Shown here: positions 1-52,331 of the stretch, piece after piece
Layout of the letters: each line of letters begins with the position of its first letter
How positions within the stretch are numbered: the first letter of the stretch is position 1
Source: a virus
IMG/VR virus record: IMGVR_UViG_3300024520_000102
Span: 1-52,331 of that record
DNA: 52,331 nucleotides
Strand: one strand, 5' to 3'
Made by a program: the position numbers and the translations under genes
The notes under the pieces: generated by a model
Seen by the model: the letters and a program-made list of their open reading frames with translations, nothing else
What the model was told of the DNA's origin: nothing
Database searches by the model: none

Positions 1-16
1 TATCATCATCGCTCAT
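1..16 (-). CDS. start of a gene cut by the window edge
   Basis: An ATG at 16-14 overlaps the TGA of the gene at 13-204 in an ATGA arrangement, the coupling used throughout this operon. Only M-S-D-D-D is visible before the window ends, so the product cannot be named. It implies that the minus-strand operon continues to the left. Confidence 0.4.
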
Positions 17-204
17 TTTGTTGTTATCTCCTCACTGTTCGGTGCATCATAATCAGGATACCAAAGGTCAGCATTTATCACATACGCCCCAGCCTCAAAA
101 TGGTTATCTTTAGACCAATACGCAAATATCCACTGTCTAATAGTAACATCCCACACTATGCACCTTTGGCCTGCTTTGGGGGCTTGCTCCATTGCTGACT
201 TCAT
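13..204 (-). CDS. hypothetical protein, 63 aa
   Basis: This is a small gene in a tightly packed minus-strand operon. Its start overlaps the end of the gene at 201-398, and its stop overlaps an ATG that leads out of the window. The product is rich in Trp, Tyr and Asp (for example WDVTIRQWIFAYW) and has an acidic C-terminus. I see no signal peptide, membrane helix or recognised family. Operon packing is the main reason to believe it. Confidence 0.6.
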   Translation of the reverse strand: MKSAMEQAPKAGQRCIVWDVTIRQWIFAYWSKDNHFEAGAYVINADLWYPDYDAPNSEEITTK

Positions 205-398
205 CGCTTGTATTCCTCCATCTTCAATTCGTGTACCGCTTCTCTAAGGGCCAGCCGTGCCGTGCCGTAATAACACCCCGTCAACTCTACTAGTTGCGCC
301 TCTTGTGCCTTGCGGTCTGTCTTGTCGATTGTGGCTAGGTTACGGGCCACAGCTATGATTTCTTTACGGCGCTGTCTGTTGTAAGCATATCCTTTCAT
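201..398 (-). CDS. hypothetical small helical protein, 65 aa
   Basis: The product is charged and probably all-helical, with a basic N-terminus (NRQRRKE) and a second segment LTGCYYGTARLALREAVHEL that could be a helix-turn-helix-sized unit. I do not recognise a family. It overlaps both neighbours by four bases, which supports translation as part of the operon. A small DNA-binding role is possible but not shown. Confidence 0.65.
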   Translation of the reverse strand: MKGYAYNRQRRKEIIAVARNLATIDKTDRKAQEAQLVELTGCYYGTARLALREAVHELKMEEYKR

Positions 399-721
399 GC
401 TATCGGCCTTTCGGCGTGGTATTCTGTCTTAAACCTTTTACCACATTGGCATAAGCAGTAAACATAACCGTCAATATCATAGCCGCCCGTGTGATAATTG
501 TTAAATTCTTTAATATCATCTCTGATATAACGTACCTGCGCCTCAACGCCATCATCTAAAACATCACAAACATCAAACGAGATGCTACAGTGCGGGCAAA
601 CATCGGAGGCAATAGGAAATAGCTCACTAATGGGCGGCGCATCGTAAAGAGTGATAGAAAAAACTCGCATGGCTATGGTTAATTGTGGGAAAATTGGCTG
701 ATACATCGTTAATGTGGTCAT
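395..721 (-). CDS. hypothetical protein with paired CxxC motifs, 108 aa
   Basis: Two cysteine pairs are visible, CPHC near residue 43 and CQCG near residue 92, with further Cys between them. This suggests a zinc ribbon folded from distant knuckles. I do not recognise a named family. The predicted start of transcription from the 728-782 promoter falls at about the A of this ATG, and no ribosome binding site precedes it, so the mRNA may be leaderless. ATG at residue 6 is an alternative start. Confidence 0.6.
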   Translation of the reverse strand: MTTLTMYQPIFPQLTIAMRVFSITLYDAPPISELFPIASDVCPHCSISFDVCDVLDDGVEAQVRYIRDDIKEFNNYHTGGYDIDGYVYCLCQCGKRFKTEYHAERPIA

Positions 722-727
722 TAGTCA

Positions 728-782
728 ATGGTACTCTATTTTACTCAGTAGTGCTTGACGCTTGCTCTACGCTTGCCCTATT
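728..782 (-). promoter_or_regulatory. 11-bp-repeat promoter, minus strand (site 1)
   Basis: Reading the minus strand, three phased 11-mers run AATAGGGCAAG, CGTAGAGCAAG, CGTCAAGCACT (782 to 750). A weak -10 hexamer TACCAT sits at 733-728, exactly 27 bases from the start of CGTCAAG. This is the weakest -10 of the twelve sites. The expected transcript start is near 721, the first base of the downstream gene. Confidence 0.6.
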
Positions 783-1089
783 GTCTCATTTGAACAATTT
801 CAGGCTCTTGATTAGGAGCAAAATGATACACCCCCGTTTCTTTCTCTACGAATACCACATTGCTATACCGCTCTACGTTAGCGGCCCAAACAAGGACGGG
901 ACACTCGTATTGTACATTGTGAATTACAATTTTATTAGTAACTACAACCCATTCATAATCTTTTCTTGGGTTGTCACAATGCAAATCGGTGTAAATGGGG
1001 AAAGCACACTCACTATCGGCAAGCACATCTGCAATCCACCCGTCAGGCGAAACTTCTGTACCAAAAAAAACGCCGTCATCTGTTAGCAT
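778..1089 (-). CDS. hypothetical protein, 103 aa
   Basis: The product is soluble and acidic, with probable beta strands (YEWVVVTNKIVIHNV and VLVWAANVERYSNVVFVEKETG). No family is recognised. It overlaps the start-side neighbour at 1076-1270 by 14 bases, and its 3' end runs into the upstream repeat of the 728-782 promoter. A plus-strand reading frame of similar length covers the same DNA, but it lacks a ribosome binding site and operon context. Confidence 0.6.
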   Translation of the reverse strand: MLTDDGVFFGTEVSPDGWIADVLADSECAFPIYTDLHCDNPRKDYEWVVVTNKIVIHNVQYECPVLVWAANVERYSNVVFVEKETGVYHFAPNQEPEIVQMRQ

Positions 1090-1270
1090 TAAACATTTCC
1101 TCTGTCAAATCTTCATACTCAAAATCAATAAACATATCTTTATTGTGCCTCACAAGTTGCCCGAACTCCCCAACTTTTGCCTCTAGTCGCTTTAACCAAA
1201 TGGTGTTAGGGAATAGTCGTGATAGCTCGGACAGGGCCAACATCTCGTTAATTAGTCGGTTTGCCCTCAT
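1076..1270 (-). CDS. hypothetical protein, 64 aa
   Basis: A short helical protein with an amphipathic N-terminal half (MRANRLINEMLALSELSRLF) and an acidic C-terminus. The ATG overlaps the TAA of the gene at 1270-1449 (TAATG), so translation is probably coupled. No family recognised. Confidence 0.6.
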   Translation of the reverse strand: MRANRLINEMLALSELSRLFPNTIWLKRLEAKVGEFGQLVRHNKDMFIDFEYEDLTEEMFNANR

Positions 1271-1449
1271 TAACTTTTGGCATCATCCGCCTGTGCCTCC
1301 AGCGCTTTTATAAACGCTTGCGTTAATCTAACAGTATTGTCGTGATAGACTTTAGAGTGATATTGAGTTGCACCACCCCACCCAATCCCGAAAAATCCAA
1401 GGCATACACTAGTTAATACGAAAAAAAAAACATCGGGACTAATGAGCAT
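1270..1449 (-). CDS. small membrane protein, 59 aa
   Basis: The N-terminus is hydrophobic, with VFFFVLTSVCLGFFGIG at about residues 7-23. It would serve as a signal anchor or transmembrane helix, and a charged C-terminal half (about residues 31-59) follows. The start ATG lies inside the last codons of the gene at 1439-1540, and the stop overlaps the next start. Position beside a holin-like gene suggests a role in lysis or the envelope, but this is inference from context. Confidence 0.6.
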   Translation of the reverse strand: MLISPDVFFFVLTSVCLGFFGIGWGGATQYHSKVYHDNTVRLTQAFIKALEAQADDAKS

Positions 1450-1540
1450 CTTTCCAAGCCTCCCATGCCAGCTTGGAGACGAAGCCAGCTATAAGACATA
1501 ACACAAGTAAAACAATTATTGCTAATGGCGAAATCATCAT
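1439..1540 (-). CDS. tiny single-pass membrane protein, 33 aa
   Basis: The first ~20 residues are strongly hydrophobic (MMISPLAIIVLLVLCLIAGF), and a short charged tail ends in KDAH. The start ATG overlaps the TGA of the upstream gene (ATGA). A second in-frame ATG at 1537 is an equal choice. It is too short for most gene callers. Coupling on both sides and the clear transmembrane composition support it. Function unknown; a lysis accessory role is possible. Confidence 0.55.
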   Translation of the reverse strand: MMISPLAIIVLLVLCLIAGFVSKLAWEAWKDAH

Positions 1541-1866
1541 TGTTGTAGTTCCTCGTTATCATTATCGCTAATCAGTATATCTAATATCGGATTTATAAAA
1601 CGATCTCTATTTTTAATCCGCATATCTAAAGTTTCCACTTTCTTATTTATCCGGCTGGTTTCAGCGATTATCTCGCGCTGTTTTCTTTTTATATCGAACA
1701 ATTCCGCCCACACGGCGGCGTTTATCCCAACTTGGGCATTGATAGACACTACCACCCCCGCATGCTTGCGGTTGCATTGCTTTAACGTCTTACGTAATTC
1801 GTCAATCTCTGCAAAAACCTTAGAATTGTCAGGCGGCTTGGGGAAAATACGGTTTAGTAAGCTCAT
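1537..1866 (-). CDS. hypothetical coiled-coil protein, 109 aa
   Basis: Heptad-like charged helices occupy most of the chain: EIDELRKTLKQCNRKHA near the N-terminus, then KRKQREIIAETSRINKKVET and DMRIKNRDRF. No transmembrane segment or signal peptide is seen. It lies between the holin-like gene and two tiny membrane proteins and overlaps both neighbours by four bases, so it may act with them. No family recognised. Confidence 0.65.
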   Translation of the reverse strand: MSLLNRIFPKPPDNSKVFAEIDELRKTLKQCNRKHAGVVVSINAQVGINAAVWAELFDIKRKQREIIAETSRINKKVETLDMRIKNRDRFINPILDILISDNDNEELQQ

Positions 1867-2174
1867 GCGTCTCGTTCCTTATCCTTCAAGGCTTTGGTTA
1901 GTATGTCCATTGCTAACGACTGATACTCTTTTGATATGTCCAATTGCTTGTAAAGCGATTCTAGTGCTTCGGTAGTTCTCATGGCCCTCGCGTTGTCTTC
2001 GGTCAACAACTCTATATAGCGCTCGTTTTCCTTCTCTCTAGTCGCTTTGTTGTCCATTCGCTCTTTCTCAAGAGAGCGCCATAGGAAAACTACCACGGCC
2101 ATGAGGGATGCTATAATAAAGCCAGCGACAGGCCCGAACGCCTCCGCCCCAGTTGTTAAAAGTTCATCAGGCAT
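1863..2174 (-). CDS. putative holin-like membrane protein, 103 aa
   Basis: One transmembrane helix lies near the N-terminus (AGFIIASLMAVVVFLW, about residues 17-32), followed by a long charged, probably coiled-coil tail (EKERMDNKATREKENERY onward). A short extracellular start, one helix and a charged cytoplasmic tail is the layout of BhlA/UviB-type holins. It heads a run of small coupled genes. No endolysin is visible nearby, so the holin assignment rests on topology only. Confidence 0.5.
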   Translation of the reverse strand: MPDELLTTGAEAFGPVAGFIIASLMAVVVFLWRSLEKERMDNKATREKENERYIELLTEDNARAMRTTEALESLYKQLDISKEYQSLAMDILTKALKDKERDA

Positions 2175-2216
2175 AATATAGACATTCTACCATGTAGATG
2201 GCGAATTGTCATTATT

Positions 2217-3854
2217 TTATGATAACCTAGAAATCGCCTTAATTGCAAACCCATGCGTAATCATTTTCGCAATCGTTCCTTTAGTTGTGTGCTTTGTTAC
2301 GCCTTGCACATTTAGCTTTTTAGCGAGTTTCTTTTGCGGCTCACTTGCCTGAGTAGAGCGCCATGCCTCACCCTCTTTTGCTAGTTTCGCATTCCCCCAC
2401 TGGTTTGCTATATCCTCACTAATTAAGAATATATCCTCAAACACGCCGTTAGTATGTTGTCTAGCTTTCCAGTCCCAAGTATCTTTTTTCTTGCCAACTA
2501 AAAATAAATCATAACCATTCGGGGATGGTCTTAGCAATAATATCCGCTCGTTATTATCGTGAGCAGTACCAAGGCCAAGCGACTTACAACCATCTGGCGC
2601 ATTATACCACACCCAAGGCGATTGGCTGAGATATTCTAGTTTTTTAGCTACCAACGCCATGGGGTCTCCATTCAGGAATGAAAACTCATTTCCGTCATAA
2701 GTAAATCCACCCTCTACGTTATCATCACTAGAGCTATCATCAGGTTTTATATACTCTTTACGTTCTAGCGGTGTACCTAGAATATCCCCTAACATAGCAA
2801 TGTTGCGGGTATTACTTGGCGCATAATCAAGGATTACAGCATCCGTTTTGTTTGGGAATATCCTTAACGCCCTGCCGATAATTTGAGTGTAGAGGCTATC
2901 TGATTGAGTTGGCCTAACCTGATGAATTGCAGATACTTGGGGAACGTCTAGCCCTTCGGTGAACAAAGCACAATTACATAATACCTCATATTCCCCGCCC
3001 CTAAACCTTTCCAGAATGGCAGAGCGTTCTTTTTTGTTGGTCTTCCCATCAGCCGCTATTGCTCTTACTCCAGCCTCTTTGAATTTCTCCGCTAAATCAT
3101 AAGCACCTTGCACCGTTGTAGTATAAGCGAGCGATTGCCGACCATCAACATACTTTTTATGACTTTCTACTACTAGCTCGAAACAGTTATCGGTTTCAAA
3201 TACCTTACTGAGTTGTTTCTGGTTAAAGTCCCCCATCTGCTTTTTAACACCTTGCAGGCTTATCCCGGTTTGAATACTCAGAAACTTAACCGGTGCTAAA
3301 AACCCATTTTCAATCCCGAAACTTATAGTATACTTACCGCTCACTTTTTCGAATACTGTTGACAAACCATCGTCATCAGAGCGTAAAGGCGTAGCGGTTA
3401 CCCCAAGATGTTTGAGATTTGGATTATCTTTCCGCAACCGTTCATAAAGGTTTTTGTAGGTATTCGCTGTGGAGTGGTGAGCCTCATCAGTAATGATAAA
3501 ATCAATTTTCCCATAATCGAGAACTTGGCTCACTCTCTTTTCGCTTGCCAGAGTTTGAATGGTTGCTATTATCAAATCACTCTTATACTCATTCTTGTTA
3601 GCCATCACGATACCGGCTCTTGAAGCTAAGTAGGGAAAATATTGCTCTAATCGTTCCATTGGTTGGTCAATTAGCTCTTTTCGGTGAGCAATAATAATAC
3701 CACGTTTATCACTCTTAAGTACTTTATCAAGTAAGGCCGAGAAGATGATAGTTTTACCTAGTCCCGTGGCCGCTACTAATAAAATACTATTGTGAGTTTC
3801 CCAATCTGTGGCTATATTGTTTATTGCTTCTGTTTGGTACGGTCTTAATTTCAT
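2217..3854 (-). CDS. superfamily 2 DEAD/DEAH-box helicase, 545 aa
   Basis: This ATP-dependent nucleic acid helicase shows its motifs in order: a Q-like start (LRPYQTEAI), Walker A ATGLGKT near residue 30, motif II DEAH near residue 127, motif III TATPLR, and motifs V/VI in the second RecA domain (TEGLDVPQVSAIHQVRPT, then IIGRALR). The layout matches the SSL2/RAD25-like DEAD helicases common in phages, here with about 150 extra C-terminal residues I cannot assign. An 11-bp-repeat promoter lies directly upstream. Likely role: replication or recombination, together with the primase, D5 helicase and RecT. Confidence 0.93.
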   Translation of the reverse strand: MKLRPYQTEAINNIATDWETHNSILLVAATGLGKTIIFSALLDKVLKSDKRGIIIAHRKELIDQPMERLEQYFPYLASRAGIVMANKNEYKSDLIIATIQTLASEKRVSQVLDYGKIDFIITDEAHHSTANTYKNLYERLRKDNPNLKHLGVTATPLRSDDDGLSTVFEKVSGKYTISFGIENGFLAPVKFLSIQTGISLQGVKKQMGDFNQKQLSKVFETDNCFELVVESHKKYVDGRQSLAYTTTVQGAYDLAEKFKEAGVRAIAADGKTNKKERSAILERFRGGEYEVLCNCALFTEGLDVPQVSAIHQVRPTQSDSLYTQIIGRALRIFPNKTDAVILDYAPSNTRNIAMLGDILGTPLERKEYIKPDDSSSDDNVEGGFTYDGNEFSFLNGDPMALVAKKLEYLSQSPWVWYNAPDGCKSLGLGTAHDNNERILLLRPSPNGYDLFLVGKKKDTWDWKARQHTNGVFEDIFLISEDIANQWGNAKLAKEGEAWRSTQASEPQKKLAKKLNVQGVTKHTTKGTIAKMITHGFAIKAISRLS

Positions 3855-3860
3855 AAATTT

Positions 3861-3915
3861 ATATTATCACGGTTTAGAGCGTTTAACTTGACGGGAAGCC
3901 TACGGGTTGCCTACA
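3861..3915 (-). promoter_or_regulatory. 11-bp-repeat promoter, minus strand (site 2)
   Basis: On the minus strand the 11-mers TGTAGGCAACC, CGTAGGCTTCC and CGTCAAGTTAA run from 3915 to 3883. An extended -10 (TGA then TAATAT) has its hexamer at 3866-3861, exactly 27 bases after the start of CGTCAAG. The transcript would start a few bases upstream of the helicase ATG at 3854, giving a very short leader. Confidence 0.8.
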
Positions 3916-3926
3916 ATCAGTACTGT

Positions 3927-4274
3927 TTAGTCCTCTAATTTTGAATTGTAATCTCGTACGTCATCAGGTGACATTGTTCGCCAAGAGCCGTCATAATTCT
4001 CTCTGACCACATCATCAGGCAAAAACATTGTTATTCGACCTGCCTCATAAGCAAGTCTAACTATTTTAGTTCCATATGTATCACCATGTACAATCACAGG
4101 ACAAACCTCGTACGTAAAACCACTGTACCCATCTTTAATCTCAATTGTCGCCCACGCTAAAACCTGATAAAACGAAGCGCTTTCATCCTCAGTACCTTCA
4201 AAATGTAAAGTTCGCACCCAACAAGGTACGCTCACATGTGCCATGCTTACTACTTTATGTTTTGTAGTAGCCAT
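3927..4274 (-). CDS. hypothetical protein, 115 aa
   Basis: Mixed alpha/beta, acidic C-terminus (MSPDDVRDYNSKLED); no motif I can name. The gene follows a strong sigma70-like promoter (4399-4427) and a leader of about 115 bases with interleaved inverted repeats. Its expression may therefore be controlled at RNA level or by a dimeric operator-binding protein. It is separated from the helicase by the 3861-3915 promoter, so the two can be transcribed independently. Confidence 0.65.
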   Translation of the reverse strand: MATTKHKVVSMAHVSVPCWVRTLHFEGTEDESASFYQVLAWATIEIKDGYSGFTYEVCPVIVHGDTYGTKIVRLAYEAGRITMFLPDDVVRENYDGSWRTMSPDDVRDYNSKLED

Positions 4275-4294
4275 AACCCCCCCTAAAACACAAA

Positions 4295-4394
4295 ACGCCC
4301 GAACTTACTCACAAGTTGTCACGTATCACTTAAGATACCTTGCTTTCGGTTCAGGCGTGTTTGATTAGTTAAACTTAAGTGATTAACGTGACAA
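4295..4394 (-). promoter_or_regulatory. interleaved inverted repeats in a 5' leader (possible pseudoknot or operator)
   Basis: Two inverted repeats interlock. Pair B is 4316-4334 with 4374-4394 (arms TTGTCACGT/ACGTGACAA and TCACTTAAG/CTTAAGTGA). Pair A is 4295-4304 with 4349-4358 (ACGCCCGAAC with GTTCAGGCGT). In minus-strand RNA pair A is ten base pairs including one G-U. The order A-B-A'-B' is that of an H-type pseudoknot or two exclusive hairpins. As DNA, pair B could equally be a dimer operator. Confidence 0.55.
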
Positions 4395-4398
4395 GGAT

Positions 4399-4427
4399 AT
4401 TATACCATGAACCGATCTATTACTCAA
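4399..4427 (-). promoter_or_regulatory. sigma70-like extended -10 promoter, minus strand
   Basis: On the minus strand TTGAGT (4427-4422) is separated by 17 bases from TATAAT (4404-4399), with TGG directly upstream of the -10. This is close to consensus and lacks the 11-bp repeats, so it is probably a host-recognised early promoter. It would start transcription near 4392, in the outer arm of the inverted repeat at 4374-4394. Confidence 0.7.
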
Positions 4428-4450
4428 AAACTTATATCCTATATTTTTTT

Positions 4451-4561
4451 CACAACCGTTTACAACCGTTACAACCAGTTACATGCAAACTGTCGCTATA
4501 CACAATACATGTTTTAGACTACTTTACATGTAAACGGTTTGAAACGGTTGAAACGGTTGTG
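4451..4561. repeat. inverted iteron array, candidate replication origin
   Basis: Three copies of about 9-10 bases (ACAACCGTT, ACAACCGTT, ACAACCAGTT) at 4451-4485 face three inverted copies (AAACGGTTTG, AAACGGTTG, AAACGGTTG) at 4527-4561. A 41-base centre separates them. The two 35-base arms are nearly perfect inverted complements. Iterons next to a replicative helicase gene, with no gene on either strand across them, suggest an origin. A regulatory operator or a large terminator-like hairpin is the alternative. Confidence 0.55.
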
Positions 4562-4569
4562 ATACACAT

Positions 4570-6237
4570 TTAAGTAGAATATAACTCTATATTTATCCAA
4601 ACTTTTTTACCATTTTTAGATTGTCTTGAAAATCCTAGACTTTCCATCCGTTTATTAAATTTTCTATGTGTCAATTTATTAGGATCATCATAGGAAAAAC
4701 TCTCATAACTAAAACGCATATCTTTAACAGGTGTGCAGGCTCCAGTTTGTAATATACAGTTTTCTTCTATAAAATCAGGAAAATTGTCAGCCTCTTGGTG
4801 GTATGTTTCCGTTACCGCCTTGACGCTTTCGGGTATTTGCAAGCCGTGTTTTTGCCACTCAAGACACCCTGCAATAGACCAATTCAAAGCACCTGATATT
4901 TCAGACTGTAATTTCTCGATTAACTCAGTATCTCGTTTATGTTCAAATGGATTATCGGGGTCAGGGTTCTCAACAAATCTATGGATAAATGGAATTAAAA
5001 TTATTCTTTCCCATATCGCCCCGTCTAAACAATCAATAACGGGCTTAGGGTTTGTGATAAGGAAAATTTGATGTGTAGGCTTCCATTCTTGCGCCTTCTC
5101 ATATAGTCCCCTGCCAACGATAATGTCCCCCCCCGTTATCAGTTTAATAGTTGCTTCTTTTAGCTTGGCTTGTTTCTCGGTTTCTGACACATACCCAAGT
5201 CTTAAGCCTTTCAGTTCCATAAGGAAAGGGGTAGCACCTCCGTTTCTACCAGTATCAATAATTACATCAGAATGTATAGGCTTCATCAATGGTGATAGTA
5301 TATCTTTTAGAACCGTTACCAGTGTCGATTTTCCATTCCTGCCATCTTCCCCCCAAAATATCGGGAATATATGCTCTGTAGCTAATCCGGCGATTGAGTA
5401 ACCTATTAACCTCTGTATAAACCTTGCAAGCTCAATATCCCCCCCGAATATCTCAAGTATGAATTGTTCAAACCGTGGGCACTTAGCATGCGGGTCAAAA
5501 TCTGTACTAGATGCAGTTTTAATATAATCTGATGGATTACCATCTTTAAGCTGTCCAGTCGTTAAGTCAACCGTGCCATTATTCACGCCTAACAGCATGG
5601 GGTTATTATCCCAAACCTCCCCCTGAACACCCATAAGAGCCTCTGATAATTCTAATATTCTTTTAGTACGGTTTAACGCTCTTAACTTATTGCATCGCTC
5701 CATAAACGACGATGATAATAGTTTTAGTTGGTCTCTTTTTTCTATATCATCCTTGCTAATCTTGCCCCCACCATCCTTAATCCTACCTATTTCTGCACTC
5801 TTTGCCGCATATTCTGCATTAAGAGACATTGCCGATAAATGATATTGATTAGAAACCTGTACAATAAACAGAAACTTGATTGTATTTTTATCCGCTTGCC
5901 AGTGTACGCCATTCCATATATGCCATCTTTTAGCGGTGTTATCATACACTACACGGTTATGATACAGCTTATCAAAAATATAACTATCGCCTTGTTCGTT
6001 TTGATAGTAACAATCCTTAACAAATCCAATATCCAAGGCTGGCAACTGTTCTTTAATACATACCTTCGCAATCTCACCATTTACTGGCATCGGTAAATCA
6101 TCAACATTATCAAGAGCATAACGAACCGCATGTAGAGCCTTTTCTGTTTGCTCTTCTGTGTAACCTCTTGCCTTGTCTGCTATGCTGAAAAGCTCACTCT
6201 TTAGCTGTAACTCAGTTGGCTTTTCTGGCATTGCCAT
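4570..6237 (-). CDS. D5/P4-family replicative helicase (primase C-terminal type), 555 aa
   Basis: The C-terminal half shows the D5/P4 superfamily 3 helicase arrangement: a D5_N-like region (FEQFILEIFGGDIELARFIQ), Walker A GEDGRNGKST near residue 300, a Walker B region (GLRLGYVSETE) and a sensor ITNPKP. The N-terminal half lacks primase motifs; priming is probably supplied by the Toprim protein at 7816-8889. It should unwind DNA at the phage origin, and the iteron array directly follows its stop. The start overlaps the end of the small gene at 6212-6394. Confidence 0.9.
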   Translation of the reverse strand: MAMPEKPTELQLKSELFSIADKARGYTEEQTEKALHAVRYALDNVDDLPMPVNGEIAKVCIKEQLPALDIGFVKDCYYQNEQGDSYIFDKLYHNRVVYDNTAKRWHIWNGVHWQADKNTIKFLFIVQVSNQYHLSAMSLNAEYAAKSAEIGRIKDGGGKISKDDIEKRDQLKLLSSSFMERCNKLRALNRTKRILELSEALMGVQGEVWDNNPMLLGVNNGTVDLTTGQLKDGNPSDYIKTASSTDFDPHAKCPRFEQFILEIFGGDIELARFIQRLIGYSIAGLATEHIFPIFWGEDGRNGKSTLVTVLKDILSPLMKPIHSDVIIDTGRNGGATPFLMELKGLRLGYVSETEKQAKLKEATIKLITGGDIIVGRGLYEKAQEWKPTHQIFLITNPKPVIDCLDGAIWERIILIPFIHRFVENPDPDNPFEHKRDTELIEKLQSEISGALNWSIAGCLEWQKHGLQIPESVKAVTETYHQEADNFPDFIEENCILQTGACTPVKDMRFSYESFSYDDPNKLTHRKFNKRMESLGFSRQSKNGKKVWINIELYST

Positions 6238-6394
6238 TCACCTCGTTTTTCTTCGTTGGCATACCACCCTTGATTAAAATTCGCCTCATTATCACACTGA
6301 GAGATACGTCCTCATTAAATGCTAACTGTCGAAACCATTGCCTTTGAAATGGTAATACCTCAGCAGAAACCACCGGCTTTTTTCTTTGCTTCAT
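6212..6394 (-). CDS. small ribbon-helix-helix-like protein, 60 aa
   Basis: The segment from residue 8 to about 44 (VSAEVLPFQRQWFRQLAF, then EDVSLSVIMRRILIKGGM) has the pattern of a beta strand followed by two helices typical of ribbon-helix-helix regulators, with a basic N-terminus (MKQRKKP). It heads the helicase operon behind a sigma70-like promoter and overlaps the helicase gene by 26 bases. It could autoregulate the divergent control region at 6395-6554. Confidence 0.6.
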   Translation of the reverse strand: MKQRKKPVVSAEVLPFQRQWFRQLAFNEDVSLSVIMRRILIKGGMPTKKNEVNGNARKAN

Positions 6395-6428
6395 TGTTCA
6401 CTCCGTTGTATAATTTATAAGCTAGAAC

Positions 6429-6456
6429 ATTGTACCATACTATAAAGAATAGTCAA
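6429..6456 (-). promoter_or_regulatory. sigma70-like promoter, minus strand
   Basis: On the minus strand TTGACT (6456-6451) and TACAAT (6434-6429) are 16 bases apart, and TGG precedes the -10. There are no 11-bp repeats on this strand, so I read it as an early, host-type promoter for the 6212-6394 and D5 helicase genes. It lies back to back with the repeat promoter for recT. Confidence 0.65.
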
Positions 6457-6460
6457 TCAT

Positions 6461-6515
6461 TGTAGCTTAAGCGTATAGTAAGCGTCAAGCAATATCAAAA
6501 AGTATGGTGTATACT
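6461..6515 (+). promoter_or_regulatory. 11-bp-repeat promoter, plus strand (site 3)
   Basis: Units TGTAGCTTAAG, CGTATAGTAAG and CGTCAAGCAAT are contiguous at 6461-6493. The -10 TATACT is at 6510-6515, 27 bases from the start of CGTCAAG. It drives the recT gene. The minus-strand early promoter at 6429-6456 ends five bases away, so a protein bound to the 11-mers could also affect that promoter. Confidence 0.8.
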
Positions 6516-6554
6516 TTAGAAGCATTTAATTAAACAAATTAAAGGAGCATCACA

Positions 6555-7349
6555 GTGACCGAACAAATAGTAAAATATGAAGCAAAAAACATGGTAAAAA
6601 CAGAGCCACCTAAGTCTTTGAATGAGTTGGTAGAAATGGCTGGTTTTCTTGCAAAATCACGTTTTTGGGGGATGGATGAAAATCAGATAATTAGTTTAAT
6701 GTTGGTAGCTCAGGCGGATGGTATTCCGGCTGTTAATGCGTTACGAGAATACAGTCTTATCAAGGAGAAACCAAGCATGAAAGCCGAAGCAATGCAGGCA
6801 AGGTTTCAACAGCATGGGGGTATTGTTAAATGGTTGGTAGTTTCAGATGTTGAGGTATCCGCCGAGTTTAATCATCCAAGTTCCAGCCCTGTGGTAATTA
6901 GCTGGACTATCGAGATGGCACAGCGGGCAGGGTTGGCAAATAAGGACGTATGGAAAAAGTATCCGCTTGACATGTTACGTAGTCGTTGCATTTCCAGAGG
7001 TGTCCGCACTTGTTACCCCGGCGTTATTCTTGGGATTTACACGCCGGAAGAGGTTGAATCGTTTAGTGAACCAGTCACTCAATACAATACTGATATTGTG
7101 GACGTTACGCCTGCCGGTGAGGTTGTCGCAGTACCAAAAACTAAAAAAACACTTACTCAATCTGACATGATAACCAACTTGTTAGCAAAACATGGATTAA
7201 GCGAAGATGAGGCGCTTTATAAAATCAGAGAACTCAGTAATATATCTGATTGGCCCGACGTTGCCCGTTCAGATATAGCAAGTTGGGAGAAAATCGACCA
7301 ATTGTTATCAGATAACGAATTAACCGACGAAGAAAACGAGGCCATGTAA
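6555..7349 (+). CDS. recT: RecT-family single-strand annealing protein, 264 aa
   Basis: RecT family pattern is clear: an N-terminal region favouring selection and reuse of DNA (SLNELVEMAGFLAKSRFWG, GIPAVNALREYSLIKEKPSM), the core AGLANKDVWKKYPLDMLRSR and the end motif GIYTPEEVE. Length is normal for the family. It anneals complementary strands in phage recombination and usually works with an exonuclease; the DUF1064-type protein downstream could be related to that step. The start is GTG at 6555, behind AAAGGAG. The C-terminus is a poorly conserved acidic extension. Confidence 0.92.
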   Translation: MTEQIVKYEAKNMVKTEPPKSLNELVEMAGFLAKSRFWGMDENQIISLMLVAQADGIPAVNALREYSLIKEKPSMKAEAMQARFQQHGGIVKWLVVSDVEVSAEFNHPSSSPVVISWTIEMAQRAGLANKDVWKKYPLDMLRSRCISRGVRTCYPGVILGIYTPEEVESFSEPVTQYNTDIVDVTPAGEVVAVPKTKKTLTQSDMITNLLAKHGLSEDEALYKIRELSNISDWPDVARSDIASWEKIDQLLSDNELTDEENEAM

Positions 7350-7681
7350 TGTCATATCTTACAACCTACACTCTAACATGTGACACTAACGCCATGATAG
7401 AAGAGTTAAGACAAGAAAACGAGGCCGCATCAATAGCATTTAACGAGTTAGGTGAACCATTCGAAAAAATAGGATGGTTCACATGGCGTGAAGACCTGCA
7501 AGAGTTCAGCAAAAAACACCCCGACGATTTATTTATTCTGGAGGGTGACGGTGAAGACACAAGCGACTTATGGAAATGTTACTTTAAGAATGGTAAATCT
7601 CAAAAGGCATGGGCCAAAATCACCTATGATGAATTTGATCCTGAGCAACTAATCGAATTTGAGGACAAGCCGCCGTTTTAG
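7349..7681 (+). CDS. hypothetical protein after recT, 110 aa
   Basis: Acidic protein with several aromatic residues (IGWFTWREDLQEF) and an FDPEQLIEFEDKPPF tail, which resembles the C-terminal acidic peptide by which single-strand binding proteins recruit partners. I see no OB-fold signature and do not call it SSB. Its ATG overlaps the recT stop, so the two are co-expressed. Confidence 0.7.
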   Translation: MSYLTTYTLTCDTNAMIEELRQENEAASIAFNELGEPFEKIGWFTWREDLQEFSKKHPDDLFILEGDGEDTSDLWKCYFKNGKSQKAWAKITYDEFDPEQLIEFEDKPPF

Positions 7682-7725
7682 CGTAGGCTTACCGTCAAGT
7701 TAAACGATTAAAAGCATGATATAGT
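7682..7725 (+). promoter_or_regulatory. 11-bp-repeat promoter, plus strand (site 4)
   Basis: CGTAGGCTTAC and CGTCAAGTTAA are contiguous at 7682-7703. An extended -10 (TGA then TATAGT) has its hexamer at 7720-7725, spacing 27. It serves the primase gene. Confidence 0.8.
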
Positions 7726-7815
7726 AATCTCAATTCACCACCTCACCTCAATTAAAACTTACCTAAGCCATAAGAATACAAGCGGGGTGGGGTGGTGAAT
7801 AATGAGGACAATGAA

Positions 7816-8889
7816 ATGAAATACGATACTCAACAAATTAACGAACTTGAGCGGATTGAGGATTATATAGGTAAGTTTATAGACTTGAAACGGACTGGTA
7901 AAAACTTAAAGGGTTGCTGTCCGTTCCATAACAGCGCATCAGGTGAAAGTTTTGTTGTATTTCCTGAGACACAATCATGGCATTGTTATGGTGCGTGTCA
8001 TGAGAGTGGTGATAGGATTAAATTCCACATGAAAAAGTTCAATCTTGAATTTAAAGATGCTTGCAAGGATTTGAGCAACGGGCATACCTTATCTGAGGAT
8101 TACAAGCCCAAACCCACCCCAAAACGTCCCAAAATCAATGAGAGCTTCTACCCCGCTAAAGAGGATTATGATAATGCAGAAAACGCAACGGGTAACGCAT
8201 ACACAGAACTCAAAAAAATCCCTGTTGAGATTTTGCAAGAGTTGAAAGCTAAACAGGTTGACGATAAGATTTTAATCCCAATGTTTGGCGGTGGGAAAAT
8301 CAAAGGCTTTCAAGATATACAGTCAAGCCGTGATTGGGGTGCTGAGAAAATTACACGTGGTAATACGGGTTCTGCGATACTCGGCAAACTTAAAAATGGC
8401 GTTCCGATTTTATTAGGTGAAGGTATCGCAACTTGCGCCAGTGCCTACATTGCAACAGAGAAAAATTTACCCGTGGTAATCGCTTTTAACTCAGGTCGGT
8501 TGGCTTTAGTAGCGAAGGTGCTACGAAAACGATACGCCGATAGTGAGATATATATCTTGACTGATTTAGATAAAAGCATGACGGGCCAAAACATGTCAAT
8601 AGATATATCTGAAAATGTTGACAATGTTTACCCCATCATGCCGTCTAATAATTTGCACGGTATGAAATCTTTTGATTTCTCTGACTTGCATCTAAAATAC
8701 GGTTTAGATACCGTTGGTGAGGTAATCAACAATACAATCACTAAGCCCCCATGTGGTAGCGGACAATGTAAACCTGACGGAATATCAAAGGTTATGGTTG
8801 GTGGGAAACTACAGTGTTTGAATTGTGATAAATCTTATAAAGAAATCCCGTACGGGGTGAATATATTAAATCGAAGGTATGAAGAGTAA
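7816..8889 (+). CDS. Toprim primase with CHC2-type zinc finger, 357 aa
   Basis: An N-terminal zinc finger (CCPFHNSAS, then WHCYGACHESGD) resembles the CHC2 finger of DnaG. A Toprim region follows, with the acidic start ILLGEGIATC and the DxD-like segment ILTDLDKS. A second, C-terminal zinc ribbon (CGSGQC and CLNCDK) is present. It should synthesise RNA primers and partner with the separate D5 helicase, a split version of P4-type primase-helicases. I chose ATG 7816, preceded by GAGGAC, over the upstream in-frame GTG 7792. Confidence 0.88.
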   Translation: MKYDTQQINELERIEDYIGKFIDLKRTGKNLKGCCPFHNSASGESFVVFPETQSWHCYGACHESGDRIKFHMKKFNLEFKDACKDLSNGHTLSEDYKPKPTPKRPKINESFYPAKEDYDNAENATGNAYTELKKIPVEILQELKAKQVDDKILIPMFGGGKIKGFQDIQSSRDWGAEKITRGNTGSAILGKLKNGVPILLGEGIATCASAYIATEKNLPVVIAFNSGRLALVAKVLRKRYADSEIYILTDLDKSMTGQNMSIDISENVDNVYPIMPSNNLHGMKSFDFSDLHLKYGLDTVGEVINNTITKPPCGSGQCKPDGISKVMVGGKLQCLNCDKSYKEIPYGVNILNRRYEE

Positions 8890-9350
8890 TGAAAGACTTA
8901 ATAGAAAAAATATTACACGATCATGGCGTAAAACTTTACGTTTCAGGTTTTGCCACAGGCGACTTGCCAGTAAGTACAAATATAGAAGTCAAAAGCGGCA
9001 GGTATTTAGTTCAGGTAGGAGATGACGAAAGCGAGGTTGCGCTATTTATATCTAATTGTCTTAATGATGATGGGGAATGGGAACACATAAAAAAGGTATC
9101 CACATGTGCCATAACCAATGAAGAAACGCTATGCCGTTTGGTATCTATTAGAATTGGCTCTCTGTATTATCCAAGTGAGAATAAATGCTTATTTAACAAT
9201 GCGGATAAAAGAGTATCTGTTTTTGGGTCAACCGGTACGATTGTGGGAAGTGTAGGCAGTCAATTAGATGTATCACTGTGGAAATATAAAATAAAATTTG
9301 ACAACGGCGATGTAGGAATGGCGTTTAACTGGCAAGTAAGGGATAGTTAA
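8889..9350 (+). CDS. hypothetical protein, 153 aa
   Basis: Beta-rich acidic protein that starts in the stop codon of the primase gene (TAATG). The last third (GTIVGSVGSQLDVSLWKYKIKFDNGD) looks like a small SH3-like barrel of the kind that ends in an FDNG loop. I cannot assign a function. Confidence 0.7.
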   Translation: MKDLIEKILHDHGVKLYVSGFATGDLPVSTNIEVKSGRYLVQVGDDESEVALFISNCLNDDGEWEHIKKVSTCAITNEETLCRLVSIRIGSLYYPSENKCLFNNADKRVSVFGSTGTIVGSVGSQLDVSLWKYKIKFDNGDVGMAFNWQVRDS

Positions 9351-9382
9351 TATGCTTAATCGAGATTACAGGGAGATTGATA

Positions 9383-9640
9383 ATGGATTTTGATTTAAGA
9401 GTAATATTATCCGCTTTGGGATTTGTACAAGGAACTGGCTTTAATGGTGAAGTGTGGACAAATCCTGATGATGAATGGATGACGCAAGTGTGGGCTTGCT
9501 TGAAAGGTAAAATGGATAACAACAATAGATGGTATGATGCGAGAGGCCACTTTGACCTCGCTGACTTCGCCGATTTTTATAAGTGGTTGGGGTCTGTTTC
9601 TGCAAAAGATCATTACTCTAGTGAGGCGTTTGAGCGATGA
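9383..9640 (+). CDS. hypothetical protein, 85 aa
   Basis: Small acidic protein with many aromatics (WTNPDDEWMTQVWACLKG). I use ATG 9383 because GGGAG lies eight bases upstream; a TTG at 9377 is possible. The stop overlaps the next start (ATGA). No family recognised. Confidence 0.65.
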   Translation: MDFDLRVILSALGFVQGTGFNGEVWTNPDDEWMTQVWACLKGKMDNNNRWYDARGHFDLADFADFYKWLGSVSAKDHYSSEAFER

Positions 9641-10062
9641 AACGTAAATCATACAGTAACGCTAAATATTGCCTTGTAATCAAGGGCAAAGTTAAGCCAT
9701 TCAAAACCAAAGCCACCGCTAAGGATTACGCCATTAACAATAAGGTTGACGTGGTACATATATTTGATAGTGGCAAAGAAGCGTATAGATACATTGAACT
9801 TATTGAGATGGTGGCGACTAATGAAATAAAAGGTTTAGAATTACAGCCTAAATTTACACTATCGGAAAAGTTCACTGACTGGTACACGGGCAAAAAACAC
9901 CGTGCCATTACTTATAAAGCAGATTTCAAATACTATAATAACCTAAAATCTCAATGGTTTGTAGAAGAGGTGAAGGGATATAAAACCCGTGAATTCAGGC
10001 GAACAGAGAAACTATTCAGTAAAATGTCTGAGGGCTTAGGAGTAGCGTATATTATTACGTGA
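9637..10062 (+). CDS. DUF1064-type PD-(D/E)XK nuclease, 141 aa
   Basis: The pattern FDSGKEAYRYIEL (glutamate in helix 1), LQPKFTL, AITYKADFKYY (catalytic Asp) and WFVEEVKGYKT (E-x-K) matches the DUF1064 family of small phage PD-(D/E)XK proteins, which are usually found in replication modules. Expected activity is endonucleolytic, possibly on branched DNA. All core acidic residues and the lysine are present. It sits among replication genes. Confidence 0.8.
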   Translation: MKRKSYSNAKYCLVIKGKVKPFKTKATAKDYAINNKVDVVHIFDSGKEAYRYIELIEMVATNEIKGLELQPKFTLSEKFTDWYTGKKHRAITYKADFKYYNNLKSQWFVEEVKGYKTREFRRTEKLFSKMSEGLGVAYIIT

Positions 10063-10071
10063 GGACAACCA

Positions 10072-10491
10072 ATGAAACCAAAATACAGAATTCAAGAAAT
10101 GATGATACCGATAAACGGAGACTACCCCGCCGTCATAGTCAAAGCGTTTTTTCGAGAGGGTAGCCCGTTATGTGTTCATGAAGCTATAAATAATAGCGGT
10201 TGGGTGATAACGGAAATAGCAACAAAACGAAAAGTTGGCACTAATTATACAGCAACTGGTTATTTTCAAACAAGCGAACAGGCCCGACAGTGTGAATTAG
10301 TTATAGCGCCGTGGTTTGATAACGGGCAGGCAGAGAGCAATAAACATGCGATTTTAGAGGCAATTAAACGTCACTTGGGCAATAATCCCCTAGACGATCA
10401 TGTCCCCTTTGTGCCTCCTCCAAACAGTAGTTATATGTTATATCCGAATGATTGCGACGACGACGATACTAGCGAGGAGTTTGGTTTGTGA
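10072..10491 (+). CDS. hypothetical protein, 139 aa
   Basis: The segment GWVITEIATKRKVGTNYTATGYFQTSEQAR looks like a small alpha/beta domain. A proline-rich linker (VPPPNSS) and an aspartate-rich tail (DCDDDDTSEEFGL) follow. No family recognised. It has a GAGGAC site before the ATG. Confidence 0.7.
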   Translation: MKPKYRIQEMMIPINGDYPAVIVKAFFREGSPLCVHEAINNSGWVITEIATKRKVGTNYTATGYFQTSEQARQCELVIAPWFDNGQAESNKHAILEAIKRHLGNNPLDDHVPFVPPPNSSYMLYPNDCDDDDTSEEFGL

Positions 10492-10549
10492 GTTAGTTTA
10501 CAGAGTAAAAAAATGCAAAGATACGGTTATTCTGTAAACGCTTGGTATA

Positions 10550-10582
10550 CCCTCCCCGCCGCCGATGGGGTGACGGGGAGGG
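10550..10582 (+). terminator. GC-rich hairpin, possible terminator
   Basis: CCCTCCCCG (10550-10558) pairs with CGGGGAGGG (10574-10582). No T tract follows, so intrinsic termination is uncertain. It separates the primase operon from the repeat promoter at 10594. The rest of the 10492-10683 gap holds only that promoter and a short leader. Confidence 0.45.
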
Positions 10583-10593
10583 ATTAACTACAG

Positions 10594-10648
10594 CGTTGGG
10601 TAATCGTAGGCTTTCCGTCAAGTACGGATTAAAAAACCATGATAAGAT
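10594..10648 (+). promoter_or_regulatory. 11-bp-repeat promoter, plus strand (site 5)
   Basis: CGTTGGGTAAT, CGTAGGCTTTC and CGTCAAGTACG are contiguous at 10594-10626. The extended -10 (TGA then TAAGAT) has its hexamer at 10643-10648, spacing 27. This operon includes one of the two winged-helix genes (11717-12004), so autoregulation is plausible. The leader AAGGACTTAAACATT before the ATG is repeated at 38153-38167. Confidence 0.85.
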
Positions 10649-10683
10649 GAACCTATCTTAAAGCAGTCAAGGACTTAAACATT

Positions 10684-11283
10684 ATGACCAACTACACCGT
10701 AGCAAATTTCGCCAGACTAACAATAAAACTAACCCTCGCACAAAAGTTTCAACTAGCGATAAAAACCTTTTCGGTCACCGAGTTAAAAGCGTTGGTTTTG
10801 AAATCAGAGCGCAAAACGTTCCGAATTATTGAGCGTAAATCATCAATGATTACTCAAGACAAGCCGTTTCATAACTTACATCTGGAATACAAGCCAAAAC
10901 AAGGCCCTGTTATTCGCTCACTACCTTTGGCGGTTGTCACGAGAAAGACCGTCGTTAGCTCTAGTTATATGGATGGCTACAGTATTGAGTTAGCCCCTGA
11001 TTTTCATATCAACTATGATAAATGGCTTGATAATTGGGGAGATACTCGATTTCGTAGACTATATAAAAATGCGGAAAATGATAGTTTCAATGGTGGAGTA
11101 GAGATTGACTTTCCTACCGCTAAAAAGCGAATGATTGAATGGGGGAATAAATACCCTAACCAACGAAATAACGTTAATGAGATGGATTTATTTTGGCAGC
11201 TGTTTCGGTCTGAAATGACTGATCGTTATGGTAAACTGGTAACAATCGAGGCACTAACAAAGGATGGGATGAAATGGAAATAG
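10684..11283 (+). CDS. hypothetical protein, 199 aa
   Basis: Basic N-terminal half and mixed alpha/beta middle (YSIELAPDFHINYDKWLDNWG). No recognised family. The last codons encode DGMKWK, and the final 23 bases are repeated exactly at the end of the next gene. The next ATG lies inside this repeat. Confidence 0.7.
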   Translation: MTNYTVANFARLTIKLTLAQKFQLAIKTFSVTELKALVLKSERKTFRIIERKSSMITQDKPFHNLHLEYKPKQGPVIRSLPLAVVTRKTVVSSSYMDGYSIELAPDFHINYDKWLDNWGDTRFRRLYKNAENDSFNGGVEIDFPTAKKRMIEWGNKYPNQRNNVNEMDLFWQLFRSEMTDRYGKLVTIEALTKDGMKWK

Positions 11284-11726
11284 GACTAACCAACAAGATA
11301 ATTGAGATATATCCTAACCTAGATAGTGAGATACTCTACTATTTAAGTAAGCATCTTATAGGAAAATGGCCGCAATTGAACACAACAACTGAGTTAAGAT
11401 TAGTAAATTTATATCAATTAGCATTCAATTATCCTTTTGACCCACCTACACCAATCGTTGGCAATCGCACATTAAAACCAACTAAGGGGATTAAGGCGAA
11501 AATTGCCCGAATTGCTTATGAGTTTTATAAACATGATAGGTTGGAATGTTTAGGGTTTTACGAAGAGCCTACACTTAACGAAGACAATTTTTATACAAGA
11601 ACTATAGAATTAGAATTACTGAATATACGACAACCGAACAATAACCTGCATGGTTATTTTGGATATGAGCCACTAACTGACACGCTTTATATTAAACAGT
11701 TAGAGGATGGGATGAAATGGAAATAG
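11261..11726 (+). repeat. 23-bp direct repeat bracketing a gene
   Basis: The 23 bases at 11261-11283 recur exactly at 11704-11726 (they contain GGATGGGATGAAATGG). Both copies form the stop of one gene and, inside it, the ATG of the next, so the unit between them is one complete gene (11274-11726). This is what insertion or duplication at a start/stop junction would leave. Confidence 0.85.
11274..11726 (+). CDS. hypothetical protein, 150 aa
   Basis: Mostly helical protein (YLSKHLIGKWPQLN, ELRLVNLYQLAFNYPF). No family recognised. It begins and ends in the same 23-base repeat as its upstream neighbour, sharing the start MEIG/MEIE and the end DGMKWK, although the rest of the proteins does not look alike. 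This suggests an inserted gene captured by recombination at the junction. Confidence 0.7.
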   Translation: MEIGLTNKIIEIYPNLDSEILYYLSKHLIGKWPQLNTTTELRLVNLYQLAFNYPFDPPTPIVGNRTLKPTKGIKAKIARIAYEFYKHDRLECLGFYEEPTLNEDNFYTRTIELELLNIRQPNNNLHGYFGYEPLTDTLYIKQLEDGMKWK

Positions 11727-12004
11727 AACTAGATAAAAATAATATTGATCTGTGGATAGACGGACTGATTTTAGAGCCTCCGTTATCGCCACTGCAACTC
11801 GCATGTGTTCAGCAAGTGCTAAAAACGCCTAATAATTTCGCAACTTATGACAATCTACTGAGTTATTTATATGGTACTACAAAACGAGTTACGATGCGTT
11901 TTGATTCGTTAGTACGTCGTATTAACGAAAGAGTACCAAATCTGATAAAACGCAAGAGAGGGCACGGGGTGTATATAAATAAGGCAGGTCAACATGGGAA
12001 TTAA
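11717..12004 (+). CDS. PhoB/OmpR-type winged-helix DNA-binding protein without receiver, 95 aa
   Basis: The chain fits a trans_reg_C domain: LSPLQLACVQQVLKTPNNF (helix 1 and turn), TYDNLLSYLYG (helix 2), VTMRFDSLVRRINERVP (recognition helix) and KRKRGHGVYI (wing, like RGVGYxx in PhoB). No phosphoacceptor domain precedes it; only about 20 residues stand before the fold. PhoB/OmpR proteins bind tandem 11-bp repeats overlapping the -35 region, which is exactly the arrangement at this phage's promoters. I infer an activator of that regulon. The wing sequence is repeated as a remnant at 12568-12600. Confidence 0.8.
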   Translation: MEIELDKNNIDLWIDGLILEPPLSPLQLACVQQVLKTPNNFATYDNLLSYLYGTTKRVTMRFDSLVRRINERVPNLIKRKRGHGVYINKAGQHGN

Positions 12005-12588
12005 GCCAGATCAATGGATACATAGAAATATAGCACACGGTTTAATTCATCCGTGTCTACCAAGTCAGCTAAACGGCATAAGTCATGGCGTGTCAAGCTA
12101 TGGCTATGATGCGAGGCTAGATAGTGAGGTTAGAATGTTTTGTAACGCCTTTGGTGTAATTGACCCAAAAAACTTTAATGAAGACTTACTAACGAGTTTG
12201 CCAATAGAGGTTGGTGTTAATGATAAGTATGTTATATTGCCTCCTTACGGTTTTGCTCTGGCTACTACAATAGAAACATTCTCGATACCGTCCAATTGCG
12301 TCGGCATTGTAACGAACAAAAGCACGTACAACCGTTGCGGGCTGGTGATGGGAGTGGCAATTCTCGAACCTGAATGGGTTGGACAGATTACCTTAGAATT
12401 AAGCAATAAAACACCCCTGCCGCTACGGTTATACATTGGTGAGGGAATATGCCAAGTTGTATTTTTAGAAGCATCTGAGGACGACCAGTGCAGACAAACA
12501 TACGCCGATAAAAAGGGAAAATATCAAGGACAGACTGGCGTAACCACAGCGAAGGTAAAATAAGACTAAAACGCAAGAGAGGGCACGG
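11947..12588 (+). repeat. 21-bp direct repeat with a remnant of the winged-helix gene
   Basis: Positions 11947-11967 and 12568-12588 are identical over 21 bases (core CGCAAGAGAGGGCACGG). The second copy is outside any gene, but in frame it still reads K-R-K-R-G-H-G-V-Y-I, the wing of the winged-helix protein. The dCTP deaminase gene lies between the copies, so it probably entered here by recombination or duplication. Confidence 0.85.
11994..12563 (+). CDS. dcd: dCTP deaminase (Dcd family), 189 aa
   Basis: Converts dCTP to dUTP, the first step towards dTTP. Family motifs: GVSSYGYDARL (N-terminal S-x-G-Y-D), a Dcd-type KST segment (VTNKSTYNRCGL) and the active-site stretch EPEWVGQITLELSN. Length is typical of Dcd. 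The strongest clue is the close match throughout. dUTPase is less likely because the SYGYD and WxGxxTLEL motifs are those of Dcd. It overlaps the winged-helix gene by 11 bases and lies within a junction repeat. Confidence 0.93.
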   Translation: MGIKPDQWIHRNIAHGLIHPCLPSQLNGISHGVSSYGYDARLDSEVRMFCNAFGVIDPKNFNEDLLTSLPIEVGVNDKYVILPPYGFALATTIETFSIPSNCVGIVTNKSTYNRCGLVMGVAILEPEWVGQITLELSNKTPLPLRLYIGEGICQVVFLEASEDDQCRQTYADKKGKYQGQTGVTTAKVK

Positions 12589-12602
12589 AGTATATATTGA
12601 TA

Positions 12603-12812
12603 ATGACAAAACACTATGAGATTTTTGAGTTAAGCAAAAGAGGGCGTTTGCGTATGCCTACTGAGTGTTCGTATGGTGTCAAAGGCTCCTTATTCGGATG
12701 GAATGAATACGAAACGAAACAAGCCGCATATGATGATATAGAAAAATTAGGGCTTGTAGGAGAAGTCTATATTGTTTTAGAGGTTGTAATAAAGGAGAAT
12801 AGAGATGGTTGA
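12603..12812 (+). CDS. hypothetical protein, 69 aa
   Basis: Short protein reading EIFELSKRGRLRMPTECSYG, then GWNEYETKQAAYDDIEKLG, an alpha/beta pattern seen in small phage proteins of unknown role. I use ATG 12603; a TTG at 12597 lies nearer to GGAG. The stop overlaps the next ATG region by eight bases. Confidence 0.6.
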   Translation: MTKHYEIFELSKRGRLRMPTECSYGVKGSLFGWNEYETKQAAYDDIEKLGLVGEVYIVLEVVIKENRDG

Positions 12813-13008
12813 CATAAAAAAGTATAACATCAAACGAGTGGTTATTAAGGACGTGGGAAACGATTGGGGAGAGCCTCGTTTTTCAAAAGCTGAGGTTATC
12901 AGATGTGTGTACGACATGGGGTCGTCTTGGTTAGCTATCAACGAGAATTCAAATATTGATACTGCAACGCCGCATGTCATTAGCAAGGATGATTGTGAAC
13001 GAATATGA
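12805..13008 (+). CDS. hypothetical protein, 67 aa
   Basis: Small protein that begins MVDIKKYNIKRVVIKDVG behind AAAGGAGAATAG. It overlaps the next gene by four bases (ATGA). No family recognised. Confidence 0.65.
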   Translation: MVDIKKYNIKRVVIKDVGNDWGEPRFSKAEVIRCVYDMGSSWLAINENSNIDTATPHVISKDDCERI

Positions 13009-13349
13009 GAAATATCAGTTTTAGCAAAACAATACCACAATTCAAAGCGAGAACTAAAACCGTTACACGTCGTATCGGTTGGGAGTTCCTCAGACCCGGT
13101 GATTTACTGATGGCTATAGAAAAGGGCCAAGGGTTAAAGAAGGGGGGAAAGGTTGTCAAGTTAGGGCCTATTAGAATTTTGAAAGCATTTAGAACGCCGC
13201 TTAGTCTTATTGACCAGCAAGATGTTATCAGGGAAGGCTTCCCTGATATGTCACCTGATGAGTTTGTGGCGTTTTTTTGTAAAGCTATGCGATGCCAGCC
13301 GGATAAAATCGTGACAAGAATTAGATTTGAATATGTAGAGACTGTTTAG
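13005..13349 (+). CDS. ASCH-domain protein, 114 aa
   Basis: The pattern RTKTVTRRIGWEFLRPGDLLMAIEK followed by GPIRILKAFRTPL and EGFPDMSPDEFVAFF is that of phage ASCH proteins, a beta-barrel fold related to PUA and thought to bind RNA or modified nucleotides. Spacing of KT-TRR, PGD and EGF fits. The molecular target is unknown. It overlaps its upstream neighbour by ATGA, and its TAG is directly followed by the next ATG. Confidence 0.8.
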   Translation: MRNISFSKTIPQFKARTKTVTRRIGWEFLRPGDLLMAIEKGQGLKKGGKVVKLGPIRILKAFRTPLSLIDQQDVIREGFPDMSPDEFVAFFCKAMRCQPDKIVTRIRFEYVETV

Positions 13350-13847
13350 ATGCAATATCGTACAATGGCAGATTTTGAATTTTGGCACATGGAGCCGTTA
13401 TTCGATTGTTATCGGGAGATAAAACAAATGGAAAATCAAGAATTAAACTTAGAACCAAAAACGCCGCAGGACTTTTTGAACAATGCTATTTATGTAAAAG
13501 CTAATCATTTAGCTTTACAGTATGAAGTAGAAGAAATCACAGAGGATGAGATTGAGGCGGCAACAGAAGAAATTAGATGCGGTTATGATGTAGAAACAGG
13601 ACTGGATGCTTCTGAAATTGTAAGGAATTGGGTAACATATTTTATCGTTACACATGTTGCTAAACTGATACAAGGTCGGTGGGTTGGCTGGCTATATTGC
13701 AACACAACCGACGAATACCAAGATAGTGCTAACTCGTATGACTGGCTTGGGAACGCTCACTTCTTAGATGTTGAGGAACGAATACAGACAGTTCAAATCT
13801 TTAGCCGTCAGCCAAGCGTAGAGCAAGCGTCAAGCACTACGGAATAA
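13350..13847 (+). CDS. hypothetical protein, 165 aa
   Basis: Acidic helical first half (YEVEEITEDEIEAATEEI) and an aromatic second half (WVGWLYCNTTDEYQDSANSY). No family recognised. The last 42 bases of the coding sequence overlap the 11-bp-repeat promoter at 13806-13860, so the C-terminal residues are constrained by regulation. Confidence 0.7.
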   Translation: MQYRTMADFEFWHMEPLFDCYREIKQMENQELNLEPKTPQDFLNNAIYVKANHLALQYEVEEITEDEIEAATEEIRCGYDVETGLDASEIVRNWVTYFIVTHVAKLIQGRWVGWLYCNTTDEYQDSANSYDWLGNAHFLDVEERIQTVQIFSRQPSVEQASSTTE

Positions 13848-13860
13848 AGCATGATAAGAT
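13806..13860 (+). promoter_or_regulatory. 11-bp-repeat promoter inside a gene end (site 6)
   Basis: CGTCAGCCAAG, CGTAGAGCAAG and CGTCAAGCACT are contiguous at 13806-13838. The extended -10 (TGA then TAAGAT) has its hexamer at 13855-13860, spacing 27. The operators lie in the 3' end of the preceding gene. The transcript should begin near 13867, four bases before ATG 13871. Confidence 0.85.
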
Positions 13861-13870
13861 GGATTATGAA

Positions 13871-14134
13871 ATGATAAACAAACACCAACAAGCAAAACTA
13901 AAAGTCGCTCAAATCATCCGTAGTACTCAGCAATGGCCCAACGCAGTGGCTACCTTACAGCTTTGGGGCTACCGATGGAACGGGAACGAGTGGCGACAAT
14001 CAGAGCCAAACGGCGGTTTATACGGAGTTTGCCAGTCATGTTGGTTGAAAGCTGGTGAAGTTCATTCTGTCTTAAATGGCAAGTGGGTTTGTATGGCTTG
14101 TGATGATATTGATGAAGGTAAAAGGGAAAATTAA
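13871..14134 (+). CDS. hypothetical protein with CxxC pairs, 87 aa
   Basis: The second half has CQSCWLKAGEVHS and WVCMACDD, a compact zinc-ribbon-like pair. I choose ATG 13871 rather than 13859 because the predicted transcript starts between them; the mRNA would be almost leaderless. The stop overlaps the next ATG (TAATG). Function unknown. Confidence 0.65.
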   Translation: MINKHQQAKLKVAQIIRSTQQWPNAVATLQLWGYRWNGNEWRQSEPNGGLYGVCQSCWLKAGEVHSVLNGKWVCMACDDIDEGKREN

Positions 14135-14334
14135 TGCCAAAACTAAGAAAGTTTACCTTTTGTAAAGGTAAATATAAAGATTTAGATACATACAGGATAG
14201 GATGGGTGGGCGTCTTGCCAATTAGAACCTTTGATGGTTATGAGTTTCTATTCCGTCATCAATCACCATTCAAAGATTTTCTAGGTAATCGTCTGAAATC
14301 AGGGACAGATTACTATGTGAAAAAGGAGAACTAG
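14134..14334 (+). CDS. hypothetical protein, 66 aa
   Basis: Basic, beta-rich small protein (MPKLRKFTFCKGKYKDLDTY). It is translationally coupled on both sides: TAATG at its start and TAGTG at its end. No family recognised. Confidence 0.65.
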   Translation: MPKLRKFTFCKGKYKDLDTYRIGWVGVLPIRTFDGYEFLFRHQSPFKDFLGNRLKSGTDYYVKKEN

Positions 14335-14654
14335 TGGATAACTGCTGTCCGTTTTGCGGATACGAGGGCGAAGTATTAACAAAAGAATATACTAACAAAA
14401 CGTATTCTATACAATGCCCGAAATGTTGGGCGACGGGGCCAATCTCTGAGTTTGAGAACCTCGCATGGGAAGGTTGGAAACATCGGCATGGAAAGGGCGT
14501 AATATGGAGCGTTGACGAAAAACTACCGGATAAGAAAGGCAACTATCTTGTGATTTTAGCCACAAATGAATGGAATTGGAAAACGTTTGACGGTGAAAGA
14601 TTTGTACTTTGTGACGTTATCAAATGGGTTGATTTGCCTGAAATAACAGAGTAA
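14334..14654 (+). CDS. Lar-like zinc finger fused to DUF551, 106 aa
   Basis: The N-terminus CCPFCGYEG then CPKCWATGP is the zinc-finger pattern of Lar-type restriction alleviation proteins. The C-terminal part (WSVDEKLPDKKGNYLVIL and VIKWVDLPE) matches DUF551, a short domain common in phage accessory proteins. The start is GTG in a TAGTG overlap. Lar family members modulate host type I restriction in lambdoid phages; whether this one does is inference from the finger alone. Confidence 0.7.
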   Translation: MDNCCPFCGYEGEVLTKEYTNKTYSIQCPKCWATGPISEFENLAWEGWKHRHGKGVIWSVDEKLPDKKGNYLVILATNEWNWKTFDGERFVLCDVIKWVDLPEITE

Positions 14655-14661
14655 CAAATAC

Positions 14662-14803
14662 CGACAGTCAGCATGTGGTGTAAATGCTTAGACAGCAAAG
14701 TAGTTGTCTGGATTGCGAGAGGCTAGGCGGTAGCCCGTCGATAAGTGGCTCGTATATTTAATCTTCCAAAAAGATTGACGGGAGTCCGATTCCCCCACTG
14801 TCG
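14662..14803 (+). ncRNA. tRNA-like structured element
   Basis: Ends CGACAGT (14662-14668) and ACTGTCG (14797-14803) form a perfect 7-bp acceptor-like stem. A D-arm-like hairpin follows (GCAT/ATGC, 14671-14687). A T-arm-like hairpin GGGAG-TCCGATT-CCCCC precedes the 3' end. At 142 bases it is too long for a tRNA; the middle has GGCTA/TAGCC and AATCT/AGATT hairpins. A shorter 76-base fold from 14728 uses the same 3' half with a wobble-rich acceptor. It may be a tRNA with an insertion or a decayed tandem. Confidence 0.4.
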
Positions 14804-14872
14804 AATAGCGAAACTAAGTAGGTTAGCTACCTGCTAAAGTCGTTAAGCGTGGGGTGCATACCTCACACGCAA

Positions 14873-14926
14873 AACCCCCTTTCACGAGGCCAGCCATTAA
14901 TTTCTATTGGGGGTTGAGGGCTGGTC
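14873..14926 (+). ncRNA. predicted H-type pseudoknot beside tRNA-like element
   Basis: Stem 1 is AACCCCC (14873-14879) with GGGGGTT (14909-14915), 7 bp. Stem 2 is GGCCAGCC (14888-14895) with GGCTGGTC (14919-14926), 8 bp with one G-U. They interleave with linkers of 8, 12-13 and 3 bases, which is the geometry of a pseudoknot. The next base starts the tRNA-like element at 14927. Confidence 0.5.
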
Positions 14927-14993
14927 AGGGCTGTAGTTTAATTGGTAGAACGCCGTTGTATACGGTAGTGTGGGGTCGATACCCATCAGCCTA
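14927..14993 (+). tRNA. tRNA-like gene, short anticodon arm (anticodon read as GTA, Tyr)
   Basis: Acceptor GGGCTG/CAGCCT (with one G-U), D arm GTTT-AATTGGTA-GAAC and T arm GTGGG-GTCGATA-CCCAT are all good. The anticodon stem is only CCG/CGG around TTGTATA. The total is 67 bases, about four short of normal, and base 37 is T rather than a purine. It could be a functional minimal tRNA, a decayed tRNA or a tRNA mimic. Confidence 0.5.
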
Positions 14994-15053
14994 AATAGAT
15001 TACCCCCCTTTGGTGGTTTAGCGAGTGGCTAAATCATCATCGGGGTTAGCTAA

Positions 15054-15087
15054 AAAGCAGGGTATCATAGATACGATACCCTGCTTT
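15054..15087 (+). terminator. strong hairpin, probable terminator
   Basis: AAAGCAGGGTATC (15054-15066) and GATACCCTGCTTT (15075-15087) form a perfect 13-bp stem with an 8-base loop. There is no long T tract beyond TTT. It closes the RNA region that starts near 14660. A second hairpin, GGTTTAGC/GCTAAATC, lies at 15015-15035. No protein gene is seen at 14655-15103. Confidence 0.6.
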
Positions 15088-15109
15088 AATCAAATTAGAG
15101 GATGTGATT

Positions 15110-15304
15110 ATGTTAGAAAATACCAACGGGGTAACAATTAAAGAGTTAATCGAGTGGCTTCAACAGTTACCGAACAATAACGGTACTGTTTGGGTGGGGG
15201 ATAGTGAGGGCTACTCTAATGAGTGTGTTGAAGTTTGGATGTTAAATCAACGAGAGACATCTTGTGATGTACTACTTAGTATTAGAGTTGTGGAGCAAGA
15301 ATAA
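15110..15304 (+). CDS. hypothetical protein, 64 aa
   Basis: The pattern MLENTNGVTIKELIEWLQQLPNNNGTVWVGDSEGYSNECVEVW (given in part) is the short helix-then-strand unit often found in phage proteins annotated only as hypothetical. ATG 15110 has GAGG eight bases upstream; GTG 15104 is an alternative. Function unknown. Confidence 0.65.
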   Translation: MLENTNGVTIKELIEWLQQLPNNNGTVWVGDSEGYSNECVEVWMLNQRETSCDVLLSIRVVEQE

Positions 15305-15341
15305 TGGGACGAATATTGATTTTGCTAGGGCGGGGTTAATT

Positions 15342-15635
15342 ATGGACTTAGAAAACTTAAAAATTCAGCGAAAAACACATATACAAGCAATCAAAAACGC
15401 AATTGAGAAAAAAGAAGCAATTGAACAACAGATTGCTGACAAACTTTGCCCGTTTAAGATTGGGGATACAGTCAAATATGCAGGCGCACAGGATAGTAAA
15501 GACAATGTGATTGTTGTTGGTTGTGAGTATTACAGTGATACTCAATGTTCTATTTTTGTTGCAAGAATAAAAAAGAATGGAAAGGCGTACAAAGAGAGAA
15601 ACAAAGCATGGGGGCAACTCAAGTTAGTTGAGTAG
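15342..15635 (+). CDS. hypothetical protein with coiled coil, 97 aa
   Basis: The N-terminal half is a charged helix (MDLENLKIQRKTHIQAIKNA, then EKKEAIEQQIADKL). A small beta domain follows (FKIGDTVKYAGA, CSIFVARIKKNGK), reminiscent of KOW/SH3-like folds. I chose ATG 15342 because the longer frame from 15264 overlaps the previous gene out of frame without a ribosome binding site. Confidence 0.55.
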   Translation: MDLENLKIQRKTHIQAIKNAIEKKEAIEQQIADKLCPFKIGDTVKYAGAQDSKDNVIVVGCEYYSDTQCSIFVARIKKNGKAYKERNKAWGQLKLVE

Positions 15636-15639
15636 AAAA

Positions 15640-15825
15640 ATGATACACTATAATTCTAAACTATTTCAATTTGTGAAATCAGACGGGTTATTTTGGATGA
15701 GGCTTTTTAGAACTTACGGCTTTGCTATAAAAGACACACGTAAACACCCCAAACTCTTTTCTGAAAAGCAAGGATTTCATTATCAATTCACATTAAATAC
15801 TTTCCATTTTAGACTATTAAAATGA
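15640..15825 (+). CDS. hypothetical basic protein, 61 aa
   Basis: Small basic and aromatic protein (FWMRLFRTYGFAIKDTRKHP). ATG 15640 lies just after the previous stop; TTG 15628 is possible. Its stop overlaps an ATG (ATGA) that opens a 28-residue frame. No family recognised. Confidence 0.55.
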   Translation: MIHYNSKLFQFVKSDGLFWMRLFRTYGFAIKDTRKHPKLFSEKQGFHYQFTLNTFHFRLLK

Positions 15826-15908
15826 GTAGAAAGCGAAAAGCGCCTCAACAAGGGATTGAGGCGCTCAAGGCAAAGGAGAGAATAAATAATGGGGCAAGAA
15901 TACAATAA
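15822..15908 (+). CDS. possible tiny basic peptide, 28 aa
   Basis: The ATG is in an ATGA overlap with the upstream gene. The frame encodes MSRKRKAPQQG, then IEALKAKERINNGARIQ, and ends 20 bases inside the next gene. It contains the 15840-15864 hairpin. It could be a coupling peptide that carries ribosomes through the hairpin to the ATPase start, or chance. Confidence 0.3.
   Translation: MSRKRKAPQQGIEALKAKERINNGARIQ
15840..15864 (+). other. hairpin before the ATPase gene
   Basis: GCGCCTCAA (15840-15848) and TTGAGGCGC (15856-15864) form a perfect 9-bp stem with a 7-base loop. No T tract follows; AAAGGAG lies 8-15 bases beyond. It may act as an mRNA processing or translation-control element rather than a terminator. 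Confidence 0.5.
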
Positions 15909-17100
15909 AATCATTATAGCATTGTTTGCGACGGTTGTCTACCTTTACCTTGCCCCAATTAAATTTTATGTCGAATTGTGGGCTAATCTCGGCGCAATCG
16001 CTATCACCATCGCCATACCTTTAGCGGTGGCTTGGGCCTTTGCCATCCCATTCATTAAAGCGTTCTATCACTATCAAGACCGTGAACGAGACTGGCAAGA
16101 ACGGCAAGTTGAGTTAGTGATTAAAAGGGAGAAAGTGCGAGGCTCTAAATCTCCGATACTTGAAAGCAACCCCCCAACTTTGCTGGCAGATAACGACCCA
16201 CAAATCGAGATTAACAACGACTGGCTTAATACCTTTTGCCTTCCGTCTCACAATCCCCACATCGCTGTTTTTGGCGGTACAGGAGACGGTAAGACGACGC
16301 TAATTCAGTTAATGGTATGGTTGCTACAAAAACCCCACAAATCAGCAGGCTACCACATCTATGACCCGCACAACGAAGCAGATAAATGGTTTACAAAAGT
16401 GGTTTCTGATGATTTGGGTTATGCCGAGAACTTTGCACATTATGCCGTGGATGTGTTGCAAAAACGCAAAGAGCAAAAGCCTGATTATATCGACATCTTA
16501 ATAGCTTCTGAAATTGGCGAATACTCAAATACTAAATTCAGTAAAATCATTGAACCAGTCGCCACGGCTGGCAGAAAGTATGGCGAAGTGTTGATTATGG
16601 ATAATCAGGGTTTTACTAAATCAAGTTGTGGTTTTGACCCTCAACAGTTATCTAACTTTGGTAAAATCTTTATGGGGGATTGCGCTTTTGATGCAATGAG
16701 CCATGCTATATTTTCGCAACGGTCAAACAAGCAACATAAAAAGATATGGCAAGAGCAATTAACCAAACTCGCTAGTCAAAATCGAGGTAAAGCGGTAAGT
16801 GACCCTGACCGAACTAGATACGGGTTAGCCGTGCCCACGGTTGGCATGCCGTTCGTTTTTGAGCTAGACAGCATAGACGTGGAGGCTTTGGAGTTTGAAC
16901 AGAAGGCAGATATAAACCAGTTGTTTCTTTTGCCACCAAAAGAACAGACAGACCTTGAGGTTTTGACGGCAAATAGTGATAAGATTAAACGTAAAAAAGG
17001 CGTGATTACTCAAGCATCGGTAGGTGATATTTTGGGGATACCAAACGCTGGCAGTTATCGGGGCAGGATATTAAACGTGATAAAGGAGTATGAACAATGA
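15889..17100 (+). CDS. membrane-anchored P-loop ATPase, FtsK/HerA-like, 403 aa
   Basis: Two hydrophobic segments lie near the N-terminus (IIIALFATVVYLYLAPI and AIAITIAIPLAVAWAFAIP). A cytoplasmic ATPase domain follows, with Walker A FGGTGDGKTTL near residue 130 and a possible Walker B around GEVLIMDNQG. About 90 residues of linker separate the membrane part from the ATPase. Organisation resembles FtsK/TraG-type DNA-pumping or coupling ATPases. In this replication region it may tether or move phage DNA at the membrane. Virion packaging is unlikely because a terminase is present. Confidence 0.75.
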   Translation: MGQEYNKIIIALFATVVYLYLAPIKFYVELWANLGAIAITIAIPLAVAWAFAIPFIKAFYHYQDRERDWQERQVELVIKREKVRGSKSPILESNPPTLLADNDPQIEINNDWLNTFCLPSHNPHIAVFGGTGDGKTTLIQLMVWLLQKPHKSAGYHIYDPHNEADKWFTKVVSDDLGYAENFAHYAVDVLQKRKEQKPDYIDILIASEIGEYSNTKFSKIIEPVATAGRKYGEVLIMDNQGFTKSSCGFDPQQLSNFGKIFMGDCAFDAMSHAIFSQRSNKQHKKIWQEQLTKLASQNRGKAVSDPDRTRYGLAVPTVGMPFVFELDSIDVEALEFEQKADINQLFLLPPKEQTDLEVLTANSDKIKRKKGVITQASVGDILGIPNAGSYRGRILNVIKEYEQ

Positions 17101-17552
17101 TAGAAATAACAACAGAGGGCATGACAGCTACACAATGTTTGATGGCGTATGCGTTACGGTTTGCGGTCTCGGATAGTGTGGATAATGAGAGCTATGAGGT
17201 TAGTTTTCTCGAAACTAACTTAACATCTGATAACGTGGACAGTGTTTTTCAAAGAGCCATAAGTATAGAAGACGATTCAGACTTTTATTACTTATCCATC
17301 AGAGACCAAGGTATACCAAGCGAAGTTAAACCTAAAGAAACATCTCGACATTATGAGGTTGAGGAGTATGTGATTGATATTCATGGCGACGGGTCGGTTT
17401 TGGTCGGTTTTCCTTACTGGTTCGGAGGTGGGAAGCACGGAAACGCAAGCCAGATTGATTTTTTTGATGATGCTTATTTTGTGGTAAAAACGCAAGAGAT
17501 TAAGGTTGTTAATATTTATCAACGATTAAAAGCTAAATTCGGAGAACAATAA
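17097..17552 (+). CDS. hypothetical protein, 151 aa
   Basis: Acidic soluble protein coupled to the ATPase gene by an ATGA overlap, so the two probably work together. The segment VIDIHGDGSVLVGFPYWFGG looks like a small beta domain with a Gly-rich turn. No family recognised. Confidence 0.7.
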   Translation: MIEITTEGMTATQCLMAYALRFAVSDSVDNESYEVSFLETNLTSDNVDSVFQRAISIEDDSDFYYLSIRDQGIPSEVKPKETSRHYEVEEYVIDIHGDGSVLVGFPYWFGGGKHGNASQIDFFDDAYFVVKTQEIKVVNIYQRLKAKFGEQ

Positions 17553-17555
17553 ACA

Positions 17556-17619
17556 CCTACTACTACCCTACTACTACCCCCACAGCGGCCTGTATAGGGG
17601 CTGTAGAGGGTAGTAGTAG
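17556..17619 (+). repeat. tandem 11-bp repeat and hairpin before the second winged-helix gene
   Basis: CCTACTACTAC occurs twice in direct tandem (17556-17566, 17567-17577). Either copy can pair with GGGTAGTAGTAG (17608-17619) in a 12-bp stem; ACAGC/GCTGT lies inside. No T tract follows. The unit length equals that of the promoter operators but the sequence differs, so it may be an operator for another winged-helix protein or a terminator-like hairpin. Confidence 0.55.
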
Positions 17620-17623
17620 AGTT

Positions 17624-17665
17624 GTTATGAAGAGTTATGAACTGGGGTTATGAAGAGTTATGAAC
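17624..17665 (+). promoter_or_regulatory. four GTTATGAA repeats over the start of a regulator gene
   Basis: A 19-base unit (GTTATGAAGAGTTATGAAC) occurs at 17624-17642 and 17647-17665. This gives four GTTATGAA boxes spaced 9, 14 and 9 bases apart. The last box contains the ATG of the winged-helix gene at 17660. This is a good candidate for an autoregulatory DNA or RNA operator. Confidence 0.6.
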
Positions 17666-17941
17666 ACAATCAATTTAACGATAGACAAGAACCGGAGACT
17701 GATAAGCATAGACGACCAAGTGCTACAACTCAGCAAAAAACAATATCGGCTGATGGTGTTACTAGCTGATGGGGCCGTCAGCTACGGTGAACTGTGGCAA
17801 GAACTAGATTATCACAGCAAATCAGGCTTTAATAGCTTATTGCATCGCACAATAAATAAAACAGGAACAGGCGTATTCCGCCAAGCGAGAGGGTGGGGTC
17901 TGAGCTACAGTAAAAGCGTGATTGTGAGTGTGAAGGAATAA
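17660..17941 (+). CDS. second PhoB/OmpR-type winged-helix protein without receiver, 93 aa
   Basis: A short beta N-terminus (INLTIDKNRRLISIDDQVLQ) precedes LSKKQYRLMVLLADG (helix 1), SYGELWQELDY (helix 2), GFNSLLHRTINKTG (recognition helix) and FRQARGWGLSY (wing). The N-terminal beta sheet and RGxGxxY wing are hallmarks of trans_reg_C domains. As in the protein at 11717-12004 there is no receiver domain. Either or both could bind the 11-bp promoter repeats; this one also has its own repeat cluster over its start. Confidence 0.75.
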   Translation: MNTINLTIDKNRRLISIDDQVLQLSKKQYRLMVLLADGAVSYGELWQELDYHSKSGFNSLLHRTINKTGTGVFRQARGWGLSYSKSVIVSVKE

Positions 17942-17944
17942 ACA

Positions 17945-18223
17945 ATGACAAACTATCATATCGGGATTAAACCCGTCTGGGCAAACGCTTACAGTGTGCC
18001 GCATTGTTGGGGCTATGAGGGGATGACCAAAAACACAGTAACTCATGTTGTTTTTGATGAACCATTTGAGGCAGGCCGCTTAAAGCGGGCCAAAGGTGAA
18101 TATTTATGCAGTCAGTCGAAAGGAGACGGCAAATACTTACCACGAAACAACAAGGTATTCAAAGAAATTACTTGTAAGAAGTGTTTTAAGATGGCTTTGA
18201 GACTAGGAATTATAATAGCGTAG
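17945..18223 (+). CDS. hypothetical protein with C-terminal CxxC, 92 aa
   Basis: His and Cys residues are scattered (VPHCWGYEG, YLCSQSKGDG, ITCKKCFKMA), which could make a small zinc site. No family recognised. Its 3' end overlaps the first operator of the promoter at 18219. Confidence 0.65.
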   Translation: MTNYHIGIKPVWANAYSVPHCWGYEGMTKNTVTHVVFDEPFEAGRLKRAKGEYLCSQSKGDGKYLPRNNKVFKEITCKKCFKMALRLGIIIA

Positions 18224-18273
18224 GGTAATCGTAGGCTTGCCGTCAAGTACGGATTAGAAAAGCATGGTAGAAT
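18219..18273 (+). promoter_or_regulatory. 11-bp-repeat promoter, plus strand (site 7)
   Basis: CGTAGGGTAAT, CGTAGGCTTGC and CGTCAAGTACG are contiguous at 18219-18251. An extended -10 (TGG then TAGAAT) has its hexamer at 18268-18273, spacing 27. It is highly similar to the site at 10594 through the leader, including AAGTCAAGGACTTAA. Confidence 0.88.
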
Positions 18274-18302
18274 GAGCCTATCTTAGGAAGTCAAGGACTT
18301 AA

Positions 18303-18491
18303 ATGATGATTAACACACCTATCAAAGCTATCACTATCGGCGCTCAAATTGTAGTAAAGAGTGTTAAGTATACTGTAATCCACACTACGCCACACACAAT
18401 AACGTTGAAACGAAAAAGCGGTCGCAAGCATTACAAAGCGGCTTACACCAAAACCGAAAATCAATATTACCTCCTAGGGTTGCCGAGATGA
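18303..18491 (+). CDS. hypothetical basic protein, 62 aa
   Basis: Small basic beta-rich protein (QIVVKSVKYTVIHTTPHTIT, then LKRKSGRKHYKAAY) with the look of a nucleic-acid-binding beta barrel. No family recognised. The end overlaps the next ATG by four bases. Confidence 0.65.
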   Translation: MMINTPIKAITIGAQIVVKSVKYTVIHTTPHTITLKRKSGRKHYKAAYTKTENQYYLLGLPR

Positions 18492-18706
18492 CCATCAAAC
18501 AATTTTACGCCATCATCACTCAGGCGGGCCACAACGCTAACCATTTCAGTGTAGCCCGTGGCAGTCGCTCACTCTCGGTAATCTATGAGCGACGACGATT
18601 TAACACGGTTGGGCTGTCTCAACAAGTAATCAATTCTATAATGTCACTATTCGCTGATAGTCGATTAACCGATTGGAACGAAATAATTATACCGGTGGGA
18701 ACATAA
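18488..18706 (+). CDS. hypothetical protein, 72 aa
   Basis: Short protein with a helix-strand layout (MTIKQFYAIITQAGHNANHF, then SLSVIYERRRF). It is coupled to the upstream gene by ATGA. No family recognised. Confidence 0.6.
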   Translation: MTIKQFYAIITQAGHNANHFSVARGSRSLSVIYERRRFNTVGLSQQVINSIMSLFADSRLTDWNEIIIPVGT

Positions 18707-18709
18707 CAA

Positions 18710-18958
18710 ATGGACATGGAAAATCTCGCAAAACAATTGAATAATTTAACGATTGGGAATATTCCTGTTAATACAAAAGCTGAATATCTAAAAAAGTCAG
18801 ATAGCGTCTCTTTGCAATTAGCTGGTGGTAGATATACGCTCGCAGAATATGAAAAGCATATTTTTTGCTCAAAAGATGGACGGTTTTGTCTTTTGCCGCT
18901 AACGTCTGCGACGGCATTATCAATAGTAATGAAACTTTGGGAGAAAAATAATGACTAA
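18710..18958 (+). CDS. hypothetical protein, 82 aa
   Basis: First gene of a run of four small overlapping genes. Compact alpha/beta protein ending in a helix (TSATALSIVMKLWEKNN). The end helix is like those in the two related proteins downstream. No family recognised. Confidence 0.6.
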   Translation: MDMENLAKQLNNLTIGNIPVNTKAEYLKKSDSVSLQLAGGRYTLAEYEKHIFCSKDGRFCLLPLTSATALSIVMKLWEKNND

Positions 18959-19283
18959 AACAATGTTCGCAGTAGGCAAAGTCAACAATGGCAAGATTGA
19001 ATATCGACAACCAAGCATAGCCGCTACAATTCGAGAAGCGTTAAAGGGCCTCGTAGGTCACGAGGGTCTGATTAACCATAGCCCGCTAAAAGAGGGGCAA
19101 GTAATCACAAACGGGCATAGGACTTGTAGGATTACTAAATTAGTTTGGGATGAGAAAAAGGCGCAAATTTACGCCCGAACCAAGAACGTCAACGCCGCTG
19201 GCAATCCGGCTGGTAATCCCCGATTGACAGGGTACAGGCCGGTTAATGACTTGGTAAAAGAGGGGTGGGGGTGTGTGGAATGA
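18951..19283 (+). CDS. hypothetical basic protein, 110 aa
   Basis: Basic protein (ATIREALKGLVGHEGLINHS, then KVNGG-like turns and NPAGNPRLTGYRP). The start lies inside the end of the upstream gene and its TGA overlaps the next ATG. No family recognised. Confidence 0.6.
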   Translation: MTKTMFAVGKVNNGKIEYRQPSIAATIREALKGLVGHEGLINHSPLKEGQVITNGHRTCRITKLVWDEKKAQIYARTKNVNAAGNPAGNPRLTGYRPVNDLVKEGWGCVE

Positions 19284-19600
19284 CACTAGTTATAGAGCCT
19301 AGGCAGTGGGCAGAACCTCACCCCATTAAGGGCGTTTTAATAGTCGATGATGAGATAGACAGAGCAATTCTTACAGATATTGTTACATTTAGGCGTTTTA
19401 TATTAGGAGTTAATATTTTTAACACACCTACCAATATTACGATTGATCTACAAACACCCAACGGTGAAACGATCTACGAATATACAGACAAAAACGCTTT
19501 TGTGTTTTGGGAGCAATTGGCAGAGATGGTTTCCAGAGAAGTTAAAATAAAAATGCTTAAATTTTCAGAGCGCTTGAAGGAGAAAAATGACGACAATTAA
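19280..19600 (+). CDS. hypothetical protein, 106 aa, possible paralogue of next gene
   Basis: An alpha/beta layout with a central strand region (YEYTDKNAFVFWEQLAEMVS) and a C-terminal helix (REVKIKMLKFSERL). The following gene has the same layout and a similar FW..L..MV..... end. I choose ATG 19280, in an ATGA overlap, over the longer frame. Function unknown. Confidence 0.65.
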   Translation: MTLVIEPRQWAEPHPIKGVLIVDDEIDRAILTDIVTFRRFILGVNIFNTPTNITIDLQTPNGETIYEYTDKNAFVFWEQLAEMVSREVKIKMLKFSERLKEKNDDN

Positions 19601-19907
19601 AATTGAAGCGCCAGCAATAGACGGTATTTTTTTTGCACACAGAGACGACGACGATACGAGATATGGCACATTAACTGATGTAAAAACACTTAATCGTTTT
19701 ACTTTAAGAATAAGATACAACAATGACGACACGTTAAAAGTTTGGTTAGACGTTTATGGCGCTGTTTATGGTAGGGCCTCTCCTTTGTGTACATGGCATA
19801 AAGGAGAGGCTGAGGACTTTTGGCTAGGGTTAAGAAAAATGGTTGACGAAAGAACAAGTGAAAAAATGCAACGATGGTATAGTCTAGCTTCGGACCGCAA
19901 AGTTTAG
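19587..19907 (+). CDS. hypothetical protein, 106 aa, possible paralogue of previous gene
   Basis: Acidic N-terminus (HRDDDDTRYGTLTDV) and a C-terminal FWLGLRKMVDERTSEKM helix that parallels FWEQLAEMVSREVKIKM in the preceding gene. This suggests a tandem duplication with strong divergence. It is the last gene of the plus-strand block and ends just before a bidirectional terminator. Confidence 0.65.
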   Translation: MTTIKIEAPAIDGIFFAHRDDDDTRYGTLTDVKTLNRFTLRIRYNNDDTLKVWLDVYGAVYGRASPLCTWHKGEAEDFWLGLRKMVDERTSEKMQRWYSLASDRKV

Positions 19908-19912
19908 AACTA

Positions 19913-19940
19913 AAAAAGAGCCTCCTAGGAGGCTCTTTTT
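19913..19940. terminator. bidirectional rho-independent terminator
   Basis: AAAAAGAGCCTCC and GGAGGCTCTTTTT form a near-perfect palindrome around TA. It separates the convergent early block (plus) and the tail-fibre operon (minus) and has A/T tracts suited to both directions. Confidence 0.9.
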
Positions 19941-19943
19941 GGT

Positions 19944-21257
19944 TTAACGTTCTAGTACCGTATACGACCCGTCCAACTCAGCTGTTACGTTAGCCGTTCC
20001 TGAATTGTTAGCAATCATCAGTTTGATATAATCGTTCTCATCCATCGTTACGCCCGCCGTGAAGCTGAAAAACGCAACGTTTCGCCCACCAGCTAAACTG
20101 TTGACGGGCCTTAGTTGCGAGTAGACATCAACAAAGCCAGCAATACTATTATCCCACCTCACCACCTTTAAGACTAATTCGTCGTTTGATGTTCCATCAA
20201 TAGTAAAATCTCCGAATATTCTGAACTCTCTGGGGTTTTTACCGAGATGGCGCAGTTGCCCGTTGGCGAATACATCAAAATGCTGTAAATCGGTAGCGGC
20301 AAAAGTTCCTAGCAAGTCCTCGAATTGGGCCATTGTATCAATTTCGGTTTCAATCTCAACGGTTGTTGTCTGCACACCACCAACAAAGGTATTCATTACT
20401 CCTTGATTTCTCCACCAGTCTGATGATAAATCGCCAGATGCAATATTAGGTAAGATTGTGGCATCCTCCGCATCGCTTACGCCGTTTCTGGTAAAAATAG
20501 CGCCGTGAATTTGAAAGGTAGAAGGGTTAGGAAAGTTTGATGGGGCGAAGTCGGTAAAAGGGGCAAGCGTCCCCATATCGGCGTTTATGTCGGTTAAAAA
20601 TCGACTTTCCATCATGAAACCAGCGCCCGCTTTGAATAACGGTTCAGTCATGGCGTTGTCGATATTTCTAACAATACTAGTCGTAATCCGATAACCACCG
20701 ACCCAAATGCCGACCAACTCTAAAGACGGTTGTCCCCCAAATCTCCCCGTCCCAAATTCCAACCCTTGCCGATAATTATCAATTTTGCCGAGACTGGTAC
20801 AATTATTGTAGTTGATGCGGGCAAATTCAAACGCTTCAAAGCCAGTGTCTGAAACCAAATCGTAAACCTGACTATTTGCTCCAGTGACTTCTATGGCATA
20901 ATCAGCCCCTAGGATGTTACCACTCCCACCCACTGGACTTGTGAACATGGTATAATTTGGAGCGCTTGACGTTAATTTACTAATATCAAAATCAAAACCA
21001 CGAATATTTAAGCCACCGACAGGGGCAACAATAGGCATGGCTCCAAGATCAACTGTCCCATCCAACCAGTACTCAATATCTGATCGTGCATTTTCAAAGT
21101 CAGCCGCTGTCTTAACAACCTTTATTGAATCAAAGTTGACAAAACTTGAGGCCGTCATTGCCGTTACTATTCGTTCCCTAAAATTTGCTGATAAATCTGG
21201 TGTAATTTGGCTTAATCGTTCCCATTGCTGTGCTTGTTCACGTGTCCAATTTCTCAT
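19944..21257 (-). CDS. putative tail fibre or receptor-binding protein, 437 aa
   Basis: Beta-rich, Gly/Asn/Thr-rich chain of the sort seen in fibres and tail spikes. The N-terminus (WERLSQITPDLSANFRERIV, then TAM) resembles that of the 785-residue protein at 42781-45138 (WERIANSPARTHLNWGDRVV, then AAM), so both may attach to the virion through a common module. It is the most distal gene of the tail operon, a usual place for host-recognition proteins. The ATG at 21257 overlaps the upstream stop. Confidence 0.65.
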   Translation of the reverse strand: MRNWTREQAQQWERLSQITPDLSANFRERIVTAMTASSFVNFDSIKVVKTAADFENARSDIEYWLDGTVDLGAMPIVAPVGGLNIRGFDFDISKLTSSAPNYTMFTSPVGGSGNILGADYAIEVTGANSQVYDLVSDTGFEAFEFARINYNNCTSLGKIDNYRQGLEFGTGRFGGQPSLELVGIWVGGYRITTSIVRNIDNAMTEPLFKAGAGFMMESRFLTDINADMGTLAPFTDFAPSNFPNPSTFQIHGAIFTRNGVSDAEDATILPNIASGDLSSDWWRNQGVMNTFVGGVQTTTVEIETEIDTMAQFEDLLGTFAATDLQHFDVFANGQLRHLGKNPREFRIFGDFTIDGTSNDELVLKVVRWDNSIAGFVDVYSQLRPVNSLAGGRNVAFFSFTAGVTMDENDYIKLMIANNSGTANVTAELDGSYTVLER

Positions 21258-22460
21258 TTAACTCTCCTGAATTACTAATGAAGCGTAGTAAGTTTCGTTA
21301 ATTGATGACATATTCTGAACTGCTAGTATAAACTCATCCGCCGTCCCGTCAATCGCAACGCCGGGGCGAATAGTTGAAATGGTGGCAGGGGTGACAATGT
21401 CGCTGGCCTTATTCCCGTACCCGCTGATTAGCTGAAACCCACCGCTTAGAGTATTCACGTTAGTCCGACTAATATCATACTCAATAGCGGCATCCGATAG
21501 TGTCACCCATGACACTGCGTCAACGCCCGCTATAGTTGGATTGACTATTAAAACCCATCTAAAATCGGCGTTTGAAGTACAAATAATGGATGCCTTGATT
21601 GTGTTGATTGTTGCCCCTTCCCACCCCGAACGCAATCGAAACGAGAGTAACGGGTGTATACTGGTATTATTTCCAGTTGAAAACGAGGTTGTGCCACGGT
21701 CTATGGCCCTAGTTTGGCCCGCCTCTTGTTGTCCGCCCGCACTCTTCACTACACAGCAAATTGTATCTAGTTCCGATATTCCGCCCGTCCCATCGTTTTC
21801 TATGCTATACCGAATTGGAAGATTTGGGGATTGCATATAGACATCCGTGTACGTGGTATTAGCATGGTGTTCCGCATGGGCGTAAACAGGCAGGCCGTCA
21901 AGCTGAAAACCGAACCGAACCGAACCAACGCCCAACCATTCCATATCAAAAATGAATATTTGAACTTTGGTAAAGTCCATAGTGTAACCACTATCAGCCC
22001 AAGCTACTCCGTTGAACGTCCAATCTGCAATGGCTATTTTTCTATCAACTCCATTTTTACGGATGCCAAAATAGAAGTCGTCTGAGGCTTCAAAGAATAT
22101 ACCATTATCATCCTCAAAATAACCAACCTGTTTAGTTATTCCGCTTTCCTTATCGTTTATATTACCAGTGATGGCGATTTCTTGAGACTTGCCCGGCTGG
22201 TAGTTCAGACATCTAAACGACTGCCTCACTCGTTTTCCCGCCGTCAGGTTAGCAACAGCTAACACAGACTTAGCATCCGCTATAACGAACGTGCTAGACG
22301 TGCCAGAGCCACTGGTTTCTTGGTCGTCAAAGTGAAGAGGTAAGTTATCGTGTATCTGTTTGGCATCAAATAAAGTAAATGGATTAGATACTTTTAAGTT
22401 GCCAAAGGCATCCAACATAGTTATATTTGCTGTGAAAATTGAGTTTTCGGTGTATGACAT
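21258..22460 (-). CDS. putative tail fibre / baseplate-associated protein, 400 aa
   Basis: Beta-rich protein (FVIADAKSVLAVANLTAG, FYFGIRKNGVDRKIAIAD) with jelly-roll-like segments. Two near-equal beta domains are suggested around residues 30-200 and 230-400. I do not recognise a family. A repeat promoter on the opposite strand begins 19 bases upstream of its ATG. Confidence 0.6.
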   Translation of the reverse strand: MSYTENSIFTANITMLDAFGNLKVSNPFTLFDAKQIHDNLPLHFDDQETSGSGTSSTFVIADAKSVLAVANLTAGKRVRQSFRCLNYQPGKSQEIAITGNINDKESGITKQVGYFEDDNGIFFEASDDFYFGIRKNGVDRKIAIADWTFNGVAWADSGYTMDFTKVQIFIFDMEWLGVGSVRFGFQLDGLPVYAHAEHHANTTYTDVYMQSPNLPIRYSIENDGTGGISELDTICCVVKSAGGQQEAGQTRAIDRGTTSFSTGNNTSIHPLLSFRLRSGWEGATINTIKASIICTSNADFRWVLIVNPTIAGVDAVSWVTLSDAAIEYDISRTNVNTLSGGFQLISGYGNKASDIVTPATISTIRPGVAIDGTADEFILAVQNMSSINETYYASLVIQES

Positions 22461-22478
22461 AGTTTATATCCTTTGTAG

Positions 22479-22544
22479 CGTAGGGTAAACGTAGGGTAAT
22501 CGTATAGTTTCCGTCAAGTACGGATTGAAAATGCATGGTATTAT
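22479..22544 (+). promoter_or_regulatory. 11-bp-repeat promoter, plus strand (site 8)
   Basis: Four contiguous 11-mers CGTAGGGTAAA, CGTAGGGTAAT, CGTATAGTTTC and CGTCAAGTACG occupy 22479-22522. The extended -10 (TGG then TATTAT) has its hexamer at 22539-22544, spacing 27. It is divergent from the minus-strand fibre genes and drives a plus-strand pair. Confidence 0.9.
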
Positions 22545-22563
22545 GATATTTAGAAATTAGTTC

Positions 22564-22711
22564 CTAGTGGCTTCACCACCCACTAGCACAACTAAATAGC
22601 CTGCCCTTTGGGGAGAGGCGGAGGCACGACCGAAAGGTCTCACCCGGCTCTATGAACCAAAGGGATGAACAGGATAAGGGCCAATACATAAGCTGACAAA
22701 GTCAGCTAAAC
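22564..22711 (+). ncRNA. structured 5' leader with terminator-like hairpin, possible riboregulator
   Basis: Between the promoter and gene 22737 lie these elements: CTAGTGG/CCACTAG (22564-22586); CCCTTTGG (22604-22611) with CCAAAGGG (22657-22664) enclosing a tetraloop hairpin GACC-GAAA-GGTC (22628-22639) and AGAG/CTCT plus CGG/CCG pairs; and GCTGAC-AAA-GTCAGC (from 22692) followed by TAAACTTTTTT. GCCCTT could pair alternatively with AAGGGC near 22676-22681. This is the layout of an attenuator or riboswitch, but no known class is recognised. Confidence 0.5.
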
Positions 22712-22736
22712 TTTTTTCTACACTGGGAGGTGTAAT

Positions 22737-23153
22737 ATGGAATTTGTAAAAAATCAAGTCGTGGTAAATCTGGGAATGGAAGTTTCTCAAGTGGTCGAAA
22801 TCCGAAAAGATGGCGATTTAATCCTAACTGATGGCGATGTTAGATGGCTGGCTTGCTCAACTAAAACCCGTCCAGCAACTAAGGATGAGGCTTTATTCTC
22901 AGGGGTGTCAGTTAATCCTGAGCTTTTAACAGAAGAAACCTTTGGAGGAGAAAACGAGAACAACCGTTTTATGCTCCAAACGTTCCTAAATCGGTGGGGT
23001 ACTGTTGAGTACTTCGTAAAAGATGCTTTATACTGTGATGCTCTCGGTTACAGCGAAATCCGATGGCAGGCCGATTGTAGGAAAACCGCAATCTTAAACG
23101 CCATGATGGATACTCACGATATTGATTGCGAAGGCGACAGATTGGAATGGTAA
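22737..23153 (+). CDS. hypothetical protein, 138 aa
   Basis: Soluble acidic protein (VVEIRKDGDLILTDGDVRWL), with a strong GGGAGG ribosome binding site. It lies on the strand opposite the virion genes, behind a repeat promoter and a structured leader, so it may be a condition-controlled accessory gene. No family recognised. Confidence 0.7.
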   Translation: MEFVKNQVVVNLGMEVSQVVEIRKDGDLILTDGDVRWLACSTKTRPATKDEALFSGVSVNPELLTEETFGGENENNRFMLQTFLNRWGTVEYFVKDALYCDALGYSEIRWQADCRKTAILNAMMDTHDIDCEGDRLEW

Positions 23154-23215
23154 GAAAAATACAAGTTGGCAGACCTTAAAAAAACTGCCAGCCAACTAAC
23201 TAAACGGAGATCAAA

Positions 23216-23401
23216 ATGTTAAATTATCAAACTAATAGAACTATGATAGACAGTAAAATCAGGAATTTAGCATCATTGCCGGGTGGGTTACGATGTAAGT
23301 ATCTCGTGACGTTAAAAGGCGAAAATGATACTCTTATCGCCAAGCAATGGAAACGGAAGTTGCCAATAGCAAAAGCTAACCAAGTGATAATTAAATTCTA
23401 A
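23216..23401 (+). CDS. hypothetical basic protein, 61 aa
   Basis: Small basic protein (NLASLPGGLRCKYLVTLKGE) that begins behind CGGAGATCAAA. The 62 bases before it hold an imperfect AGTTGGC/GCCAACT hairpin (about 23163-23197). It ends seven bases before the convergent minus-strand gene. No family recognised. Confidence 0.55.
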   Translation: MLNYQTNRTMIDSKIRNLASLPGGLRCKYLVTLKGENDTLIAKQWKRKLPIAKANQVIIKF

Positions 23402-23407
23402 AACGTT

Positions 23408-23926
23408 TTACAAAACAATCCAATCTGTCCCATCACAATGAACCTGTCGGCTAGTCCATTGTTTGGAGATTATCAAAGTAGCGCCGCCGTTTATTGTGCC
23501 ACTATCGGGCGTTAAGGTCACTAGATTAACCGAACTATCAATTTTAACTATGTTGTAGAATTGGCGTATGTTCGCCGTCGTCAGGGTGACAACTATGTCC
23601 CCCGTCGTTGCGTCACATTTAACCGTGTAATCATCGGTCAAAAGTGTTTCTGATACTGTGATAGTTCGGATATTTAGAGTAACGGTACTCGGTACAATAC
23701 CGGCTATTTCATTCTGAATAACCGTGACAGCGCTCTCAAGACTAAGCACCCTTGCCGTTAGCGATGCTATCAACCCTAAAACGTAATCAAACGCAGACTG
23801 CACGGTAAACGAAGCGCCGTTAATCCCCACGATCTCAGACTGTTGAGGTTGGGCGAAGTTGCGCCGGTTGGCGGCTGATTTCTCTAGTGATTTAATTCGT
23901 TTGACAACGTCTAATTCAAAGCTCAT
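23408..23926 (-). CDS. putative trimeric virion fibre/spike component, 172 aa
   Basis: The N-terminal third is a coiled coil (FELDVVKRIKSLEKSAANRR, LIASLTARVLSLESAVTVIQ). A C-terminal beta domain follows (TVTLNIRTITVSETLLTDDY, GTINGGATLIISKQ), the layout of small trimeric phage fibre or head-fibre proteins with a coil and knob. It lies in the tail-tip operon, separated from neighbours by plus-strand genes. Confidence 0.6.
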   Translation of the reverse strand: MSFELDVVKRIKSLEKSAANRRNFAQPQQSEIVGINGASFTVQSAFDYVLGLIASLTARVLSLESAVTVIQNEIAGIVPSTVTLNIRTITVSETLLTDDYTVKCDATTGDIVVTLTTANIRQFYNIVKIDSSVNLVTLTPDSGTINGGATLIISKQWTSRQVHCDGTDWIVL

Positions 23927-23937
23927 AAGATTATTAC

Positions 23938-24003
23938 CGTAGGGTAATCGTATAGTTCCCGTAGGGTTAGCGTCAAGTACGATAGTGGAAAGTAGGTTAT
24001 ACT
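23938..24003 (+). promoter_or_regulatory. 11-bp-repeat promoter, plus strand (site 9)
   Basis: Four contiguous 11-mers CGTAGGGTAAT, CGTATAGTTCC, CGTAGGGTTAG and CGTCAAGTACG occupy 23938-23981. The -10 TATACT is at 23998-24003, spacing 27. The leader (TCAGTTCCAAATTAACCAGT in part) is repeated at the 29479 promoter. Confidence 0.9.
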
Positions 24004-24042
24004 GTAGTCAGTTCCAAATTAACCAGTAACAGGAGAAACAAA

Positions 24043-24294
24043 ATGGCTCCAGACATCTTAGCTTTACTTATAAAGTTTCCAAGCAGAAAAGTTATAAAAA
24101 CTATGTCGCCCGAACTTGGCGATCTAATAGAAGAATCTCAATCAGATAATGGTGTCGCCATTGTTGTGAAAAAAACAAGATGCACTATTGTAATTCAATA
24201 TGTTCAATATGGTGTAACATGCACATATCGCTATAGTCATTTGTCACATTTGCCCGTTTTTGCAAAAGGTTATAAGCCCCAAAGAAGCAACTAA
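24043..24294 (+). CDS. hypothetical protein, 83 aa
   Basis: Small basic protein (IVVKKTRCTIVIQYVQYGV) with two strands and a basic C-terminus. The start has CAGGAGAAACAAA upstream. It heads a four-gene plus-strand cassette within the virion operon. Function unknown. Confidence 0.65.
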   Translation: MAPDILALLIKFPSRKVIKTMSPELGDLIEESQSDNGVAIVVKKTRCTIVIQYVQYGVTCTYRYSHLSHLPVFAKGYKPQRSN

Positions 24295-24313
24295 TTATGT
24301 CACGGAGATTAAA

Positions 24314-24382
24314 ATGACTAACTTAAATACTAAATTACACCAAGCGCAAGCAATGCAAACCAATCGGGAGGCTAAAATATAA
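24314..24382 (+). CDS. tiny gene, 22 aa
   Basis: MTNLNTKLHQAQAMQTNREA is followed by KI and stop. It has CGGAGATTAAA before the ATG, as good as its neighbours, and its TAA overlaps the next ATG. It is too short to call a function; a leader peptide coupling translation of the next gene is likely. Confidence 0.45.
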   Translation: MTNLNTKLHQAQAMQTNREAKI

Positions 24383-24744
24383 TGTCACGTAAGCGAATTT
24401 ACATGCCACAAACAAGAATAGATCATTATGAAGATAAAATCGCCATGCGATTATTTGGGAAGGGTATAGATAGTGCAAAAGATATTTTTTCATTTTTACA
24501 ATTTAATCAGGAAAATGAAAAACGAATTTTATCCGGTTTCATGTCTACTTTTTGGCGGATAACGGAAGAACACATTAAGGATTTTACCATTAACGGGAAA
24601 ATTGATAGTCGTTACCAAGTCGCTCCTTATGCTGGACATTTCGGGGTAAAATATTGCGTACACGATACTGATACCGGTATTTTTCATACTGCCAAATTAA
24701 GTAATAATAATTTGGAGATTACTGGAATAATGAGGCTGATGTAA
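24382..24744 (+). CDS. hypothetical protein, 120 aa
   Basis: Alpha/beta protein with Tyr- and His-rich segments (YQVAPYAGHFGVKYCVHDTD). No family recognised. Coupled to the tiny gene upstream by TAATG. Confidence 0.65.
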   Translation: MSRKRIYMPQTRIDHYEDKIAMRLFGKGIDSAKDIFSFLQFNQENEKRILSGFMSTFWRITEEHIKDFTINGKIDSRYQVAPYAGHFGVKYCVHDTDTGIFHTAKLSNNNLEITGIMRLM

Positions 24745-24763
24745 TCTAATGGAGACAATAAAA

Positions 24764-25021
24764 ATGAATTTCTACAATCTCTTGATTAAAGAACCATACA
24801 AGCAAATTCACAAGTGGCATAATGGAGAAATACAGCGGCTAATAACAGAGTGTGAGCAATTCACGTTTGAGCGCTTATTAGACCAGCTAACTCACGAATT
24901 TTGTGACGGATATCCCATGACAGTTTCTGATAAGTTTGAGCAATTAAAACTTGATATAGAAAAAGAAGCGCGTATCAAGTTTTTTGCTACAATGGTAGCG
25001 ATAGATAGAAAATTAACTTAA
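24764..25021 (+). CDS. hypothetical helical protein, 85 aa
   Basis: All-helical acidic protein (QRLITECEQFTFERLLDQLT). I use ATG 24764, ten bases after GGAG, rather than ATG 24749. The stop overlaps the end of the convergent minus-strand tail gene by nine bases, with no terminator between, so the two transcripts overlap tail to tail. Confidence 0.6.
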   Translation: MNFYNLLIKEPYKQIHKWHNGEIQRLITECEQFTFERLLDQLTHEFCDGYPMTVSDKFEQLKLDIEKEARIKFFATMVAIDRKLT

Positions 25022-25957
25022 CACCGAAGCCGTAAGCACAGGAGGCCCAAAATCACCGCCCCTGATTTTCAACTCTTCGGTATCAGCTATCCACTTGTTA
25101 CCGCCTAACTCAACCGCAAAAGTCGAGAAACGTAGGGCAAAATCGGACGTGCTTTCAATATTGAAAAAGAACGCCGTCCCTTTTTGCTCTGCTAAATCGG
25201 CAAGGTCGGTCAACACATCAAAGAGCGGGCGATAACGGATGTCCTCGATTGTAACAATCGGGGCCTTGCTCAAATCATTAGCCACCGATAAGCGAGGTAC
25301 AGACCTCTCATCTATCGTCATGGCGTTCCGTGCTAGTAGTTTAGCAAGGTCATCCGCATGGCCTGTGAGTGGGCCAACGTCTAAGACGATCCTGTCCTCT
25401 AGCAGGCTGTTTAAGCCTCTGAACTGTAACTCCGCCTCGTTCTCATCCAATGTCACCCGCTTTAGTCGCCACAGTTCAGTTTGCCAGCTTGGTACATCTA
25501 GCACCGCCAAGCTGTTGTTTTCAAACTCGGTAGCCATCAGTGGCAATTCAAAAACCTCACCAAACTTGAGGGCATTATTAAAATCTGCGCTCTGCGTTGG
25601 TCGGGTTTTATTCTTGCTAATGATCGTCAATCCCGCCTCGGTTAGGGTCGTTTCGTCTGAACTATCAGCAGATGTGAATATCTCAGCACGGCCTAAGATT
25701 GCCGTAGTGTCAAGGTCAATATCTTCAACCGTGAACTGGCTACGCTCAGAGCCAAAGCCAGAGCCACCGACAAACGCCACGTTTTTCTGTAGCGTCCAAT
25801 CAAAGGTAATGGTTGGGGATATGAAACGGTCAATCTGTAGAGAATGTGGCAGAGTAATTGTCAGAACGGGTATATTATTAAGGCTTCGCACCACGTCAAC
25901 TGAGAGAGGTTTGATTATTCGGTTATATCGACCTTGTGGGGTGAAAAATCTAAGCAT
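25013..25957 (-). CDS. putative tail-tip/baseplate protein, ReqiPepy6 Gp37-like, 314 aa
   Basis: The start (MLRFFTPQGRYNRIIKPLSV, then RSLNNIPVLTITLPHS) matches the initial pattern of ReqiPepy6 Gp37-like tail proteins of siphoviruses: a short strand, a Gly turn and the phrase of amphipathic beta hairpins. The remainder is beta-rich (DRIVLDVGPLTGHADDLAKL; FFFNIESTSDFALRFSTF). It lies after the large distal-tail gene, where baseplate hub-like genes usually occur. Confidence 0.55.
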   Translation of the reverse strand: MLRFFTPQGRYNRIIKPLSVDVVRSLNNIPVLTITLPHSLQIDRFISPTITFDWTLQKNVAFVGGSGFGSERSQFTVEDIDLDTTAILGRAEIFTSADSSDETTLTEAGLTIISKNKTRPTQSADFNNALKFGEVFELPLMATEFENNSLAVLDVPSWQTELWRLKRVTLDENEAELQFRGLNSLLEDRIVLDVGPLTGHADDLAKLLARNAMTIDERSVPRLSVANDLSKAPIVTIEDIRYRPLFDVLTDLADLAEQKGTAFFFNIESTSDFALRFSTFAVELGGNKWIADTEELKIRGGDFGPPVLTASVLS

Positions 25958-25990
25958 TATTAAATTCCATTAACTAAAGGAGCAACAAAA

Positions 25991-26197
25991 ATGATAAAGA
26001 ATAACAATGTAAAAGTAGGAAGTATGGTAAGAATTCATGGGCGATATGATGACAGATTAGCTTTAGTCACGGAAGAATGCACGAGTGGGGGGGTGTGTGA
26101 TATTTGGATTAAATATATTGATAATGAGTTTGATACCCCTGTTCCTTTTCAATCAGATCATAAGCATTTAACCGTGGTAAAATCATTAGATGACTAA
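25991..26197 (+). CDS. hypothetical protein, 68 aa
   Basis: Small SH3-like beta protein (VKVGSMVRIHGRYDDRLALV, then DIWIKYIDNE). It has AAAGGAGCAACAAAA before the ATG. There is no 11-bp promoter directly upstream, unlike other plus-strand inserts. The stop overlaps the convergent gene by four bases. Function unknown. Confidence 0.6.
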   Translation: MIKNNNVKVGSMVRIHGRYDDRLALVTEECTSGGVCDIWIKYIDNEFDTPVPFQSDHKHLTVVKSLDD

Positions 26198-29100
26198 GCA
26201 ACTCTAATTTCAAACCGTCCCGTAAACGGGTTATACCGTTTACTCCCCACCTCAACATCATCGTAACACCCCACTGCTTTATCAGTAATTTCGTATGAAT
26301 AACCACAGCATGGAGCGACTGGCACGTCTACAACGTCAGCCGCTTCGTCTGTGTCATCAGCACAACATAGAGCGTTTATACCGTGGTGGCTCGGTTGACT
26401 GATGATACTAGCCTCTGTCAGCGCTGTGGCGTTGTCTATGAAGCAAATTATATCGTTGTTCCCTTCCAGTAGAAACATTTCGGTTTCAGTGCCAACTTCA
26501 AACGGTATGTCCTGTAAATAGCTACTTTTGGCGCTTGGCTGTCCCTCTAGGTTTATCTCAACATATTCACCATCACCGATTAGGTAATCAAATAACAACC
26601 CCTTACCCGTTGAGTTATTCCTAACCTCCAGTAGTCGCCCTTCGCCCCTAACTACTATTCTTGGCTTGCTCTCAACGCTACCACTATAAAAAATGCTAGT
26701 TACTCCGCTTGACCTTAACGCCCTAATCCCTTGATAGCCGATAGCAATCAGCCCATTAGAACCGCTGGCAATGGTGTTAGTCTTAGTTCCAATCTGAAAC
26801 CTAAGCCCTAAATCACGCAATACGAAGCCGTCCCACACAAAAGCGCCACCCTCTCCAACAGACAATAAATCCTCATTTTCGTCAACGGTCAACGCCCTAA
26901 TTCGCCCGATGTTTCGCCCAACAACAACCATTTCCCCATCAACCCATTGGTTGATCCCTTGGTCGTTTCCAACATACAGGGCATCATTGATACTCTGAAC
27001 CGCAAAAGTTGCAGGGCCAGATAATTGCCCTTGCCATTGACCATTTTGTAGACTGATAAAATTATAGTAGGGAAAGAACCCACCGGGGTCATCAATAATG
27101 GTGTAATTCGTTATCACTTCACTCTTACTACTTTCAGTTAGCAAGTTGTCAGCCGAATAGTCAAACGTGATGGTATTCTCGTTAGTAGCACCGCTATCTG
27201 TGGTCGTCAACAGTGTGACAATCACCGAACCGCCCGGCGTTACCCCCGTCAGGTCAATCGTTGGCGTTTTGGTGGTGTAAACGTTGGCGTTAGCGTCGTT
27301 TGACCAGTCCCATGATGCGATTGGGTCATCTTCGCTCTCACCGCTTGCCGTCTCTGTTGTCACGCTCTCACAGTCACCACTATCATCAGTTTCAATACAG
27401 CATGAAGCCGTAAACGGAATAGCCGTGAGGATACTATACTCTTTTTTATTCTCACTTGCTCTAAATTGGAGTAATGTACTAGCGCCGTCATCATCGTCAT
27501 ACACATTATACACGATGGTTTGTGTAAGCGTGTTACCGCTTGCCGTGGTAACGACTAAAGTCAGAGTGACATAATCCGCTACAGGTGCGGGCATGACATC
27601 GTAACCAATTACGTCTCTGGTTGCGGCAGTGTTTACATTGCCGTCATTGCTCCATGCATAACTTACGATTGCGTCATTATCGCTTACATTGTTATTGTCT
27701 GTGGTTAATTTGAGTGTAGTGTATTCACTAGACACAACCTTAATCTGTACATCTAACTCAATCGGAGTTATATCTGCCGTTGGCTCACAGAACAATTCAA
27801 AATCAGTTGTTTCGGCCCCGATAGTCTCACCGATTATACCGTTTGACGTATTGAACAGGCCCGCCGCCGAAACATTACCATCACGGTCAATATCTATATC
27901 AAAAACCTCACCAACCAACCCATCGGCAAGCGTTGACCACACTCCGTTTTCTAGCCGTTCTATTCTGTCCTTTGTCCCTGCTACATAAATGCGGCCTCGA
28001 TTGTCGGATTGTATTACTCTAAATTGGTCGCTGTCTGTCCATAGATTTAATGTAATTCGTGACGGGTCACCACTTCGCCAGTAGCTAACACGTGAAAGAT
28101 TAGCGGCTGTTTGTTCAAGCAAAAAGAAAGTCCTGTCAGGTGTTACGGTAAAGTCGCTTGGTACATCTCCACCGACAAACCCGATTGCATTAGTCCATGC
28201 ACCATCAATATACAAACCAAACTGATTTAACAGAGTAGTTCCGGCGTTGACGAATAGCCCCATCGCGTACAACTCATCGCCAAAGTATTCTAATTTGAAT
28301 ACTTCACCATCCGGTATCCCGCCGGTTGGCTCTACCCACTTACCCGCTTCGTCTCTAATCGCTAAATGTTTAGTAACGACTAGCTGAGAAACTTCTAACG
28401 CCTGCCCCCGTTCTCGCATCCGGTGAAAGAATGGGTTATAGGCCGTAAAGTTTAGCCTAACATCCTGTTGATATAGGCCCGATATGTTGCCCTCTAATCC
28501 TCCGTTGTACACGGCATCAATCTGGAGTAGTCGCCCGTCACATTCGCAATCTTGATACAAGAGCCTGAGCAACCCGTCTTGGCTGGCGATATTTGGTTTT
28601 ACAATTCGTTCAATTCCGAATAAGTCACATTGAACTAAATCCAACTGAGCGCCACAAACAGAACCCGATAGCGAAAAATCACGCTCGTTCGCTATCGTGC
28701 GACGGTATAGAGCGCCGGGCTGTAGAGCTAAATTAGTAGCGGTATTATCGTATGTGGTAAAATTCACATCAGCGAAGTTAGTAAATTGTAAACCGTATTC
28801 TGAGAAGTTTTCTATCTTGCCACCGCTCCGAGTTGTTAGCCGTTTACTCTCACTTTGGTGGGGAACGCCTAGCCAGTAATAGTTATTGCTGTCATCATTC
28901 CCAAAGCCAAGGGTAGACCCATCGAAGTAAGTTGATGCCACCCCGCCCGCTTCTAGTTGCACGCCATCAAAATACACAATTCGGGTAACGTCGTTTGTAC
29001 CAAGATACAGCGATACCCCGACTGTCCCCGCTGTTAGCGAGGCCGTGGCCGTCAACCGTTGCCAATCTATATCAGTCGGCTTAGTCGATATTGCTATGAT

Positions 29101-29463
29101 GTTGGTCGGGACAGTCTGCCAGATGGCAAGCGTAACCTCTCTAGTTTCGCCTGTGAGGGCGAAAGGATACAGGACGTAACACGAGGCGGTATATACCCCA
29201 TCGTCGGGGATAGTAGCGGTTATATCAGTTCCGACATCATCGTTGGCTGTTACCCCATCACCCCACATTTGGAGCGAATACCCCCCGTTGTGACTGGTTA
29301 TACCTGTCCTTGCAACGGAGGCATACCCTGACCAGCCGACTAAAGAACGCTCAAATGAGGGGTTAGTTATGTGGTTTTTAGCAGGGTGAGAGGTAATGAT
29401 ATACCAATTTCGTGGTAGCTCATAGCCGGTTGTGTGGCGTGGAATTATCTTATGTGTTTTCAT
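26194..29463 (-). CDS. large distal-tail-like protein with propeller and PKD-like domains, 1089 aa
   Basis: The N-terminal ~190 residues resemble a carbohydrate-binding module (NPSFERSLVGWSGYASVART... YFDGVQLEAG). Residues about 220-370 look like a distal-tail (Dit) ring domain (DFSLSGSVCGAQLDLVQCDL; RLNFTAYNPFFHRM). A long beta-propeller follows (repeats such as DIDRDGNVSAAGLF), interrupted near residues 580-790 by two PKD-like Ig units (YAWSNDGNVNTAAT and WDWSNDANANVYTT) and then resumed. Probably the tail-tip hub, contacting receptor or cell-wall sugars. Confidence 0.7.
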   Translation of the reverse strand: MKTHKIIPRHTTGYELPRNWYIITSHPAKNHITNPSFERSLVGWSGYASVARTGITSHNGGYSLQMWGDGVTANDDVGTDITATIPDDGVYTASCYVLYPFALTGETREVTLAIWQTVPTNIIAISTKPTDIDWQRLTATASLTAGTVGVSLYLGTNDVTRIVYFDGVQLEAGGVASTYFDGSTLGFGNDDSNNYYWLGVPHQSESKRLTTRSGGKIENFSEYGLQFTNFADVNFTTYDNTATNLALQPGALYRRTIANERDFSLSGSVCGAQLDLVQCDLFGIERIVKPNIASQDGLLRLLYQDCECDGRLLQIDAVYNGGLEGNISGLYQQDVRLNFTAYNPFFHRMRERGQALEVSQLVVTKHLAIRDEAGKWVEPTGGIPDGEVFKLEYFGDELYAMGLFVNAGTTLLNQFGLYIDGAWTNAIGFVGGDVPSDFTVTPDRTFFLLEQTAANLSRVSYWRSGDPSRITLNLWTDSDQFRVIQSDNRGRIYVAGTKDRIERLENGVWSTLADGLVGEVFDIDIDRDGNVSAAGLFNTSNGIIGETIGAETTDFELFCEPTADITPIELDVQIKVVSSEYTTLKLTTDNNNVSDNDAIVSYAWSNDGNVNTAATRDVIGYDVMPAPVADYVTLTLVVTTASGNTLTQTIVYNVYDDDDGASTLLQFRASENKKEYSILTAIPFTASCCIETDDSGDCESVTTETASGESEDDPIASWDWSNDANANVYTTKTPTIDLTGVTPGGSVIVTLLTTTDSGATNENTITFDYSADNLLTESSKSEVITNYTIIDDPGGFFPYYNFISLQNGQWQGQLSGPATFAVQSINDALYVGNDQGINQWVDGEMVVVGRNIGRIRALTVDENEDLLSVGEGGAFVWDGFVLRDLGLRFQIGTKTNTIASGSNGLIAIGYQGIRALRSSGVTSIFYSGSVESKPRIVVRGEGRLLEVRNNSTGKGLLFDYLIGDGEYVEINLEGQPSAKSSYLQDIPFEVGTETEMFLLEGNNDIICFIDNATALTEASIISQPSHHGINALCCADDTDEAADVVDVPVAPCCGYSYEITDKAVGCYDDVEVGSKRYNPFTGRFEIRVA

Positions 29464-29478
29464 AGTTTTATTTTATAG

Positions 29479-29544
29479 CGTAGGGTAAACGTAGGGTAAT
29501 CGTATAGTTCCCGTCAAGTACGAATTAGAAAAGTAGGTTATACT
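29479..29544 (+). promoter_or_regulatory. 11-bp-repeat promoter, plus strand (site 10)
   Basis: CGTAGGGTAAA, CGTAGGGTAAT, CGTATAGTTCC and CGTCAAGTACG are contiguous at 29479-29522. The -10 TATACT is at 29539-29544, spacing 27. The promoter and its leader are almost identical to the site at 23938. It is divergent from the distal-tail gene. Confidence 0.9.
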
Positions 29545-29590
29545 GTAGTCAGTTCCAAATTAACCAGTAACAACTAACGGAGATTATAAA

Positions 29591-30178
29591 ATGGCTAATT
29601 CAATTATGAACCCCGCTTATTATTTATCAGTAAAAGCAGATGAGGCCGGAATGACTGCTAAGGCTAAATTAAAACTAGTAAAAGGTTTAGACACTTTCAG
29701 ATTTAACCTAGACAATGAATTATTCGACACTAACGAAACAACAATCTATGATTATGACGACATGGCTATCATGGAAGCATATTGGAACGGTAAGTCAATA
29801 ACTGAAACAGTTATTGCGTTGACTGCTACAGACCAAGATGACACAGACCAAGTAATGTCAACAACAACTATGACTAAAGAACGAATAGTACAACATTTAC
29901 AGCATCTCGCAAATAACAATTTTTTAACAGGTGACATTACTGACACCCACACCGCCGTTTCCTACATCAAGGGAAACGCCTACGCCGACCATATGAATAA
30001 AATTATCGACCTTATCGCTCACAAAGACTTATCTGTTGCAACTCTTGATTTGGCCTCTGATCTGCAAGGCGGGCGTTCAAAAAGTACTGATGTTGTTATG
30101 GACTTGCAGTTTGAAATGCAATGGTTAGCTAAAGCTAACGCTCTGGCTACCATTACGCTAGACAGTCTAGTTGAATGA
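29591..30178 (+). CDS. hypothetical acidic protein, 195 aa
   Basis: The largest plus-strand gene within the virion operon, acidic and mostly helical (MAIMEAYWNGKSITETVIAL; ADHMNKIIDLIAHKDL). No motif or family recognised. A repeat promoter and a CGGAG site precede it, so it is probably highly expressed in the regulon. Function unknown. Confidence 0.75.
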   Translation: MANSIMNPAYYLSVKADEAGMTAKAKLKLVKGLDTFRFNLDNELFDTNETTIYDYDDMAIMEAYWNGKSITETVIALTATDQDDTDQVMSTTTMTKERIVQHLQHLANNNFLTGDITDTHTAVSYIKGNAYADHMNKIIDLIAHKDLSVATLDLASDLQGGRSKSTDVVMDLQFEMQWLAKANALATITLDSLVE

Positions 30179-30226
30179 TGCCTTTTTATTAGCTGGTTAC
30201 AGTCAAGTTAGAATAGGAGTAACACA

Positions 30227-30418
30227 ATGAAACATAAAAAAGAAATGAGTGGAAAAGAAATGCGCCTTGCAATTTTGCAAGGCAAGGCCAAGCTATTACG
30301 CAGGGTTGGAGTACAACGCCGCCCTGTTTATCAGATTGACGATAAAATTTATGAACAAGCTATTTATTTTGATGATGGATACACACACTCTCATTTTTAT
30401 TTAAAAGGCAATGATTAG
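30227..30418 (+). CDS. hypothetical basic protein, 63 aa
   Basis: Small basic protein (MSGKEMRLAILQGKAKLLRR, then IDDKIYEQAIYFDDGY) with a helix then strands. AGGAG is nine bases upstream. It ends ten bases before the convergent tape measure gene. Function unknown. Confidence 0.6.
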   Translation: MKHKKEMSGKEMRLAILQGKAKLLRRVGVQRRPVYQIDDKIYEQAIYFDDGYTHSHFYLKGND

Positions 30419-30427
30419 ATTTAGGCC

Positions 30428-33400
30428 CTAAGCCAAAGCCTGCAACCTGCCAAAGTCAGCGGTTAAACTAGCCGCTGGCTGTTGGCTGTTTACAGTCAAG
30501 TTAAAATTATTCACACTTGAGCTATTTTGCACTGAACTAAAAGAGCTAAATGAACCGCTTGCAATACCGCCCGCCGCTCCACCAGCCGCCGTAGCATTAG
30601 CGCCTTGAGCCGTTCCTCCACCGCCTGCCGCTTGGATTGCTTGCAAAAATGAGGCAATCTCTCCTAGCAGGTTTTTAATTTCAGTCAGTGGCTCTATAGC
30701 CGCCTCTGCATTGCTTGCTACCACGTCCCACCACATCCCAAACGCCTCGACAACCGGATTAAGTTTTAGTAGCATGCTGTTCATCCGTTGCAAGTCCTGT
30801 GTTATCTTCCTAATCGCCGTATCCGCCGCTCCTAGCGCAGGGTTGACGTTTCCGCTTACTGTACCTGCCACAGTATCAAAAGCGGGTATAACGTTAGCTG
30901 ACATCACAGAGCCAACTTGAGAGAGAGCGGGCGACAATTGGCCTGTCAATGTGGCGCTAGTTGCAGTTGCCTCCTCTTGAAAAACACCGGTGACATCCCC
31001 AATGTCTGCGAAGGCAGGGGCCACGGTTGACGATACAATTTCGCCCGTCTCGGCTAAGGCCGAGCCTAGCCCGTCCTTAATTGACGTTGCAAAGGCGAAT
31101 ATTCCGCCTCCAGATGGGTCGGCCTCACCGCCCGTCAGGAGTTCTCCAAGGTTTAACTCAGGTAACTCTAAGCCTTCTGTCAGCGTTCCTAAGCCCTCAC
31201 CAACAGCGGCGATACCAGCCCCTAGAGTACCTGTCAATGCATCCGCTACTAAGCTGGCGTTGTTTATGATACCTTGTACTAGTCCTTGTATTAAGTTGAG
31301 GCCGAATTCGGCAAATAGAGTAGATGGGGAGGCGATACCAAAAAATGCGGCGAACTCATCAGCAATTGCCTGAGATATGGCTGTTATGCCTGATGTTAAG
31401 GCAGTAAGCCCAATCTCAAGACCTGTTGCGATTCCTTGCGCTAATGCAATCCCAACCGCATTAAACGCTAACAATGCCTCATTTGCTGTCAGTTCGCTAA
31501 TTCTGCCAAGTGTAGTATTTAATTCCGAGACTGTGGCAATCTCTAATTCTCCGCCTGTAAAGTACTCGACAAAACCAGCCCCTAACTTAGCCGCTAATTG
31601 TCCGCCTACAACAATCAAAACACCAGCCGCCGCCGCTAACCCCCTCCCAATCTGTAACGCTAAACCAGTCAGAACGCCTGCCAATTCGGGCAATTCCTCG
31701 GCACTTGTTGTGATACCTGCCACAATGATGCTTGCTATCTGCGTCGTCATGGTGTCTACGCCCGCAAGAAATTCTGAGCTATTCGTAAACTCGACAAAGC
31801 CGTCAATGAGAGGCGCAAGAAGAGCCGTCGCACCTTCTATAAGATCATTTCTAAGATCATTTCTTATGGATGACGCTCCGCTTATCGCTGTTGAGAGAAT
31901 AGAGCCGAAATCAAAGGCCGCTATCTGGCCTATGTCGAAAGTAGAAAACACGTCAAACAAGGAGGTGAATTGAGCGCTTAATTCGTTAATTAGTCCTACT
32001 GTTTCAGGACTAAAGCCAAGCACCGCAGCCAAGCCTCCAGCCGATTCAATAGCCCCTAAGCCCTCGAAGCTGGAAAGGAATGCATTAACGCCGGGGACTA
32101 AGCCCTCGTCAAACGCTTGACCGATGGCGTATATCTGATTTGCCGTGTCAACACTAAAGCCAAAATCAAAAGCGAGGTCTGATAAATCACTGCCGATTGC
32201 TGAGAAGTCTATAGGGCCAAATTCGGGAATAGTCAGCCCTGAAAAATCAAAGTCAGGTAACGTCAACTCTGGTATTTCAATACCAGCTAACGCCGTCTGA
32301 AAAACATCACTAAATTTTATTAAATTGTCAGTGGCCCTGACCAGTAACGGGCCACCAAAAGCGAGTAACTTATCACCAATGGTATCTAAAACATCATTTC
32401 CAACATTCTTGAGTATTTGCAGTTTGCTCGCTATAGTGGCGTATCTTGCGTCGCTCTCTTTAATGGCGGCGTTGTTCTCTTCCCACCCTCTGTTGGCTAC
32501 GTCGATACTTTCGGCTAATTGCCCCTGAGCGCCTGCTATTAGCTTAAATGTGCTAACTGCTTGGCTGTTTTTATCTAAATCTAATACACTTAATGCCCCT
32601 TCAATTGACCCGCCCGCCGCTTGTATTGCCTCCAATCCTCCGGTATAAAGCTCTAGGCCCTTAACAGCGTCATTAGCTATAATTTCCCTAAATTGGTCTA
32701 TTGACGTGATCACATTGCCTTGCTCATCAACAAACGTTTGGGCGTTTTTTGATGCAATATCATATAGCTGACCAATGCCGGGATCAGTTACTAATTGACC
32801 ATTTGTAGATATTAGTTGTTGCTCAGTACCTCGTAGGGTTGATAATTCATTCTCTAAATCTTGCACACCTCGCACGGCCTTAAATAAACCACGCCCTTCG
32901 GTTGCTCCTAGTTGGTCGCCAAAGTCCTCAGCCGCCCCGCCTGCCGCTATAAACGCCGCTCTTTGGTCTAACAATGAACGCCCTGTTATACCTGATTGAG
33001 CTTCCATTGTTTGCAAATTGCCTTTTGCGAGTGTTAATTTTTCTATTAACGCCTGTTGCGCTTCGTTATTTTCGCCAATCGCCCCCGTATTATCTGCGAA
33101 TGTATCAGAACTACCTTTGACGATGCTATCAATTTCAGCTAAGGCTTTTGATACCGCCGTTCCCCCCGTTTCGGCTGTAATCCCCACAGATGAAAACGCC
33201 GCCCCAATCCCTAAAATATTAGCCTGAGTAAGACCCGCTGAATTTCCAGCCCCCGCAATCCTTTGTGTAAATCTTAAAATTTGAGTTTCTGTCGTTGCGG
33301 AATTGTTACCTAATTCAACAACAGCATTGCCTAAATGCTCAACATTAGCGGCCCTGTCGTCAACAGAACCCGCATATACATTAGTAACCTGAGCTAAAAC

Positions 33401-33949
33401 GGTAGCTAGTTCCCCCTCATCTATTCCTGTTGATACACTAGTTCTTGTTATGCTCTCAGCAAAATTAACTAATGTTTCTTGTGCATCATCGGTATCTAAC
33501 CCAACAGTAATCCCAAGTTGAGCGCCTAGCCCTGCTGTTTCCGCTAATGTGTCAAATGTAGCGGGGATTTTTTTGGACAAATCGCTCAACGCTTGGTCAA
33601 ATTCCAAACCAGCCGCTGTTAATTCTAGCAATCCATCGGCGTTAATATTCGCCAACCCGTCAACGACTTTAGAAACGGAAGCGAAGGCTTGCTCTTGAGC
33701 GATTGAAACAGAGACACCCGCCGCCCCTAGTCCCACCATACCAGCCGCAAGTGCCGCTACGCCCGCTAAAGCGGCCCCGCCTGCAATTGCGCCAACATTC
33801 CCGAAAGAACTACCGGCGGCGCTCATGCTGTCGCTGGTCTGAACTGTGACACGGTTTAGACTTTTTATTTCGCTCCGATAAGTCCCAGCCGAACGAGTAA
33901 AGCTACTTATATCGAATATGGCCTCTAAGCCTATTTTTTGAAATGCCAT
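30428..33949 (-). CDS. tail tape measure protein, 1173 aa
   Basis: Long, Ala/Gly-rich helical protein with a central hydrophobic region, the hallmarks of a siphovirus tape measure. The TP901-like core is visible near residues 135-250 (LAETAGLGAQLGITVGLDTD; VLAQVTNVYAG). A hydrophobic stretch (AALAGVAALAAGMVGLGAAG) lies near the N-terminus, and large C-terminal helical repeats follow. Position after the tail chaperones fits. Length suggests a tail of about 170 nm at the usual ~0.15 nm per residue, an inference. Confidence 0.93.
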   Translation of the reverse strand: MAFQKIGLEAIFDISSFTRSAGTYRSEIKSLNRVTVQTSDSMSAAGSSFGNVGAIAGGAALAGVAALAAGMVGLGAAGVSVSIAQEQAFASVSKVVDGLANINADGLLELTAAGLEFDQALSDLSKKIPATFDTLAETAGLGAQLGITVGLDTDDAQETLVNFAESITRTSVSTGIDEGELATVLAQVTNVYAGSVDDRAANVEHLGNAVVELGNNSATTETQILRFTQRIAGAGNSAGLTQANILGIGAAFSSVGITAETGGTAVSKALAEIDSIVKGSSDTFADNTGAIGENNEAQQALIEKLTLAKGNLQTMEAQSGITGRSLLDQRAAFIAAGGAAEDFGDQLGATEGRGLFKAVRGVQDLENELSTLRGTEQQLISTNGQLVTDPGIGQLYDIASKNAQTFVDEQGNVITSIDQFREIIANDAVKGLELYTGGLEAIQAAGGSIEGALSVLDLDKNSQAVSTFKLIAGAQGQLAESIDVANRGWEENNAAIKESDARYATIASKLQILKNVGNDVLDTIGDKLLAFGGPLLVRATDNLIKFSDVFQTALAGIEIPELTLPDFDFSGLTIPEFGPIDFSAIGSDLSDLAFDFGFSVDTANQIYAIGQAFDEGLVPGVNAFLSSFEGLGAIESAGGLAAVLGFSPETVGLINELSAQFTSLFDVFSTFDIGQIAAFDFGSILSTAISGASSIRNDLRNDLIEGATALLAPLIDGFVEFTNSSEFLAGVDTMTTQIASIIVAGITTSAEELPELAGVLTGLALQIGRGLAAAAGVLIVVGGQLAAKLGAGFVEYFTGGELEIATVSELNTTLGRISELTANEALLAFNAVGIALAQGIATGLEIGLTALTSGITAISQAIADEFAAFFGIASPSTLFAEFGLNLIQGLVQGIINNASLVADALTGTLGAGIAAVGEGLGTLTEGLELPELNLGELLTGGEADPSGGGIFAFATSIKDGLGSALAETGEIVSSTVAPAFADIGDVTGVFQEEATATSATLTGQLSPALSQVGSVMSANVIPAFDTVAGTVSGNVNPALGAADTAIRKITQDLQRMNSMLLKLNPVVEAFGMWWDVVASNAEAAIEPLTEIKNLLGEIASFLQAIQAAGGGGTAQGANATAAGGAAGGIASGSFSSFSSVQNSSSVNNFNLTVNSQQPAASLTADFGRLQALA

Positions 33950-33962
33950 AAGTTATTGTCTC

Positions 33963-34262
33963 TTATTTCTTAGGTGTGTTTTTCTTAGCTTGTAACTTTT
34001 GGTCAACATCCATAATTGCCATTTTCTTGTTCTGATTGACGAAATAGGCAGTCCATTCTACACGATGCCAATAATCTAGCCCGTCCCACTCATCCTGAGT
34101 TACGCCTAATTCCTTCATGCAATATAGCTCAAAAACCCGCCCGTCTTCGTCCCCCCAAGGGGTTGAAAATTGCTTAAGCCAATAGTCAAGCGGTTCGCCT
34201 TTATAGTCCGTTGGCTCAAAAGGTTTCGGTGACTTTCGCCACGTCTTCACCTTTGACCCCAT
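33963..34262 (-). CDS. tail assembly chaperone, frameshift extension, 99 aa
   Basis: The second tail chaperone frame, like lambda T: charged and aromatic (DYWLKQFSTPWGDEDGRVFE; WDGLDYWHRVEWTAYFVNQ). It overlaps the upstream frame by 47 bases, and its ATG has no ribosome binding site. It is therefore probably made as a fusion by a +1 shift at 34216-34222. Together with the 175-residue protein it would prevent misassembly of the tape measure before tail polymerisation. Confidence 0.75.
   Translation of the reverse strand: MGSKVKTWRKSPKPFEPTDYKGEPLDYWLKQFSTPWGDEDGRVFELYCMKELGVTQDEWDGLDYWHRVEWTAYFVNQNKKMAIMDVDQKLQAKKNTPKK
34216..34222 (-). other. probable +1 programmed frameshift site
   Basis: On the minus strand the upstream chaperone frame ends ACC TTT TGA G. 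A +1 slip of the TTT-decoding tRNA keeps perfect pairing (TTT to TTT) and continues GAG CCA in the second frame. The stop codon next to the slip resembles the CUU-UGA arrangement of the release factor 2 gene. A -2 shift upstream is the alternative. Confidence 0.55.
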
Positions 34263-34743
34263 TTAATGCTTGAAAAACTTCTTTTAGGCGTAGTTGCTCG
34301 CTTTCAGATGGAGCAACCTCGCTAGCAATCCACATCAATTTAATTTCATCTGCGCTCATATCATCTAATAAATCCATTTCTCTTAACTCTTCGATGAATT
34401 CATCGGATGGTGTATCCACAAACGCATTGGTCATGGTCAGGGTGTTAGAGTTTGCGGTGAAGGTGGCGTTATATTGCTTAAGTTTTGCCTTATACGATGC
34501 CCACAGCGATTTGTCACTATCGGAGGCTTGGGGGCTGTCAACCATCACCTGAGTTATCAACTCTGTTACGCTATGCTCCCCGCCCGTTGGCGTTTTGAAG
34601 GTGTGCAGATATGTTGGCTGTTCGGGCTTCTTAATCTCTCTATGAGTTAGCTTTTCAGCTTTCAGCATTAAGAGCCATTTGTTGATTGGTTTAATTTTGT
34701 AGGTCTGTCCGTTATCGTTTACGAACATTTGGGATTTAGTCAT
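34216..34743 (-). CDS. tail assembly chaperone, 175 aa
   Basis: Position between tail tube and tape measure and the overlapping second frame define this as the lambda-G-like chaperone. The protein is acidic and helical, ending LKEVFQALNGVKGEDVAKVT. A T tract and hairpin terminator upstream (34764-34795) separate it from the tail tube gene, probably to set the level relative to the abundant tube protein. Confidence 0.8.
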   Translation of the reverse strand: MTKSQMFVNDNGQTYKIKPINKWLLMLKAEKLTHREIKKPEQPTYLHTFKTPTGGEHSVTELITQVMVDSPQASDSDKSLWASYKAKLKQYNATFTANSNTLTMTNAFVDTPSDEFIEELREMDLLDDMSADEIKLMWIASEVAPSESEQLRLKEVFQALNGVKGEDVAKVTETF

Positions 34744-34763
34744 AATTGGTATTTTCCTTTAAC

Positions 34764-34795
34764 AAAAAACCCCCCTCAACTGAGGAGGGTTTTTT
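34764..34795 (-). terminator. terminator after the tail tube gene
   Basis: AAAAAACCCCCCTCA (34764-34778) pairs with TGAGGAGGGTTTTTT (34781-34795). On the minus strand the T tract lies on the downstream side. It would reduce read-through from tail tube to chaperones; partial read-through must exist because no minus-strand promoter was recognised after it. Confidence 0.8.
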
Positions 34796-34808
34796 GATTT
34801 AGTTTAAT

Positions 34809-36278
34809 TTATCGCTTAACGTTGGTAGCTTTAATGATGATACCACCCGCCCCCACCGCATACGGTTGGCCGCCTGCCATTGCAATAGCGTTATATCCGG
34901 TGTTGGTGATAGCGTCTGTTAGTTCCCATGTTCGCCCACCATTGATACTGTATACAATTGTACCCGGATTTGAACCAGCCGCCTTATTGTACACTACCCA
35001 AACGGTACAGCCGTCAACGACCATATCAATGCCGGTATTGCCCGTAGCGCCGGGTACTGATAGCTCGTTAATAACTTCGTCCTGCTCAATCAGCGTATAG
35101 TAAAATTCGCCAGTGGCAGTAAATGCAAGCCATGCCTCATCACTCCACTCAAGAGATATGATATTGCCGGTGATTGTGGCTTGGCTGATTGAGCTTTCTG
35201 TCCAACTCTCACCGCCGTTTTTGGTGAATAAAACATGACCACTATCGCCACCAACTAAGCCGGTAATGTCGTCAAAGAACGAGCCGGCGTTCAAGGAATC
35301 AGAGCCGTGAGCCACGCCATCATATAGTTGAGACCAACTAATGGCGTTGTCCTCAGAGACGTAGATTTCTCCGATAGAGGTTAGCAGGAATAGTTTATTG
35401 TTAGGGCCTTCAAACAGCGCATTAGGGCCACCTGCTACGCCAGCGGTAGCGAGTGGGACGGCGGTATAAGTAATGCCGTCATCAGTATAAACGATGTCAA
35501 CGCCCGGCGTTAGTTGAACGTTTAAAGCGTAAACGTTACGGACAAAGCCGCCTGAAATTGTGGCAACAACAGAGGCGACGCTATCAAGAATAGCGGTACT
35601 AATGTCGCCCGTCCCGTAAATCTCACCCTGAACACATCTGTTAGCGAGTGTAACACTTTGCAGAGTTGAGGTATCATCCTCTCCAGCCGCTACCATCGTT
35701 TCACAAGCGGCAATCGTATCATCACAACCAGCGCCACAGTTATTCTCATCATACGCAAAATCAACAGCGTTGATGTCATAGGGGTAGGCGGTGTTAGGGA
35801 TGTCAACTAGTTGATATGGTCTGATCTCGGTAACGTCAGATGGGCTTGCAATCATCGTGTAAGTTTTACCTAACACGTTATCAGCCCTGAAATCTCCACC
35901 TAATCCGGTTACTCCAATTGATTGAAACTCGGTATTTTCAAAGCGGTACACAACTTGCCACCCACCAAAAACGCCACGTTTCGGGCAATGGAGAGACATG
36001 TAAATAACCCAATCACATTTACCCTCGCTTACTAGAGTATCAAACCAGTTAGCCTCGGTGTCAAAGCTACTTTGAATTGTTAGCTCTACATCTTCTGGAG
36101 CGTCTAAGGTTTTGGTGGTCGCCTCATACTTGCCAAGCGAATTGATACAATAAACGGTTGTTTTTGTACCTTCTGAAATTGTAAAATCATCGGGCAAACT
36201 ACACGGAATTTCATAAATCTCATCGCTACAGTCTGGTTGTAGCCATAATGTAGCGCCACGACTTGTTAATTCTGTCAT
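34809..36278 (-). CDS. tail tube protein with C-terminal beta-propeller, 489 aa
   Basis: Residues about 1-175 look like a tail tube protein (TSRGATLWLQPDCSD, KTLDAPEDVELTIQSSF, YMSLHCPKRGVFGGWQVVYR). Residues about 210-489 form a beta-propeller with Asp-box-like turns (SEDNAISWSQLY, TKNGGESWTESS, SINGGRTWELTD). If displayed on each tube subunit, the propellers would decorate the tail shaft. Tube fused to Ig domains is common, while a propeller of this size is unusual. It follows the tail completion gene with a four-base overlap. Confidence 0.75.
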   Translation of the reverse strand: MTELTSRGATLWLQPDCSDEIYEIPCSLPDDFTISEGTKTTVYCINSLGKYEATTKTLDAPEDVELTIQSSFDTEANWFDTLVSEGKCDWVIYMSLHCPKRGVFGGWQVVYRFENTEFQSIGVTGLGGDFRADNVLGKTYTMIASPSDVTEIRPYQLVDIPNTAYPYDINAVDFAYDENNCGAGCDDTIAACETMVAAGEDDTSTLQSVTLANRCVQGEIYGTGDISTAILDSVASVVATISGGFVRNVYALNVQLTPGVDIVYTDDGITYTAVPLATAGVAGGPNALFEGPNNKLFLLTSIGEIYVSEDNAISWSQLYDGVAHGSDSLNAGSFFDDITGLVGGDSGHVLFTKNGGESWTESSISQATITGNIISLEWSDEAWLAFTATGEFYYTLIEQDEVINELSVPGATGNTGIDMVVDGCTVWVVYNKAAGSNPGTIVYSINGGRTWELTDAITNTGYNAIAMAGGQPYAVGAGGIIIKATNVKR

Positions 36279-36742
36279 CTTGAAAATCTCCTTAAGTTGG
36301 CGGATAAATTCCGCCCTATTTTTTTCAGCCGCTTTCTAGCTAGTGGCTCAATTTGCTTATCGAATTCACGTGCTTTGATGCCGGGGAGGGGTTTAGGGCT
36401 AAAGTATGTCCCAAAGAACGCCCCTTTTTTAGCTGGTATTCTGCCAACTTTGGTTTTTGCTACAAAATCATCGGGTTTCTTCATTCCTACCCATCTAACC
36501 CGTGTACCACCTGACACGTAATTATAAATAGCTTTCCTAGTCGATACCTCAACCCTCAACGCTCGGTTTGTATACTTCGTTTTAGGTCGCCAGTTCGGGG
36601 TGTTTTTCTTTGACCACGTTCTAGTTGTCAGTGCAAATTGCGCCGACATAAACGCCCCAATGTCATCAGCGGCCCGTTTTAATTCCTTCTCTGCCTTCTT
36701 AAAATCTGGCACTTTTGCGGTAATCGCCTTAGTTTTTATCAC
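36275..36742 (-). CDS. HK97 gp10-like tail completion / head-tail joining protein, 155 aa
   Basis: Basic protein with an N-terminal helix (FKKAEKELKRAADDIGAFMS) and a KNTPNWRPKTKYTNRAL-type loop that resembles HK97 gp10-like proteins. It lies between the connector-like gene and tail tube, the usual place for tail terminator/completion proteins. The high basic content (KKGAFFGTYFSPKPLPG; RKRLKKIGRNLSANLRR) agrees. Confidence 0.65.
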   Translation of the reverse strand: MIKTKAITAKVPDFKKAEKELKRAADDIGAFMSAQFALTTRTWSKKNTPNWRPKTKYTNRALRVEVSTRKAIYNYVSGGTRVRWVGMKKPDDFVAKTKVGRIPAKKGAFFGTYFSPKPLPGIKAREFDKQIEPLARKRLKKIGRNLSANLRRFSR

Positions 36743-38041
36743 CTACCAAACAACTCCACCGATTTTATTCTCTTGCAGATTTCTTAAAATCCGATACGCC
36801 ATAACTTCTCCCCATCGCGTCCCAAACGGGCTACTCTCTACAATCTCAAAGCCGACATTGTTCGAGTTGTAGCTGTTGCCCGTGCCGTCGCCCGCTTCCC
36901 TTTGGACTTTGAAAAAGTCATTAGAGGAGTTAGCGGCGCATGAGCAATCGCATATATCGCCTAGCCTAGTTGCTGAAAGATAATAGAGCGCCTTTTCAAA
37001 CTTGGCGCAAACACCAGTAACGCAAGATGCGCTATCACAGTTTTCTGTCTGGCAGGGGTTGGCGAAATAGTATAATTCGACTTTATCAGGTCTACATAAT
37101 GTAGAGCAGTCGGTTAAGTTACAGAAGCCGTCAGTCACGTCATAGTCAGCAGGAATTGGAACGCCTCGATTATTGCCGATTAGTTGAACGCATACGGTTT
37201 GCTCTGTTGCGGTGCATACGTCACAATTACCACCGCAACCGCAACCGTTCGAGGTATAACTGCTATATTTGCCTTGGTTAGTGAAGTCGGGATAAGTCTC
37301 TACCGCCGTTACGCTCTCGGTAAATAGGACATCATCCGCCAACTGGCATACATCTAATTGTCCAGTGTCGTAAAATGGGGAATACAGGTCTTGGCTTATG
37401 ATTTGGTATGAGTTGAGTTCAATGATTAGATTAACGCCGTCGTTTTGAGTGACGGTGATTGGCCCAACGTCTCGGCCATCGGAGAATTGCAGACTAATCC
37501 AACAATCTTTGGTACTCTCCGGTGGAGAACCTAAAACCAAGGTAACGACAGCAGTCTCGAAAAATCCGTCACTGTCCCTATCTTCAAATGTTAGTTGCCC
37601 GCCCGTTTGGGTGGCTGTGGCTAAGACGTTTTCAGTCTTAATCCCCATTTCTTGGAACTCAGGACTGAGAGGATATGAAGGCCATGCGGTATCGTAGGTT
37701 GTCGAGTATCTGCCATCATAACTACTGTATTGATGAGTGATATTAGGGGGAAAAGGGGAGTTTGCGGGGTAGCTTTGGGTATCACATACAAACTCAGGAT
37801 GAATTGAATTGCCAAGATAGGCGGTAATTTCCTCAACTGAAATGTTAATTTGTGTCGCTAAATCAAAGTAGTTGAGGCTACCATCGACAGGATACATGCC
37901 CCACTGTTCATTACAGGAGGTTCGGGGTAGGGGGGGATTAGGGCATGACATAAATGTTAAGTTATAAAATTCAGCCGGTGGTATGTGAGCTAACTGTCGC
38001 CACCGCTCAAGGCTTAATTTTGTGTTAGGAATTGTTGGCAT
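36743..38041 (-). CDS. Cys-rich putative connector/neck protein, 432 aa
   Basis: The first ~75 residues (LSLERWRQLAHIPPAEFYNL; FDLATQINISVEEITAYLG) resemble a head-tail adaptor fold. The rest is rich in Cys (CGCGGNCDVCTATEQTVC; CDCSCAANSS), with about 30 Cys overall, an exceptional level for a cytoplasmically made virion protein. It may bind metal or form disulfides after release. Its location between capsid and tail genes suggests the neck. Function inferred from position. Confidence 0.55.
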   Translation of the reverse strand: MPTIPNTKLSLERWRQLAHIPPAEFYNLTFMSCPNPPLPRTSCNEQWGMYPVDGSLNYFDLATQINISVEEITAYLGNSIHPEFVCDTQSYPANSPFPPNITHQYSSYDGRYSTTYDTAWPSYPLSPEFQEMGIKTENVLATATQTGGQLTFEDRDSDGFFETAVVTLVLGSPPESTKDCWISLQFSDGRDVGPITVTQNDGVNLIIELNSYQIISQDLYSPFYDTGQLDVCQLADDVLFTESVTAVETYPDFTNQGKYSSYTSNGCGCGGNCDVCTATEQTVCVQLIGNNRGVPIPADYDVTDGFCNLTDCSTLCRPDKVELYYFANPCQTENCDSASCVTGVCAKFEKALYYLSATRLGDICDCSCAANSSNDFFKVQREAGDGTGNSYNSNNVGFEIVESSPFGTRWGEVMAYRILRNLQENKIGGVVW

Positions 38042-38052
38042 TTATATTATAC

Positions 38053-38118
38053 CGTAGGGTAAACGTAGGGTACTAGTAGGGTTTCCGTCAAGTACGATAG
38101 TTGGAACTGTAGTATACT
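38053..38118 (+). promoter_or_regulatory. 11-bp-repeat promoter, plus strand (site 11)
   Basis: CGTAGGGTAAA, CGTAGGGTACT, AGTAGGGTTTC and CGTCAAGTACG are contiguous at 38053-38096. The -10 TATACT is at 38113-38118, spacing 27. Its leader ends in AAGGACTTAAACATT before the ATG, as at 10669-10683. Confidence 0.9.
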
Positions 38119-38167
38119 AACGTTAGAAATCAACCAGTAACTAACTAAAACAAAGGACTTAAACATT

Positions 38168-38593
38168 ATGACTAACTCAATCAACTTTCCCAAAATAGCA
38201 ACTTATATCGGAACCAATGATGAGAAAGACCACTGTGAAAAATGCGGAAAAACTGGTCTCAAGCGAGTAATGTGGTTTTTTGATGATATTACAGGTAAAG
38301 ATTGGGCATTAGGGACCACTTGTGGCGCAAGATTAATGGGTATTAGCGAAAAAACAAACGCAAAAAACGAAAGTAGTATTTTTTCTACGCTTCAAGATTT
38401 GACAGGTAAACAAATAGAGATGAAAGGCGTTATATTTAACGTTTTGAAAGTAAAAGGTAACGAAATAAAAATATTGAAGGATGGATTAGAACCGATAACA
38501 ATTCGTAAAAATTTTTATGGTCATACAATAAAACTAATAAACTCATATTTCATAACTTTGAAAAAATCAACCAATTTCAAAGTTGTAAACTAA
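38168..38593 (+). CDS. zinc-finger protein, hypothetical, 141 aa
   Basis: An N-terminal knuckle DHCEKCGKTGLK is followed by TTCGARLMGI, a form of zinc-binding unit seen in phage and plasmid accessory proteins of unknown role. The C-terminal half is basic and beta-rich (VKGNEIKILKDGLEPITIRK). It is on the plus strand inside the virion operon with its own repeat promoter. The stop overlaps the convergent gene by four bases. Confidence 0.7.
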   Translation: MTNSINFPKIATYIGTNDEKDHCEKCGKTGLKRVMWFFDDITGKDWALGTTCGARLMGISEKTNAKNESSIFSTLQDLTGKQIEMKGVIFNVLKVKGNEIKILKDGLEPITIRKNFYGHTIKLINSYFITLKKSTNFKVVN

Positions 38594-38847
38594 ACGCCCT
38601 CACTCTCAACAACGCTCTGCTTTTTAGCAGAGCGTTGTTTGCGCTTTGGCTTAGGTTTGGGGTAGTCAGCAATCTTAAAAATCGTCACATTGTTAATTGC
38701 TGGTTCGGGGCAGGTGAAAACCGTACCATGTACCACGTTCAAGCTCGGCGTAAACTGTCGCCCGTACGCCGTCACGTCTAAGCGCATCGGTTCGGTCTGT
38801 TTTTCGTCAAAATATTTAGCTCTAATAAACTTTTGTTTACTTCTCAT
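38590..38847 (-). CDS. hypothetical small virion-operon protein, 85 aa
   Basis: Beta-rich N-terminal half (FIRAKYFDEKQTEPMRLDVT) and a basic, Pro/Lys-rich tail (YPKPKPKRKQRSAKKQ). A similar tail is seen in the protein at 40595-40909. No family recognised. Its ATG overlaps the stop of the start-less frame at 38844-38951. Confidence 0.6.
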   Translation of the reverse strand: MRSKQKFIRAKYFDEKQTEPMRLDVTAYGRQFTPSLNVVHGTVFTCPEPAINNVTIFKIADYPKPKPKRKQRSAKKQSVVESEGV

Positions 38848-38951
38848 AACGCTACCTTCGGGACAAACTGCCCCGTTAGGGCCTCCTCAACGCTTGCCCT
38901 TTTTAGACCCGCCTCAACTAAACACGAGAGACCAAAGCCAATAGAGAGTAA
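38844..38951 (-). other. start-less open frame after the 232-aa gene (read-through or non-AUG gene)
   Basis: Directly after the TAA of the 38952-39650 gene, the same frame continues for 35 codons (VEAGLKRASVEEALTGQFVP in part) and ends in a TGA that overlaps the next ATG. There is no ATG, GTG or TTG. Coupled stop-start geometry suggests it is translated, by stop read-through or from ATT. Confidence 0.35.
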
Positions 38952-39650
38952 TTAAAGCGGTTGATAGTCGGGTAATCGGTCTATGGCCCATTCGTTCCTT
39001 GAGAAACTTCCTGCATCATCAACTAAATCAATAGTTTGTCCTAATCGGTGACTAATGAATACTTGTATCAAGTCGCCTGAATTTAACTGCACAGTGGAAG
39101 CCCCAACGCCTTGAATTTGGCTGTCTACATTCCGAATGTATTCAACAGGTTGCTTAATGAAAATCGGCACTCTAAAAACACTATTAACATATACCAACAA
39201 TTGAATAAAAGGCCCTTCAAACCATCGACCAGCATTGTTATTGATGATAGTTAATGCAGAGCCACTAAACATATAAAAACCAGTATTCCCTACAGTAAAT
39301 GTTTTTGTGCCATTATCCCAATTGTCAGCCAAGTTAGGATTTAACCCTACCTCGTTGACATCCATTTTAGTCGTAAAATTCCCTGCTGGCACACTTTGCG
39401 GAGGCGATGTTACAGCGCCCCGCCAATGTGTGAGGGTTTCACGTCCTGTTATTGCATCCCATTGGGAAGTTCCACAAGTTGCATCCACGTTTATATACCA
39501 GCTTGGTGGGGTGGCAAGAGTATCCAACCACATGGACATGGGGCAAAACGTCCCATTTCCAGAGGTGTCACAATTGTCATCGGTTGCGCCGGGCGGCCCA
39601 ACCCCCGTAAAGTTATTCTCAGGACAATCACAAGGGTCTATACATGGCAT
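38952..39650 (-). CDS. putative head-decoration protein with C1q/TNF-like jelly roll, 232 aa
   Basis: The C-terminal ~140 residues read like a C1q/TNF-type jelly roll (NTGFYMFSGSALTIINNN; VQLNSGDLIQVFISHRLGQT), a fold used by trimeric phage decoration proteins. The N-terminus is Cys-rich (MPCIDPCDCPENNF; FCPMSMWLD). It lies a few genes after the capsid protein. Whether it is on the head or neck cannot be told. Confidence 0.6.
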   Translation of the reverse strand: MPCIDPCDCPENNFTGVGPPGATDDNCDTSGNGTFCPMSMWLDTLATPPSWYINVDATCGTSQWDAITGRETLTHWRGAVTSPPQSVPAGNFTTKMDVNEVGLNPNLADNWDNGTKTFTVGNTGFYMFSGSALTIINNNAGRWFEGPFIQLLVYVNSVFRVPIFIKQPVEYIRNVDSQIQGVGASTVQLNSGDLIQVFISHRLGQTIDLVDDAGSFSRNEWAIDRLPDYQPL

Positions 39651-39652
39651 TG

Positions 39653-40045
39653 TTATTTGTCCTCAATTATTAAAAGTAAGTTTGTAATGCCGACTACAGC
39701 GACGTAAGAGATTAGACTATACCAGTATATACCACCCGTAACAATCGTAATCGGTAAGGCTACATACCAGCTTAAGCAGTATGGGCAGGTGACAACGCCC
39801 TCAATCGTACCGCCTAACGAACGTTTCCAAAAGTATACCATCTTCTCATATTGAATAAGCTCTTTGTCGTACTCTTCCCACTCTTCATCAACTTCTGTTG
39901 ATGCTTCTGGGGTTGTTGGTTCTGTCGGCTTGTTACGTTGTGCGAACAGTCGCAACCTCTCAAAAATGTTGAAAGGGCCGTCTTCACGGCTGACTGTTCG
40001 CACAATGGCATAAACAGCAAAAGAGGCAATAATTAAATCTGCCAT
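39653..40045 (-). CDS. DUF1360-family membrane protein, 130 aa
   Basis: The DUF1360 pattern REDGPFNIFERLR and TCPYCLSWYVALP is clear. Two transmembrane regions flank a long acidic insertion (LIIASFAVYAIVRTV; ALPITIVTGGIYWYSLISYV). DUF1360 proteins are small membrane proteins of unknown role in Bacillus spores and several phages. Presence in a head gene operon is notable. The start overlaps its neighbour's stop. Confidence 0.75.
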   Translation of the reverse strand: MADLIIASFAVYAIVRTVSREDGPFNIFERLRLFAQRNKPTEPTTPEASTEVDEEWEEYDKELIQYEKMVYFWKRSLGGTIEGVVTCPYCLSWYVALPITIVTGGIYWYSLISYVAVVGITNLLLIIEDK

Positions 40046-40272
40046 TACACCCCTATTTTTACGGTGTTATCCGCCGTGTCTCTCCATAACTCATTAACAG
40101 CCGCTCCCGCCGCCCCTTGGTTCGCACCGGATTTTAAGCCGGTGAGAAACAAAGATGACATGGTAGGGCTTGCCGATGGGTTGATAGTGGCAGAGACATT
40201 AACACCGGTAACGCTAAAAATAATGTGAGCGCTGTCAACGAAACGAAAAAACAAACGAGTGGCAAGGCTCAT
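40045..40272 (-). CDS. hypothetical virion-operon protein, 75 aa
   Basis: Short beta protein (RLFFRFVDSAHIIFSVTGVN). I start it at ATG 40272, in a TAATG overlap with GGAGG upstream, rather than at a frame beginning at 40302. No family recognised; a minor head protein is likely by position. Confidence 0.65.
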   Translation of the reverse strand: MSLATRLFFRFVDSAHIIFSVTGVNVSATINPSASPTMSSLFLTGLKSGANQGAAGAAVNELWRDTADNTVKIGV

Positions 40273-40595
40273 TAAGTCACCTCCACCGTTGAGGCGTTCC
40301 AAATTACGTCTATATCAGAACCGCCCGCATTGGCTAAGTTGAAAGTAACATCAAACTTTTGATGGTCGAGGTTCAACCCAAACTTATGAGTTGACGCAGG
40401 CGGTAAAATCTGACTATGACTTACCCCTGCTGTGTCGTCAAACGTGATGGTGATTAAGTTACCGCCCGGATTGTAAAAATCCATCTGGCGCATATTAACC
40501 GATGTTACCACGTTCACATTGCCGCCGTTGGGGACGGTGACGGATGCCCCTTCCATTACCCAAGCAACCATGCCCCTAACTCTTCCGATTGCCAT
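40272..40595 (-). CDS. hypothetical beta-sandwich head protein, 107 aa
   Basis: Beta-rich (VTSVNMRQMDFYNPGGNLIT; KFDVTFNLANAGGSDIDVIW) with the character of a small sandwich, possibly a decoration or stabilisation protein. It overlaps neighbours on both sides. Function inferred from position after the capsid gene. Confidence 0.6.
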   Translation of the reverse strand: MAIGRVRGMVAWVMEGASVTVPNGGNVNVVTSVNMRQMDFYNPGGNLITITFDDTAGVSHSQILPPASTHKFGLNLDHQKFDVTFNLANAGGSDIDVIWNASTVEVT

Positions 40596-40909
40596 TATTC
40601 AGCCACCTTTTTCTTAGGCCGACCACGCCGCTTTTTTGGCGTGGTCGGTGCTACAGGTTCGGGCTGGGGGGTAGGTGGCTTGATTAAAACGTAGCGATTA
40701 GGCATGCGTTTTTGGTCATCTTTATGCACATATATTTCAGCCAAGTTTGAAAAGTAACCATACTTATTTACTTTTCGGGTCGGGCTGTTTGCTGTAATTT
40801 TAACTGATGAGTTGGTGGTAAAGACAACTTTAACATAGCCCTTTTTACCAGCCAACTCATCATTATTTTTGAGTTGAGCCACTTGATTACCTCCCGTACA
40901 ACTACACAT
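40595..40909 (-). CDS. hypothetical protein with basic AT-hook-like tail, 104 aa
   Basis: The N-terminus holds CSCTGG. The end reads PTTPKKRRGRPKKKVAE, in which RGRP is an AT-hook core, so the tail could bind DNA. It directly follows the capsid gene. A packaging-related or capsid-interior role is possible; not established. Confidence 0.6.
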   Translation of the reverse strand: MCSCTGGNQVAQLKNNDELAGKKGYVKVVFTTNSSVKITANSPTRKVNKYGYFSNLAEIYVHKDDQKRMPNRYVLIKPPTPQPEPVAPTTPKKRRGRPKKKVAE

Positions 40910-40911
40910 TA

Positions 40912-42261
40912 TTAGGTATTAACGTTTGGTAATGGTTTGGTCATCAGGTTACAAGCTCTAACATTCTGAACACGCCCGCACAAATGGGGAGCGGTCAAAC
41001 GTAGTTGAGGCTCAACCAGCATATCGACTTGGAAACAGCGGCGTAACTCTTCTATAATGAAGTGATAGCGCCCGCCGTCTGTCCATCCTTTAGCGTCATT
41101 ACTCGGCTGATTGGCAGGCCCTAGAGCTGGTTCAATAGCGGTATAGTTTCGATATTGCATATCTAAAGTATCAACTACTCCGCCGTTTATCCCGCCGACT
41201 TGAGTGGTCAAGAAATAAATATCACTCTCATCGTAAGGTCGGCCTGTTGCGCCATCCGTGCCAGTGGTGTTAGGGATAAAATCATCAAAAACCACGGGAT
41301 AGACTTTGCCATTTAACATAAGTTGAGGAGTAGCCATTAAAGCGTTGCGGGCGTTAATAGCCTGCACCCCACCATTGCCATCAGTAACGTTAATAACTCC
41401 AGTTGTGACACCATCGGCTGCCATTTCGCTAAACATATGCTTGGCAATTTGAGTCCACAATTGACGACGCATGACGATAAGCTGTCCGGTAATCTCAACA
41501 CCTTGTAAAAAGGCTTTTTGGTCTAAAGTGTCTGCCATTTCGTAGAGGTTCTCATACAAAATCGGTGAGGTATCCCCGCCGACACAGACAGACCCAAAAT
41601 CTAACAATTCAGAGTTAAGGATAGCTCCGTCAGCTTGCACTCCGCTCTCAAGAGTTACGAGGGTGGCATCCGTGCCATAATCAGCACTAACTAATTGAAC
41701 CAATCCTCGCATTTCTTTATAACCAGTCCCGACATCGTTAGCGGTGTCACCTTCCCAGACCTGTGTCGCCATTTCTCGGTAAATTCGTTGACGCATAGCG
41801 GCCATTTGACGTTGTACCGCTCCCATTGTAATTAAATTACGTTGGTCGTCACTGGCGCTTGCTCCCATGTTGGTCAACTCCAGAGGAGTACCGCCAACAA
41901 AGAAAAAGTCTGTAAATGCACGTTGACAAGCTAACTCAATCAGCTTGCTCGTTTCTTTTGTCTGAGTTTGGCGGTTAATCCGACCAAAAGTAAAACTCAT
42001 CTTGGCGAATTCGTCATTCTCGTTAATCGTAGGTGGTTCTTCACATGGTGTAGATGGTTCACTACCTGTGATGCCCCAATCACGTGACACCAAAGCGGCT
42101 GATGTGGAGGTTACATTCAAACTTGGTGAGCTTGGAATATAATTCATTACGCTGGTATTTGGGCCGTACCACGTATTTAAGACAGGGCTTTCAATGTTAC
42201 AATCAAAGAAAAACGCCCGTTCATTATAGCGGTTCTCGGCTTGTTGGCTTGTTGCTGGCAT
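40912..42261 (-). CDS. major capsid protein (HK97-like fold), 449 aa
   Basis: Position after protease/scaffold, length, and the phrases typical of major capsid proteins support it: a long alpha-rich spine (LITMGAVQRQMAAMRQRIYR), a substrate-like loop (GQLIVMRRQLWTQIAKHMFS) and a compact beta C-terminus (RYHFIIEELRRCFQVDMLVE). The N-terminal ~65 residues may be a delta-type segment. I cannot confirm a cleavage site. Confidence 0.85.
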   Translation of the reverse strand: MPATSQQAENRYNERAFFFDCNIESPVLNTWYGPNTSVMNYIPSSPSLNVTSTSAALVSRDWGITGSEPSTPCEEPPTINENDEFAKMSFTFGRINRQTQTKETSKLIELACQRAFTDFFFVGGTPLELTNMGASASDDQRNLITMGAVQRQMAAMRQRIYREMATQVWEGDTANDVGTGYKEMRGLVQLVSADYGTDATLVTLESGVQADGAILNSELLDFGSVCVGGDTSPILYENLYEMADTLDQKAFLQGVEITGQLIVMRRQLWTQIAKHMFSEMAADGVTTGVINVTDGNGGVQAINARNALMATPQLMLNGKVYPVVFDDFIPNTTGTDGATGRPYDESDIYFLTTQVGGINGGVVDTLDMQYRNYTAIEPALGPANQPSNDAKGWTDGGRYHFIIEELRRCFQVDMLVEPQLRLTAPHLCGRVQNVRACNLMTKPLPNVNT

Positions 42262-42262
42262 A

Positions 42263-42778
42263 TTATGCCTCCTCTAAACTAAAAGTTATACTATCCTCAA
42301 AAACAGATACATCTTGGTCTGTTTCAAAGACAGCGCTTGATAATTCAATTTTATATTTGTCATATAAGGCTTCTATCCTAGCCCCGATTGGTTTCCATTC
42401 CTCGGTTTTGAGCAACCAAGCGGCGTAAACATCAGCAATATCCATGCCAAGTTCGCCAGCCGTGGCTGACATCATTGGAAGTTTTGCCGTATCACGTTCC
42501 CCACCCGTGTAAGCCTCAACTTCTCGGTTCTTTTGCTCGTAAGCAAAAACCTTGCCGGGCGTTGAGGTGATATACTCACTCTTTTTCTGCTCAGAACGAT
42601 CTAAAATCAATTGTTCAGTTTGGCGCTTACGCCCGTTGTTTAGCCATGCTACGTAAGCAGAGCTTAATTCGCTTTCAGGGATACTAGGGCCGTCGAACAC
42701 AATGCCGCTATACCCTACGCCGACAATATTATAAGTCTTTTCTCTGTCAACTAACCAGATAGCTTTTTCTAAGTTCAT
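42263..42778 (-). CDS. fibre-associated chaperone-like protein (DUF4376-type), 171 aa
   Basis: The pattern YSGIVFDGPSIPESELSSAY followed by TPGKVFAYEQKNREVEAY resembles DUF4376/tail-fibre assembly proteins, which often follow a fibre gene. Here it follows the 785-residue fibre-like gene in the head module. It may assist folding or form part of the fibre. It is close to its neighbours (two bases on each side). Confidence 0.6.
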   Translation of the reverse strand: MNLEKAIWLVDREKTYNIVGVGYSGIVFDGPSIPESELSSAYVAWLNNGRKRQTEQLILDRSEQKKSEYITSTPGKVFAYEQKNREVEAYTGGERDTAKLPMMSATAGELGMDIADVYAAWLLKTEEWKPIGARIEALYDKYKIELSSAVFETDQDVSVFEDSITFSLEEA

Positions 42779-42780
42779 TG

Positions 42781-45138
42781 TTATACCATCCTCATTAGCT
42801 CTAACTGAGCATAGATATTTTCGCCAGTTTGGGGGGCATATGGGGCTGTAGGTGGGGTGTAATCCCCCGGTAACACTGTAGACATTTTTATTTCATCCAT
42901 GTAACCGTTTAAATAGGTAACATCTCCATGCCCAAAGTTCAAGGGTACCGTGCCGTCAGTCATCGAAGCCGTAAACGGTGCGCCAATAGCCGCCCCATCA
43001 ATATAAAATTGGAAATTACCATTATCTCTAACCAGAGCTAAATAATACCACGTGGAGAGACTGGCGGACCATGATCGGGTCGTCGTCGCTCCTGTGGTAA
43101 TGAGTTTTAACTCGTTATTGGATCCGTTAAACTCTACATAGTATCCTAAATCGGACCCGCCCACTAGTTTGTGCAAAAACGGAACTGTTCCAACTAGTGA
43201 CGACAAATAAAACCAAAAGCTGATTATAAAATCAGAGGTGTTGCCGAAGTTAAAATCAGCATGATTGGCGGTAGTTAGATAATCTCCCGCACCATCGAAT
43301 TTAATGGATGTCGTTCCAAAATTGGGCTTAACGACAGTTGTTGAATGCTCGACATTACCCACGGGTGTCACGACATGCCCAAGTGCGCTATCTGTAAAGA
43401 TAGTACTGCCATTCGTTGTGTCGCTATGGATTAGTAATACATCGCCCTCCGCATTTGGAGCGCCAAAAGTTCCGGTGGTCGTCGCACGGTGTACCAATTG
43501 TAACGAATCTCCCGGCTGTAAGGTTTTAACGGTTGACATTGACGACTGATCTGTAGATGAGTTAATCCCCAAATCGGTCACACTGCCATTGTATTTTAGA
43601 GCTAGTTTATTGTTACCCGCTCCGGTTGATGTAGCCTGAGCGCTGATCTTGTATTGTCCACCTTGCCCCGCCGCAATGGTTGCAGTATTGGCGGCTATTG
43701 TCGCCAATGTTGGGCCAGTGGTGTCGTCTAAAGCCCGCACCCGCCAAGCTCCAGAGGTGAACGCTCCGCCCGTCTCAGATTTAATAATCTGAATAGCGGC
43801 GTTTACCGACTGAGCAACGGAGGCATTAACAGCGGCGGTAAAGTCGCTGATTGTCGCCGCTACTTGCGTCCCTGTGTGATTAGCTCGGTCTCGGTCTGTG
43901 GCGTGATAATGCAATGCGCTAGTACCAGCGTCCGTTAAGTCAACAGCGTTACTAGTGGTTAGAATTGTGCCGTTCTCATCTGGCATGGTCACCGTTCGGG
44001 CATTGCCAGTTAAGATTTGGGAGGCATCAAAGGCGATAAGTTTAGTCGGGTCCGCTGTGTTACCTATACGAAACGTCCCGTCCAAGGTGTTAGCCGCTAC
44101 CTCGGCATTGATTGCCGTGGATAAGTCGCTAATGGTTGCGGCCAACTGAGTTCCGGTGTGGTTAGTTCTGTTTCGGTCTGTGGCGTGATAGTGTAAGGCA
44201 CTGTCACCCGCATCGGTCAAGTCGGTAAACTGGGTATCAGTTAAGATAGTCCCGTCAGCATCCGGCATGGTCACCGTTCGGGCCTGACCCGTCCCAACTC
44301 CAGTAGCATCAAACAAAATTCGCTTGGTAATATCGCCTGTGTTGTAGATTTCAAACGAGCCATCTGCGAAGGTCGTAATAGCGACGGGCGGCACTGCGTC
44401 AACGGTTAGCTTTACAAACTCAATCGGAGTTGTCTCAAGGGTGATGGCTGGAGTTGTACAGAAAAACAGGGTTTCAGCCCCAACCGTACCGTTAAGTGGG
44501 ATACATTTGCGCTCTATAATCTCAATATCGGTATTTGCATCTGCTGACCGAGTTCCACCGACATCATAAAGGCCGTTTTGTCCACCAGCGGTCTGATTCT
44601 TGACTAGAATTCTGTCAGCCGCTACCAAGACATACCCATCAATGATATCGCCAATATCTAAATCAGTACCAAGTGTTATGTTTGCCGTTGTTGCAACCGC
44701 TACATCAGCCCAGAACGTGCCAGTGGTGAGAGCGTCAGCGTATGCTTTGGTGACGGCATCTCCTGACAGAGTTGGTGTGCCTAGATCGGTTATTTTATTA
44801 CCCCCCATATCAATGACTGGAGCGGTTAGGGTTTTATTTAACAGTGTTTGCGTTGCGTCAAGTAGTGCGAACGTGCCATTAACATCAGGAAAAATAAAGG
44901 TTCTAGTTGTCCCTGCACTAATACCCGTTAGGTCATACTCGACTATTTTACTCTGTACAGCTTCGTTATAAAGCTGTAAATCCGCATCTGAGAAGACAGG
45001 AGTACCGACAACGCCAGTACCACTAAAGTCTTCCATAGCCGCAACCACTCTGTCACCCCAATTCAAATGAGTACGGGCTGGGCTGTTGGCTATTCGCTCC
45101 CAATTTAGAGCCTTTTGTATTAGCTGATTGTCTGCCAT
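42781..45138 (-). CDS. fibre protein with repeats and C-terminal LamG-like lectin domain, 785 aa
   Basis: The N-terminal module (WERIANSPARTHLNWGDRVV, then AAMEDF) is shared in outline with the 437-residue tail protein. Beta-repeat shaft units follow, including near-identical copies of HYHATDRNRTNHTGTQ (around residues 330 and 400) and repeated ARTVTMPDADGTIL-type sequence. Residues about 590-785 resemble a LamG/concanavalin fold (FDGAGDYLTTANHADFNFG; FIISFWFYLSS; LALVRDNGNFQFYIDGAAIG). It lies between protease and capsid genes, so it could be a head fibre. Confidence 0.7.
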   Translation of the reverse strand: MADNQLIQKALNWERIANSPARTHLNWGDRVVAAMEDFSGTGVVGTPVFSDADLQLYNEAVQSKIVEYDLTGISAGTTRTFIFPDVNGTFALLDATQTLLNKTLTAPVIDMGGNKITDLGTPTLSGDAVTKAYADALTTGTFWADVAVATTANITLGTDLDIGDIIDGYVLVAADRILVKNQTAGGQNGLYDVGGTRSADANTDIEIIERKCIPLNGTVGAETLFFCTTPAITLETTPIEFVKLTVDAVPPVAITTFADGSFEIYNTGDITKRILFDATGVGTGQARTVTMPDADGTILTDTQFTDLTDAGDSALHYHATDRNRTNHTGTQLAATISDLSTAINAEVAANTLDGTFRIGNTADPTKLIAFDASQILTGNARTVTMPDENGTILTTSNAVDLTDAGTSALHYHATDRDRANHTGTQVAATISDFTAAVNASVAQSVNAAIQIIKSETGGAFTSGAWRVRALDDTTGPTLATIAANTATIAAGQGGQYKISAQATSTGAGNNKLALKYNGSVTDLGINSSTDQSSMSTVKTLQPGDSLQLVHRATTTGTFGAPNAEGDVLLIHSDTTNGSTIFTDSALGHVVTPVGNVEHSTTVVKPNFGTTSIKFDGAGDYLTTANHADFNFGNTSDFIISFWFYLSSLVGTVPFLHKLVGGSDLGYYVEFNGSNNELKLITTGATTTRSWSASLSTWYYLALVRDNGNFQFYIDGAAIGAPFTASMTDGTVPLNFGHGDVTYLNGYMDEIKMSTVLPGDYTPPTAPYAPQTGENIYAQLELMRMV

Positions 45139-45141
45139 CGG

Positions 45142-46113
45142 TTACACCCCCTTTGTCCACAAGCCAGCTAAGGCATGGTTGCCATTGGTAGCCGCTTTCG
45201 GTGACTGTAACAAAAGTTGATCACCATCCTCTAACACATCGTCAGTATCATCATTGTTGATATTGCTTTTACTAAATTGTGCCGTAATTTGTTTGGCCCA
45301 ACTCGGCTGGGCAATTGCTACCCGTGCTTGTTGCTCTCGTTTTTGAGAGGCAACGACGCTTTTAGTCAACGTGTCAACTTGGGCTTTTAACTCAATGACG
45401 GTACTAGCCAACGCCGTAATAACCTCACGAACCTCTGCCATTTCCACATTTGGAACGGGTTCTGGCTGTTCATCTTCCTCAACAACCGCCTCCGTAATTG
45501 GCTCCGGTTCGGGGTGTTCACCCCCCTCAACGTCCTTAGTAAATACGCCGGATTGCTCCAGCCCCTCAGCTTTGGTGTCAAGCTCTTTTTCTAAATCTGC
45601 AATAACTCCTGCAATCAATGCAGGTAACATTGCTTTTTGTTGTTCGGTAAATGCCATCTTTTCATCCTCCACAATTTTAACTTCTGTAAAATGGTTAGCC
45701 GCTCGTTTAAGAGGTAAAATACTGGCCTCGTAAGAGCGATATTTTGTGATTATTTCTTTTCCTGTAGCCTCATCAATTTCAACTACAACTTCATTAGCGC
45801 CGTGAGACATGCCTAATTCACCATAACGGGCGCTCATATCCTCAACAATACTAACTTCATCTGCTGAGATAGGCCATGCCATTGCAAAAAATGCGCCACT
45901 ATAACCCCACCATTCCGCCCTAGCTTCAAAAGCTAGTTTTGCTGAATGACGCTGGAGTAATAACGGCGCATTGGATGGGTTTTCGTTTAGAAACTTCTCA
46001 AAATCACGATGGGCATCGTCGGTTATAGTTTGCTGTTCTCGGTCTTGAAAACGATTAGTGAACACACCAACTAAATATGCCCTTTCGCCATCTTGTTTGA
46101 TTAGTTTTAACAT
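45142..46113 (-). CDS. prohead protease with C-terminal scaffold-like region, 323 aa
   Basis: Residues about 1-150 fit a phage prohead serine protease (XkdF/U35-like): GVFTNRFQDREQQTITDD, the Ser/His-region GELGMSHGANEV and SYEASILPLKRAANHFTEVK. A coiled-coil, acidic scaffold-like C-terminus follows (MAEVREVITALASTVIELKA). Protease-scaffold fusions are common next to a capsid gene. I infer that it shapes and later trims the procapsid. Confidence 0.75.
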   Translation of the reverse strand: MLKLIKQDGERAYLVGVFTNRFQDREQQTITDDAHRDFEKFLNENPSNAPLLLQRHSAKLAFEARAEWWGYSGAFFAMAWPISADEVSIVEDMSARYGELGMSHGANEVVVEIDEATGKEIITKYRSYEASILPLKRAANHFTEVKIVEDEKMAFTEQQKAMLPALIAGVIADLEKELDTKAEGLEQSGVFTKDVEGGEHPEPEPITEAVVEEDEQPEPVPNVEMAEVREVITALASTVIELKAQVDTLTKSVVASQKREQQARVAIAQPSWAKQITAQFSKSNINNDDTDDVLEDGDQLLLQSPKAATNGNHALAGLWTKGV

Positions 46114-46168
46114 TTAATATTCTAACAGTTGATAATTTAATATTAAAGCATTAGTTTAAAAAAATAAA

Positions 46169-46239
46169 GCGAGAACGGGAATCGAACCCGTCAAATGGGG
46201 CTTATGAAACCCCCGTCCGCACCAGCCGACATCCCTCGC
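46169..46239 (-). tRNA. tRNA with CAT anticodon (Met-type)
   Basis: On the minus strand: acceptor GCGAGG/TCTCGC, D arm GTCG-GCTGGTGC-GGAC, anticodon arm GGGGT-TTCATAA-GCCCC, variable ATTTG and T arm ACGGG-TTCGATT-CCCGT. The anticodon is CAT. It could be elongator Met or, if position 34 is lysidine-modified, Ile for ATA codons. No encoded CCA. It lies between protease and portal-side genes, downstream of a terminator, so it needs its own promoter or processing. Confidence 0.9.
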
Positions 46240-46306
46240 AATAATTAGACGTTATGAATTTACCATGATAAGGATAAATTGTCAAGAAATCAATTAAACG
46301 TTAAAC

Positions 46307-46334
46307 AAAAAAGCGCCGAAATCGGCGCTTTTTT
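46307..46334. terminator. bidirectional rho-independent terminator
   Basis: AAAAAAGCGCCGA and TCGGCGCTTTTTT form a perfect palindrome around AA. On the minus strand it would end transcription from the portal side before the tRNA and protease genes. Confidence 0.88.
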
Positions 46335-46347
46335 GTTTGTATATTGG

Positions 46348-46440
46348 TCTTGCAGTATCCTCTGTAGCGGATCGTAGGGTAACACCAAAATTCGTGATCA
46401 TTGACGAAACGGGATGGCTCTTGCAGTATCCTCTGTAGCG
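46348..46440. repeat. 22-bp direct repeat in a gene-free stretch
   Basis: TCTTGCAGTATCCTCTGTAG plus CG occurs at 46348-46369 and 46419-46440, starts 71 bases apart. One CGTAGGGTAAC unit of the 11-bp type lies between (46373-46383) but without CGTCAAG or a -10. The gap 46114-46449 holds this repeat, the terminator and the tRNA. Possible operator pair or insertion scar. Confidence 0.75.
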
Positions 46441-46449
46441 AATAATCTA

Positions 46450-46749
46450 TTATACAGCAACTAGCCCACATTCGGCAATACCTACAACATAATCATGGTC
46501 TTTAACTTTAACAAAAACCTCTGCCACAGGCCGGATATTATTATAAAATTTCATATGCCTATCTGGCTTTATGCTAATATTGTTATCTTTCTGCTTCTGT
46601 AGCATTTCAATATAAATAGATATTGTGTTGCCTGGCAATTCATCCCTCATATCATTTTTAATATGAGAAAGCGCTTCATCAAAAGTATTGAAAAAATCCA
46701 AGCAAACTTCATTATTACATCTATCATATACTAAATAATTTTTTCTCAT
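46450..46749 (-). CDS. hypothetical protein with copied C-terminus, 99 aa
   Basis: Acidic to neutral helical protein (NTFDEALSHIKNDMRDELPG). Its last residues, CGLVAV, are the same as those of the portal protein upstream, and 15 bases (GCAACTAGCCCACAT) at 46457-46471 recur at 46766-46780. The gene therefore seems to have been inserted with duplication of the portal gene end. It starts nine bases after the portal stop. Function unknown. Confidence 0.6.
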   Translation of the reverse strand: MRKNYLVYDRCNNEVCLDFFNTFDEALSHIKNDMRDELPGNTISIYIEMLQKQKDNNISIKPDRHMKFYNNIRPVAEVFVKVKDHDYVVGIAECGLVAV

Positions 46750-46758
46750 CCAATTCCC

Positions 46759-48702
46759 TTACACCGCAACTAGCCCACATCCACAATGGTAGCCTTTACA
46801 AGCTAACCCTCTACTTCTCGGCAATAGTCCACCATCCTGCCACTGTTGGCCCGTCTTCATCTGCCCGTTAAAGCCCAAACAAGTGGTACAGTTATCTTTT
46901 CCTACCGTTATGCGCCACTGCAAAAGGCCCAACGCTAAGTTATTAACAATCCCTAATTGATTAAACCATTCTATATTGTTGACATACTTTGGTATCTGGT
47001 TATTAAAAATACTGTTAATTGCCTTCCGTTGCTCTGCTCTTGCCAAGGCTAAAGCGGCAATAATCGAGGCTGTGATTGTGCCGTTCTCAATCATTGATTG
47101 AGTTTCAGCGTCAATAACGGCCTGTTGTTCAGCGGTTGGTGTTACGGTGTTACTACCCTCCTGAAAAGCTCTTAGGCCAAAGCCAGCGATTAACGCCCCT
47201 AACGCATCATTATAATCACTCTCGGTAATCTCACCGTCAACCAACTGCTCTGTAATCGTCTCAAGTTGGCTTTCAAACTGAGTGCCGGAAGTTGACTTTT
47301 TTACCTCTTCGTCTTCCTCATCATCTTCTGTTTCCTCATCCTCCGGTGGCTGTTGTTGTGCTATCTCCTCTGCTTTTGCTTGGCGCTCTTCTGTTCGTTG
47401 TTGCTCCTCTTCATACTGTTGGATGGTGATAATCTCATAATCAAAGGCTAGTTTCTGTTGTGCAACTTCTACCGACATCAGGCCCGAATTAACCGCCGTG
47501 CTTAAGTTACTAATCCTCATTCCCTCAATTTCGGCTTCTAATTTATCCTCTTGTGCATCAACAAAATCGTGAATGAAATAGCAGTTATCTGGAGCAAACC
47601 ACTTATTGAGATTGTACGTCATCATCCCCAAGAACCAAGCGGGTAACTTGCCCGATGACTTTTTGTCCTCTATTTCAGCCGTGGCCGCTGTTCTCCCAAC
47701 CGAACCAGAGCGCCAAAACTCGCTAATGTCCATATCAAACGCTAGTGCTAGAGCGTAGAAAACATCGTCTAATGTTCTAGCACGGTCATAGCCTTCGGGA
47801 AACTGATTTAACTCCATAGCTTGGGGCATTTTTGCATCAGGATCGTTAATCATAATCAACGGAGGGCGGGTATAATGCTTATGCCCTAATTCGTTTGAAC
47901 GTTGGTATTGCTCGTTCAAACTCTCACTCATCCCCTCCTTATGTTTCGGATGCCACCCTAGACCGACCCAAATCTGACGCATTGGCCTATCGCCATAACT
48001 CTCAAGTTCAATATTAACCGCCGCATTGCCTAGTTCTAGCATCTCCAAAGCTCTGGAAATGGGGCAAAAGCCAACGCCTAGCATTTTAGCCCGACTGCTT
48101 GGCGCATCACTAAAAAACATAGCTCTGGAGCGATGGATTTTAATAAACTTATCATCCTTTGGGCGTTGGTAGAGTAGCGGCCATGTGGCGTGCCCTGTTC
48201 TCTGAACCCGTAGGCTATCTAAGGCAGTTAGGCCCGTTGGATATGTATAAAAGCCCGTGCCGACTAGCTCAGTCGGTCTCAGGGCCGTGCTATATGCCCC
48301 TTTGCCGTCAATCAACATAAACCCGCCGTTGTCTGTGTTAAACACATCAGAAAGGAATTGCTCACCAACGTTAGGCCAGTTATCGTCTAGCACTTGCTGG
48401 CTAATTTTAGACTGTTGCACGTTAGCGTCATCATCAGGGTCTAACGGCACACTCTTAAATTTCATTGCCTTGACCTTTTTTACCATCGCTTGGGTTGCGG
48501 AGGCGGCGGCAAAATTGCCCTGTACAAAGTCAACTAGGGCCGCATCGCGGTACTTAGACCAGTAAGCTGGTAAAACGCCGCTAGTGGCGCTTGTGTGCTG
48601 TAGGTAGTCATTCAGGAAGGGTAGCGAGCCTACACTGATGCCGTTTCCATTTAACTCGTTTATGTCTCGTTTTTGCTGTGGTATATCGAATTCGTTATTC
48701 AT
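46759..48702 (-). CDS. portal protein with C-terminal MuF-like domain, 647 aa
   Basis: The first ~420 residues fit a phage portal: WSKYRDAALVDFVQGNFAAA, DVFNTDNGGFMLIDGKG, FIKIHRSRAMFFSD and a domain before DMDISEFWRSGSVGRTAATA. A highly acidic linker (PPEDEETEDDEEDEEVKKS) follows. The last ~100 residues resemble the MuF/SPP1 gp7-like head-morphogenesis end with Cys (CTTCLGFNG; GYHCGCG). Portal and MuF are usually separate genes, so this is a fusion. It forms the DNA-entry dodecamer. Confidence 0.8.
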   Translation of the reverse strand: MNNEFDIPQQKRDINELNGNGISVGSLPFLNDYLQHTSATSGVLPAYWSKYRDAALVDFVQGNFAAASATQAMVKKVKAMKFKSVPLDPDDDANVQQSKISQQVLDDNWPNVGEQFLSDVFNTDNGGFMLIDGKGAYSTALRPTELVGTGFYTYPTGLTALDSLRVQRTGHATWPLLYQRPKDDKFIKIHRSRAMFFSDAPSSRAKMLGVGFCPISRALEMLELGNAAVNIELESYGDRPMRQIWVGLGWHPKHKEGMSESLNEQYQRSNELGHKHYTRPPLIMINDPDAKMPQAMELNQFPEGYDRARTLDDVFYALALAFDMDISEFWRSGSVGRTAATAEIEDKKSSGKLPAWFLGMMTYNLNKWFAPDNCYFIHDFVDAQEDKLEAEIEGMRISNLSTAVNSGLMSVEVAQQKLAFDYEIITIQQYEEEQQRTEERQAKAEEIAQQQPPEDEETEDDEEDEEVKKSTSGTQFESQLETITEQLVDGEITESDYNDALGALIAGFGLRAFQEGSNTVTPTAEQQAVIDAETQSMIENGTITASIIAALALARAEQRKAINSIFNNQIPKYVNNIEWFNQLGIVNNLALGLLQWRITVGKDNCTTCLGFNGQMKTGQQWQDGGLLPRSRGLACKGYHCGCGLVAV

Positions 48703-48769
48703 TTGTTTTCTGCCCTGCTTATTTGATAATTATATCCATTTAAGTTTAGCATAAAAAAGGAGAGAAAAC

Positions 48770-48797
48770 AAAAAACCCCCTGAGTTGGGGGTTTTTT
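48770..48797 (-). terminator. terminator after the helicase-methyltransferase gene
   Basis: AAAAAACCCCC (48770-48780) pairs with GGGGGTTTTTT (48787-48797). The orientation serves the minus-strand gene that ends at 48805; it precedes the portal gene at 48702. AAAAAGGAGAG just below (on the plus strand) is not a start site. Confidence 0.85.
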
Positions 48798-48804
48798 ACA
48801 AAAC

Positions 48805-51075
48805 TTAAAACATTTGACGTTGACCTTCTTTAATATTTAATATTTTCATATTTTTAACTGCAAAATCGAAATACGATGGTTTTAATTCGCATCCAATCGC
48901 ATCACGCCCCATCCTTAATGCCTGATAAACTTCGCTTCCAATCCCCATAAACGGTGTGAATACTGTTTCATCCGGATTTGTCCATAAGCGAATACAACGC
49001 TCAATTGTGCCTAGCTGGAGAGGGCATACATGCCTCTCATCGTTAGCATGCCGTGCTTTTTGAAAGCCTTGTAATGTGTCACTTTCGAGAATGTTATACC
49101 ATGTGGCAGTCATTCCACTATCGGCGGCTCTGTCTTCCTCTCCATCTTCAAAAACACCGGGCCATATCGGATTAGCTAATTCGATCCATCCGTCTCCATC
49201 CATCCCACCCCTAACTGGTATCTGATTTTCTCCGTCCTTTCGGAACTTCAAAATATAATCAGGCAGAGCAGGGCGTAGCCATACTCGGTCTTTTTTCATT
49301 TGCGTCATAGTCAGAGCTTTTGAATGAGTGCGGATGCTTTGCGCCTGCTGGTTTTTATCTATCGGTATCCTGCCATCAAAAATCCAACCTTCGGCAATGT
49401 ATGCTCGTATAACATCACCGCTAAAATCTTTAAGACCAATATAGCCATCTTTCCCAAGCATTGCCGGAATATCCGCAACATGTACAGCCGTAACACGCCC
49501 CGGCTTTGTAATACGCAAAAGATCACGAATGATATATTTGTAATGGTTGAAAAATGTATCACTATCGGAACTATTACCTAAATCTCGCTCAGTCGGCGTG
49601 TATGTGTACAAATCTACAAAAGGAGGGGAGTATACACTCAAATCAATCGAGCAATCATCCATGCTATTCATGCGCTCACAACTATCACCTTTCATCAGTT
49701 TGTATGATTGTTCCTGAAAAGTTCCATTTACCGTATCGGTCTCGTATTCAAACTTAGATTGATGCCCACCTTTCAATGTATCGCTTTGAATTTCTTTAAT
49801 CAGTACATTCCCCATATCTAAAGCCCTCTCTCCTTTTTTGATAATGTTATCATATATCGCCTGCTCTATTTCGGTAAACACAATCCATACATTCACCTTT
49901 TCATCTTGCCCAAATCGCCACTGCCTACGAATTGATTGATAAAATATCTCCCAACTATCGGATATTCCGCAGAATATCATATTGTGGCAATGCTGAAAAT
50001 TCATACCAAAACCTGCTATTTTAGGCTTTGTGATTAAGTGTTTTTCGCCGTCTAGGAATTGCTGAAAACGTTCTAATTTTTGATTTGGTTTGTGTTTACC
50101 TGCAACCTGTACACTGTCAGGTAATTCGTTTCCCAATTTATCACATTCGGCATTGAACCATCCCCAAATCAAGAATTGTTCATCAGGATTTTTGGCTACA
50201 ATATCCAAAGTCGCATTAACTTTATCTGCCATTGTAACCTTGCGAACCTTAGCACGGTCACTAATACCCTTTAATCCCGTATTAAACATTTTACCATCAC
50301 TCATGTCATGCTTATGGTCAACGATGACGGGGATATAATTTATTTTTGGCAAAATGTAACCATCATCTGAATAGTCACCAATATCAGATGGTAACTTGAG
50401 CGTAATTGACCAACTGGAAACCCATCTATAAAATCCCTCTCTCCCATGTTTACGCAGTCGCCACCCCTTATCATCGTGAACAAAAAACTTAGCTAACATT
50501 TCCTCACGGCTCATAACCCCAAGAAATGCCGCATGGTTAGCCATTTCTGCCACGTCATTAGGTGCAGGCGTAGCAGTGAAGGCGAAACGATATGGTACGC
50601 ATGCCCAATCTTGAATGAGCTTAGTTTTAGTTTTACCTGCGATTGACTTGAGAATGGAACTCTCATCTAAGTACAAGCCCCCAAACGTTGACGGGTCAAA
50701 CTTATCTAGCCGTTCATAGTTTGTGATATAAATATCATCATGAAAGTTTATGTCTGAGTTGTTTTGAGCATATTTAATCTCAATACCGAACAACTCCTCA
50801 GCTTGTTTAATCGTCTGATGTGTTACGCCTAACGGCGCTACAATCAATTGAGGCTTAGTTGTAGCCTCCGCTATTACTCTTGCCAGTTCAATTTGCATGA
50901 TAGTTTTACCTAGCCCCGTATCGGCAAAAACAGCATAGCGGCCTTGCTCAAGAGCCAATTGTATAATTTTTGCTTGAAATGGAAACAATACTGAATGAGG
51001 TACATAATCAATATCCACAGATTGACCATTCCATACTACAGCCTTGGTATGTAAAAACTCTTTATAAGTACTCAT
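48805..51075 (-). CDS. SNF2-type helicase fused to a DNA methyltransferase, 756 aa
   Basis: Residues about 1-450 are a superfamily 2 SNF2-like ATPase: FPFQAKIIQLA, Walker A ADTGLGKT, motif II YLDES (DEx-type), FTATPAPND and the end motif QSIRRQWRFGQ. Residues about 480-756 are a beta-class DNA methyltransferase: motif IV SPPF first, then motif I TPFMGIGSEVYQALRMGRDA near the end. SPPF is typical of N4-cytosine and some N6-adenine enzymes. Likely functions are protection of phage DNA from restriction or a packaging/recognition tag. It heads the virion operon after an 11-bp-repeat promoter. Confidence 0.85.
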   Translation of the reverse strand: MSTYKEFLHTKAVVWNGQSVDIDYVPHSVLFPFQAKIIQLALEQGRYAVFADTGLGKTIMQIELARVIAEATTKPQLIVAPLGVTHQTIKQAEELFGIEIKYAQNNSDINFHDDIYITNYERLDKFDPSTFGGLYLDESSILKSIAGKTKTKLIQDWACVPYRFAFTATPAPNDVAEMANHAAFLGVMSREEMLAKFFVHDDKGWRLRKHGREGFYRWVSSWSITLKLPSDIGDYSDDGYILPKINYIPVIVDHKHDMSDGKMFNTGLKGISDRAKVRKVTMADKVNATLDIVAKNPDEQFLIWGWFNAECDKLGNELPDSVQVAGKHKPNQKLERFQQFLDGEKHLITKPKIAGFGMNFQHCHNMIFCGISDSWEIFYQSIRRQWRFGQDEKVNVWIVFTEIEQAIYDNIIKKGERALDMGNVLIKEIQSDTLKGGHQSKFEYETDTVNGTFQEQSYKLMKGDSCERMNSMDDCSIDLSVYSPPFVDLYTYTPTERDLGNSSDSDTFFNHYKYIIRDLLRITKPGRVTAVHVADIPAMLGKDGYIGLKDFSGDVIRAYIAEGWIFDGRIPIDKNQQAQSIRTHSKALTMTQMKKDRVWLRPALPDYILKFRKDGENQIPVRGGMDGDGWIELANPIWPGVFEDGEEDRAADSGMTATWYNILESDTLQGFQKARHANDERHVCPLQLGTIERCIRLWTNPDETVFTPFMGIGSEVYQALRMGRDAIGCELKPSYFDFAVKNMKILNIKEGQRQMF

Positions 51076-51118
51076 TAATTCTCCTATGGTGTTTATAAAT
51101 TTCGTAATTCCTTAGTTT

Positions 51119-51173
51119 ATCTTATCATGATTTAGAGCGTTTAACTTGACGGTAAACCTACGATTGAGTTACG
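51119..51173 (-). promoter_or_regulatory. 11-bp-repeat promoter, minus strand (site 12)
   Basis: On the minus strand CGTAACTCAAT, CGTAGGTTTAC and CGTCAAGTTAA run from 51173 to 51141. An extended -10 (TGA then TAAGAT) has its hexamer at 51124-51119, spacing 27. It is the only repeat promoter I find that reads into the virion gene block, so it may be the main late promoter. The sequence from CGTCAAG to the -10 is nearly identical to site 2 (3861-3915). Confidence 0.88.
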
Positions 51174-51178
51174 CTTAT

Positions 51179-51217
51179 AAACAAAAACCCGCTAAATGTT
51201 TAGCAGGTTTTTGTTTA
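51179..51217 (-). terminator. terminator between the 66-aa gene and the late promoter
   Basis: The arms AACAAAAACC and GCTAA at the left pair with TTAGC and GGTTTTTGTT at the right, with a small internal mismatch. The A/T tracts suit either direction. Its promoter-proximal edge touches the first operator. Confidence 0.75.
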
Positions 51218-51244
51218 TACTAACTTTATCAAAGAATGGTTTCA

Positions 51245-51445
51245 TTATTCGTCATTCCAGCACTTGCAACCAGTAGAGCTATCCCAACATGAGTTACAAG
51301 TATCTAAGATTTCAAACAGAATATCAATTATCTGCTTATCTGTAAACTCTAACTTTTTCAACTTTTTAATGAAAAAAGTTGGCGGACAATCAAAATTCAA
51401 TCTAACAAACTCATCTAACGTATTTTTTTCTTTATAAGTACTCAT
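51245..51445 (-). CDS. hypothetical acidic protein, 66 aa
   Basis: Begins MSTYKEKNTLDEFVRLNF and is Cys-rich at the end (CNSCWDSSTGCKCWN). I start it at ATG 51445 behind AAAGGAGAATTG. The start region (CTTTATAAGTACTCAT on the plus strand, 51430-51445) is duplicated at the start of the helicase-methyltransferase gene, so both proteins begin MSTYKE. Function unknown. Confidence 0.6.
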   Translation of the reverse strand: MSTYKEKNTLDEFVRLNFDCPPTFFIKKLKKLEFTDKQIIDILFEILDTCNSCWDSSTGCKCWNDE

Positions 51446-51470
51446 CAATTCTCCTTTATGGTGTAATCCA

Positions 51471-52331
51471 TTATGCAATCGCCATGCCCCCTGTATCGCT
51501 CAAATCCGCCCCAAATACCGCCGCATCTAACCTATTTGGGCTTGGGTCGCCCGGCTTCCACGTGGTCATTTCCGCCTCTAACTCCGGCAAGTCGCCTACT
51601 ACGTGAGCCTCCCCGCTTGCAAATTTTACCGCCAACGGTTCAGCCCTAAGCCGTTTGCCTCTGGAGGATGTCACAACCCTGACAGGGATGTTCTTGCCTC
51701 CCTCAGTTTGAGCAATCGAGTACTTGACCATATCCCCGCCGTAGTTCTTCTCAGCGATAACCTCATCAGCTTGCCAGTCGTTGTAAGCCTTAATTACGGC
51801 CTGAAACCTAATGGCGACCTTACCCCGCAAAGTGTAATCGGCCAAAATGTAGGTGTGATAATCGGCGCATTGCCCGACGACTACAATCCCTTGAGAGTCA
51901 CCGTCTTCTGAACCGGACGGGTCAACGCCGATAACAATTGTTACCATCTCTGGCGCTCTTGCTATTCTGGTTTCGGCTATTAAGTCGTAAGACCAGAGCG
52001 CTCCCTCTGTGTCCACGTCCCATGACCCCTCACGCCACAGTTGCCCTAATCGGCCCTTGAGTGATTTGAGGTATCGTTCATACTCTTTATTGATGAACTT
52101 GTTATCGCCTAATTTGGTGTGGACGTATCGAGTTTGGGGACTTCGGGTCTTAGGGTCAACGAAATGGCTTTTATACCACAGATGCCCGATACCGCCCGGA
52201 TTTGAGGAGGCGTATAATCTCGGAACCCATCCCTTTTTTGCACTTCTCAACGAACCCCTGATCAAATCATAATGATTTTTAGCCGGTGAATTAGGTATTG
52301 TGGTGGTATCATCAATGGCAACTATATCATA
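51471..52331 (-). CDS. terminase large subunit, C-terminal part (gene cut by the window edge)
   Basis: The frame stays open to the window edge, beyond the internal TTG at 52265: it reads YDIVAIDDTTTIPNSPAKNH before the LIRGSL segment. The visible part has the end of the ATPase domain (a Walker B-like IVAIDD and coupling region YASSNPGG) and the RNase-H-like nuclease domain: GVDPSGSEDGD (first Asp), DEVIAEKN (Glu) and RLDAAVFGAD (last Asp). It cuts and translocates phage DNA into procapsids. The Walker A part lies outside the window. Confidence 0.9.
   Translation of the reverse strand, partial: YDIVAIDDTTTIPNSPAKNHYDLIRGSLRSAKKGWVPRLYASSNPGGIGHLWYKSHFVDPKTRSPQTRYVHTKLGDNKFINKEYERYLKSLKGRLGQLWREGSWDVDTEGALWSYDLIAETRIARAPEMVTIVIGVDPSGSEDGDSQGIVVVGQCADYHTYILADYTLRGKVAIRFQAVIKAYNDWQADEVIAEKNYGGDMVKYSIAQTEGGKNIPVRVVTSSRGKRLRAEPLAVKFASGEAHVVGDLPELEAEMTTWKPGDPSPNRLDAAVFGADLSDTGGMAIA

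Follow-up and report, generated by a model that had tools for sequence, protein, structure and literature searches.

The DNA analyzed here, referred to as the window, is the whole 52,331-nucleotide stretch of the viral record IMGVR_UViG_3300024520_000102. Its predicted promoters and the genes of two small winged-helix proteins, p1 and p2, are listed in Table 1. The original prediction, made from the sequence alone, had claimed twelve promoters with a fixed distance of 27 bases between operator and -10 hexamer, and when the window sequence was read back all twelve sites were present at the claimed coordinates and strands, with CGTCAAG starting exactly 27 nt before TANNNT in each (12/12).

Table 1. 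Predicted promoters and winged-helix genes of the window
Feature	Position	Strand	Genes led	Remarks
Promoter	728-782	-		Boxes AATAGGGCAAG/CGTAGAGCAAG/CGTCAAGCACT; -10 TACCAT; ATG 6 nt past the -10, near-leaderless
Promoter	3861-3915	-	Helicase 2217-3854	-10 TAATAT, ATG 6 nt beyond
Promoter	6461-6515	+	RecT-like gene 6555-7349
Promoter	7682-7725	+	Primase 7792-8889 and genes after it	2 boxes
Promoter	10594-10648	+	Gene run with winged-helix ORF p2 and dCTP deaminase
Promoter	13806-13860	+	13859/13871-14134 and genes after it
Promoter	18219-18273	+	Small genes 18303-19907
Promoter	22479-22544	+	Plus-strand cassette 22737-23401 within the structural block	4 boxes
Promoter	23938-24003	+	Cassette 24043-25021	4 boxes
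Promoter	29479-29544	+	Cassette 29591-30418	4 boxes
Promoter	38053-38118	+	Gene 38168-38593	4 boxes, one mutated
Promoter	51119-51173	-	Helicase-methyltransferase 48805-51075	Sole site pointing into the structural block
p2	11717-12004	+		Consists of an OmpR-type winged helix alone; specifically related to the DNA-binding domain of host FHA-wHTH
p1	17660-17941	+		Second small winged-helix protein; generally OmpR-like, weak but consistent

The pattern CGTCAAG-N20-TANNNT had exactly 12 matches in the window, against 0 for a reversed-pattern control. TANNNT stood at exactly N20 in 12 of the 16 CGTCAAG words, its background frequency being 2.1% per position, and CGTA/CGTC starts were paired 28 times at a distance of 11 bp but only 0-12 times at other distances. 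A position matrix trained on host promoters only scored the twelve sites at 24.8-42.1 bits and nothing else in the window above 8; the maximum in 100 dinucleotide shuffles was 13.3 bits. Each site has two to four good boxes, as originally described, but the boxes are not intact throughout, one upstream unit of the 38053 site being mutated (CTAGTAGGG). An extended -10 TG was seen at most sites, a clear -35 (TTGACA-like element) was found at none of the twelve, and a start codon and open reading frame lie downstream of each. We take the sites to be putative phage promoters with a transcription start predicted behind each -10. At sites 728, 3861, and 13806 the start codons lie about 5-11 nt past the -10, so their transcripts may be leaderless or nearly so.

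This arrangement matches the tandem operators of OmpR/PhoB-type proteins. Mycobacterium tuberculosis PhoP recognizes direct repeats of 7 bp that are strictly 4 bp apart, and its binding is tighter where three or four of them follow one another (PMC4832192). The phage sites likewise consist of head-to-tail 7-bp motifs with 4-bp spacers, and the replacement of the -35 near the -10 is also found here, with CGTCAAG at its constant place at all sites. The proposal that phased operators of this type stand in for the -35 is thus supported.

The sites precede helicase, RecT-like, primase, dCTP-deaminase, and small-gene operons. Four of them (22479, 23938, 29479, and 38053) lie inside the minus-strand structural block, yet lead plus-strand cassettes that resemble morons. 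The late structural genes mostly lack the motif, and only 51119(-) faces the structural block, through the helicase-methyltransferase gene. The proposed control of replication and early genes is consistent with this layout; control of the late genes, and with it an activator running the late programme, is unsupported because that site alone points into the block.

Three further features of the window were noted. Clustered AACCGTT/AACGGTT repeats in two opposite blocks (4440-4570) adjoin a D5 primase-helicase gene and are possibly the iterons of an origin. A tRNA-Met gene was called by ARAGORN within the structural block (46167-46240, minus strand). The region 14655-15060 is non-coding and holds tRNA-like pieces, with no ARAGORN call and no Rfam family match; no Rfam family matched anywhere in the window.

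Bacterial genomes were scanned for two boxes with the spacing, the pattern being taken from the phage, and at least 119 stretches matched. Of the 80 loci listed from these, 74 belonged to Chloroflexota, mostly Anaerolineae, and 68 had a hitherto undescribed small RNA downstream of the promoter. The RNA is about 70-90 nt long and occurs in one or a few copies per host. In it, a C/U-rich tract that ends in CUCCUCCUU and is complementary to Shine-Dalgarno sequences precedes a GC-rich hairpin whose loop is usually GUCGGCGU-like. In an alignment of 59 loci, both-sided compensatory changes were observed at 9 of the 10 base pairs of the hairpin. No Rfam family exceeded its threshold for the RNA; membership in the anti-hemB family (RF02837) was rejected, one member scoring 32.7 bits against a gathering threshold of 49.5. 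The phage does not carry the RNA. In the ten Anaerolineae genomes scanned, the promoter occurred only once or twice per multi-megabase genome, with 15 matches in total, nearly all of them RNA promoters, and a stricter two-box pattern had four matches in 24 genomes, all at RNA promoters. Comparison of the promoter-RNA loci revealed no regulator gene conserved beside the RNA. In two Anaerolineae loci (L054 and L085) the RNA is repeated several times in tandem and every copy has a separate promoter, and in two others (L059 and L067) a long-inverted-repeat sequence that looks like a small mobile element lies between the promoter and the RNA body.

Since these host promoters were found with a phage-derived pattern, they cannot prove the motif by themselves, and for independent evidence a model of the RNA was run on 301 Chloroflexota genomes without promoter information. 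It matched 33 genomes. Phased CGT boxes, some of them variant, were present upstream of all 30 loci fetched; 22 of the 30 had the full promoter pattern, and in 26 of the 27 measurable loci the last box started 27 nt before the -10. With a box matrix built from 27 of these loci, the phage sites ranked top of the window. Phage and host genomes thus share the same promoter architecture, which in the host presumably controls the small-RNA gene. Fixed spacing and an invariant CGTCAAG could also be expected if an alternative sigma factor, and not a separate activator, read the motif. We consider this very improbable, since two to four phased upstream copies are unlike the behavior of sigma factors and sigma-70-like -10 and extended -10 (TGNTANNNT) elements are present.

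The promoter was also found in other viral contigs, where it precedes protein genes. Contig G001 (124.6 kb, 33% GC) has four sites at the same spacing; it has only distant structural proteins in common with the window (capsid-like, 31% identity; portal-like, 25%). Two viral contigs (L165 and L167) have one site each. A 7-kb contig binned as Proteobacteria (L082) has four such promoters before small ORFs; in our judgement, which draws on no protein match, it is probably a misbinned fragment of an Anaerolineae phage. The viral match L017 was rejected as a single chance match, and L164 and L166 were rejected likewise because they had no further boxes. The motif was absent from the phages that share the D5 primase (L010-L016).

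A single activator, as was first proposed, is probable; it is most likely encoded by the host and not by the phage, because the promoter belongs to a host class used in Anaerolineae for the small RNA. Four OmpR-type regulators were common to the six RNA-positive genomes examined, one of them a protein with an FHA domain (Pfam FHA, 79.9 bits) followed by an OmpR-type winged helix (Trans_reg_C, 60.9 bits), here called FHA-wHTH; the others form clusters A-C. Among the 301 Chloroflexota genomes, 34 had an FHA-wHTH ortholog, 33 the RNA, and 31 both (E ≤ 1e-60, a cut chosen after the scores were seen; Fisher p about 2e-36, uncorrected for kinship, with shared ancestry a confounder). Of the four regulators, the FHA-wHTH protein was the one whose co-occurrence was profiled. 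In three genomes the protein was present and the RNA undetected, and two RNA-model matches lay in genomes without the protein, where the boxes were absent too. A match of this kind is locus L295 (genome G151), with C/U tract and hairpin and no boxes. The recognition helix of FHA-wHTH is nearly invariant across 30 genomes (DAL[IVL]RRLR[DE]R), and a gene for a Hanks-type Ser/Thr kinase adjoins the FHA-wHTH gene in 25 of 30 loci. Autoregulation through the boxes was rejected, as the gene of the candidate shows none.

The pairing with a kinase recalls M. tuberculosis EmbR/PknH, in which an FHA and an OmpR-type DNA-binding domain are linked to a Ser/Thr kinase (PMC4601284). Like EmbR, the candidate combines the two domains in one protein; unlike EmbR (wHTH-BTA-FHA), it has the FHA domain first and the winged helix last, and it had no match to a BTA domain.

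On these data the host FHA-wHTH protein is the best candidate and likely the activator. Another host OmpR-type response regulator might bind the boxes instead, with the link to FHA-wHTH a by-product of shared ancestry; clusters A-C are present in all six genomes examined as well, and tandem boxes suit any protein of this fold (PMC4832192). We regard this as unlikely, because the RNA-model matches without boxes sit in genomes without FHA-wHTH and because phage protein p2 resembles the FHA-wHTH protein specifically.

The original prediction had pointed to two winged-helix proteins of the phage, and both exist. Protein p2 lacks both an FHA and a receiver domain and aligns over its whole length with the winged helix of FHA-wHTH. 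Its six best matches among 58 regulators were the six FHA-wHTH proteins (best 5.5e-9), and it scored 26.4 bits against a profile of that domain, compared with at most 10.7 for 4000 shuffles. For p1, Foldseek listed mostly OmpR-type domains, with E no better than 0.03. AlphaFold models made without alignments were of low confidence (pLDDT 57.8 for p1 and 47.6 for p2), and the Pfam Trans_reg_C model found neither protein. Searches of viral contigs with whole p1 and with the host DNA-binding domain gave no relatives. An input from the phage is likely, since one of its winged-helix proteins is specifically related to the host candidate, but it would be secondary to the host activator.

One of these proteins could nevertheless be the main activator; the similarity to host promoters would then mean that the phage took over the operator and p2 jointly from a host. 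It would fit that p2 is specifically related to the DNA-binding domain of the candidate and is encoded in an operon led by one of the promoters, and that p1 has a general likeness to OmpR. This seems less likely still than binding by another host regulator: p2 itself lies behind such a promoter, which would first have to be switched on by something else; the host makes use of this promoter in the absence of the phage; and in G001, which has these promoters too, no relative of p1, p2, or the host FHA-wHTH protein could be detected, an argument that the host protein is enough in that phage.

The repeats might also be repressor operators, through which p2 would silence the promoters, or decoys that titrate the host regulator off the small RNA. 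It would fit that p2 has no regulatory domain and that, once the phage genome replicates, its twelve sites with several boxes each could exceed the one or few sites of the host. We doubt this more than a phage-encoded main activator, because the boxes occupy the place of the -35 at a constant distance, a TTGACA-like element is lacking, and an ORF follows each site, as in activated promoters; titration could still occur as a side effect.

The explanation that we favor, with a probability of roughly 70%, is that the phage promoters copy a host class of Anaerolineae, that the host FHA-wHTH protein is likely their activator, and that p2 is a phage-made relative of it, binding and activation being deduced from sequence. 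The small RNA of the host would be driven by head-to-tail 11-bp boxes, two to four in number, the last with CGTCAAG 27 nt upstream of the -10. Arrayed along these boxes, the FHA-wHTH protein would do the work of a -35 by recruiting RNA polymerase. When the phage enters, the same protein would fire its replication, early, and cassette promoters, and p2, a winged helix without FHA, would then be made from one of these operons. It might keep the promoters active independently of the kinase, or it might be a competitor of the host protein. The promoter class thus looks hijacked from the host, and a domain encoded by the phage probably amplifies or overrides it; control by the kinase and the function of p2 are presumed parts of this scheme and stand apart from the observed ones. 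More tentatively, most of the early and replication transcription of the phage may depend on a FHA-OmpR regulator under control of a Ser/Thr kinase, whose use in the host is almost wholly confined to one small RNA, with the FHA-less p2 freeing the promoters, possibly including that of the host RNA, from kinase control. The promoter and the kinship of p2 also suggest that the phage host belongs to Anaerolineae; a search for the phage capsid in 298 genomes of the class gave only one weak relative.

Two further known systems are close to this one. In cyanophages S-PM2d and P-SSM2, genes including that of DNA polymerase carry host Pho boxes, and PhoB binding was shown by gel shift (PMC10976474). 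There as here, phage genes carry operators of a host regulator of the OmpR/PhoB fold (here a candidate). The cyanophage boxes, however, are degenerate, vary in position, occur at some genes, and belong to a nutrient-stress response regulator, whereas here near-identical boxes sit in a fixed place at twelve promoters, the host regulon is mainly one small RNA, and the phage encodes a relative of the candidate regulator. The csRNAs of Streptococcus have Shine-Dalgarno-complementary tracts and 11-bp-phased boxes of the OmpR-type regulator CiaR, with TTTAAG-N5-TTTAAG 10 nt from the -10 (PMC3091779). Here the boxes are CGTAGGG/CGTCAAG, 20 nt from the -10 and thus about one helical turn further upstream, the RNA is unrelated, and the candidate regulator has FHA in place of a receiver. 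The open-licence literature searched contained no description of the combination with its phage copy of the DNA-binding part.

The finding brings together a conserved Anaerolineae small RNA and the promoter dedicated to it, a candidate FHA/kinase regulator with OmpR-type reading of DNA, and phages for which that promoter is the principal one. It offers a testable link between kinase signaling and the transcription of phages in a phylum that is poorly represented in culture, and viral contigs can be assigned to Anaerolineae hosts with the promoter as a sequence signature. If true, a virus would here borrow a control system of its host in a new way.
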